A model generated the notes under the pieces. It was not told the origin of the DNA. It made no database searches and saw nothing but the letters and a program-made list of their open reading frames with translations. The translations under genes and the position numbers were made by a program. A stretch of 37,649 bases of DNA from Patescibacteria group bacterium UBA2023 (GTDB lineage: Bacteria > Patescibacteriota > Gracilibacteria > BD1-5 > UBA2023): assembly GCA_002335145.1 (NCBI GenBank), contig DDBV01000028.1:941-38589 (forward strand), written 5' to 3'. This document shows positions 1 through 37,649 of the stretch, piece by piece; positions within the stretch are counted from its first letter, which is position 1; each line of letters begins with the position of its first letter.

Positions 1-234
1 GTTGTTAGCGAATCCTCCGGATATTTCCCGTGAATTCATAGCGAGTTCTATGGTTCCGCGAGGGATTGTGGGGAGATTCTTCGCGGGGACCTCGGTCCAT
101 GCGGATGGCACGGATACACTGTATCCCGTGCCTGCGCGGACAACGGTATCAGCCGACTCGGTGGACGAACCGAGACAACTTGAGAGCGTGAGGGCGGGGA
201 GGGCGAGAAGGAGAACGGAGAGTTTCGAGTGCAT
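1..234 (-). CDS. Lipoprotein, 3' part beyond the window
   Basis: Reading leftwards from the ATG at 234, 78 codons are open to the window edge, so the C-terminus is missing. The N-terminus (MHSKLSVLLLALPALTLSSC) is a bacterial lipoprotein signal: a short basic start, a hydrophobic stretch and the lipobox LSSC, with Cys20 as the expected lipidated residue. A Ser/Thr-rich linker follows, typical of a surface-tethered protein. The visible mature part (about 58 residues) matches no family I recognise. The gene starts 8 bases after the stop of the membrane protein at 243-632 on the same strand, so the two are probably co-transcribed. No Shine-Dalgarno sequence precedes the ATG. The signal peptide is clear; the function is unknown. 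Confidence 0.75.
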   Translation of the reverse strand, partial: MHSKLSVLLLALPALTLSSCLGSSTESADTVVRAGTGYSVSVPSAWTEVPAKNLPTIPRGTIELAMNSREISGGFANN

Positions 235-242
235 GGTTGATT

Positions 243-632
243 TTAGGTAAAGAGCGAAACAAAGAAACGAACGATGGTCTGTACGAGCCCGAGATGGACG
301 AGGAGTGCGACCGCATAGATACCAGCGAGTACCAAAAACACAAGCCACCGGAGTGCTCGTAGAGATGGGAGGGAGATAACGAGGATACACTCGATGGCAG
401 AGTAAATAAATCCCAGAAGTGCGAACGCGAAGATCGGATAACTGACATAGGCCGCATCTTGAGACCAGGAGAGACCGAGCCCACTCACCACCAAGAGTTC
501 GCTCCCGAAGTATACGAGTGTCGCGAGGACGAAGGCGAACTTCGCAAATGAAAGCCGCATGACAACGCTGTCATTGGATTCGACCGAGAGAAGACGGGCA
601 GCCTGCTCCAAGCTCGGATTGATTTTTTTCAT
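243..632 (-). CDS. Small multi-pass membrane protein, unknown function
   Basis: The 129-residue product has a short polar N-terminus (about 25 residues) and then three to four hydrophobic segments (roughly residues 28-52, 62-82, 90-112 and the C-terminal end), so it is an inner-membrane protein. I see no catalytic motif and do not recognise the family. The ATG at 632 lies 29 bases from the nearest edge of a good minus-strand promoter (TTGTGT-N17-TATAAT, 662-690). It is divergent from gatC with only 43 bases between the two start codons. The lipoprotein gene follows after 8 bases. Confidence 0.7.
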   Translation of the reverse strand: MKKINPSLEQAARLLSVESNDSVVMRLSFAKFAFVLATLVYFGSELLVVSGLGLSWSQDAAYVSYPIFAFALLGFIYSAIECILVISLPSLRALRWLVFLVLAGIYAVALLVHLGLVQTIVRFFVSLFT

Positions 633-646
633 GAAGAGAATACGCT
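619..646 (+). promoter_or_regulatory. Predicted promoter of gatC
   Basis: TTGATT (619-624), a 16-base spacer and TACGCT (641-646), with the -10 ending 30 bases before the gatC ATG. It overlaps the start codon of the divergent gene at 632. The match is moderate; the distance agrees with the other promoters in the window. Confidence 0.4.
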
Positions 647-661
647 GTAGGGAATATAGCG

Positions 662-690
662 ATTATACGCAAAGCATGGATTTCACACAA
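662..690 (-). promoter_or_regulatory. Predicted promoter of the membrane protein/lipoprotein pair
   Basis: On the minus strand, TTGTGT (690-685), a 17-base spacer and a perfect TATAAT (667-662), 29 bases from the ATG at 632. It runs into the start of gatC, so the two divergent promoters overlap each other's coding starts. Confidence 0.6.
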
Positions 691-969
691 GAACAAATTC
701 GCCGTCTCGCCAAACTCTCCGGTCTTTCGTTTGACGAAGGAATGCAGTCGAGCTGGCAAGATTTTGCCAATATCCTCTGATTCTTCGACAAGCTCGATGA
801 GGTAGATGCCGCTCGTCTCGAAGGAGTGAAGCTCTCATCGCCACTCGTTGCGCCGCTGCGCGAGGACGTAGTGGATGTCGGGGCATACGACTCCGAGGAT
901 CTGCTCGCCAATTCTCCGAAGAAGATCATGAACCGACACATCGCGGTCGATAGTATCATGCACGGATAA
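676..969 (+). CDS. gatC: Asp/Glu-tRNA amidotransferase subunit C
   Basis: The 97-residue product has the usual length of GatC, the small subunit that stabilises the GatA/GatB amidotransferase, which converts Glu-tRNA(Gln) and Asp-tRNA(Asn) to the amidated forms. The start MDFTQEQIRRLAKLSGL is the family's helical N-terminus, followed by the FFDKLDEVD helix and the proline-containing VAPLREDV linker that wraps around GatA. Codon 35 is TGA (778-780) and lies in ANIL-G-FFDKLDEVD, which only makes sense as an amino acid; without read-through the protein would be 34 residues. The stop is TAA. gatA and gatB are not in the window; recF follows after 10 bases. Confidence 0.85.
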
Positions 970-979
970 TCCCTCTTTC

Positions 980-2068
980 ATGCTCCGATCCGTCCGGCTG
1001 CGGAACTTTCGTAATCACGCGGATTTTCGCGCGGATCTCGGTCGGCGTACTGTCCTTTCGGGTTCGAACGGATCCGGCAAAACCTCTGTTCTTGAGGCGG
1101 TTTACTGTCTGCTCAATGCGTCTTTTGCATTCGGACGTCCGATCGATGAGGTAGTATCGGTCGGTGCGGAGTCGAGCGCGATTACCGGAGTATTGTCCGC
1201 AGAAGGAGGCGCATATGGGGAGACCTATGTCGTTTCGCTCGATCCTGTTGCCCGCAAAGCCCGACTTTCTCGAGAGAAGGCTGCCGCTTCCCGCCCAGAC
1301 TACCTCGCGCGTTCGCCGCTACGAGCGGTTCTCTTTCATCCAGCGGAGATGAATATCCTTTCGCTCGCTCCATCTTTGCGGCGAGATTTTCTCGATGAGA
1401 TACTCTCCACCGCTCACCCAGAATTTTCGGTCGTCCGGCGCGAATACGCCCAGGCTCTCACCTCGCGAAACAAGATGCTCAAGGCCATACGCGAGCGTAA
1501 GACCTCTCCCGATGATCTCGACCTGTGGGACCGACTCTTCGCTGAGCGAGCCGGAGCATTTCTTGGATACCGGCTCCGTCTCATAGACGAACTCCGTGCG
1601 TTTGTTCCTGAGATTGAGCGGATTCTCGCGAACCGTTACCGATTGATCTTCTCGTACGAATCCCGTGCCGATCCAAGGGATCCAGAGGGGTCGATTCTCC
1701 GTCATTGCCGCACCAACCGTGATCGCGATATTCTCACCGGTCATGCTTCCGCAGGCCCGCACACCGACGATCTCGTTATCTCAGCGTGCGACTCTGTCGG
1801 CTACGAGCGACGAGCCTCAGAATATCTTTCTCGCGGAGAGACCAAAACTCTTCTACTCGGACTCAAGGCATTTCAGGTGTCGTATATCCGAAGCGGGATG
1901 AACAAAGAAATCGTCCTCCTGTTCGATGATTTGTTTAGCGAGTTGGACCGGGATCATGTGGATTTCGTGCTCTCGCTTTTTCCTCATGAGCAAGCCATCT
2001 TCACATCGCAATCGGAAAGGGGTGAAGCATTCGCTTCTGCGTCCGGCGCGAGTGTTGTTTCTTTATAA
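980..2068 (+). CDS. recF: DNA replication/repair ATPase RecF
   Basis: RecF is an SMC-like ABC ATPase that loads RecA at single-strand gaps with RecO and RecR. The 362-residue product has the family's length and order of motifs: LRNFRNH at the N-terminus, Walker A GSNGSGKT at residues 28-35, the signature SRGETKTLLLG near residue 285, and Walker B IVLLFDDLFSELD near residue 315. Most of the interior is the variable helical arm. There is no in-frame TGA. It starts 10 bases after gatC, so the two are probably one transcript. The leader before the ATG is pyrimidine-rich with no Shine-Dalgarno sequence. Confidence 0.92.
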   Translation: MLRSVRLRNFRNHADFRADLGRRTVLSGSNGSGKTSVLEAVYCLLNASFAFGRPIDEVVSVGAESSAITGVLSAEGGAYGETYVVSLDPVARKARLSREKAAASRPDYLARSPLRAVLFHPAEMNILSLAPSLRRDFLDEILSTAHPEFSVVRREYAQALTSRNKMLKAIRERKTSPDDLDLWDRLFAERAGAFLGYRLRLIDELRAFVPEIERILANRYRLIFSYESRADPRDPEGSILRHCRTNRDRDILTGHASAGPHTDDLVISACDSVGYERRASEYLSRGETKTLLLGLKAFQVSYIRSGMNKEIVLLFDDLFSELDRDHVDFVLSLFPHEQAIFTSQSERGEAFASASGASVVSL

Positions 2069-2102
2069 GGAACATTATCGGATATTGTCGAGGGAACTTC
2101 GT

Positions 2103-2131
2103 TTGTTTTCGGGTGTTTTTTCTGCTATTAT
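2103..2131 (+). promoter_or_regulatory. Predicted promoter of the Ig/FN3 surface protein
   Basis: TTGTTT (2103-2108), a 17-base spacer and TATTAT (2126-2131), with TGC directly before the -10, which fits an extended -10 element. It lies between recF and the ATG at 2169, with the -10 ending 38 bases upstream. Confidence 0.5.
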
Positions 2132-2168
2132 CGCGACCAGTACGACCTTTTCATCCCTTTCTCGTTCT

Positions 2169-3839
2169 ATGTATTCTCCACGATTCATTTTCTCGCTTCT
2201 CGTTGCGTCGGTCGCATCGATAGCGATGGCGTCGTCCGCGTACGCCGCAGCCACTTCGTTTGAGGTGGTCGTTCCGAAGGAGGCCAAGGTCGGCGAAGCC
2301 GTCGATGTCACTGTGCGTGCCCTCGATGATGAAGGCAAGGTCGATCCCGATTACGAAGGAAATATCTACTTCAACGTCACGGGGGACCCGAGCGCGACGG
2401 TGCCATTCTTCCAGGACGGGTATACTTTCTCCAAGTCTGATCAGGGAGAGAAGCTCTTTTCTAAGGGACTTGTCTTCACGAAGGAGGGGGCCATGACCGT
2501 CACGGTCGTGGACATTCTCGATGACGCGCTCGAAGGATCCGCGCCAGTCAAGGTAGGAGCTGAGGCATCCGAGGGGGTTGACCCAACGGAGGCTGAGACC
2601 ACCGATCTCACCGTGACAAGTCCGACCGATGGGACTGTCGCCGCTGCTGAGAAGATCGATGTGGTCGGTACTACCAAGAAAAATAGCAAGATCCTCTTTT
2701 TCATCAATGGAAAACAGGCAGGAGAGGCGCAGTCCGATGATTCTGGAGCATTTCTCGGGACGATGGAAGATCTCTCCGAAGGGAAGAATGTTCTCAAGAT
2801 CCGCGTCCTTAATGGAAAGGATCAGATCATTGCCGAGAGCCGGGATATTTCGTTCTCGGTAGAGAATGCGGGTCCGGCTATTCAGGGGGCTTCTATTATC
2901 GGAGGGAACCGTGTGCCAGCAGGACGGTCGTTCACGCTTGAGGTTCGTTCCGAATCGGGACTTACCGGAGGGAAGGCATCCTTCAGCGGAGCATCCGCAG
3001 ATCTTATAGAGACTGCCACCGGAGGGACGTACGCCGCTAAGTTCACCGCGCCGATCGAACTTGGGGACTACCCGATTTCGGTCGAGCTGAAGAATGCCCT
3101 CGGAGCTGTCACGAACGAAAAGAATATCGAGACCCTTTCTGTTACCGATGCTGTTTCTGCATTCAAGGAAGTAAAAACTACGTTCGAAGGAGATAAGACC
3201 ATTTTCACATTCTCTCTCGTAGCCGATGTAGAAAATCTCGCGAAGTTCCGCTTCCGCTACGGGGCTGGGACTGGAGAACTCACGGAATCGGTCCTTACGC
3301 TCGACCGTACCCAGATCAAGACCTCCACGGGCGACACGCTCGAATACGCGTGGTACATCAAGGGGCTCGAGCCTGATACCTACCGTTTTCAGATCATGGG
3401 AGTTGACACATCGGAGGCTGACATGGCGAGTGTTGTATCCGACGAGTTTACGGTCGAGGTTGTGGCGAATGCTGCGGGGCTCTGCCGTGTCGATAATGTT
3501 ACGGGACTCAAGGCAACTCGCCAAGATGACAAAGTGGTTCTCTCCTGGAATGCTGCCCCCTCGGCAACGAGCGGATACAATGTCTACAAGAAAGATGCGA
3601 AAGGAGAATACCAACTCATCGAGAATGTCACCGGGACTGGGTATAGTGTTCATTTCTCTTCCGACCGGGTCGAGTACACCGATTTCGCCGTAAAGGGTGT
3701 GTGTGATAAGGGGGCTGGCCTCTCCCCGGAGTATGCGAGTGTCCTCAAAGTACAGACCGGACCAGCGCTTACCGCCTTCCTCGCACTCATTGCTTTCATC
3801 TCGGGATACTTCATCCTTCGCCGTTTCCGCCTCGCCTAA
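2169..3839 (+). CDS. Secreted Ig-like/fibronectin III protein with C-terminal membrane anchor
   Basis: The 556-residue product begins with a clear Sec signal peptide (MYSPRFIFSLLVASVASIAM, cleavage probably after the AYA near residue 28). A chain of beta-rich, Thr/Gly/Asp-rich modules follows: an Ig-like module (about 30-140), a second starting with TVTSPTDGTV (about 150-240), two less clear ones, and a fibronectin type III-like domain (about 447-530; VTGLKATRQDDKVVLSWN). The C-terminus is one hydrophobic helix (TAFLALIAFISGYFILRR) with a basic tail, so it is probably held in the membrane facing out. This is adhesin-like architecture; the ligand is unknown. I chose the ATG at 2169 because it starts the signal peptide and follows the promoter at 2103-2131. 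The open frame extends upstream to 1926, but that part overlaps recF. Confidence 0.8.
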   Translation: MYSPRFIFSLLVASVASIAMASSAYAAATSFEVVVPKEAKVGEAVDVTVRALDDEGKVDPDYEGNIYFNVTGDPSATVPFFQDGYTFSKSDQGEKLFSKGLVFTKEGAMTVTVVDILDDALEGSAPVKVGAEASEGVDPTEAETTDLTVTSPTDGTVAAAEKIDVVGTTKKNSKILFFINGKQAGEAQSDDSGAFLGTMEDLSEGKNVLKIRVLNGKDQIIAESRDISFSVENAGPAIQGASIIGGNRVPAGRSFTLEVRSESGLTGGKASFSGASADLIETATGGTYAAKFTAPIELGDYPISVELKNALGAVTNEKNIETLSVTDAVSAFKEVKTTFEGDKTIFTFSLVADVENLAKFRFRYGAGTGELTESVLTLDRTQIKTSTGDTLEYAWYIKGLEPDTYRFQIMGVDTSEADMASVVSDEFTVEVVANAAGLCRVDNVTGLKATRQDDKVVLSWNAAPSATSGYNVYKKDAKGEYQLIENVTGTGYSVHFSSDRVEYTDFAVKGVCDKGAGLSPEYASVLKVQTGPALTAFLALIAFISGYFILRRFRLA

Positions 3840-3863
3840 GTCAGCACAGGAGGAACGCAAGAC

Positions 3864-3892
3864 AGACGGTTCGCTCGCGCGAGCCGTCTTTT
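3864..3892 (+). terminator. Rho-independent terminator after the surface protein
   Basis: A stem of about 10 bp (AGACGGTTCG / CGAGCCGTCT with one G-T pair), a 6-base loop CTCGCG and a T-run at 3889-3892. It lies 25 bases after the stop. Confidence 0.75.
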
Positions 3893-3907
3893 CGATCCTA
3901 AAATCAT

Positions 3908-3935
3908 TTGACTCCCGGGGGCTTTTTTATACAAT
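3908..3935 (+). promoter_or_regulatory. Predicted promoter of rpsT-infC-rpmI-rplT
   Basis: TTGACT (3908-3913), a 16-base spacer and TACAAT (3930-3935), ending 35 bases before the rpsT ATG and directly after the preceding terminator. Confidence 0.6.
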
Positions 3936-3969
3936 GCGTTCACTTTTCCCACTTACAGATTTTTTTCGT

Positions 3970-4245
3970 ATGCCGAATACCGTCGGAGCCAAGAAGGCGA
4001 ATCGACAGTCCGAGCGCAAGCACTCGCGCAACCAGCACTTCCTCGCTCTTTACCGCGAGGCTCGTCGTTCGTTCGAGAAGGCGATCGCTACCCCCATTAC
4101 CCGCGATGAGGGGAATGTTCTTTTGTCCAAGCTCTACAGCGTCATTGATCGCCTGGTCAAGAAGAATATCATCCACGCGAACAACGGAAGCCGCCGAAAG
4201 TCCCAGTTCTCGAAGCAACTCAAATCCGTAACGAAGCCGGCATAA
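3970..4245 (+). CDS. rpsT: 30S ribosomal protein S20
   Basis: The 91-residue, strongly basic product matches S20, a primary 16S rRNA-binding protein of the small subunit. It has the early AKKANRQSERKHSRN segment, a helical middle, and the conserved IIHANNGSRRKSQFSKQ near the C-terminus (family form: VIHKNKAARxKSRL). The start at 3970 gives the normal S20 length; an in-frame upstream ATG (MRSLFPLTDF) would add residues the family lacks. The stop TAA abuts the ATG of infC, so the two are translated from one message. Placing rpsT in front of infC is unusual compared with most bacteria, where rpsT stands alone. Confidence 0.85.
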   Translation: MPNTVGAKKANRQSERKHSRNQHFLALYREARRSFEKAIATPITRDEGNVLLSKLYSVIDRLVKKNIIHANNGSRRKSQFSKQLKSVTKPA

Positions 4246-4755
4246 ATGTCGAAGGACAAGCGGCTCAACGAGGCGATTACCGCCCGACAGATCTCCGTGA
4301 TCGGGGAGGAAGGGGAGCAGCACGGGACATTTTCTCGGGACGAGGCTCTTGCCTTCGCTTCCGAGAGAGAGCTCGATCTGGTAGAAGTAGGGGAGCGTGA
4401 TGGAGTTGTCATCGCCAAGATGATGGACTACGGCAAGCACCTCTTCCGTCAACAGAAGAACCAAAACAAAAATCGTGCCGCCTCCAAGAAGGCCGAGATG
4501 AAAACGCTCAAGATCACCTACAAGATCGGCGAGCATGATCTCTCCGTCCGAGCCAATCAGGCCAAAAAGTTCGCTGAGCATCGACATCCGCTCAAGGTTA
4601 CCCTCCAACTGCGCTGACGCGAAAATCAATTTGTTGGACTCGCCGCTGAGAAAATGGACGCATTCATTCAGATGATCTCGGAATTCTATAAGCTCGAAGG
4701 AGGGGTGAAGAAAATCGGGACCGCCTTCCATGCCATGCTCAATCCGAAAAATTAA
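4246..4755 (+). CDS. infC: Translation initiation factor IF-3
   Basis: IF-3 binds the 30S subunit, controls start-codon choice and prevents early joining of the 50S. The 169-residue product shows the N-terminal domain (LNEAITARQISVIGEEGEQ, EALAFASERELDLVEVG), the lysine-rich linker, and the C-terminal domain with VTLQLRGRENQFVG. Codon 124 is TGA (4615-4617) and is the invariant glycine of the RGRE motif (family form FRGREM), one of the strongest single proofs of UGA as glycine here. Normal termination at that TGA would remove most of the C-terminal domain. The ATG directly follows the rpsT stop. Confidence 0.93.
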
Positions 4756-4775
4756 TTCTCTTTCTCACAATCTCT

Positions 4776-4973
4776 ATGAAGCTCAAAACCCGCGCAAGCG
4801 CGAAGAAGCGCGTCCGAGTTACCGCTACTGGGAAGATGCTCTTCGATAAGGCGAACAAGCGTCACCGTCTCGTCTCCAAGTCTGCCAAGGCGAAGGGACG
4901 CAACAAATACGGAGCACTCGTCCCCGCGGCGAATACCGGGATGCTCGCGAAGTTCATGCCCCACTCGATCTAG
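4776..4973 (+). CDS. rpmI: 50S ribosomal protein L35
   Basis: The 65-residue basic protein has the L35 signature: MKLKTRASAKKRVRVTATGK at the start, the KRHRL segment, and a family-like end. It sits between infC and rplT, the conserved infC-rpmI-rplT order. The stop is TAG. The leader is pyrimidine-rich and lacks a Shine-Dalgarno sequence. It has no UGA codon. Confidence 0.92.
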   Translation: MKLKTRASAKKRVRVTATGKMLFDKANKRHRLVSKSAKAKGRNKYGALVPAANTGMLAKFMPHSI

Positions 4974-5006
4974 TTCTCACGTCGTACTCCCTCAAACCAA
5001 CGATCC

Positions 5007-5351
5007 ATGACCCGAGTCAAGCGCGGTCTTCAGACCAAGAAGCGCCACAAGAATCTCCTTGCCCAAGTAAAGGGCTTCCGCATGATGAACAAGAACGTGT
5101 TCAGTCGCGCGAAGAATGCTCTCATGAAGGCAGGAACCAATGCCTACATCGGACGCAAGCAGAAGAAGCGAACGTTCCGCGCCGTCTGGAACGTGCGTAT
5201 CAATAACGCTGTCCGCATGCATGGAATGAAGTATTCCACCTTCATTCGCGCTCTCTACCTCAAGCGTGTCCAGATTGACCGCAAGGCTCTCTCGAATCTC
5301 GCTGTTGACTACCCGACCGTCTTCGAGAAGATCGTCGCCTTCGTCAAATAG
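5007..5351 (+). CDS. rplT: 50S ribosomal protein L20
   Basis: The 114-residue product is a textbook L20, a 23S rRNA-binding assembly protein. It has MTRVKRG at the start, the long basic helix with KGFR, GRKQKKRTFRAVWNVRINNA and the globular C-terminus. The invariant Arg3 is encoded by CGA, which shows CGA is still arginine. L20 commonly represses this operon; I did not identify its operator. The gene ends in TAG, followed by a strong terminator. Confidence 0.94.
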   Translation: MTRVKRGLQTKKRHKNLLAQVKGFRMMNKNVFSRAKNALMKAGTNAYIGRKQKKRTFRAVWNVRINNAVRMHGMKYSTFIRALYLKRVQIDRKALSNLAVDYPTVFEKIVAFVK

Positions 5352-5355
5352 CCTC

Positions 5356-5378
5356 ATTCCCCCGTCTGGGGGAATTTT
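5356..5378 (+). terminator. Rho-independent terminator of the rplT operon
   Basis: Stem ATTCCCCC / GGGGGAAT with loop GTCT, running into TTTT, starting 5 bases after the rplT stop. The next gene starts 16 bases downstream with no clear promoter, so some read-through into it is likely. Confidence 0.8.
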
Positions 5379-5393
5379 CTTCTTCTTGTACCT

Positions 5394-6002
5394 ATGTTGG
5401 CGACACTCGCATCCTTCGATGCTGACCTCCTGAACTCCATGCGTGCATGGATCGACCCGGATCTTGCATGGCTTACGGCCAGCATCCGTGTGCTTGCCGA
5501 CCTCGAGGTTGGATTTGTGGTGATATTTCTCGTTGGACTCTGGCTTTACGGTGTAGCAAAATCCTCGTCTGTTTACCGACGGGAGGCACTCTTGCTCTTC
5601 TATGGGATCGTGGCATCTTTCGTACTCTACGTCCTACTCAATCTCGGCCTTCCTATGCGCGCACGTCCCGAGACCGTGCTTGCTGTGAGGCCCGTGATCG
5701 ACCACCTGCCGGATAACTCTTTTCCTTCCGGACACGCGATATTCGCGTCCGCGAGCGCGCTCGGGGCATGGATATTCCTGACTCTGCGGCGTGTCTATTG
5801 GACAATGATTTTTTTCGCTCTCGGCCTGCTCATGTGTCTTGCGCGCATACTCGCGGGAGTCCACTATCCCCTCGATATCGTTGCAGGATACGCGCTCGGA
5901 GTTACTGGTCCCCTTGTCATCGCTGCCATCTCCCGACAGTCCTACTTCGATCGCCTCTTTGTGAGCCCAATCATTCGTCTTGCGTCCGTCTTTCGGCTCT
6001 AG
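5394..6002 (+). CDS. PAP2-family membrane phosphatase
   Basis: This 202-residue inner-membrane protein belongs to the PAP2/undecaprenyl-diphosphatase (BcrC) superfamily. It shows the three phosphatase motifs: MRARP (Arg91, motif 1), FPSGH (residues 110-114, motif 2) and RILAGVHYPLD (Arg151, His157, Asp161, motif 3). About five hydrophobic helices surround them. The likely substrate is a polyprenyl or lipid phosphate facing outwards, for example recycling of the undecaprenyl carrier in wall synthesis. That is inferred from the family; the sequence does not fix the substrate. It follows the rplT terminator closely and has no obvious promoter. Confidence 0.82.
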   Translation: MLATLASFDADLLNSMRAWIDPDLAWLTASIRVLADLEVGFVVIFLVGLWLYGVAKSSSVYRREALLLFYGIVASFVLYVLLNLGLPMRARPETVLAVRPVIDHLPDNSFPSGHAIFASASALGAWIFLTLRRVYWTMIFFALGLLMCLARILAGVHYPLDIVAGYALGVTGPLVIAAISRQSYFDRLFVSPIIRLASVFRL

Positions 6003-6013
6003 TAAGACCCGAA

Positions 6014-6042
6014 TTGACAGAATGGTATGTACCGGGTATAGT
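6014..6042 (+). promoter_or_regulatory. Predicted promoter of the peroxiredoxin gene
   Basis: A perfect TTGACA (6014-6019), a 17-base spacer and TATAGT (6037-6042), ending 30 bases before the ATG at 6072. This is the best sigma70-type promoter in the window. Confidence 0.8.
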
Positions 6043-6071
6043 TTTCCGGCGATTTCTTCACTTCCGGGGAT

Positions 6072-6542
6072 ATGAATACCATTCTCCCACTCGAATGCCA
6101 GTATATCGATATCGATGGGCTTTTGCGCGAGACGTCTTTTGGTGCGCTTCTCGCGCGCCATCCGCGTACGCTCGTATACTTCTATCCTCGGGATAATACG
6201 CCCGGCTGCACGCTCGAATCCCAGGACTTCACGCGTTTGCGACCTGAGTTTGAATCGCTCGGCGTGGGCCTCATTGGAGTCTCTCGCGATAGCGTGGCGA
6301 GCCATGCGAAATTTGTCTCATCGTGTTCACTCGGAGTCGATCTCGTTTCCGATCCAGACGAGTCGATCCATCGATATTTTGCCGTAATCGGTGAGAAAAA
6401 TTCTTATGGAAAAACTTCCGTCGGCGTTATTCGGTCAACGTTTCTCATTGACCCTTCCGCCAATATTCTCTGTGAGTGGCGCAATGTGAAGGCGACATCC
6501 CATGCTGAGCGTGTTCTCGCCTCTTTGCGAGAAGGAGTGTAG
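6072..6542 (+). CDS. bcp: Thiol peroxidase, BCP/PrxQ type
   Basis: The 156-residue product is a peroxiredoxin that reduces hydroperoxides through a peroxidatic cysteine. The active-site segment VYFYPRDNTPGCTLES places that cysteine at residue 46, with the conserved Thr and Pro before it and an Arg near residue 95. In classical BCP a resolving cysteine lies five residues further on; here that position is not cysteine, so the protein may rely on another cysteine (CQY near the start, or SSCS in the middle) or on an external thiol. TrxB at 27107-28030 could feed electrons into such a system. It has its own strong promoter and ends in TAG. Confidence 0.88.
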   Translation: MNTILPLECQYIDIDGLLRETSFGALLARHPRTLVYFYPRDNTPGCTLESQDFTRLRPEFESLGVGLIGVSRDSVASHAKFVSSCSLGVDLVSDPDESIHRYFAVIGEKNSYGKTSVGVIRSTFLIDPSANILCEWRNVKATSHAERVLASLREGV

Positions 6543-6563
6543 ATATTTTTCGATTCAGACTCA

Positions 6564-7382
6564 ATGAAAATTCTCGCTTTCGGCGATATATTCGGACAAA
6601 AATGACGGACTCTCGTAGCGCGGTATGCTCCCGAGCTGCGCCGCCAGTACGCGCCGGATCTCATGATCGCCAATACGGAGAACCTGACTCAGGGAAAATG
6701 ACCTGTCCCTTCGCATCTCGAAGAACTCGAAGCTCTCGGATTTCAGGTGTTCACAGGAGGAAATCATACATTTGCTCATATGACAGAACTCCGTCCATAT
6801 ATCGATCGGTCGGACTCTCCGCAGATCCGCGCGCTCAATTATTTCGAGCATCCGAATTATCCCGTACCGGGACGCGGGTACCGAATTGTCCAGACGGGAA
6901 AAGGAAGAGCCTTGGTCATTAGTCTCCTGGGAGCGACGTTCATGGGGGATGATGTTGATAACGCGTTCATTGCCATAGATCGACTGCTCTCGCGACTCGA
7001 ATTGGAAGGGGAGAAATTCGAAGCGATCGTTGTAGACTACCATCGCGAGACGACGAGCGAGATTGCACTTATGACCGAGTATCTCCGTGGACGAGTATCG
7101 CTCATCTATGGCACACACACGCATGTGCAGACCAATGATGAACGAATCATCGGGGGTTATACCGGTACCATTACCGATATCGGTGCTACTGGATCCCTCG
7201 ATTCAGCGATTGGCGCGACATATGGTTCGTTTATGCCTTCGGCACTTACGGGCGTACGCTTCTTCGGCTCCAAGATGGAACCAGATCTCGGCCCCGGCGT
7301 GGTATGTGCGTTATACGCCGAGGTGGTCAACGGAGTCTGCGTAGCGATCGAGAAAATCCGCATCATCGAGCCGGTCGAATAA
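6564..7382 (+). CDS. ymdB: YmdB-type metallophosphoesterase (2',3'-cyclic nucleotide phosphodiesterase family)
   Basis: The 272-residue product matches the TIGR00282/YmdB family of calcineurin-like metallophosphoesterases. The metal-binding motifs appear in order: GDIFG (Asp8), ANTEN (about 38-42), GGNHTFAH, DYHRETTSE and GTHTHVQT. YmdB homologues hydrolyse cyclic nucleotides and influence RNA turnover; the role here is inferred from the family. Two in-frame TGA codons lie at residue 14 (6603-6605, in IFGQK-G-RT, where the family has a conserved glycine) and residue 46 (6699-6701, in NLTQGK-G-PVP). Without glycine read-through the start and the first metal ligand would be cut off. The 3' end overlaps tsaE, on the other strand, by 72 bases. 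Confidence 0.85.
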
Positions 7383-7790
7383 TCGATATTCGCGGAGGTC
7401 ATTGTCAACGAGCTCGATCTGGATCAGGAGATCTGGTACGATCTTGCCGGAGAGAATCTCTGGCCACTCGACCAAAACAATGGCGTCGGAATCATCGAAA
7501 TACTCTTCGAACCCCATGTGCGCGAAGCTCGCATAGTCCGGGAGGCGCGTAAGATCGAAATGTTTGATATTGCCGGGATATTCGCGATAGTATCCGTAGG
7601 TGGGACTCAATACTGGCTCATTTATTCCGAGTCGCTCTGTGAGCAGGTGGGACACGAGGGCGGTCTTCCCAGCTCAGTATGGTCCGGAGAGAAATATCTT
7701 CGTTCCGGGGCGGAGTTCCACGGGGAGTTCGTGGAGGCGGGAGAGTGGGAGGCGGGAGGATCGCATGGGCGGAATCGGATTTTTTGCCAT
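7311..7790 (-). CDS. tsaE: tRNA t6A threonylcarbamoyltransferase ATPase subunit
   Basis: TsaE is the P-loop ATPase that works with TsaB and TsaD in N6-threonylcarbamoyladenosine formation on tRNAs. The product (159 residues) has the Walker A motif GPYGAGKTALV, in which the fourth residue (codon 39, 7676-7674) is TGA and corresponds to the invariant glycine of the family's GDLGAGKT. The INEPVLSPTYGYYREY strand and the LVEWPE motif follow, as in TsaE. The start could be the ATG at 7790 or the one at 7766 (MRSSRLPL), which stands 23 bases from a TATTAT at 7794-7789. The C-terminus overlaps ymdB convergently. tsaD is also in this window (21427-22455). Confidence 0.86.
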
Positions 7791-7812
7791 AATACGCGAA
7801 ATGGGCTATCAT
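7784..7812 (+). promoter_or_regulatory. Predicted promoter of the type IV pilus operon
   Basis: TTGCCA (7784-7789), a 17-base spacer and TATCAT (7807-7812), ending 31 bases before the ATG at 7843. It overlaps the start of tsaE, which is transcribed away from it. Confidence 0.5.
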
Positions 7813-7842
7813 GAAAGGGATTCGTTCCATTTCTTTTTTCCC

Positions 7843-8526
7843 ATGCAGACCGTCCGAGAAACCCTCAACGAGGGGAAGGCCCCGGCAACTCTCCCGGAAC
7901 GCGGATCCGCGACATTCCTGGTTGTCGTTGTCATGCTTGCACTCACGCTCGCATCGATCGTGTTTTTCAAGGTTGCGAATGCATCGCTCGATCGCTCGAT
8001 CGAAGAAGCAAACCGCCAGATCGCAGACATCGATGCGTCTATCGCCGCGCTCGAATCCGACCACGATATTCGCGCGTACAACTACTACAAGAATGCCCGC
8101 AATGAAGTAGAACGCTCTATTCGTCTCTCCATGGCTCAGCACTATATCACTGAGTTTCAGCGCGTTTCTCAGAAATACGGGATCGACTTCTCGGGATTCG
8201 CCTTCGGAGATAGTAAGGTCACGACTTCGGCCCAGAGTCGTGACCGCGGAGAGGTTGAGTTTGATGCGGTGGAGAAAGTCTCTGAGATGATCCGAGAGTA
8301 CCGCACCGGCAAGGATGATTCGCTTTTCCTCCTCGATCCGGTCATGTCCGTGAACGGAAGTGCTGACCTTCGTAGTTTCTCGGTTGTTTTCCAGATCGAT
8401 GAAGCGACGGTCGACAAGATTCTTGCCGCGGAGACCGCTCCTCGTAGGATCATAGAGTCTGCATCCGGGACGGGATCTGTCGGCTCCGGCTCTACCGGGT
8501 CCGTCATTGAACCGAGTCTCCGATAG
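7843..8526 (+). CDS. PilN-like type IV pilus assembly protein
   Basis: The 227-residue product has one membrane helix near the N-terminus (about residues 24-42), then a coiled-coil stretch (SLDRSIEEANRQIADIDASI) and a C-terminal alpha/beta domain. This is the layout of PilN, the bitopic protein that links cytoplasmic PilM to the pilus alignment complex. The sequence is divergent, so the name rests on topology and on its place before a PilO-like protein and PilC. The last 25 residues are Gly/Ser/Thr-rich and probably disordered. I chose MQTVRETL as the start because it follows the promoter by 31 bases; the frame is open further upstream. The stop is TAG. Confidence 0.62.
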   Translation: MQTVRETLNEGKAPATLPERGSATFLVVVVMLALTLASIVFFKVANASLDRSIEEANRQIADIDASIAALESDHDIRAYNYYKNARNEVERSIRLSMAQHYITEFQRVSQKYGIDFSGFAFGDSKVTTSAQSRDRGEVEFDAVEKVSEMIREYRTGKDDSLFLLDPVMSVNGSADLRSFSVVFQIDEATVDKILAAETAPRRIIESASGTGSVGSGSTGSVIEPSLR

Positions 8527-8554
8527 TCGCCGCTTTCCTTTAAAAACACTCCCT

Positions 8555-9094
8555 ATGAACGCCAACGCTTCCACGCTCTCGTCCCGCGCCATGCTCACAA
8601 CGATCATTGCCATCGTTACGCTCGGACTTCTCTACTTCGTGACCTGGAACGAATACGACCGTTACCTCGCATCCGGCGACCGACTTGCGATGCTCCAGTC
8701 CCGCAAGGCGGAAAGAATGGAAGCCCAGCAGAAGCTTGAGGCCATCCGTGATGAGGTTGCGACACCGGATGTGCGCGCCGACCTCGTCCGATATGCTGGG
8801 GCGTTCCGGGAGGACGAGCTCTATGATCACCTCTTCGAGGGAAGTCGGGATCTCAAGATCGGATCCGTCTCACTCGCCAAGGGATCGCAACTTCCGAACG
8901 GACTCTCTTTCGGAACCGTCTCGCTGAACTTCGAGACGCCCGATATTCCCGCACTCAATCGTTACCTTGAGTACCTCACGAACCAGAATGCCGAGCGTCG
9001 CTATGTTATTAAGTCCGTCTCGTTTCCATACGAACCAGGCATGAGTGGTCCGTTCGGTGTAGGACTCTCGCTTGGTCTCTACTACTACGAATAA
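8555..9094 (+). CDS. PilO-like type IV pilus assembly protein
   Basis: This 179-residue product repeats the topology of the preceding gene: one N-terminal helix (about residues 12-31), a coiled coil (about 35-70, EYDRYLASGDRLAML onwards) and a ferredoxin-like C-terminal domain. That is the PilO pattern, and PilN/PilO normally pair through these regions. Sequence identity to known PilO is low by eye. It starts 28 bases after the PilN-like gene and is followed 12 bases later by pilC, all one operon. The leader before the ATG (ACACTCCCT) shows no Shine-Dalgarno sequence. Confidence 0.6.
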   Translation: MNANASTLSSRAMLTTIIAIVTLGLLYFVTWNEYDRYLASGDRLAMLQSRKAERMEAQQKLEAIRDEVATPDVRADLVRYAGAFREDELYDHLFEGSRDLKIGSVSLAKGSQLPNGLSFGTVSLNFETPDIPALNRYLEYLTNQNAERRYVIKSVSFPYEPGMSGPFGVGLSLGLYYYE

Positions 9095-9106
9095 ATTTTC
9101 CTCATC

Positions 9107-10195
9107 ATGTCCAAGGAACGAGTCATCGTCCAGGAACGCTTCTGGCACCGTATCAGCCCTCGGGACAAAGGTCTCTTCTACCTCCACCTGGGAAACCTCC
9201 TGGAAGGATGAGTAACGCTCATTTCGGCACTCCGGTCGTTTCTCGACAAGACGACCAATCCTCGTATGTACCGGGTCGTAGAGGAGCTTCTGTCGTTCGT
9301 GGATGCGGGAGATCCATTCTCTACGGCCATGAAAAAGCTCCCCACCGCTTTTGGGAAACGTGAAATCGCGATCGTAGAATCTGGTGAGCAGTCCGGAACT
9401 ATGCAACGATCGTTTCTGCGGCTCTCCGAGGAAATTCGTTCCGAGCAGGAGCTCAAATCCAAGGTCAAAGGATCGCTCGCGTACCCGCTCATCATTATCT
9501 GTTTTCTCGTCGGGGCGGTACTTATTATCATGACATACGTCATTCCCAATCTCCTGCCGCTCTTCACGGAGACGGGTGTAGAGTTGCCGCTCGCGACCAG
9601 ATCGCTCGTGGCAACGAGCGAGTTCGTGACAAAGAATTTCTTTCTCATTGTATTCGCTCTCGTTATTGGGATTCTCGGTTTGCGGCTCTATCTCGGCACA
9701 CGGGACGGGCGTATGGCGTTCGAGCGATTCATGCTCGCTATGCCGGTATTGGGACCTGTCTACAAAAATTACTGCATCGTCCGGATCGCTTCGAGTCTCT
9801 CGCTCCTTCTCGGAGCTGGAATCAGTGTCATGAAGGCACTGAGGCTCACGGGGGAGGGGGTAGATGCCCTCACCTATGGAGCCGTCATGGATGATGTGGC
9901 CAAGGGCGTATCCGAATGACGGAAACTCGCTGCCTCGTTCGAGCGGGCTGATCCGGACTTCCGCTATATTTCACAGGATTTTATGCAAATGATTGCCGCA
10001 GCTGAGCAGACGTCCACCGTGGATAAGGTTTCTGGCAAGATCGCCGAACAATACCGACGAGAGGTTGAAAGCTCTCTCTCGGTCCTCGTGAAGTTTGTGG
10101 AGCCAGCGGCACTTTTGCTCGCGGGAGGGTTCGTCTTGTGGTTCGCGCTTGCAATTTTCTCCGCGGTCGTTAAGATTACCGATACTGTCGGATAA
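9107..10195 (+). CDS. pilC: Type IV pilus inner-membrane platform protein PilC/GspF
   Basis: PilC is the polytopic platform on which the pilus ATPase acts. The 362-residue product contains two T2SSF-type domains, each with an amphipathic start and a membrane helix. The first runs from LHLGNLLEGGVTLISAL to AYPLIIICFLVGAVLIIMTY, and the second from RIASSLSLLLGAGISVMKAL to the C-terminal helix LLLAGGFVLWFALAIFSAVV. Two codons are TGA: residue 35 (9209-9211), the second glycine of LLEGGVTL, where the family has LxxGxxL, and residue 271 (9917-9919, GVSE-G-RKL). Termination at the first would leave 34 residues. It is slightly shorter than the usual 400 residues. The partner ATPases PilB and PilT are not in the window. 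Confidence 0.88.
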
Positions 10196-10205
10196 TCCCT
10201 TGCCC

Positions 10206-10769
10206 ATGCGATTCTCGGCCGATAAATCCGGCTTTACGCTCGTGGAACTCCTGGTGGCCATCACGATCATCGCTATTCTCGGGGTTGCCATGTATGTGCC
10301 ATACCAGCGGTATGAGCGGATTGCGCGCGTGCGTGTCAGTGCGGAGCATGTGGAACAGACGGTGACCGAGGCTCGGACGCTCGCTCGCAGTGGCTACATG
10401 ATGCCGAAGACAGATACCAATGCCAATCTCGGCGTGTTATTCGAGCGGGGATCGTCTTCAGTCCGAATACTTGCATATCCTCATGGGACCGACACCGGAT
10501 CCATCTCTCTCGCTGGTACGGGCGTGGCAGTAATCCGCACCGTGGCTCTCGCCGCGAATGTGTCCCTCACTGACCTGCCTTCGGGCGTTGATTCGTTGCT
10601 TTTGTATTTTACTGCCCCGCGAGCCGAGGTCACCGCACTCGACCTCGATGGCGTTGTGCCGACCGCCCTTCCTGCCGGTACGGGGGCTGTTGTCGTGGGG
10701 TTTTCTGGTGCCCTCGCTCCCGTAGACGAGCCAGGAGGACTCCTTCGTTCCGTTGTTATTCGTCATTAA
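10206..10769 (+). CDS. Type IV prepilin-like protein
   Basis: The 187-residue product begins MRFSADKSGFTLVELLVAIT: a short basic leader, a prepilin peptidase site between Gly9 and Phe10, Glu at +5 of the mature protein, and the hydrophobic helix that anchors and later packs in the pilus core. The rest is a beta-rich globular domain. It is the first of three prepilins in a row and could be a major or minor (GspH/FimT-like) pilin. The gap to pilC is 10 bases; the peptidase PilD is not in the window. Confidence 0.82.
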   Translation: MRFSADKSGFTLVELLVAITIIAILGVAMYVPYQRYERIARVRVSAEHVEQTVTEARTLARSGYMMPKTDTNANLGVLFERGSSSVRILAYPHGTDTGSISLAGTGVAVIRTVALAANVSLTDLPSGVDSLLLYFTAPRAEVTALDLDGVVPTALPAGTGAVVVGFSGALAPVDEPGGLLRSVVIRH

Positions 10770-10778
10770 TCTCCTGCC

Positions 10779-11414
10779 ATGCGGTATTCGCGATCGGCCT
10801 TTACTCTCGTAGAGCTCATGGTGGCGAGCGTTGTTTTTACCATCGGATTCATCGGAGCATATCTGCTCGTGGAATCTGGTAATTCCCTCGCGGTCAAGGC
10901 AAAGAACGATATTGTCGCTGCGAGCGTCTTGCGCGAGCAATACGAGCTCGTCAAAAACCTTCGGGATTCCGATTGGATCCAGCTTCGCAACTGGGATTCG
11001 ATTGAGCCGTACAAGGTCACCGATCCGAGATACCCCATCGACTCTCGCACGCGTTTGGAATCGGGATACTATGTCATCGAATCGAATTTCGATCTTCTCA
11101 AGCCACTGCGAATCTCGCGTTTGCCGGATACATGGTCTCCAACTTCGGCAACCATTGTGACGGATATGTCATCGGTCGCTCCGGTCGTTCGACTTTGTCT
11201 CGATTCGCATGGACGCTACGTTCATGCGTGTCCAGCCGGAGCTCGGCGGTTGCCTTATGCATCGTACTTTCGGGTCGAGCCACTCTCCACGACCGATGCT
11301 GCGGGGGTGATTCCGGTCGCCGACGCGTGGAAATTCACCTTTTCTTTCGTCTCTGTTGAGCGAGGATATCGTCTCTACGAGGTCTCGGCAATCCTCTCTG
11401 ACTGGAAGCAATAA
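10779..11414 (+). CDS. Minor pilin-like protein, PilV/GspI type
   Basis: The 211-residue product starts MRYSRSAFTLVELMVASVVF, a prepilin signal in which the residue before the cleavage site is Ala7 instead of the usual Gly (cleavage before Phe8, Glu at +5). Such variants occur in minor pilins. The hydrophobic helix (about 8-30) is followed by a globular domain with two cysteines (CLDSHGRYVHAC), which could form a disulfide. It lies 9 bases after the previous pilin and 9 bases before the next, in the position of a PilV/GspI-like initiator component. Confidence 0.75.
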   Translation: MRYSRSAFTLVELMVASVVFTIGFIGAYLLVESGNSLAVKAKNDIVAASVLREQYELVKNLRDSDWIQLRNWDSIEPYKVTDPRYPIDSRTRLESGYYVIESNFDLLKPLRISRLPDTWSPTSATIVTDMSSVAPVVRLCLDSHGRYVHACPAGARRLPYASYFRVEPLSTTDAAGVIPVADAWKFTFSFVSVERGYRLYEVSAILSDWKQ

Positions 11415-11423
11415 CCACCTGCC

Positions 11424-12041
11424 ATGCGAAAATACGTTCCTTCTGGATTCACGCTCATCGAACTCGTGGTGGCAATCACGATTTTCGCCATCATCATGGT
11501 GTCGATCTTCGCGATCTATGTGAATATCGTTTCCACAAACAAGAAACTCGAACTCACTCGCCGTCTTCAGGACAATGTCCGACTCATTACCGAGACGGTT
11601 GCCTCCGATGTGCGTGACCAGGGAGTAGACTTCGGTGCGTACTCGCTTATGGCCGCCGCCGGATACGGGCTCGATTATGCTGGTTCTGGAAATACTATTC
11701 TCGCGATCAAGGGGGGGATCGAATACTTCGCCGTGAATGAGTCGGGCGTCATATGTACCTCCGCCGATCTTGCTGACCCGAGAGTCTCTTGTACGTTCGG
11801 TCGTCGTGATGGGGGAATTGTTGAGCTGGTCGGCACGTCTGATGCTAAGATCCGAAATCTGCGGTTCTACATTTCGGGGGCAGATCCGGATGCTATCACG
11901 AGCGAGGACTTCGTCCCGAAGGTGCTCGTCTCATTCGAGATCGGTATAGCGTCCGGAAAAGGGCTCGCTTCCCGCTGGGCTGAGCCATCGTACATTCGGG
12001 TTCAGACAGTGATTTCCGAGAAGCCGTACAAATCTTTCTAA
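11424..12041 (+). CDS. Minor pilin-like protein, PilW/GspJ type
   Basis: The 205-residue product begins MRKYVPSGFTLIELVVAITI, a canonical prepilin leader with Gly8 before the cleavage site and Glu at +5. The N-terminal helix continues to about residue 35 (KLELTRRLQDNVRLITETV follows, typical of PilW/GspJ), then a beta-rich domain with two cysteines (VICTSADL and VSCTF). It is third in the pilin series, consistent with the GspH-I-J-K order of minor pilins that prime assembly. Confidence 0.75.
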   Translation: MRKYVPSGFTLIELVVAITIFAIIMVSIFAIYVNIVSTNKKLELTRRLQDNVRLITETVASDVRDQGVDFGAYSLMAAAGYGLDYAGSGNTILAIKGGIEYFAVNESGVICTSADLADPRVSCTFGRRDGGIVELVGTSDAKIRNLRFYISGADPDAITSEDFVPKVLVSFEIGIASGKGLASRWAEPSYIRVQTVISEKPYKSF

Positions 12042-12051
12042 TTTCTCGCCC

Positions 12052-12906
12052 ATGTGTCTCTCGCGATCCGGATACTCTTCCATTATCGCCATGCTCATGA
12101 CAGCGTTTCTCGTAGCACTCTCGGCAGGGGTGCTCTCGGTCATGGTACAGAATGCCGGTGTGAGCCGAACGGTCCTCCAGGGAACAGAAGCATCTATTGC
12201 TGCGGAGAGTGGTCTGGAATACGCTCTGCTCAAGATCCGCAATCATCGTGCTGGGTTCGAGGACCGCATCGCTCCCGATGATCGCGAACGCACGCTCATC
12301 TCGGCGTTGGCAGCCGATATTCCCGCCGAGATGCGTTATGATATTGATGCCGCGGGGACTGCGTATAGCGGGACGCTCGCTCCCGGGGAATTCGCCGTTT
12401 TCTCGCTCTTTACGGACCCGGGAGTACCGACTGGGACGGGATCAAAACACCCGAATCCGACCGGATACCGTGCCATGGTGCCGACGAGCGGTTTCGTATT
12501 CTCCGCGGATGGGGACTTCGCATGGAATATTATCGCAAGTGACTCCGCTGGTCAAACCTACGGGATCGTCGGGACTGGATCATTGACGAGGCCCGTTGGG
12601 TCCGATACTTCTGCGGTCGTCTCGAGTGGCACCCGTAAAGACTTTGATGCGACCGCCGCAACATTCGATCTTTCGTCGCAGACGATCGCCTCGTTTCTTT
12701 CTGCGTACGAAAATGCGTACTTCGTGGTCCAGAACTATACCGGGACCGATCGCGTGTATTCCATGTCGGCAGCGACCGATTTCGGCTTCCCGGCACACCG
12801 GATCGTCGCGTCGGGGATCGTGGGGAACATCCGGCAGAATGTCGCGCTGCAAGAAGATTCGAATCGTTTGTTCGAGGTGCTCAAGTACAGCCTGTTCGCG
12901 CATTAA
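12052..12906 (+). CDS. PilX-like pilus assembly protein
   Basis: The 284-residue product has a short leader and a hydrophobic N-terminal helix (SGYSSIIAMLMTAFLVALSA) followed by GTEASIAAESGLEYALLKI. That pattern of an alpha helix carrying E-S-G-L-E is typical of the PilX N-terminal domain and of GspK. It lacks the F-T-L-x-E motif of the three preceding prepilins, so processing by PilD is uncertain. The large C-terminal domain is Ser/Thr/Gly-rich. It is the last gene of the pilus operon. Confidence 0.65.
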   Translation: MCLSRSGYSSIIAMLMTAFLVALSAGVLSVMVQNAGVSRTVLQGTEASIAAESGLEYALLKIRNHRAGFEDRIAPDDRERTLISALAADIPAEMRYDIDAAGTAYSGTLAPGEFAVFSLFTDPGVPTGTGSKHPNPTGYRAMVPTSGFVFSADGDFAWNIIASDSAGQTYGIVGTGSLTRPVGSDTSAVVSSGTRKDFDATAATFDLSSQTIASFLSAYENAYFVVQNYTGTDRVYSMSAATDFGFPAHRIVASGIVGNIRQNVALQEDSNRLFEVLKYSLFAH

Positions 12907-13011
12907 AAAAAGACCAAAAAATGTCTGTATCCGAGGCTCGTGACGAATGGTTTGCTCAACTTTCGCACGATTATTCCCACCAAGTCCCGGTGTGGATGTG
13001 GCGGGTTTTTG

Positions 13012-13033
13012 GTGGCTCATCGCCACTCTTTTT
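13012..13033 (+). terminator. Possible terminator of the pilus operon
   Basis: A short hairpin, GTGGC-TCATC-GCCAC, is followed by TCTTTTT. It lies about 105 bases after the last pilus gene and just before the metG promoter. The stem is only 5 bp, so this is tentative. The rest of the 200-base gap (12907-13106) shows nothing else I can name. Confidence 0.35.
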
Positions 13034-13035
13034 AT

Positions 13036-13063
13036 TTGAATTTGAGAGATTCGCGGGTAATAT
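13036..13063 (+). promoter_or_regulatory. Predicted promoter of metG
   Basis: TTGAAT (13036-13041), a 16-base spacer and TAATAT (13058-13063), ending 44 bases before the metG ATG. Confidence 0.45.
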
Positions 13064-13106
13064 ACGCCTTCATGGTGCGAATCTTACCTGTTTTAACCGA
13101 TCAACG

Positions 13107-14636
13107 ATGTCCGATCGTCCGTCATTCTACGTCTCCACTCCCATCTACTACTCCAACGGTGTCCCGCATATCGGCCATGCGTACGCCACTATTATTGCTG
13201 AGACGATCGCTCGGTACAAGCGTTTTTGTGGGTACGATGTCAAATTCTCTACCGGCGTAGATGAAAATAGCCAGAAAGTCGTAGAAAAAGCCGAGGAAGC
13301 CAAGATGTCCCCGGAGTCTTATGCGGACATGATGGCGGCTAAGCACAAGGCCGTATGGGACGGACTCGGAATTACTTATACCGATTTCGTCCGGACTCGC
13401 GATCCTCGGCATTTTGCGGTCGTACAGGAGATGCTCCAACGATCATACGATTCGGGCGATATCTACCTCGGCACGTACGAGGGGAAGTATTGCGTGGGAT
13501 GCGAGGAGTTTAAGTGCGATGCCGACCTCAATGAGGCTGGTCGCTGCCCTCTTCATCCGGATCGTGAGATCAGCGTGCTCTCCGAACAAAACTACTTTTT
13601 TCGTCTTTCCAAATACCAAGATCGTCTGCTCGCACTCTACGAAGCGCGTCCTGATTTTGTGGTTCCGAGTCATCGATTTCGCGAGGTTATAGAATTCGTC
13701 CGCGGTGGACTCGATGACTTCTCCATCTCGCGTGCCGGCAGCACTTTCGGTATTCCGCTTCCGTTCGACCCCGAGCATGTTACCTATGTTTGGTATGACG
13801 CGCTTTTCAATTACTATACGGCGTGTACGGACGGACAAGAGCGTTTCTTTCCGGCAGATCTGCATATCGTTGGCAAGGAGATCCTCCGTTTTCATGCTAT
13901 CTATTGGCCGGCGATGCTCTGGTCCGTAGGACTCGATCTCCCTGCGAATATCCTTGCGACGTGATTCATTACTATCGAGGGCCAGAAGATCTCCAAGTCT
14001 CTCGGGAACGTCATTGATCCGGTGGAATTTTCCCGCGAATACCCGCGTGAACTCATGGATCTCTACCTCCTGCATAGTTTTCCGGTCGGATCCGATGGGG
14101 ATTTTTCCATCGGCCAAGCGACACACTCCTACAATGCACATCTAGCGAACAATATCGGAAACCTCCTCAATCGGTTTCTTGTTCTCACGCTCAAGATCGG
14201 GGGGGGCGTGTCTGGCACGGCTTCGGATGCGGTATTTCTTGCCGACCGCGCGAATATGGAGAGGGAGTATGTTGCGGCTCTCGGGCGATGCGACCTACGT
14301 GCCGCACTCGAAGCGGTATTCCAGTTTGCGGATACGCTCAATAAGTACCTCGACACCAAGCGTCCGTGGGAGCTCGTATCCGATGAATCTAGGCATCCGG
14401 AAGTCGCGGATGTGCTCTTGCATCTCGGCGAGGGACTCTATGCAATGGCGTGCATGCTTATGCCGTTTTTCCCAGCAAAAATGGAGGAATTACTCGCTCG
14501 GATCGGTAGAGGGGATGATGTTCATCGAATCATCGCGGGGAGCCTGCCCCTTGACGCTGGCATTCCCTTTGCGTCGCGCTTCGAAGTGGCAGAGAAGGGT
14601 GTTCCGCTCTTCGCTCGGATCGATGTATCGAAATAA
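13107..14636 (+). CDS. metG: Methionyl-tRNA synthetase
   Basis: MetG charges initiator and elongator tRNA with methionine. The 509-residue product has the class I signatures HIGH (HIGHAYA, residues 21-24) and KMSKS in the form KISKS (294-298), plus the zinc-knuckle region YCVGCEEFKC...CPLH (about 128-150). Codon 286 is TGA (13962-13964) in ANILAT-G-FITIEGQKISKS, where the family has an invariant glycine (HGFLTxxGxKMSKS). The length fits the short bacterial form without the C-terminal tRNA-binding dimerisation domain. I chose the ATG at 13107 (MSDRPSFYVSTPIYYSNG); the open frame extends to 12921, but those residues are not MetRS. Confidence 0.93.
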
Positions 14637-14711
14637 GGCTCAACAAAGCCAAAGTATAAAACATATACCGAGAGTCGTCGCTTTGTAGAGGCAAAAAATA
14701 AAAAAATTCCC

Positions 14712-14739
14712 TTGCATTTATTTTTGGACACCCTATACT
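14712..14739 (+). promoter_or_regulatory. Predicted promoter of the HU gene
   Basis: TTGCAT (14712-14717), a 16-base spacer and TATACT (14734-14739), ending 31 bases before the ATG. The 133-base gap after metG is AT-rich and otherwise shows only short inverted repeats with no convincing terminator. Confidence 0.6.
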
Positions 14740-14769
14740 GTCCTCGGTTACATTCTTATTCATACCATT

Positions 14770-15042
14770 ATGAAGAAGCAGGACTTTATCAAGGCAGTCG
14801 CCACGAAGGCAGGGCTTTCCCAGGACGCTGTCTCGAAGGCTCTCAATACCATGATCGATGTTATCATGGCAGAGCTCAAGAAGGGGAACGAGATCAACAT
14901 CACCGGATTCGGTGCATTCAAGGTCTCGACCCGCGCAGCTCGCAACGGAGTCAACCCTCGCACCAAGGCGAAGATCTCCATCCCCGCGATGAAGTCTCCC
15001 GTCTTCCGCGCTGGTAAGACCCTCAAGGAGGTTGTCCGTTAA
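14770..15042 (+). CDS. HU/IHF-family DNA-binding protein
   Basis: The 90-residue product is a complete HU-type nucleoid protein: MKKQDFIKAVATKAGLSQDA at the N-terminal helices, the GNEINITGFGAFKV core, and the DNA-binding arm RNGVNPRTKAKISIPA (family form RxGRNPxTGxxIxIPA). It ends in KTLKEVV as the family does. It bends DNA as a dimer. It has its own promoter and terminator, so it is a single-gene unit, and it uses no UGA codon. Confidence 0.93.
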   Translation: MKKQDFIKAVATKAGLSQDAVSKALNTMIDVIMAELKKGNEINITGFGAFKVSTRAARNGVNPRTKAKISIPAMKSPVFRAGKTLKEVVR

Positions 15043-15057
15043 TAGGATGCCCCACAG

Positions 15058-15082
15058 AAGACCGCTCCGGCGGTCTTTTTTT
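15058..15082 (+). terminator. Rho-independent terminator of the HU gene
   Basis: Perfect 8-bp stem AAGACCGC / GCGGTCTT with loop TCCG, followed by T's to 15082. The end of the T-run supplies the TT of the next promoter's -35 box. Confidence 0.88.
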
Positions 15083-15109
15083 GACTTCGCTCGGCTTTCG
15101 TGATAGAGT
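15081..15109 (+). promoter_or_regulatory. Predicted promoter of the RsbW-like gene
   Basis: TTGACT (15081-15086), a 17-base spacer and TAGAGT (15104-15109), ending 29 bases before the ATG. It begins inside the T-tract of the HU terminator. Confidence 0.65.
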
Positions 15110-15137
15110 GTAGGAGATTAATTCTCCCTTAATCCCC

Positions 15138-15668
15138 ATGAGCGTCTCCCTCTCTCTGGCGGAGCATGACTACGATTTTTGTCTCGCGATGCTCCAGCGT
15201 GAGTTCACGGACTTCTCGCAGGCGCGGGTAGAATTGCTGTTTCCTGCCGAATATCGATATTCGAAGACGCTCCGCGATCTCGTATCGTTCATGCTTGAGC
15301 AGACATCCATCAATTCTCCGTGGAATCGCCGCTTCGCGCTCATTACGGACGAGCTCGTGAACAACTCCATCGAGCACGGCAGTCGGGAGGGGGATGTCAA
15401 TACATTCGTGTGTGATATTTCGACCGAAGAATCGAAACTCAATATCAAACTCTCCGTCTCAGATTCGGGACACGGACCTCGTCCGCTCGACGCTTCGGCA
15501 ATGCGAAAAGTGCGTGAAGAAAAAATTCAAAAAGGTTTTCTCAAGCATACGGGTACCCGTGGACGCGGATTGTTCCAGATTATCGAAAATCTCGTGGACG
15601 CTCTTGAATTCGAGGATAGTCCGTCCGGAGGGTTGACGGTCTCTGCTCGCAAGACGTTCGCTCTCTAG
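15138..15668 (+). CDS. RsbW-like anti-sigma/ATP-binding kinase domain protein
   Basis: The 176-residue product has a GHKL (HATPase) fold of the RsbW/SpoIIAB serine-kinase type. The N box is DELVNNSIEHG (Glu72, Asn75-76), the G1 box is VSDSGHGP (about 107-114), and the G2 box is GTRGRGLFQII (139-149). There is no histidine-kinase dimerisation domain. In other bacteria such proteins bind a sigma factor and phosphorylate a STAS antagonist. No sigma factor or STAS gene is next to it, so the target is unknown. It is a single-gene unit with its own promoter and terminator. Confidence 0.78.
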   Translation: MSVSLSLAEHDYDFCLAMLQREFTDFSQARVELLFPAEYRYSKTLRDLVSFMLEQTSINSPWNRRFALITDELVNNSIEHGSREGDVNTFVCDISTEESKLNIKLSVSDSGHGPRPLDASAMRKVREEKIQKGFLKHTGTRGRGLFQIIENLVDALEFEDSPSGGLTVSARKTFAL

Positions 15669-15684
15669 TGTATGAGATGTATTT

Positions 15685-15708
15685 GGTCGTCTTCGGGGAC
15701 GACCTTTT
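15685..15708 (+). terminator. Rho-independent terminator after the RsbW-like gene
   Basis: 7-bp stem GGTCGTC / GACGACC, loop TTCGGG, followed by TTTT. It sits in the 57-base gap before the convergent recombinase gene. Confidence 0.75.
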
Positions 15709-15725
15709 GTCTCGGTGTGTCCGAA

Positions 15726-16769
15726 TTACTCATGATCGCCTTCGTTCCCGTCACAGAAGACTCGCCGATGCGCCTCGCGGAGTTTCGGATTCGTGACATG
15801 CGTATAGACCTGGGTCGTCATGATGCTCGAGTGGCCGAGCATTTCCTGTATGGAGCGTATATCCGTACCGTGCGAGAGGAGTGTCGTTGCAAACGAATGT
15901 CGGAGCGTATGGGCGGATACTGGCTTATTGATGCCCGCAGCGACTGCTCGCTTCCGGATCATGTCGGTAATGAAGATCCTCGTGAGACGGACAGACTCGT
16001 TATCGAGATTCGCATTTTTCGCATCGTCACGGCGGTAATTATGCCGGATGAAGAGGGGAGAAAAACCGTCATCCCGCCGATCGAGGTATTGATCGATCCA
16101 TCGGCGAGCCTCGGCAGAGATGTAGACGGTCCGGATTTTCCGACCCTTTCCGCGGACACTCAATTCGTCCATGTTGTCTCTGAGGTCCCTGCGATCCAGG
16201 CGCACTAATTCAGAGATACGCAATCCGGTAGAGTAAATGCATTCGGTGATCGCACGATCTCGGACATCTTGTATCCGCTCCTCTCCGATATGCGCGAAAA
16301 ACCTGGGTAATTCTTCTTCGTCCAAGAATGTCACATGTCTCGGCGCGGGCTTGGCGAGATCGATTGTCGTAGGATCGAGAGTCTCGTATCAGGCCTTTTT
16401 CAGGTACTTGAGAAACGACCGAATCGAAATGATATGGGCGTTTACGGTCGTAATGCTCAGGTGTTGATCGTGGAGCGCGATTCGGAAATCCCGGATGTCC
16501 TCCCGAGAGAGATCCTCGATCATCGCTGGATGACGGAGGCTGAGGATGCGTTGGCGTTCGCGCAGCTCGCGCCGATCTATGCTCGTATCGAGGTAGAGTG
16601 TTTTCGAGGAGGCCCGATTGTCATCCACTTTTTCCTCGGCGAGCCCCGGCATCATGTGACAGGCGAGTCGAAACAGGTGAAACGCGTATTGTTCCGTGGT
16701 TTTGGGGCTCGCATCTCGTTCGAGACGGAGGTGGGTGAGGAATTCGTCGATGGCCGGAATCAGCTTCAT
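15726..16769 (-). CDS. Tyrosine recombinase, XerC/XerD type
   Basis: The 347-residue product has an N-terminal core-binding (SAM-like) domain (about 1-125; [33 protein letters not shown]) and a catalytic domain. The catalytic residues are visible: Arg in STGLRISEL (about 184), Lys in GKGRKIRTV, His and Arg in [15 protein letters not shown], His in MLGHSS and the nucleophile Tyr in TQVYTHV (about 322). Codon 127 is TGA (16391-16389) at the domain junction, LKKA-G-YETL. XerC/D-type enzymes resolve chromosome dimers at dif; with only one such gene in view, a single-Xer system is possible. I found no phage genes nearby, so it is probably chromosomal housekeeping. The stop is TAA. Confidence 0.86.
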
Positions 16770-16853
16770 GCATCCATTTTATCCGAACCACCGTAAACGC
16801 AAGAGAGATAATGCGCTCCTCGATTTTCCGTTCCTCGTTTTTTTTTATGGCTG

Positions 16854-17495
16854 TTATTTGTTTGCCCGAAGCCGCGCCAGAATATCGCGCACTTTCGCGA
16901 GGGCTCGGCGGGTCATGCTGACATCTCAGAGACTGTTGGGCATAGATGTCTTGCGTGCTTCTTCCCCGAGAGCATTCATGCACTCTTGCTCGATTTTCTC
17001 GTTTGGTTCTTCCGGTGGGTTTCTTGCGAATATCCCACCATCATGCGTATACGTCTTTTTCAGCATTCGATCGGTCTTCCCGATCATTTCCCTTGCTGCC
17101 TGCATATCGTACAGCAACCAGGCGAGTCGATCGCCCGCGATATCGAGACCGTTGATCAGTCATTGCACGACAACCACTCCCTCGGAGTTCGCTGGATCGA
17201 CCGGGTGTTGCTTGTTCCAAAAATAGATCCCCCCTCTGTTGTAGTCGAGAGTCATCGGCGTGCGCAGGAGGTAGTCGGCTGGGTCAAGGTTTCCTGTGAG
17301 TTTCTGTCCTTTCGCGAGGGATTCTACTACCCAGACAATCCGGATTTGGAGTGCCTCTACCATGGCGAGACGATTTTCCGAGGCCGCACAGGTGTACTCG
17401 GTCATTTGATCTGGAGAGATCATCGTCTCCGCTTTGAGGGGATTCGGACTTGCTATCGCGAGGGTCGCCCCGATCACTACTGCTGCCGTTCTCAT
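16854..17495 (-). CDS. Exported protein of unknown function
   Basis: The 213-residue product begins MRTAAVVIGATLAIASPNPL, a Sec signal peptide with probable cleavage after LKA (residue 22). The mature part is mostly helical, with segments such as GLDIAGDRLAWLLYDMQAAR and RALAKVRDILARLR; I do not recognise the family. Two in-frame TGA codons, at residue 112 (17162-17160) and residue 190 (16928-16926), are read as glycine (VVVQ-G-LING and NSL-G-DVSM). Without read-through this stretch would look like two fragments and an empty space. An alternative start at 17558 adds 21 residues. The stop is TAA. The recombinase gene follows 84 bases downstream on the same strand. Confidence 0.65.
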
Positions 17496-17573
17496 ACTCG
17501 AAATCGCGAAAAAATATCCGGAGTTCCAACTCCTGTCGTGGGAGGTACGCCTTCCCACCCATTACTATTTGTT

Positions 17574-17600
17574 AGAATACATATATATTTTATTTGTCAA
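17574..17600 (-). promoter_or_regulatory. Possible promoter of the exported protein gene
   Basis: On the minus strand a perfect TTGACA (17600-17595) stands 15 bases from TATTCT (17579-17574) in an AT-rich patch. The short spacer makes this uncertain. Confidence 0.3.
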
Positions 17601-17611
17601 ATATTTCGTGG

Positions 17612-17639
17612 TTGATTCTCCGGATAGTCGCCGTACAAT
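17612..17639 (+). promoter_or_regulatory. Predicted promoter of the small membrane protein gene
   Basis: TTGATT (17612-17617), a 16-base spacer and TACAAT (17634-17639), ending 25 bases before the ATG at 17664. Confidence 0.55.
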
Positions 17640-17663
17640 GCCGTTGGATTATTACCAGACTCT

Positions 17664-17933
17664 ATGAAATTTATCTACGGACTCATCTTCTTCTTCCTCG
17701 GTGCGGCAATCATCAAGTACCGAAAAAACGTCTACGAATGGACCGGACGCTTTGTCTGGGCCGAACGGTATCTCGGAAGCGGAGGAACCGTATTGGTAAT
17801 CATTCTTGCCGGATGTCTGCTCATATTTCTCTCGGTGGCGTATCCCATGGGCGCGGTCAACCCCCAAAGTCGTGCCGTCATACTGGAACAACAAGGGCAA
17901 CCGCTCGGACAGACGGCGAATACAAGCGAATAA
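17664..17933 (+). CDS. Small two-helix membrane protein, unknown function
   Basis: The 89-residue product has two hydrophobic segments, FIYGLIFFFLGAAII (about 3-17) and GTVLVIILAGCLLIFLSVAY (about 41-60), separated by a basic loop (KYRKNVYEWTGRFVWAERYL), and a polar C-terminal tail. This arrangement is common in small uncharacterised CPR membrane proteins. No functional motif is visible. It has its own promoter, and the TPR gene downstream has another. Confidence 0.65.
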   Translation: MKFIYGLIFFFLGAAIIKYRKNVYEWTGRFVWAERYLGSGGTVLVIILAGCLLIFLSVAYPMGAVNPQSRAVILEQQGQPLGQTANTSE

Positions 17934-17960
17934 CGCGCGCTACTGCCATCGAAAAATCGC

Positions 17961-17988
17961 TTGTAAATTCATGTGAACGCGCTACAAT
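17961..17988 (+). promoter_or_regulatory. Predicted promoter of the TPR/FtsA-like/tsaD operon
   Basis: TTGTAA (17961-17966), a 16-base spacer and TACAAT (17983-17988), ending 27 bases before the ATG at 18015. Confidence 0.55.
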
Positions 17989-18014
17989 GACCCTCTCGTA
18001 TTAAGCTACGCGAC

Positions 18015-18563
18015 ATGACCGGGGTAAACAATCAGAATATCACCGAAATCGAAGACCTGAAGTCTCAAGGAAAGTATCGGGAGGCTCGGGAGTTGGTACA
18101 GAAGCTCCTGTTCCACAGTAGTGATGATTATCGTCTCTACGAGGAGCTTGCTGATATCGCTCTATCGGAGGGGAATATCTCCGATGCCGAATCCATGATG
18201 GCCTTCGCTCAGAAGCTCAATCCAGAGTCTTCCACCGGTCTCTATCTGCGCGGATACATTGCCGTGTCCAAGGGACAATTTCAGGATGGGGTCGGGCTTC
18301 TCGAAGAGGCGAATAAGCTCTTCCAGAATAATGCCGAGATCCTGCGAAATCTCGGATGGGGCTATCTCATGCTCGGAAATACGGGCAAGGGGATACTCAT
18401 CCTCCGCCGCGCTCTCAATCTCGCACCGGACGACGCGCTCATTATGGAAGATCTCGGCGTAGCCCTGCTCTCCAATGGCGATGTCGCGACCGGAGAAGAT
18501 CTGCTGCGCCGCGCTGGACGGGAAGACCGTATCCGGGAGCTCAAATCGATCATGCGAATATAG
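18015..18563 (+). CDS. Tetratricopeptide repeat protein
   Basis: The 182-residue product consists almost entirely of TPR-like helix pairs: EIEDLKSQGKYREARELVQK, YEELADIALSEGNISDAESM, LYLRGYIAVSKGQFQDGVGL, LRNLGWGYLMLGNTGKGILI and EDLGVALLSNGDVATGEDLL, about five repeats of 34 residues. There is no signal peptide, so it is probably a cytoplasmic scaffold. In pilus systems TPR proteins often serve assembly (PilF-like), and the next gene is FtsA/PilM-like, but the link is only by position. It ends in TAG, 19 bases before the next ATG. Confidence 0.75.
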   Translation: MTGVNNQNITEIEDLKSQGKYREARELVQKLLFHSSDDYRLYEELADIALSEGNISDAESMMAFAQKLNPESSTGLYLRGYIAVSKGQFQDGVGLLEEANKLFQNNAEILRNLGWGYLMLGNTGKGILILRRALNLAPDDALIMEDLGVALLSNGDVATGEDLLRRAGREDRIRELKSIMRI

Positions 18564-18582
18564 TTCGTTCCTTCTTTTCTTC

Positions 18583-19779
18583 ATGCCCTTCAGGCTCTCC
18601 CAGCTCAAGGAGTACGACTCCTTCGTCGTGCTCGATATCGGGGCATACAAAGTCCGTGTTCTCATCGCCGAACGTTGTGATGGGGAGCTCCATGTACTTG
18701 CCCGTCACTCTGTCCGACAATCCCGCAAGGATATCGATGGAGGATCCATCGCCGACCTCTATGGCGTGGCCAAGACCGTAGACCGCGCGATGGAGCGTGC
18801 GTGCGATGACGCGGGTGTCACTCCCGATCATATCGTCTGCTCTATCGGAAGCGAATCCATTCTCTCCGACACACTCTCCACAAACTACGTTCGCGACGTG
18901 CCTGATGAGAAAATCACGTTTGATGAGATCGATTCCGTTGTTTCCCGTTTCGAGAAGAAGTCACTTGAACGCATCCGAGCCAAGATTCCGGCCCGCCTCG
19001 GAATCGCTGCGTCCGAGATGAAGCTCGTTGCCACGACTCTTACGAGTATCATGATAGACGGACGATCCGTGAGTAACCCCGTTGGGATGACCGGATCGAA
19101 CGTGAAGCTCGGATTCCTCAACGCCTTCGTTCCACTCTCTGAATACTCAAGCTACCGGTCTATCGCCAAGCATCTCGGGAAGGAGCTCGTCTCTCTCGTT
19201 CCGGTGGGGATCGCGCTTCCGAAGATCCTGGAGTCCGATGATATCGCCTATGATCCAAACTGTTTTGTGGATCTCGGCGCGTACCGCACGACCGTGACGG
19301 TGACGCGGGAGAATCGCATTGTTGGGACCGAGACCCTCCCGTTCGGATTCAGTCTCCTCTCCGACTTGCTCGCGATCGCCACAAGTCTCGGCCACATTGA
19401 GCGTGACCATATGATTGCCCATCCGGAGACAATCCGCGAAGAATCCCATAAACGCTTGTTTTCGGATTTCTACGAAATTCTTTGCGAGGGAATTATTCTC
19501 GCCGTCCATGAGATTGTGCAGAAGCCGTACCTACGAAATATCTTTCTCTCGGGCCTTCCGGCTGAGAATCCCGATGTCGTTCGCCGACTTGCTGAGTCAT
19601 TGCCCCGCGCCTTTATGACTACCTCAGACTGCGTTCGCGTTTGTCCGGTGTCCCGGGCCGAGTACCGATCCGAAAACCATGTAATCGAGAGCCTCGCGCT
19701 CATGGGCTTCGAAATCTCTTCCTACCGGCACGACCCGATCGCCGGAATCCTGCGATCCATCATCTACCGATATGAATAA
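18583..19779 (+). CDS. FtsA/PilM-like actin-fold ATPase
   Basis: The 398-residue product has the actin-like ATPase fold shared by FtsA and PilM. Phosphate-1 is FVVLDIGAYKVRVLIAE (about 14-30), an SHS2-type insertion follows (VPDEKITFDEID..., FLNAFVPLSEY), then phosphate-2 (CFVDLGAYRTTVTVTRENR, about 227-245) and an adenosine-type motif IFLSGLPAENP near residue 322. The FtsA C-terminal membrane helix is not obvious. FtsA tethers FtsZ; PilM binds PilN at the pilus base. The following membrane protein overlaps this gene by 8 bases (ATGAATAA), suggesting the two products act together. Which role applies cannot be decided from sequence alone. I chose the ATG at 18583, because the open frame further upstream overlaps the TPR gene. 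Confidence 0.7.
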   Translation: MPFRLSQLKEYDSFVVLDIGAYKVRVLIAERCDGELHVLARHSVRQSRKDIDGGSIADLYGVAKTVDRAMERACDDAGVTPDHIVCSIGSESILSDTLSTNYVRDVPDEKITFDEIDSVVSRFEKKSLERIRAKIPARLGIAASEMKLVATTLTSIMIDGRSVSNPVGMTGSNVKLGFLNAFVPLSEYSSYRSIAKHLGKELVSLVPVGIALPKILESDDIAYDPNCFVDLGAYRTTVTVTRENRIVGTETLPFGFSLLSDLLAIATSLGHIERDHMIAHPETIREESHKRLFSDFYEILCEGIILAVHEIVQKPYLRNIFLSGLPAENPDVVRRLAESLPRAFMTTSDCVRVCPVSRAEYRSENHVIESLALMGFEISSYRHDPIAGILRSIIYRYE

Positions 19780-21424
19780 GTCCCATACCGAAATACCACT
19801 CTCGGCATCAGACACTGTCGTTGATATTGTCCGACGAGTTCGCGCTACCGGGTCGGGTGTCCGCGAGATCCGGCTCGTACTGGGGGATAATCGGGTCTTG
19901 CGGAACTATTTCAATATCCGATTGCTCCAGGTCCTTTGTCCGGATAAGTTCTTTTTTTTCATCATCTCTGATATTAGCGAGCCGAAAACCGGAGAGCCGC
20001 TCGGTATCCGCTACTATCTGCGTTCCGATGCCATCGACTTCGAGCGCGAGTTCTCCCAGGCGCACATTCTTCGGCACAACTTCTCGTTTCTTGAGTACTT
20101 CCTCTACGAGACACGCAAGCTTTTTTCTCGAATCCTTTTCCACTACCGCCGCAAGACTCCGAGATTCCGTCGATCCTGGTGGTTTTCCGACTCGAGCGTT
20201 GTTTTGCTGTTCGCAGGGCTTGCTGTTTCCATTGGCCTCCTTTCGTTCATCTTCTACTTCGCTGTCTCGAAGACCTACGTCTATATCTCTCCGGAGCTCT
20301 CCGTTCGTACGACCTCGAGAAATCTGTACTATTCCGAGCGGGCAACGTCTACCGGGTCATCTATTTTTTCCCGTCCAGAGGAGATAGCCGTCCGGACCGT
20401 CCGAGCAACCTATGCCCACGAATACGTATTCAATACCACAACCTACGACCAGGCGAGTTCCAAAAACGCTTCCGGGAGAATCGCGATAAAGAACGAACTT
20501 ACCACAAAACAGACATTCCGGCCACAGACTCGATTCATGACCGAGGACGGATTGGTATTCCGGACGGAGTCATGGGTCGAGGTTCCGCCCGCCCGCGTCA
20601 GCGGAAACGAGGTGGTCCCCGGTACGGCTGAAATACGGGTCTCGGCAGATATGTATGATCGCGAGGGAAATGTTATTGGTGCGCGTGGAAATATTGCCTC
20701 CGGCATTTTGCTGACCATACCAGGTCTCACATTCAACCGTGACAAGATCTATGGTGAGAGTCTCAATGAATTCGAGGGAGGAGCAGATCCGACCGTCCAT
20801 ATCCTCACATCCGAGGAGCTTGAGCGGTTCCGCGCCATGGCTGCCGACAAGCTCCGCCTTGGAGCCTACGAGGCACTTCGAGTCGATCTTGCTCGATCCA
20901 ATAAGGAGCGGGCCGAAGACTACGCGATTCTTCCTACGGCCGATGTGATCACGTACTTCGATGAATCGACATCTCTTCTCGGAGGAGTGAAGGTCGGGAA
21001 CAAAGTGGAGGAAGTCCGACTCAGTGGTACAGCCTCGGTCCGGGCATATGCCTACGATGCCGCATCCGCACGAGCCCACCTTCAGACTATTCTCCAAGAG
21101 ATGCTCCTCTTTGGGACGGAGAAACTCATCGCTTTCAATGATGATTCTATTCGAATATCGAATGTGATTTCTCGAACCGATGAACCCTTCTCCATGAAGG
21201 GAACCACCGAACTCGATGCAACGATCTCCTATGACTTCGAGGATGATTCGAATACACTTACGAAGAAGCTCAAGGATCTTATTGTGAATACGAGTTTCGA
21301 GGATGCAAGATCGATCATGCTCAACAATACGAACATTGCCAATGTCCGAATTGTCTCGTCTCCTTTTTGGCTCTCGCGGGTTGTAGGAAATCCTGACAAT
21401 ATCGAATTCGTCATCAATCGGTAG
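19772..21424 (+). CDS. Large bitopic membrane protein resembling CPR baseplate-J-like proteins
   Basis: The 550-residue product has a cytoplasmic N-terminal domain (about 1-135, with VDIVRRVRATGSGVREIRLV), one membrane helix (about 141-165) and a long extracytoplasmic part. The segment ASGRIAIKNELTTKQTFRPQ followed by TRFMTEDGLVFRTES and ASGILLTIPGL resembles proteins that CPR annotations call baseplate J/gp47-like. A two-fold repeat near the end (VRLSGTASVRAYAYD, MKGTTELDATISYDF) supports a multi-domain surface structure. I know of no proven function for that family. Its start overlaps the FtsA/PilM-like gene by 8 bases, and tsaD begins 2 bases after its TAG stop. Confidence 0.65.
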   Translation: MNKSHTEIPLSASDTVVDIVRRVRATGSGVREIRLVLGDNRVLRNYFNIRLLQVLCPDKFFFFIISDISEPKTGEPLGIRYYLRSDAIDFEREFSQAHILRHNFSFLEYFLYETRKLFSRILFHYRRKTPRFRRSWWFSDSSVVLLFAGLAVSIGLLSFIFYFAVSKTYVYISPELSVRTTSRNLYYSERATSTGSSIFSRPEEIAVRTVRATYAHEYVFNTTTYDQASSKNASGRIAIKNELTTKQTFRPQTRFMTEDGLVFRTESWVEVPPARVSGNEVVPGTAEIRVSADMYDREGNVIGARGNIASGILLTIPGLTFNRDKIYGESLNEFEGGADPTVHILTSEELERFRAMAADKLRLGAYEALRVDLARSNKERAEDYAILPTADVITYFDESTSLLGGVKVGNKVEEVRLSGTASVRAYAYDAASARAHLQTILQEMLLFGTEKLIAFNDDSIRISNVISRTDEPFSMKGTTELDATISYDFEDDSNTLTKKLKDLIVNTSFEDARSIMLNNTNIANVRIVSSPFWLSRVVGNPDNIEFVINR

Positions 21425-21426
21425 TC

Positions 21427-22455
21427 ATGAAAATTCTTGCCTTCGAGACCTCCTGCGATGATACCTCTGTCGCATGTTTTGACGGTGAGAGTCTTCTCTC
21501 CCTGCGGACCGCCTCGCAGACAGCCGAACATGCCGAGACGGTTGGAGTGGTGCCCGAGGTTGCTGCACGCCTCCACGAAGCCAATGTCTTCGATACGCTC
21601 GACGAGACGATTCGTGAAGCGGGATTGACGCTTCGGGATTTTGATGCGATTGCTGTGACAGCCGAGCCAGGACTCATGCCATCGCTCCTCGTATGACTTG
21701 CGGTCGCAAAGACGCTCGCGCACGAGCTCGGCATTCCGATGCTCCGGATCAACCATATCCATGCGCATATTCTCGCCAACTACCTCGGTCGGGGATTTGA
21801 CGAGATTCGATATCCTCTCATCTGCCTCACGGTCTCGGGCGGACATAACGAACTCTATCGGCTCGATTCGCCATTCGAAAAAACGCTTCTCGGTCGCACT
21901 CGGGATGATGCGTCCGGCGAAGCGTTCGACAAGGTCGCGAAGATGCTCGGACTCGGCTATCCGGGTGGTCCAGTAATTTCTCGCCTCGCCGCTGAGTATA
22001 CGGGAGAATTTCGCGGGATATTCCCCGAGTCCCTCCGGGGGGAGGAGACGTTCGATTTTTCGTTTTCCGGACTCAAGAGCGCGGCACGCCGTGAAATAGA
22101 AGAGCGCGAGGCTGCGGATAGGCTCTCGGACGATGATGTGCGCGAGATCTGCTATGAGTTTGAGTCTCGTATTGTGGAAGAGCTCGTGTCGCGTACCATC
22201 CGAGCAGTCCGGATGCATGGGGTCGGGACGATCCTGCTCGCGGGATGAGTGAGCGCGAGCAATATGCTCGTTTCCCGTATGACGCAGGAGGCTGAGAAAA
22301 TCGGCGTTGTCTCGCTCGCTCCGACGAAGAAGATGTATTCTACCGATAATGCCGCGATGATCGGCATTGCAGCAGCTCTGGCATATCGTGAGTATCCCGA
22401 TGGTCCGCCAGCGGATTGGATCATTGGTTCCGGGTCGGATTTAGGCGGTCGTTAA
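21427..22455 (+). CDS. tsaD: tRNA t6A threonylcarbamoyltransferase catalytic subunit
   Basis: TsaD transfers the threonylcarbamoyl group to A37 of ANN-decoding tRNAs, with TsaB and TsaE. The 342-residue product has ETSCDDTSVA at the N-terminus, the metal-binding NHIHAHILANYL, LTVSGGHNELY, the FDKVAKMLGLGYPGGP motif and FSFSGLKSA. Two codons are TGA: residue 90 (21694-21696) in LLV-G-LAVAKTLA (family LLVGVAxAKALA) and residue 274 (22246-22248), the second glycine of LLAGGVSASNML (family AGGVAAN). Both are invariant glycines. It is the last gene of the operon beginning at 18015. Confidence 0.94.
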
Positions 22456-22460
22456 TGCGG

Positions 22461-22492
22461 AAGATATACACTTTCTCGGAAGTGTATATCTT
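22461..22492. promoter_or_regulatory. Perfect 13-bp inverted repeat over the probable htrA promoter
   Basis: AAGATATACACTT-TCTCGG-AAGTGTATATCTT is a perfect 13-bp palindrome with a 6-base centre, between the tsaD stop and the HtrA ATG. TACACT at 22467-22472 stands 32 bases before that ATG, the same box and nearly the same distance as in the hisS promoter, so the left arm probably contains the -10 element. No T-run follows, which speaks against a simple terminator. An operator for a dimeric repressor, or an mRNA 5' hairpin, are the two readings; I favour the operator. No convincing -35 box is visible. Confidence 0.55.
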
Positions 22493-22503
22493 GACCCTCT
22501 GTC

Positions 22504-23727
22504 ATGCCGCGTTCGCAGTTTCTCGTCTTGCTTGCCGCCATTGCGGTGGTATCGCTTTTTTCTAGCGCACTCACGCTCTCCTTTGTTCGCGGGGAGAGTT
22601 TTCCCTTGTCTGTGGCTTCGAACCAGCCGACTCTCGGGACTCAGTCGACTCCTTCTTCCGATTCACGAGGAGCTGTCGATTTGCTCTCGCTGCAGTCGAG
22701 TGTCCAGGGTATCGCTCGCGATGTGAGCCCCTCGGTGGTGAGTATCGTGATGAGTCGCGATGTGCGGGTCTATCGGGGTGACCGCTACGGACTCTCCCGT
22801 CGGTATCAATGAACGGTCGAGCAAAAACTCGGCGGAGGGACGGGGATTTTTATAGACAAAAATGGACTCATCCTTACAAACAAGCACGTTGTGACGGATG
22901 GGAACGTACGGTATACCGTGGTTCTCGATAATGGGAGTGAGTACGAGGGGCGGGTTGTCGCATTTGACCCGACCACGGATCTCGCAGTCGTGCAGGCCTA
23001 CCAATCGGGAGAGACGAAACTCTCCGGCACCACCCCCGTCCGATTCGCCGAGAATCCGGATGGACTGACGATCGGATCATTCGTTGTGGCCGTGGGCAAC
23101 GCGCTCGCCGAGTTCCAGAATACCGTGACGTTCGGCGTAGTCTCCGGGCTCGATCGCACCATTGATGCTGCGGATGCCGGATCGTATGATGGCTCTTCGG
23201 TCGAGACGCTCGCTGGACTTATTCAGACCGATGCTGCGATCAATCCCGGAAATAGCGGATGACCCTTGCTCAATATCGATGGGCGGGTTGTCGGCATCAA
23301 TACGGCTGTGGCAGACGGGGCAACCGGTCTCGGATTCGCTATTCCGGTATCCGCACCGGAAGTGCAGCATATTATCGATTCCATAACAAAATATGGTGAG
23401 ATCAAGCGTTCATTTGTCGGAATCTACTACGTTTTTCTCGAGAGCGATGACGCCGAAATGGCCGGATCCCCCGAAACATATGGATATCTGGTGGAGGCTC
23501 CGGATGGCTCTCTTCCGGCCGTTTTGCCAGATGCTCCTGCTGCCAGGGCGGGAATCGAATCTGGCGATATTCTTCTTTCGGTAGATTGATCACCTCTCGA
23601 TGATCCCTTCGCCCTCAAGAATTTTCTCAAGAATTCCCTCCCGTGAAAGGAGGTGACATTCCGTCTTTACCGACCCTCTACACGAGAGACACTCGACATC
23701 GTTGTCACGCTCGCTGAGACACCGTAA
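22504..23727 (+). CDS. htrA: HtrA/DegP-type serine protease with PDZ domain
   Basis: The 407-residue product has an N-terminal membrane anchor or signal (residues 8-28), a linker, a trypsin-like domain and one C-terminal PDZ domain (about 300-400). The catalytic triad is His128 (TNKHVV), Asp159 (TTDLAVV) and Ser251 (GNSGGP). Four codons are TGA: residue 103 (22810), residue 253 (23260), residue 362 (23587, SVD-G-SPLDDP in the PDZ domain) and residue 381 (23644, SLP-G-KEV). Residue 253 is the second glycine of the invariant GNSGG, next to the oxyanion hole. HtrA proteins degrade misfolded proteins outside the cytoplasm. A palindrome overlies the likely promoter. Read with the standard code the gene breaks into five pieces. 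Confidence 0.93.
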
Positions 23728-23736
23728 CAACACGCC

Positions 23737-23764
23737 TTGCTTTCATCTTCGAATACGGTACACT
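23737..23764 (+). promoter_or_regulatory. Predicted promoter of the HisRS-like gene
   Basis: TTGCTT (23737-23742), a 16-base spacer and TACACT (23759-23764), ending 31 bases before the ATG at 23795. Confidence 0.55.
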
Positions 23765-23794
23765 ACGCCCCCTTTCATCTCTTCAACGGCAATC

Positions 23795-25120
23795 ATGACG
23801 GTAAAACCCGAACACCTCGGACGGTTCGATATATTCGGGGAGCAGCAGCGATTCTTTACGTTCTTCAAGAAGATCTTTCGTCACGAGTTTCGAAAAAACG
23901 GATTTACCCGTCTCACGACCTCGGTCTTCGATACGGAAGAGGAGTCTCGCATGGCATATCCGGATGGGCTCGTCATGGGTGGGTGTCCGGCCGATCGTCC
24001 GGAATACGGGTACGTCCTAAAATCCCACGGGTACCTCACAATGCTGCGTGCCTACTGTGCTCACATGCGCGCAGAGCCGCAGCCGGTCTACCATTACACA
24101 CTCGAGCCACAATTCCGCTACCTTGCGAATGGACGCGGTATCGATCAATACTGGGCACTCAACGCCTACGCTATTGGTGAGGCTGATCCGATTCTCGATG
24201 CCACGCTCCTCTCAGTCTACTCGGTTATTCTCGATGATGTCGGGCTTGCGGGACGATACCGCATCTCGCTCAACTCCCGGTGAAACACCAAGGAACAAGA
24301 ACGGTATATTCAGGAGCTTGTCGCGTTTTTCGACAACAAGCGACACCTCATGACCGATTCCGAACGGGTGCGATTCCAGGAGAATCCGCTCGATATATTC
24401 TCGTTTGAGAGTCCCGATATCCGCGAGCTCTTGATGGTTGCTCCAAAGATCGCCGATTTTCTCAAGAAGGATTCCAAGGAATATCTCGCGAATATGCGAG
24501 AATACCTCGGCATCCTCGGAGTCGAGACGGTCGCGGATGATGCATACTATGCGGATATGCCGTTTTTCACAGGTCCTGTCTGGAAGATCGAGCTACGGAC
24601 TGATGAGGAGGATGGATCGACTTCGTGGAGAATGGTCGGATCAGGCGGTCGCTTCGATGATCTCGCCCGACGAGTCGGCCAGAGCAAGGCTGTGCCGGCG
24701 GTGTGAGGGGAGCTCGACTCCGACGCGGTCTTGCACGAACTTATGAAAATCGGAACTCGACTCCGCAACAAGGACAAAATCCAGCTCTACCTCATCCAGC
24801 TTGGAGACGAAGCGAAGAAGCTTGCGGTCGGTCTCAATCGCGAGGCACAGAAGCGGGGAGTGAATTCGCTTCTCTCGCTCGGAGTTCCATCGCTCAAAAT
24901 GCAAATGAAGAAGGCGACCGATCTCAATACGCGATTCGTTGCCGTGATTGGCATCATGGAAGCCAAGAACAAAGTTTGCCAGCTCAAAGATCTTGTTCAC
25001 GGCACGCAGGAAGAAGTCCCCCTTGCTGAGCTTATCGACACGATCGTTGAGCGTCTCGGGACAGAGAATCTCGATTTTTTCCACCCGATCAAAGATCTTA
25101 TTATCGAGAACCAGCTTTAG
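23795..25120 (+). CDS. hisS: Histidyl-tRNA synthetase-like protein with degenerate active site
   Basis: The 441-residue product has the HisRS layout: a class II catalytic domain, then a C-terminal anticodon-binding domain (about 318-420; LGDEAKKLAVGLNREAQKRG, KNKVCQLKDLVHGTQEEVPL). GSGGRFDDLARRVG and PAVGGEL match the HisRS GGRYDxL and PAxGF regions. Key catalytic motifs have changed, however. The LRPEGT loop reads LKSHGYL, motif 2 reads FRYL where class II enzymes have FRxE, and the HisRS RGLDYY motif appears as ADMPFF, losing its catalytic arginine. It may be a very divergent HisRS or a paralogue without aminoacylation activity. Codons 163 (24281-24283) and 304 (24704-24706) are TGA; the latter gives PAVGGEL. 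Its TAG stop overlaps the next gene's stop. Confidence 0.72.
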
Positions 25121-26340
25121 GCTGTTTCGGTTTTGTTTTCGTTTAGATGTCCGTAGAGTGTGTCGATCTCGAGAATAAACGTCTCGAGATTTCTTTTGTC
25201 CGTATAGAAGTTCATGCCTACGGCGAGCATTGTCATGCCGAGAATCGTGGCAGCGAGGATGGGGGTATCGAGATACCATCCAAAAATCGCGTTCGCGGCT
25301 CCGACATAGCACCCGATAATGAATGCATACAGGAGAATGTATCCAATCGTGAAGATTCCCATGCTCGTGACCGATGGAATAATGCCCCGTCGCAGATGCC
25401 AATTGGAAAACGAAAAAACATAGCGCGTAGTCGTCTGCCAGACAACATACGAGTAGAGACCGAAAATGAGACGGAGAACCGACTTTATTCCATCTAAGAA
25501 AAGACTCACAGCCTTCGAAATCGCCGAGTCAACGAAGAGATCCTTGAAGTTTCCGCGTATCGCCTGGACCGAGAAGAGTACAACCGCGAGCATGAGGATT
25601 TTCTCAAGGGAAAAACTCGAGATCCCCTGTTGGATCAGATCGGAACTGTATTCCCCGACGATGAACGTATACATGAGCGAGCTCGGATCGACAAGGGATG
25701 ATGTTGCCGAGGCATCTCCCGCGATTCGGACGTTCGCGAAATCTGCCTGTCCGAGCATTCCAGCAAATCACCCGAAGACCCCTCCCATAATAATGAGTCA
25801 GATGCGTCGGTATGAGGCGATAGCGACAAGCATCGTACCGAACCGTTCGTGCAAATATTCGCCAAGCGATACGAACCGCCTGGTCGGAAGTGCGCCGTAG
25901 ATGAGCCGCATCTCGTCCGAAGGACGGCAGCGATATGCGACGATCGACCAGTAGAGGTATACCGCCTGCGAGAGCGGGTCTCGCCGCGCTTCCACAGGAC
26001 GCGAAACGTAGTATCCGAGCAGGAAAAAGAGGAGAGAGTTGTTGCGTTTTTTCGGGAGATGGTAGAGCTTGAAAACGTACTCGTTCGTGCGGAGGTACTC
26101 GTCTTCGAGTAGCTCGCTCTCTGGCGCATGTTCGCGCATATACGCTATGAACGTGAGGTATTTTTCCCGATCGATGGGAAACACTGAATCCCGACGTCCA
26201 GAGAGGAATCGTTGTGTCCGGTCTGTGAATGTCGCGAGTGTCGAAGCATCACGGCGGACGATCGCATTTATGAGTCTGAAGCAGTGATTCGATCGAATCG
26301 TGGAATGGAGAAAGCGATGGATCGCAGAAAAGACGAACAT
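25117..26340 (-). CDS. Multi-pass membrane protein with N-terminal soluble domain, unknown function
   Basis: The 407-residue product begins with about 170 mostly polar residues (SVFPIDREKYLTFIAYMREH, then GEYLHERFGTMLVAIASYRR) and continues with about five hydrophobic helices, including GLIIMGGVFGGFAGML, KILMLAVVLFSVQ, GIFTIGYILLYAFIIGCYV and ILAATILGMTMLAVGMNFY. The C-terminus is polar. I recognise no family. Two TGA codons, at residues 181 (25800-25798) and 191 (25770-25768), fall in the first membrane helix and are read as glycine (YRRI-G-LIIMGGVFG-G-FAG), a natural composition for a helix. Without read-through the protein would split into a soluble and a membrane half. Its stop TAA overlaps the stop of the HisRS-like gene (TTAG, 4 bases). 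Confidence 0.7.
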
Positions 26341-26353
26341 AATTTTTTCTTTT

Positions 26354-26383
26354 ATCCTACCATATATCCCGTCGATTCGTCAA
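26354..26383 (-). promoter_or_regulatory. Possible promoter of the 407-residue membrane protein
   Basis: On the minus strand, TTGACG (26383-26378), an 18-base spacer and TAGGAT (26359-26354). It is only 14 bases from the ATG, closer than the other promoters here, so the exact -10 is uncertain. Confidence 0.35.
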
Positions 26384-26430
26384 AATCCTCATCTTTCCAA
26401 CTGGATGGAATCGCGAGAGTTGGGCTTCTG

Positions 26431-26458
26431 TTGTATTCCGAGCGTTTTCGGATATAGT
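26431..26458 (+). promoter_or_regulatory. Predicted promoter of ruvA
   Basis: TTGTAT (26431-26436), a 16-base spacer and TATAGT (26453-26458), ending 32 bases before the ruvA ATG chosen. Confidence 0.6.
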
Positions 26459-26489
26459 GGGCCATCTATTCCAGCTCGTTCTTTGTACT

Positions 26490-27080
26490 ATGTGGAAGCA
26501 TATTTTTGGATCGATTCTTCGCGTTACCTCCTCATCGCTCGTAGTACGACCAGAGGGGATCGGCCTCGGGATCGAGGTATTCGTCACACCCCAGGAGCTT
26601 GTTTCTCGTTCTCCGGGAGATGCTGTTGAGTATCTGCTCTATCATCATCGCACCGAAGCAGGAGAGTCGCTTTTCGGTCTTCCCGACGAGCGGGCCGAGA
26701 TTCTCTTCCGTCAGTTGCTCAAGGTTTCCGGGGTGGGCGGCAAGACTGCGATCCTCCTCATGGGTCTCGGAACCGACACGCTCCTCTCGGCTGCTGAGCG
26801 TGCAGATGAGAAACTCCTCTCGTCCGTGCCGGGAGTTGGGAAGAAGACGGCAATAAAGATACTGCTCGAACTCAAAAATTCTTTTTCGCTCGAAGCATTT
26901 GAGGCAGCCAAGATATCCCCCTCTCAACCGACACTCGACCGATCGGACGAACTCGTTTCTACCCTCGCCGGTATGGGATACGATAAGACACGCATCCGTG
27001 AGCTTTCGTCCAAGATTCCTGAGGACATCGTATCTTTGCAGGATCGGGTCGTATGGATGATCCGCGAGATGGCAGTGTAG
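26490..27080 (+). CDS. ruvA: Holliday junction DNA helicase subunit RuvA
   Basis: RuvA binds four-way junctions and loads the RuvB motor. The 196-residue product has the N-terminal OB fold, the two helix-hairpin-helix motifs in domain II (LLKVSGVGGKTAILLM and LLSSVPGVGKKTAIKILLEL), and the C-terminal domain III (SDELVSTLAGMGYDKTRIRE) that touches RuvB. The start at 26490 (MWKHIFGSIL) matches the family start and the promoter spacing; an in-frame ATG at 26457 overlaps the -10 box. RuvB and RuvC are not in the window. It ends in TAG, and the terminator is shared with trxB. Confidence 0.92.
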   Translation: MWKHIFGSILRVTSSSLVVRPEGIGLGIEVFVTPQELVSRSPGDAVEYLLYHHRTEAGESLFGLPDERAEILFRQLLKVSGVGGKTAILLMGLGTDTLLSAAERADEKLLSSVPGVGKKTAIKILLELKNSFSLEAFEAAKISPSQPTLDRSDELVSTLAGMGYDKTRIRELSSKIPEDIVSLQDRVVWMIREMAV

Positions 27081-27081
27081 C

Positions 27082-27108
27082 AAAAACGCCCCATTGGGGC
27101 GTTTTTTT
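27082..27108. terminator. Bidirectional terminator between ruvA and trxB
   Basis: An 11-bp stem AAAAACGCCCC / GGGGCGTTTTT with loop ATT, and T-runs on both strands. The trxB stop codon (27109-27107) lies at the edge of the T-run, so the gene ends inside its own terminator. Confidence 0.9.
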
Positions 27109-28030
27109 AGTGAGCGTCTGATCGTAAGAGATCTTCGTGGATACTATTGGCTGAGAGGCATCCCTCAGCCGCGCTCATGATCGTCTGTTTGAACTTATTG
27201 GAGTTGGTCGTGATGTCCCCCGCGGCATAGAGTCCTGGAATGCTCGTCGCCTGGCGCGCATCGACCACAATGCATCCGGTTGCATCCTTTGCTGGCCCCA
27301 TGTGATCTACGAGCTTGGTATTCGGGAGGCTTCCGATCGCCACGAATACGCCGTTCGCAGCGAGCGTTTCTCCGGATTTGAGCAGGAGTCCGGTCATTCC
27401 CATCACATCTCCCCGAACCTCCGCGACCTCGGTATTGGGGAGAAATTCGATATTATCGCGAGCGAGAGCTTTGTCTACCCAGATCTTCTCTGCCCGGGGC
27501 ATATCTCCACGTATGAGGATAAAAACCTTCGCGGCAATTTCCGCGAGGTAGAGGGCCTCTGTTACGGCGGCGTCTCCACCGCCAACCATGGCGACTGTCT
27601 TGCCCTTGAAAAACATTCCATCGCATGTAGCGCAGTACGATACTCCGCGCCCGAGATACTCGGCTTCACCGGGGACTCCGAGCTTCTTGTAGGCGTTTCC
27701 GGTCGCAAGGAGGGCGAATCTGGATCTGAATGTCTTGCCTCCGGCGGTCTTGGTCTCGAATCCTCCCTCGGGAAGCTGGTCGAGGGAGATGACTTCATCC
27801 GTGAGTAATTCTGATCCTGAGGCCTTGGCATGCTCGGCGAATCGTGCCATGATGGAATGTCCGGACTCCGAGGTGGTACCGGGATAATTCTCCACACAGT
27901 GAGAAGTGCCAAGTGCTCCGCCCGGGAGTGCGCCGATGACCACATTGGAGATCTTGTAGCGACTCGCATACATACCAGCAGGAAGACCAGCACTCCCCAT
28001 GCCGATGATGACGAGATCATGATCGTACAT
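27107..28030 (-). CDS. trxB: Thioredoxin-disulfide reductase
   Basis: The 307-residue flavoprotein moves electrons from NADPH through FAD and a redox disulfide to thioredoxin. It shows the FAD-binding GMGSAG motif (residues 10-15), the active-site cysteines in YCATCDG (Cys133, Cys136), the NADPH-binding GGGDAA (about 151-156), and the C-terminal FAD motif GLYAAGD. Thioredoxin itself is not in the window. It probably supports the peroxiredoxin at 6072-6542. A TAAGAT box (28066-28061) stands 31 bases from the ATG, inside a small dyad. It has no UGA codon despite a high glycine content. The stop is TAA. Confidence 0.93.
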   Translation of the reverse strand: MYDHDLVIIGMGSAGLPAGMYASRYKISNVVIGALPGGALGTSHCVENYPGTTSESGHSIMARFAEHAKASGSELLTDEVISLDQLPEGGFETKTAGGKTFRSRFALLATGNAYKKLGVPGEAEYLGRGVSYCATCDGMFFKGKTVAMVGGGDAAVTEALYLAEIAAKVFILIRGDMPRAEKIWVDKALARDNIEFLPNTEVAEVRGDVMGMTGLLLKSGETLAANGVFVAIGSLPNTKLVDHMGPAKDATGCIVVDARQATSIPGLYAAGDITTNSNKFKQTIMSAAEGCLSANSIHEDLLRSDAH

Positions 28031-28058
28031 TTGGATTTTTCGTTTACGAATAAGTGCG

Positions 28059-28088
28059 TAATCTTATCCGGAAGAGATTAAGGATAAA
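28059..28088. promoter_or_regulatory. trxB promoter region with a small dyad, between divergent trxB and tatD
   Basis: TAATCT (28059-28064) and AGATTA (28075-28080) form a 6-bp dyad with a 10-base spacer. It overlaps the probable trxB -10 box (TAAGAT, minus 28066-28061); a weak -35 (TTTATC, 28088-28083) is 16 bases away. A second pair, TTATCC/GGATAA, is interleaved. It could be an operator for either gene; no clear tatD promoter was found. Confidence 0.35.
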
Positions 28089-28114
28089 CTGGAATCATTC
28101 TCATTAACAGATCC

Positions 28115-28903
28115 ATGATTATCGATACCCATGCACATTGTTCGTTTGATTCGCTCGCCGAGCACGAAGACGAGATGCTTGCACGTATGGTGGCCGCCGG
28201 CGTGGAGATGGCCATACAGATCGCTGTGGATGCGGCGAGCGCACGGACTGTGGTGGATATGTCCCGTTACCGTCCGAATGTCTATCGTGCCGTTGTCGGC
28301 ATCCATCCGAATGACTGTCAGTCCATTCGAGATATTGATACCGCCATGGCGGAGATCCGGTCTATCGTTGAATGCTCTGGCGATGTCGTGGTAGGCATTG
28401 GTGAAACAGGTCTCGACCGCCACTATCCCGAGACCGGTCCTGGTGAATTCGCAAGGCAGCGGATATTTTTTGGTCGACACGTGTCGCTCGCGCGGGAATT
28501 TTGATTGCCAGTGGTGGTGCATAGTCGTGATGCGTGGAGTGAGACAATCGAGTGTTTACGGGAGTTTCGTCCCGAGAGACTCGTGATGCACTGCTACCTC
28601 GGAGATCTCGCAACGACCCAGACGATCCTCGGACTTTGTCCGAATGCCTGGTTTGCCTTCGGATGAGCAACGACCTACCGCCGAAACGAAGCAGTGCGCG
28701 GTGCCGCAGCCGGTTTGCCGCTTGATCGGATCCTCGTAGAGACCGACGCGCCGTTCCTCTCTCCTGAGCCCTTTCGCGGAACAATAAACGAGCCGGCGAA
28801 CGCGCGCACGGTACTGGAATTCATAAAAACGCTCCGGAGTGAGCCTGGTGCAGAGGTGGAAGAAATCATATACCGCAGCACGAAAGAACTCTTTGGTCTC
28901 TAG
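28115..28903 (+). CDS. tatD: TatD-family metal-dependent hydrolase (DNase)
   Basis: TatD proteins are TIM-barrel metallohydrolases with 3'-5' exonuclease activity in DNA and peroxide-damage repair. The 262-residue product shows IDTHAH (metal ligands, residues 3-8), IGETGLDRHY, PVVVHSRDA, VMHCYLGDL, FAFGGATTY and the signature ILVETDAPFLSPEPFRG. Codons 130 (28502-28504, EF-G-LPVVVH) and 184 (28664-28666, the second glycine of FAFGGA; family form SxxGxxT) are TGA. The TAG stop (28901-28903) overlaps the TAG stop of the RelA/SpoT gene on the other strand in the palindrome CTAG. Confidence 0.92.
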
Positions 28904-31179
28904 CCCATGTGAATCAGCTCAATCTCTTCGATAACGGGAATGGAGAACTTGAGACGCTCGGCGAGACGGTCGAAAAGGTAGTAATCTTCGGTTTCCGCAT
29001 AAGCGGTAAGGCGACATTCCATACGGCCTCCGCCGAGATTGCTCGTATGGAGATCCGTAATATTGAGTTTCATCGAATAGCAGGCATCTCCGAGTTGTCG
29101 GAGGACGCCGAGGTTGTTCCGAAGCGTGATGACAATTTCAAGTGACATGCCATCGCTCGCATCGTTCTCAAAATGCGCGGGAATGATACGATCGTTATTG
29201 GAACGGCGCAGGGAAGGGCATTTTGCTTCATGGATCTTAATTCCATGTCGGCCCACATGCGCCACGATTTTCTTGCCTTCCGCTGGGCGACAGCATTTGG
29301 CGAAGAAGTATGGCAGGTCCCGCTCGCCTCCGATGATGATTTTCTGGAGGGTAGTGGGGGAGCCTGTTGTTGTCAATGCTTCTGCTGCACGCCGCGTCCC
29401 GGCCTCGGATGCTTGTTTTGTCGCCGCCTGGATCATGGCAGTGTGGGACGGATCGAGTCCTCGGATCACGGAACTCGGTTTTCTCGAGAGATTTCCGATC
29501 TGCACGAGCACATCCTCCTTCTCGCGAGTAGAGAGGATATGGCCATCGAGATTCCGCAGCAGGGAGAGGTCTTTATCGAGTCCTTTGCCGAAGTGTCGCT
29601 CCAGATACGCATTCATGATGAAGCGTCCTTTTTCGATGAGCTCCTCCCGCTTTTCCCGATTTATGCATGCTTTTATTACTTCCTTGGCTCGGGTCGTCCG
29701 TACAAACGAGAGCCAGATAATGCTCGGACGCTTGTTCTTGTCCGTGACAATCTCTACGCGGTCACCGTTCTTGAGCTCGTGATCGAGTGGCACGACCTTG
29801 TCGTTTACGCGGGCGATGACGGTGTGGTTTCAGACTTCCGAGTGGATGGAATAGGCGAAATCCACCGGAGTGCTTCATTTTGGGAGCGTCTTGATTTCTC
29901 CTTTTGGCGTGAACGCGAAGATTCGGTCATCGAAGACATTGATCTTCATGTGGGTGAAAAACTCCGAATCCTTGGTTTCATCGAGCATGTTCTTGAGCTC
30001 GCGAACCCACTGTACTTCCGTAGAAACGCTCGAAGCCCCCTCCTCGCTGTAGGTGAAATGTGCGGCGATTCCGATTTCCGCACGCTCGTGCATATCGACC
30101 GTGCGTATCTGGATTTCGGTCGGCTGACGCCGGTCGATCTCGCCCTTCTCGAATTCCCGGAAGATTCCTACGACCGTGGTGTGCAGACTCTGGTAGTTGT
30201 TCTCTTTCGGTAGGGCGATGTAATCCTTGAATCGCTTCGGAAGTGGAACGAAACGGTTGTGCATGACGCCGAGAATGTCGTAGCAGTCAGCGACCGTATG
30301 GGTAATGATGCGGATTGCAAAGATGTCGTAGAGATCGCTTACGCGTTCCAGGTTTTTTCGAGCCATCTTCTTATAGATGCTGTACGGAGATTTTACCCGG
30401 TACGATACGTCCCGCACGGGGATACCGCGTTCCTCGAAGAGTTTGCGGATCTTCTGGCTCACACGGGAAACGAATATCTCCTGATTCGACCGCATAGCAT
30501 CGAGCTCACGGCGAATGGCATAGTATTTATCCGGCTGCAGGTGTCGAAAACACTCGTTTTCAAGTGCCTCCTTCATTCCGAAAATACCAAGTCGATCGGC
30601 GATCGGAGCGTAAATATTGAGCGTCTCTTCGGCGATCCGTTTTTGCTTCTCGGATTGTTCGTGGTAGGTGAGTGTCCGCATATTGTGGAGGCGATCCGCG
30701 AGCTTCACGAAGATCACGCGAATGTCCTCGCTCATGGCGATGAACATTTTTCGTAGACTCCCGATGCTCCGTTCTTCTCATCGGTACTTGAGGCGGGAGA
30801 CTTTTTCCACCCCCGCCACGATATGTGCTACCTCGTGGCCGAACTCCTCCTCGATATCGGAAATCGTCCGATCCGTATCTTCCGGTACATCGTGCAATAG
30901 GACACTCTCGATGGTCACAAGATCCGGCTTGAGCGAGAGGAGCTCTGCGAGCGCGCCGACCGGATGAACGATATACGGTTCTCCGGATTTTCGCAGGTAG
31001 CCATCGTGTGCATCCCGCGAGTATTCGTAGGCCTTCCGGATCCGCGATTCGATTTCTTCGGGCGTATGGTTCGTCATATAGCCCGATACCGTTTTGATGG
31101 TACGGGCGATTTCTTTCTCGACGGCGATAAACGATCGCCGGTGCTCGCCGGGGGCGAATGGAATCGGCCGATCGGACAT
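28900..31179 (-). CDS. spoT: Bifunctional (p)ppGpp synthetase/hydrolase, RelA/SpoT family
   Basis: The 759-residue product is a full-length Rel protein. The HD hydrolase domain has His72, the HD pair His96-Asp97 (LLHDVPEDT) and KLADRLHNMRTL. The synthetase domain has VSDLYDIFAIRII, NYQSLHTTVVG and EIQIRTVDMHERAEIGIAAH. The TGS domain follows (about 415-475; FTPKGEIKTLPKGSTPVDFA), and the C-terminus has a conserved-cysteine region (AKCCRPAEGKKI) and an ACT domain. Both catalytic domains keep their key residues, so it probably makes and degrades the alarmone. TGA codons stand at residue 134 (30780-30778) and 435 (29877-29875); the second is the glycine of LPKGSTPVDFAY (family LPxGxTPxDFAY). It starts 12 bases after pheT. 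Its stop overlaps tatD by 4 bases. Confidence 0.93.
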
Positions 31180-31191
31180 TGGTTTTTAGCG

Positions 31192-33639
31192 TTAACTCCG
31201 AAGGGAGATTGTTTCGGACGATACAGACATAATAACGGCGTTCTGTATATCGAGTGCCTCGGTATCGGTAATGGTCTTTTCCCGATCTCGCACCAGGATT
31301 CCGAATGTTACGGACTTCTTTCCGGCTCCGATCCGGGATTCGTCCTCGTAGATGTCGGTCACGAGAGCCTCACGCACGAGCGGGTGAGCTTCCATGATCG
31401 TGCGTGCCACATCTCCCGTATTTGTACGCGTGTCCATGACGAAGTTGATCTCGCGCTCGATCCCTGGGAATCGATCGAGTGGTTCGTACCGGCGTTCGGC
31501 ATTTTCTGTGAGACGCACGAATGTGGCGATATCCGCCTCAAAGTACCACGTATCCGCTGGTGCATCGAATCGCTTTGCGAGTGCCGGATGCAGTCATCCG
31601 AATTCCATGATCGTCTCGCCCTCCGTTGTCTCGTAGCGTCCGGATTTGTTCGGGTGGACGAAGCGCGCGATGTTCGGGGCTTCGGCAGCGATTCTTGTCT
31701 CTGTGTTGGGCAGGAGGTTTGCCATGAGCTTATCGAGCACTGTGCGGATTTCTCGCAAATCCATTCATACGGCGATCCCAGCAAGTTTCTTCGTTTCATG
31801 GAAACTTGCCCCATCCTTGATATAGATTTTTCCGATTTCGAAAGCCGAGAATTTCGGGTGTGCCCGAACGTTGTTTCGTACGGCTTCCACGAGTCCTCCG
31901 ATCATGTCACGTCGCATGAGGGAGGCTTCTTCCGAGTATGCGTTGATGACGTGAATCGCCCCTACTCCCGCATCGTCATATCCAAGGGCCGCTTCTCTGT
32001 CCGGATGACTGAATGATCGTGTCATAACCTCGTACGATCATGTATCGGAGAGGAATCGACGGAGACGCTTCACGATCTCGAGCGATGGATTGATCTGAAC
32101 TGGAGTGAAGTCTCCCGAAAGAGGAACGGGTTCGATCCGCTCATACCCGTGAATACGCGCAATTTCCTCCACGATATCCTCGGGAATATCCACGTCCTTC
32201 GTGGCTCGCCATGAAGGGACGCCGATTTGATAGGCTCCGTTTGATTCATTCACATCGAATCCGAGTCGGCCGAGAATATCTTCGATCTCACCGGGGGCGA
32301 ATACTGTGCCAGTCTTGCGCTCCAGAAAGTCCCGGGTACAAGAAATCTTCACCGTCCGGATTTTCGTATCGTTGGTATAGGAAAAGCATCCGATGGGAGA
32401 AGCATCGTATCCGTAGTATCGGAGGTAGTCCACGATGCGTGGGAGGGCCTTTTTCGCAAGCAGGGGATCGGGCGATTTTTCGTAGCGCATGAGCGCGTCG
32501 GTCCTCAGGCCAATACGGGTCGAAGTGCGCCGCACTACGACCGGATCGAAACACCCTGACTCGTAGATGACACGGACGGTATCGGCCGACACGGCTGTCC
32601 GTGATCCGCCCATGATCCCAGCAATAGCGATAGGCCCTTCCGCATCGGCGATGACAATGTCATTCTCGCAGAGCGAGTAGGTTTTTCCGTCGATTGCGTC
32701 GATTGATTCTCCCGTCCGAGCCATGCGCACGCAAATATCTCCTACGAGCTTATCCCGGTCGAAGGCATGGAGTGGTTGTCCGAGTTCGGTCATGATCGCG
32801 TTGGTCACGTCGACATGCGTGAACTTCGTTACGAGTCCCGATTGGCGGAGCATGAGCGTTACGCCGTTGAAGGCACTCGGACGGCTCGGTGCCGAATCGA
32901 ATGCGAGCAGGTGGTAGGCGAAAACGTGTTCGGTCTCCACCGAGGCCTTCAGTGGCTCTGTCGATGGCAGGGGAGCGGGGGAGTACTGTTGGAGCGGGAG
33001 ACGGAAGATTGCCGCAAATTCGCGCGCGTTGCCCGCAACGGAGAAGAGGTCGGGGCGATTCGTGATAAATTTATTATCAATCTCAAACACCGTATCCGAT
33101 AAGGGAATCGTGTCTTCGCTGTTCGCTCCGAGCGAGGGTAGGGTGAGCTGTAACGATGCTACGGGCATGCCGACCATGGATTCGAGTATGGATTTCTCCC
33201 AGATCGTCTCAAGCGGAAAAATTCCCTCGGCACGCTCATCGGCAAGACCGAGTTCGTCCGTAGAGCAGATCATCCCGCGACTCTCCACACCACGGATCGT
33301 GGTTTCGGAAATGGCGAATCCTCCAGGAAGAACAGCCCCCGGGAGAGCAACCGGGACATAGGCGGCATCGCGCACATTCGCTGCACCGCAGACGATTTGC
33401 CGGTCTGTTCATTCTCCGGCATCCACAATCACGATATTGAGCTTCTCAGAGTCCGGATGCTTCGTGAAAGACTTTACCCGGGCGACAACCACTCGGTCAG
33501 GAATCGATGGAGCGATGATCTCATCGATCTCGGCAGTATGGATGGAATAGAGGTGGGCAAGCTCTGTGTCAGATACGCCATCACTGCGGACAGATCCGAT
33601 CGGTGCGAAACGTTCGATCCAGGAGAGAGGGATTTTCAT
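31192..33639 (-). CDS. pheT: Phenylalanyl-tRNA synthetase beta subunit
   Basis: PheT forms the alpha2-beta2 enzyme with PheS. The 815-residue product begins MKIPLSWIERFAP and has the tRNA-binding (EMAP-like) domain, then B3/B4 editing (NRPDLFSVAGNAREFAAI), the B5 domain (VAGIMGGSRTAVS region onwards) and the C-terminal anticodon-binding FDX-ACB domain (RFPGIEREINFVMD). Four codons are TGA: residue 77 (33411; DAGE-G-TDRQIVCGAANV), residue 534 (32040; SDT-G-SYEVMTRSF, family GYxEVxTYSF), residue 625 (31767) and residue 682 (31596; EFG-G-LHPALAKRF, family GxLHP). With the standard code it would appear as four or five fragments. pheS is not adjacent; upstream is a divergent gene. The (p)ppGpp gene is downstream in the same operon. 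Confidence 0.93.
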
Positions 33640-33676
33640 AGTGGTGTCGGGAATCGAAAAAAGGCTCTATGACCAG

Positions 33677-33704
33677 AGTATAGCCGTTCGGAATGAAAAA
33701 TCCA
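33677..33704 (-). promoter_or_regulatory. Predicted promoter of pheT-spoT
   Basis: On the minus strand, TGGATT (33704-33699), a 16-base spacer and TATACT (33682-33677), 38 bases from the pheT ATG. The -35 is weak. Confidence 0.45.
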
Positions 33705-33715
33705 GCCCCGAGAAA

Positions 33716-33743
33716 TGGTTTTTTCCACAAAATAGACTATACT
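33716..33743 (+). promoter_or_regulatory. Predicted promoter of the pilin-like gene
   Basis: TGGTTT (33716-33721), a 16-base spacer and TATACT (33738-33743), ending 34 bases before the ATG at 33777. It is divergent from the pheT promoter, and both have the same -10 box. Confidence 0.45.
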
Positions 33744-33776
33744 TTCATCGAAGTATTATCCGATTTCTGCACGAAA

Positions 33777-34169
33777 ATGCGATCCATGTCCGCCTGATTT
33801 GTCCGTTTCATCTCGGTGATCGTCTGCGTGCTTCTGTGTATAGGGATGGGAGTGGTGGAGGTGTCTGCCGATGCTGGAATATTTGAGGGGTCCGGAGTGG
33901 GAGAAGATGACATCCGAAAGGGGAATATCACGTTCGATGACATCCCCAATATGATTATGGCGGTCACGAACTGGGTTCTTGGAATCGCCGCCACCATTGC
34001 CGTTTTTGCCATAATTTTCGGTGCACTCAAGCTCACGCTCGGATCTGGTGCACTCGGAGGGTCGGACGGAAAGACCGAAGCAAAGAACGCTCTTCAATAC
34101 GGTATTACTGGTTTTGTGGTCGCTGTCTCAGCGTGGCTGATCGTACAATTTGTTCTCTCCAACCTCTAA
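33777..34169 (+). CDS. Two-helix pilin-like (VirB2/TrbC-type) membrane protein
   Basis: The 130-residue product has a signal peptide (RFISVIVCVLLCIGMGVV, cleavage probably after SADA near residue 33), a short acidic linker (GEDDIRKGNITFDDIPNMI), and two hydrophobic helices, WVLGIAATIAVFAIIFGAL and YGITGFVVAVSAWLIVQFVL, joined by a polar loop with a glycine-rich LGSGALGGSDGK. This is the layout of conjugative-type pilins and of the T4SS_pilin family often seen in CPR genomes. No VirB/Tra genes are near, so the apparatus is unknown. Codon 7 is TGA (33795-33797) within the signal peptide. The start at 33777 fits the promoter spacing and gives a basic start (MRSMSAGFVR); 33786 is an alternative. 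Confidence 0.72.
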
Positions 34170-34181
34170 TTCTTGCGTCTC

Positions 34182-34637
34182 ATGTACGAATGGCAATTCG
34201 CTACGAAGCGGCCCAAATCACCCCTGTGGTATATGATCGCCGGAGCTCTCGCTGTCGCACTCGTGGTCTGGTGATTTTTTATTGGGCTCTATACCATGAG
34301 TATCGTGGTTGTTCTGTTTGTCGGAGTGTACCTCCTCTACGAAAATAACTTCGCCGATACTTCCCGGGTCGCTTTTTCTGCTACTGACATGCAGGTGGGG
34401 GGTGAACACTACGAGTATGCTCGCGTCTTGCGCTTCGGGGTGGTCTCCATCTCAGGTCATCCTGTCTTTCTACGATTCTTCGTGAAATGAACGCTCGGAA
34501 GCACTCTCGACATTCCGGTTCCCGATCAGGGGCCGATGCTTGATGAGATCCGAGAATACCTCTCCGCGAAGATTCCTCTTGACGAGACGATCGGATTTTC
34601 CGGGACAGAGAAGCTTCTCTTTCGGCTCGGAGTGTAG
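34182..34637 (+). CDS. Membrane protein of unknown function downstream of the pilin-like gene
   Basis: The 151-residue product begins with a basic segment (MYEWQFATKRPKSP) and two close hydrophobic helices (LWYMIAGALAVALVVWGFFI and MSIVVVLFVGVYLLY), then a soluble C-terminal domain of about 95 residues. Codon 31 (34272-34274), inside the first helix, and codon 103 (34488-34490, VK-G-TLGSTLD) are TGA; termination at the first would leave a useless peptide. I recognise the general look of small CPR membrane proteins but no named function. It starts 12 bases after the pilin-like gene, so the two are probably co-expressed. Confidence 0.65.
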
Positions 34638-34675
34638 ATTTCCTCGTGCTTCCCCCCGATCCACATGTGCGATTC

Positions 34676-34698
34676 AGGCTCTTCTTGGATAAGAGCCT
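34676..34698. terminator. Hairpin between convergent genes
   Basis: An 8-bp stem AGGCTCTT / AAGAGCCT with a 7-base loop (CTTGGAT), lying between the stops at 34637 and 34715-34713. The following sequence is only modestly T-rich (TTCCCGTGTCTTTCTTT), so it would be a weak terminator. Confidence 0.4.
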
Positions 34699-34712
34699 TC
34701 CCGTGTCTTTCT

Positions 34713-35651
34713 TTATTCTCCGAGAGCTTCTTGGAGTTCTGCTGGTGGTTCGGAGCAGAATTCATAGCGATTCCCCTGGTATTCAAATATGAGTCGGTGG
34801 GCATGGAGCCACTGGCGCGCGAGTCCGGAATTTTTCTCGAATCGCTCGTTTATGTCGGTATTTCCATAGACGCGGTCTCCAATGATCGGATGTCCGATGG
34901 AAGCCATATGGACTCGGATTTGATGGGTTCGTCCAGTGAGGAGATCCACTTCCACAAGTGTTGTGCCATCCGGCCCGGGCCGCACTGTGCGGAAGCGAGT
35001 CTTGGCAATGCGTCCGCCAATCGGATCCCGGACGGTCATGCGTATCGGGTCTCTCGGATCCCGACCGATAAGTGACTCGATGAAGCCGCCTTGCTCTTCA
35101 AATGAGCCAGAAACAAGGGCGAGGTACGTCTTTTTGATTAAACGATCGTGCATGAGCCTCTGGAGATCCGTGAGGCTCTCGGGCGTGAGAGCGACAATGA
35201 TGAGTCCACTCGTGTCGCGGTCGAGCCGGTGGACGATCCCAGGGCGTGCCGTATTAGTCTGGCTGATGGATGGATACCGGTGGAGAAGTCCGTTCACGAG
35301 CGTTCCGCGGTTCCCGCCCTCCTGTGGCGTAGGGTGTACCGTCAGCCCAGCGGGCTTATTGATGATGGCGAAGTCAGCACATTCATATACGATGTCGAGA
35401 TCCATTTCATCGGGCATGAGTCCCGAACCATCCTCTGTGGATACTTCCAGGGAGAGTGTGTCACCGTTTTTTGCGAGCATCTTCTTGTCCACGCACGCTC
35501 CATTGAGTCGTATGTCTCCGCGTTCGATCATCCGGACTATGCGGGAGCGCGAGTACGTAGGAAAAAGAGCCGCCGCCAGGCGGTCGACTCTTTCGGGTTG
35601 ATCGAGATGCTCGATGCGGAGAGGATTATCCTTCGAGGACGATGCGTCCAT
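34713..35651 (-). CDS. RluD-type 23S rRNA pseudouridine synthase
   Basis: The 312-residue product has an N-terminal S4 RNA-binding domain (about 20-75; RVDRLAAALF, GDIRLNGACVDKKMLAKNGD) and an RluA/RluD catalytic domain. The motif HRLDRDTSGLIIVAL contains the catalytic aspartate (Asp144), and LLTGRTHQIRVHMASIGHPIIGDRVYG is the conserved second motif. The Arg of HRLD is encoded by CGG, which confirms that CGG is still arginine. RluD-type enzymes modify 23S rRNA helix 69; other RluA-family targets are possible. The ATG at 35651 overlaps the end of ndk by 26 bases, implying translational coupling. No TGA codons. Confidence 0.86.
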   Translation of the reverse strand: MDASSSKDNPLRIEHLDQPERVDRLAAALFPTYSRSRIVRMIERGDIRLNGACVDKKMLAKNGDTLSLEVSTEDGSGLMPDEMDLDIVYECADFAIINKPAGLTVHPTPQEGGNRGTLVNGLLHRYPSISQTNTARPGIVHRLDRDTSGLIIVALTPESLTDLQRLMHDRLIKKTYLALVSGSFEEQGGFIESLIGRDPRDPIRMTVRDPIGGRIAKTRFRTVRPGPDGTTLVEVDLLTGRTHQIRVHMASIGHPIIGDRVYGNTDINERFEKNSGLARQWLHAHRLIFEYQGNRYEFCSEPPAELQEALGE

Positions 35652-36075
35652 AGTCGCTGAGTTCGTTTGCCGCGAAAAACCGCTTGATCTCGACTTCGGC
35701 CGTCTCAATGCTGTCCGAAGCGTGGATGATGTTGTAGCGGATCGTGGTGGCGTAGTCTCCACGGATCGTACCGGGGAGAGCATCTGCGGAGTTCGTTGGT
35801 CCGCACATGGTACGCAGGAGAGAGACTACCCCCTCAGCCTCAGCAACGAGTGCAACGATGGGCCCAGCAGTCATATAGGCAACGATCTCCGGGAAGAAGG
35901 GCTTACTTGCGAGGTGAGAATAGTGATCGGCGATGAGGTCGTTTCCGAGGGTGATCATCTTGAGACCCACAATCTTGATACCGCGTCGCTCCATGCGAGC
36001 GAGAATGTCTCCAATGAGACCGCGGTGAATAGCGTCCGGCTTGAGAAGAACGAGAGATCGCTCCATAGTGGTCAT
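35626..36075 (-). CDS. ndk: Nucleoside diphosphate kinase
   Basis: The 149-residue enzyme moves the gamma-phosphate from ATP to other NDPs through a phosphohistidine. It has the family start (SLVLLKPDAIHRGLIGDIL), the RRGIKIVGLKM strand, and the active-site histidine His118 in YNIIHASDS (family form NxxHGSDS; here Ala replaces Gly). The gene overlaps the downstream pseudouridine synthase by 26 bases. MTTMERSL or the internal MERSL could be the start. Confidence 0.92.
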   Translation of the reverse strand: MTTMERSLVLLKPDAIHRGLIGDILARMERRGIKIVGLKMITLGNDLIADHYSHLASKPFFPEIVAYMTAGPIVALVAEAEGVVSLLRTMCGPTNSADALPGTIRGDYATTIRYNIIHASDSIETAEVEIKRFFAANELSDYGRIVLEG

Positions 36076-36097
36076 GTGAAAAAATTATACCGCCGCG

Positions 36098-36125
36098 AGT
36101 ATATGCGGAAACGGCTTAAAGGCAA
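36098..36125 (-). promoter_or_regulatory. Predicted promoter of ndk-rluD
   Basis: On the minus strand, TTGCCT (36125-36120), a 16-base spacer and TATACT (36103-36098), 23 bases from the ATG at 36075. A perfect TATAAT also lies closer (36089-36084); if that box is used, the mRNA would be nearly leaderless. Confidence 0.5.
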
Positions 36126-36149
36126 GGAAATATCGTTTCTTGTGCGAAT

Positions 36150-36860
36150 TTATGCCGCTCGTTCCATCTCTGTCCGCCCCATGACACGCCGGAGAAAGTT
36201 CTTTACCCGGGTTCGGACTCCTTCATGTCCGGTTGTCTGTCCGTGCGTCATCTCGGGTACAGTCATGAACTCGGTCGGATTTCATTCGATCCGACTGAGG
36301 TTGGCAGGATTCTCCACTTCATCTTTCGAACCGATGATCGCGAGAGTCGGGACGTTCGTTGGTACCGGTCGCCATTCGTCGAGATCGGCGAGGTTTTGTC
36401 GGTGGATGGGAATGAATCTATTGCCCGCTTCGACCGGCACCAGAATAGCGTTTTCTCGGTGGAGGCCTGCGGGGAGCCCGGAGATAATGGGATACGGATC
36501 GATGAGTGGTGCGAGAAGTGTGAGCGAAGCCAGGCCCGGCAATTGCCCCTTCGACAATGCGTGCAGCACGGCGAATGCTCCGAAGCTATTCGCGAGCAAG
36601 TGTATTTGCGTTATGCTCTCGGACTGTAGGAGATGGTCCATCTCGGTCATGAGTCGCCCGCGATACACCGAGAGTGCTCCTGGCTCGGCGAGCCGCACAT
36701 CTCCCTTGCGCTCGAAGCTCCAGGCATTCACACTCTGGTCTCGGATAAACTTTGCGAACGAAGAGGTCGGATCGCTATCTGATCCGAGTCCGGTCAGAGT
36801 TATGATCGCATGAGGGTCGGCGGGTATTGGAGAATGGGAAAACCGGGCAATGTTGCGCAT
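36150..36860 (-). CDS. Alpha/beta hydrolase
   Basis: The 236-residue product has the alpha/beta-hydrolase core. The oxyanion strand is HAIITLTGLGSD, the nucleophile elbow is LLANSFGAFAV (Ser92; the first glycine of GxSxG is Ala), the acid is Asp180 in LAIIGSKDEV, and the catalytic His206 is in VPEMTHGQ. There is no signal peptide, so it is probably a cytoplasmic esterase or acylglycerol lipase-like enzyme; the substrate is unknown. Codon 193 is TGA (36284-36282; SRIE-G-NPTEF). Termination there would remove the catalytic histidine, so read-through is needed for a working triad. The stop is TAA. Confidence 0.82.
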
Positions 36861-36886
36861 AGTCTCAATGCAAAATATTTACCACC

Positions 36887-36914
36887 TTCTTATTCAAGGA
36901 ATTCCATTTGTCAA
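36887..36914 (-). promoter_or_regulatory. Predicted promoter of the alpha/beta hydrolase
   Basis: On the minus strand, a perfect TTGACA (36914-36909), a 16-base spacer and TAAGAA (36892-36887), 27 bases from the ATG at 36860. Confidence 0.55.
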
Positions 36915-36991
36915 GGATAAAAGACAGAAATAAAGTGCCCGCGTAATACATTCTTTTCAGCACTCTCCTTCTCCGCTCTCGAAAAAAACAA

Positions 36992-37020
36992 AATCCCTCT
37001 TGTGAGGGGATTGATTTTTT
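36992..37020. terminator. Terminator downstream of the Fic gene
   Basis: Stem AATCCCTC / GAGGGGATT (one bulged G) with loop TTGT, flanked by A7 on the left and T6 on the right, so it can work on the minus strand for the Fic gene and also on the plus strand. The rest of the 229-base gap (36861-37089) is AT-rich and shows only the hydrolase promoter. Confidence 0.65.
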
Positions 37021-37089
37021 CGTGGTGGAGGCTGTCACATTATCAAATTTTTTGAGGATACGGGTTTTTGATTTTGCGTAAACGAGTTA

Positions 37090-37636
37090 TTAGGAGTTAA
37101 CACTTTCGTACAGGAGCTTCAAGAGCTCATTGTTCACATAAAAACTGTCTCGACCAATCTTCCGTTTTGAAAGAATGCCGATATTCATAAGTTCCTGTAG
37201 ATACCGAATGGCGGTAACTCGACTTACACTCACATCTTTCATCACATATTCGATTTTCGTGTACGGATGGCTGAAGACATTATTCAAGAGTTCATGGGAA
37301 TAGATTTTTGGAAGTTTTTCCCGGATGGAATGTTTTTGCGAAAGCATAATTTCTTTGATTCCACGGATTTGAGAAACGGTCGATTCCGCCGTCTCTATAA
37401 TTCCTTGGAGGATGAATAATATCCAGTTCTCCCAATCTCCTGTACTGCGAGTCTCTTGGAGCAAGCGGTAGTATTCTGAGCGATTGCGATTAATGTATCT
37501 ACTCAAATACAGAATAGGAGAAGAGAGCAGTCCTTCTTTTACCAAGTACAATACATTCAATATTCGTCCGGTTCTTCCGTTTCCATCGTAAAACGGATGA
37601 ATACTTTCGAATTGGTGATGAATAACCGCCATCTTT
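37090..37636 (-). CDS. Fic-family protein, N-terminus missing at the contig end
   Basis: The last 182 or so residues of a Fic protein are present. Fic enzymes transfer AMP or related groups to target hydroxyls. The motif HPFYDGNGRTGR matches HxFx(D/E)GNGRxxR exactly, with the catalytic His, and a C-terminal winged helix (KIEYVMKDVSVSRVTAIRYL onwards) follows, as in many bacterial Fic regulators and toxins. The inhibitory helix and start codon lie beyond the window. Two 60-base lines in the gene count 23 and 22 G+C (37-38 %), well below the rest of the window, and there is no UGA glycine in the visible part, so recent acquisition is possible. The last genuine base is 37636; the adapter follows. 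Confidence 0.85.
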
Positions 37637-37649
37637 AGATCGGAAGAGC
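37637..37649. other. Illumina adapter sequence at the contig end
   Basis: The last 13 bases, AGATCGGAAGAGC, are exactly the start of the common Illumina TruSeq adapter. They are a sequencing artefact and not part of the genome. They also explain why the Fic reading frame stops here. Confidence 0.9.

Follow-up and report, generated by a model that had tools for sequence, protein, structure and literature searches.

The stretch of DNA analyzed here (the window, 37,649 nucleotides) is translated with NCBI genetic code 25, a code that is already known, and we put at about 97% the probability that it comes from a code-25 genome in which UGA is decoded by a tRNA with a UCA anticodon, the release factor RF2 has been lost and UGA has been nearly emptied at high GC. 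UGA as glycine was also the reading of the original prediction, and the sites of the codons, the tRNA gene, the failure to find RF2 and the clade placement all agree with it. What the window adds to this established code is a sparse user of UGA without reversion. Two relatives, the single draft genomes G137 and G144, weigh more than the window itself: the change from UGA to glycine probably arose more than once in the class, with one living lineage (G144) caught midway.

In-frame UGA codons of the window

In-frame TGA codons numbered 34 and were spread over 18 of the 43 genes called in the window; the number of genes was as predicted, whereas the predicted number of codons (33) was not. All 43 genes ended in TAA (30) or TAG (13) and none in TGA, as had been claimed. 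Since gene calling treated TGA as an open codon, this stop count by itself is no proof of the code; UGA is read as a non-stop codon because Pfam domains and homologues extend across the TGAs. Translation with code 11 fragmented MetG, TsaD, HtrA, Rel, PheT, TatD and YmdB. The gene list was guided by Pfam, automatic calling having chosen several antisense frames, and the starts of bS20, the PilO-like gene and the gene at 10188, all three without TGA, are arbitrary. The genes with in-frame TGA are listed below, with residues found at the site in the solved structures listed as best matches.

676..969, plus strand, GatC-like (PF02686): TGA 778
4246..4755, plus, IF-3 (Pfam IF3_N/IF3_C): TGA 4615, the RGRE glycine; Gly in the three listed matches covering the site
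6564..7382, plus, YmdB-like phosphoesterase (PF13277): TGA 6603 and 6699; Gly in 4/4 at both
7311..7790, minus, TsaE (PF02367): TGA 7674-7676, the P-loop glycine; Gly in 4/4, two near-copy pairs
9107..10195, plus, PilC-like T2SSF protein (PF00482): TGA 9209 and 9917
13107..14636, plus, MetG (PF09334, scanned from 12921): TGA 13962; Gly in 3/3, and in 113/117 database homologues
15726..16769, minus, XerC/D-like recombinase (PF00589): TGA 16389-16391
16854..17477, minus, unnamed gene (coding score; no Pfam match for 16854-17558): TGA 17162 and 16928 (gene sense)
21427..22455, plus, TsaD (PF00814): TGA 21694 and 22246; Gly in 3/3 at both, near-copies of one protein
22504..23727, plus, HtrA (PF13365 and PDZ): TGA 22810, 23260 (GNSGG), 23587 and 23644; Gly in 4/4 at 23260 and 23587 (three of the four being one protein), N/N/N/G at 23644
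23795..25120, plus, HisS-like (PF03129 anticodon-binding domain only): TGA 24281 and 24704
25117..26340, minus, unnamed, probably a membrane protein (coding score; no Pfam match): TGA 25800 and 25770 (gene sense)
28115..28903, plus, TatD DNase (PF01026): TGA 28502 and 28664; Gly in 4/4 at 28664, N/N/K/K at 28502
28900..31179, minus, Rel/SpoT (HD_4, RelA_SpoT, TGS): TGA 30780, 29877 and 29832 (gene sense); Gly in 3/3 at 29877 and 29832, Ser in 3/3 at 30780
31192..33639, minus, PheT (B3_4, B5, tRNA_bind, FDX-ACB): TGA 33411, 32040, 31767 and 31596 (gene sense); Gly in 3/3 at 32040, E/D/G at 33411, G/G/A at 31767, Val/Val/Arg at 31596
33693..34169, plus, T4SS-pilin-like (PF18895): TGA 33795
34233..34637, plus, unnamed gene (coding score; no Pfam match for the longer frame 34173-34637): TGA 34272 and 34488
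36150..36860, minus, unnamed gene (coding score; no Pfam match): TGA 36284 (gene sense)

With TGA masked as X, 20 of the 34 sites, in nine proteins, were aligned to solved structures, the best three to four matches being listed per protein and some being near-copies (all three for TsaD, three of four for HtrA, pairs for TatD and TsaE). Glycine stood in all matches listed at 13 of the 20 sites. Residues were mixed at three (HtrA 23644, PheT 33411 and 31767) and other than glycine at three more (Rel 30780, PheT 31596 and TatD 28502), while HtrA 22810 lies in a linker that aligned in one of four matches, there not to glycine. The expected placement at glycine columns was thus found at the 13 uniform sites, partly at the three mixed ones, and not at the remaining four; all seven sites without uniform glycine in solved homologues were counted against the glycine reading. 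The nine TGA positions singled out in the original prediction were each right to the base, and eight were glycine in all matches listed, as befits the invariant or typical glycines they had been called; the ninth, PheT 31596 (FGGLHP), was not. Codon-by-codon inference with PheT and MetG gave glycine as the best meaning of TGA (5.7 vs -1.3 for tryptophan; n=5 columns) and the standard meaning as the best for each codon with at least six columns, CGG and CGA included. At PheT codons 77 and 682, glycine was not favored in database homologues.

Decoding of UGA

A tRNA(UCA) gene was found in the window's own genome, outside the window (G000, contig C16:18760-18838). The tRNA is 79 nt long, has G1:C72, C2:G71, G3:C70 and U73, as does the tRNA-Gly(UCC) of the same genome, and its CCA is encoded; the glycine identity rule was taken as presented in PMC8629427. 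The predicted tRNA-Gly with a UCA anticodon is therefore present, and we infer from its sequence that it is charged with glycine. Ten of ten tested genomes of the order carried the 79-nt tRNA(UCA), scoring 98.5-104.3 bits (six of them outside the model-building set), and the next best tRNA scored 60 bits.

The expected absence of prfB also held: RF2 was not found in the window's own genome (88.9% complete), where the only PF00472 match lay below the TIGR00020 cut-off, and 125 of 126 genomes of families f1, f2, f3 and f5 had no RF2-grade match by E-value. At 88.9% completeness, the absence from the window's own genome could be a gap and is weak taken alone. Twelve of the 125 genomes had no release-factor match of any kind. 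The sole exception with an RF2-grade match (G108; 2.7 Mb, about 500 contigs) may be contaminated. A dedicated tRNA(UCA) with a glycine-type acceptor stem would thus decode UGA as glycine, RF2, the terminator at UGA, would have been lost, and RF1 would terminate at UAA and UAG.

Gene callers assumed for many metagenome relatives that UGA encodes tryptophan (code 4), and in the PheT and MetG alignments tryptophan indeed ranked second at GGA, GGC, GGG and GGT; it also occupied most UGA sites in three LeuRS relatives of G137 (44, 34 and 39 of 44). However, these database tryptophans look like code-4 mistranslations because they stand at glycine columns; a practical point is that public databases contain some proteins from these lineages with W where UGA stands for glycine. 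Furthermore, none of the 20 masked window sites in nine proteins fell on tryptophan in the matches listed, and a tRNA-Trp(CCA) of the ordinary kind is present in the genome, whereas its UCA tRNA has U73 and the glycine-type acceptor stem, so that we regard the tryptophan reading as extremely improbable. There is likewise almost no chance that UGA means stop or selenocysteine and that the in-frame TGAs mark pseudogenes, sequencing errors or selenocysteine sites. ARAGORN labeled the UCA tRNA as tRNA-SeC, but this label stems from the anticodon, and the 79-nt molecule has a short variable loop and no long variable arm. The 18 genes (of 43) with internal TGA include many core genes, and the codon occurs at numerous positions; by E-value, all other genomes of f1, f2, f3 and f5 but one (124 of 125) share the loss of RF2; and in-frame TGA in Rel was confined, among the matches listed, to these four families save for one case in G224. 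In the code-11 frame the latter precedes the start codon, and it was dropped as a sense codon.

UGA use among relatives

The window's genome grouped with f1-f3 both by rpoB and by 18 ribosomal proteins, which puts the window in a GC-rich genome of the Gracilibacteria (BD1-5) clade. The window's GC content is 53.4%, and UGA makes up 34 of its 851 glycine codons (4.0%). It had been called a dense example, which does not stand, since the Rel gene of a relative reaches 88%. Within the window's own family, the UGA share of Rel glycine codons ranged from 0 to 88%, the Rel frames being taken from stop to stop and those of L055, L057 and L058 including pre-gene sequence. This share fell with GC (Spearman -0.79, n=30; -0.69, n=25 within f1; both uncorrected for kinship). 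Since f1 members at about 0.36 GC span 3% to 44%, GC accounts for only part of UGA use.

Sparse UGA might also mark an early stage of reassignment and not a late emptying under GC pressure, although we consider this unlikely. The genomes whose Rel is most similar to that of the window (genera g7, g13 and g6) all have at most 14% UGA in Rel at a GC of 0.36-0.54, so the pattern is partly inherited. Against an early stage, RF2 is already gone, one tRNA is common to the order, f1, f3 and f5 include members rich in UGA, and the UGA share drops with GC as given above. We infer instead that UGA is kept rare by GC pressure: high GC would nearly empty UGA, GGN codons making up 96% of the glycines, without reversion of the reassignment.

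Outside these families, G200 (f15) was sampled because its best TIGR00020 match reached an E-value of only 3.6e-85; UGA looks like a stop in this genome, TGA closing 22 of its 47 naive ORFs. Ribosomal-protein genes ending in TGA, counted with a query set that included non-gene frames, amounted to 3/10 in f7, 1/13 in f6, 0/7 in f8, 1/21 in f34, 0/36 in f10, 0/20 in f4 and 8/19 in f15; families differ, and UGA is not shown to be a rare stop in all neighbors. Screening for internal TGA flanked by coding-like sequence, which is noisy, gave 21 in 5 ORFs for G144, 45 in 25 for the window (antisense frames included), 25 in 15 for G200, 5 in 3 for G128 and 3 each for G143, G138, G001 and G151, the signals of relatives other than G144 being taken as antisense by eye and not by homology. 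The screen found none in 12 other genomes.

G137, G144 and known systems

A 2026 review (PMC13293708) describes the UGA-to-glycine change as limited to Gracilibacteria/JAEDAM01, with one origin in their last common ancestor. Provided that the genome G137 (f9) falls outside this group, as the ribosomal-protein tree suggests, it speaks against a single origin. In its rpoB, 58 of 77 UGA columns had a glycine majority, and of the 52 columns with at least 90% conservation 48 were glycine. A single UGA-glycine clade was rejected by ribosomal proteins (p-AU 6e-5) and was not rejected by rpoB alone (AU p 0.106); a later rpoB tree was built without G051, whose frame is broken. The ribosomal proteins thus suggest that G137 lies outside the known code-25 clade, in the same part of the tree as G144, and it seems to have made the change separately. 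No tRNA(UCA) was among the 26 tRNAs found in 636 kb of its about 700 kb; RF1 and the tRNAs for Met and Glu were likewise missed, so either the draft has gaps or its tRNAs are difficult to recognize.

The genome G144 (f11) has an RF2 match over the cut-off (464 bits) with SPF and GGQ, which we take to be RF2 motifs. It also has a tRNA-Gly(UCA); inspected by eye, the ORFs of the 7.3-kb contig carrying this tRNA look cellular, and one resembles glutamine synthetase. No UGA was found within its rpoB, Rel, RF2 or sampled ribosomal-protein genes. Its PilT has five UGA sites, all of them glycine in the nearest relatives (G338 and G339). Over 14 standard-code rows, glycine was the commonest or joint commonest residue at all five, though in only 5-7 of 14 rows at three of them. 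Against solved structures, the Walker A site was glycine in 3/3, and the other sites were weak (N/N/G, S/S/A, A in the first two matches, and D/D/D). A T2SSE domain match spans the UGA sites of PilB, which are presumably glycine columns. The gene scan gave 13 genes with UGA. In three of these, UGA lies 2, 6 or 9 codons ahead of TAA/TAG and may be the true stop, and in at least two (L184:17374 and L179:1771) it probably precedes the real start. One further ORF (L185:2596-3519) ends in TGA, which may be a true stop. The TGA stops in the ribosomal-protein query set of G144 (3/29) belong to non-gene frames as far as the gene scan shows.

Sense use of UGA and the tRNA are thus found in G144 together with RF2, which code 25 lacks, and judged from sequence this genome behaves like code 25 in some genes and is not a full member. 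It is likely an intermediate of UGA reassignment. A tRNA-Gly(UCA) would be gained beside RF2, UGA would enter some genes, RF2 would be lost and UGA would then take over. G144, with RF2, its own tRNA-Gly(UCA) and UGA-glycine in a minority of genes including PilB and PilT, would represent the middle stage; G137 would be a completed change outside the known code-25 clade, and the window the opposite end within that clade, UGA being nearly emptied at high GC without reversion. How stop codons get through such an intermediate stage has long been asked, PMC8629427 naming the codon capture, ambiguous intermediate and loss-driven models, and G144 would make this stage testable in an extant bacterium.

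Among known systems, the window is closest to code-25 Gracilibacteria (BD1-5), with which it shares UGA as glycine, tRNA-Gly(UCA), the absence of prfB and the retention of prfA. For UGA as glycine, the peptides reported by Hanke et al. 2014 (PMC4032931) include 97 that fit the UGA-glycine translation alone vs 3 that fit UGA-tryptophan alone, and PMC6851277 describes prfB as present in none of the then-available BD1-5 genomes. The window differs in its GC and UGA share given above, its GC lying at the edge of and not beyond the 0.21-0.53 given for Gracilibacteria and Absconditabacteria by Shulgina and Eddy (PMC8629427). Absconditabacteria (SR1), to which f5 presumably corresponds, also read UGA as glycine, and none of 49 f5 genomes had an RF2-grade match by E-value. 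However, CGA/CGG is reported as tryptophan there (PMC8629427) and is arginine in the window's genome, and the f5 UCA tRNA (G002, G003 and G007) has 74 nt without encoded CCA vs 79 nt with CCA. The two types are 57-65% identical (two f5 genomes compared), that of f1-f3 being no nearer to the f5 type than to ordinary tRNA-Gly(UCC). Code 4 (Mycoplasma and some insect symbionts) likewise has a reassigned stop and, in some cases, RF2 loss (PMC8629427, PMC6851277), but the amino acid and the tRNA differ. Finally, the tRNA-Gly-sup(TCA) of phage RSA-ATP1 (PMC13059738) resembles that of G144 in being a UGA-reading tRNA-Gly; RSA-ATP1 is described as the phage of a recoded host, whereas the G144 tRNA lies on a cellular-looking contig of a genome that has kept RF2.

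UGA codons in the window and its genome

When the window was read with code 25, 34 in-frame TGA codons were counted over 11,773 codons, in 18 of the 43 listed genes, and the stops of these genes were TAA (30) or TAG (13) and no other. The original prediction (33 TGA codons in 18 genes, 43 TAA or TAG stops) was right to within one codon, and it was also correct in assigning UGA to glycine and in regarding this code as already known. "Dense example" was the wrong term for the window, as UGA makes up only 4.0% of its glycine codons (34/851; glycine, UGA included, accounts for 7.2% of residues). A gene at the window end (37090-37632, minus strand) with a stretch HPFYDGNGR, which we take to be a putative Fic-like motif, has an atypical composition (GC by codon position 0.45/0.31/0.44) and was perhaps acquired recently.

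TGA codons were then masked as X in nine window proteins (20 sites) that were aligned against solved structures, several of the matches being near-copies of a single protein. The expectation that TGA falls in glycine columns held throughout at 13 of the 20 sites but failed at three, including PheT 31596, the claimed glycine of FGGLHP, where the aligned residues were Val, Val, and Arg.

Masked TGA sites of the window, by aligned residue
Glycine in every displayed match (13/20): TsaD 21694, 22246; HtrA 23260, 23587; Rel 29877, 29832; PheT 32040; MetG 13962; TatD 28664; IF-3 4615; YmdB 6603, 6699; TsaE 7676
Mixed residues (3/20): HtrA 23644; PheT 33411, 31767
Residues other than glycine (3/20): Rel 30780; PheT 31596; TatD 28502
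Within a linker (1/20): HtrA 22810

Codon-by-codon inference on the window PheT (113 database homologues) and MetG (117) gave glycine as the best residue for TGA (five columns, two of them not favoring glycine) and the standard meaning for every codon with at least six occurrences; AGA (n = 3) and TTG (n = 2), with non-standard results, were too rare for judgement. CGG and CGA were arginine in the window's genome, whereas PMC8629427 gives both as tryptophan in Absconditabacteria, and CGG as tryptophan in some Gracilibacteria. In public data, the window's own MetG (P0126) has 347 residues, as though ended at TGA 13962. Tryptophan occupies UGA-glycine positions in the public predicted proteins P0242, P0243, and P0244 and columns of the PheT and MetG homologues, from which we infer gene calling with code 4.

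The genome itself (1.10 Mb, 38 contigs, 88.9% complete, 41 tRNA matches) contains the expected tRNA with a UCA anticodon (C16:18760-18838, 79 nt, CCA encoded), whose acceptor (G1:C72, C2:G71, G3:C70, and U73) has the same features as that of its own tRNA-Gly(UCC); the SeC label assigned by ARAGORN derives from the anticodon. As also predicted, no RF2 (prfB) over the TIGR00020 cut-off was found in this 88.9% complete assembly. The one release factor detected scored below that cut-off and carries PET at the site of PxT, the RF1 motif. No tRNA-Gly(GCC) was seen among the tRNAs of this incomplete genome, unlike in relatives that have it alongside the UCA tRNA (loci L161, L163, and L168), and its lack may be an assembly gap. 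In a tRNA-Gly(UCA) of the same order (L177:1466-1544), the D-loop, AAAAGAGCGA, is without the GG pair usual in tRNAs, and the contact between D-loop and T-loop may be unusual in this order.

Among 30 genomes, the window's included, the UGA share of glycine codons in Rel ranged from 0 (G064, partial gene) to 88% (G066) at a locus GC of 0.26-0.54, the window's genome having 7% at 0.54. The share fell with GC (Spearman -0.79, n = 30; -0.69 within family f1, n = 25; kinship uncorrected), but GC accounts for only part of it, because two genomes at an equal GC of 0.36 differ widely (G072, 3%; G058, 44%). The high GC of the window is not itself new, since Shulgina and Eddy (PMC8629427) give a range of 0.21-0.53 for Gracilibacteria and Absconditabacteria.

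Release factor 2 and tRNA(UCA) across the class

The search for RF2 covered 353 genomes of the class, and 201 had a match over the cut-off. Among the 126 genomes of f1, f2, and f3 (the window's order) and f5, RF2 was detected by E-value only in G108 (f3; L043), which holds its order's only match over the cut-off and, with 2.7 Mb in about 500 contigs, is possibly contaminated. Leaving it aside, no genome of these families shows a regained RF2, and 12 of the 126 had no release-factor match whatever, RF1 included. In G200 (f15; L188-L191), a single contig, 98% complete, the top RF2-model match reached only 3.6e-85, and its RF2 may be split or divergent; TGA ends 22 of 47 naive ORFs, so UGA looks like a common stop there.

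A model built on 13 UCA tRNAs found the 79-nt tRNA(UCA) at 98.5-104.3 bits in all ten own-order genomes tested, six of them outside the model. The f5 tRNA(UCA) is a different molecule of 74 nt (three genomes). Since the two types are 57-65% identical to each other, no nearer than to ordinary tRNA-Gly(UCC) (58-70% for f1-f3, 61-69% for f5), their sequences give no sign of close common ancestry, although 75 letters cannot prove separate origins.

A likely separate origin of UGA as glycine

The new weight of these findings lies in two relatives, both drafts, and not in the window's code. The first, G137 (f9; 700 kb, 94% complete; loci L192-L195, L260, L374, and L378-L437), reads UGA as glycine almost exclusively: naive ORFs in 79 kb contained 1,221 in-frame TGA versus 229 GGN codons. 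It had no RF1 or RF2 match in the 353-genome search, and no UCA tRNA, RF1, or RF2 was found in 636 kb. In its partial rpoB, compared with 14 standard-code rows, glycine was the majority at 58 of 77 UGA columns and was found at 48 of the 52 conserved to at least 90%. The NCBI entry for its LeuRS, under Candidatus Gracilibacteria bacterium, already gives glycine at each of the 44 UGA sites; in three more relatives from the databases, tryptophan occupies 44, 34, and 39 of these, as if the proteins had been translated with code 4.

In trees, G137 stands apart from f1-f3 and f5. The rpoB tree requires two changes to UGA-glycine, with one change in 2% of 200 bootstrap trees, but rpoB alone does not reject a single UGA-glycine clade (AU test, p = 0.106). 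Ribosomal proteins do reject it (AU, p = 6e-5; 18 proteins, 2,534 columns, 35 genomes), grouping G137 with G136 (f8; best RF2-model match 2.6e-118) at an SH-aLRT of 99%. The AT-richness of G137 should draw it closer to the code-25 genomes, which are likewise AT-rich, rather than keep it apart from them. A separate origin of the reassignment is likely for G137; the weak points are the single draft genome, its odd letter make-up, and the failure to find a UCA tRNA or RF1 in it.

RF2 together with sense UGA

A pattern search of the 353 genomes for tRNA(UCA) with U73 and CCA gave 18 hits: 16 in f1, one in f2, and G144 (f11). The G144 tRNA has glycine identity elements and is 70-74% identical to the f5 types; its contig, C1, is small at 7.3 kb, which makes its binning less sure. 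In the same genome, an RF2 match of 464 bits exceeds the cut-off and contains SPF and GGQ. Its 119-kb sample, with 101 genes called, held 36 UGA codons in 13 genes, against 27.9 genes expected at random over its glycine codons (0 of 5,000 shuffles equally clustered). Some of the 36 are doubtful, being close to a gene end or ahead of a start; a stricter screen left 21 in five ORFs.

UGA-bearing genes and loci of G144
L178:1467-1543, L183:10877-12127, and L186:14311-15456, loci noted for this genome
PilB, 5 UGA codons
PilT, 5 UGA codons
cNMP-binding gene adjoining PilT, 5 UGA codons
598-residue unknown protein, 10 UGA codons

Two further PilT matches had 4 and 1 TGA. UGA was absent from rpoB, Rel, and RF2, and as a stop it is at most rare (three candidates among the 101 genes and one ambiguous ORF).

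A bin that combines contigs from two organisms does not account for the genes with UGA, because RF2 and PilB lie 3 kb apart on contig C59, and Rel, rpoB, and PilT share contig C43. Import of PilT from a code-25 organism was likewise considered. In solved homologues, glycine was found at the Walker A site (3/3) and was not clear at the other four UGA sites. At all five columns, however, glycine is present in the nearest relatives, G338 and G339 (f34, 58% identity), both without UGA there. Because the PilT tree unites these two with G144 (support 97), the gene does not look imported, and its UGA codons appear to have arisen within G144's own line. We regard G144 as a possible to likely intermediate in the code change.

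Our literature search, which covered main texts and few subscription papers, found no recognisable account of a separate origin or of an RF2-keeping genome with UGA as sense glycine. Background on the code and on recoding was drawn from PMC4032931, PMC8629427, PMC6851277, PMC8080830, PMC11452946, PMC13059738, PMC13092985, PMC13293708, and PMC6146748. PMC8629427 describes two NCBI-labelled Gracilibacteria that have RF2, are without tRNA-Gly(UCA), and are interpreted as using UGA as a stop.
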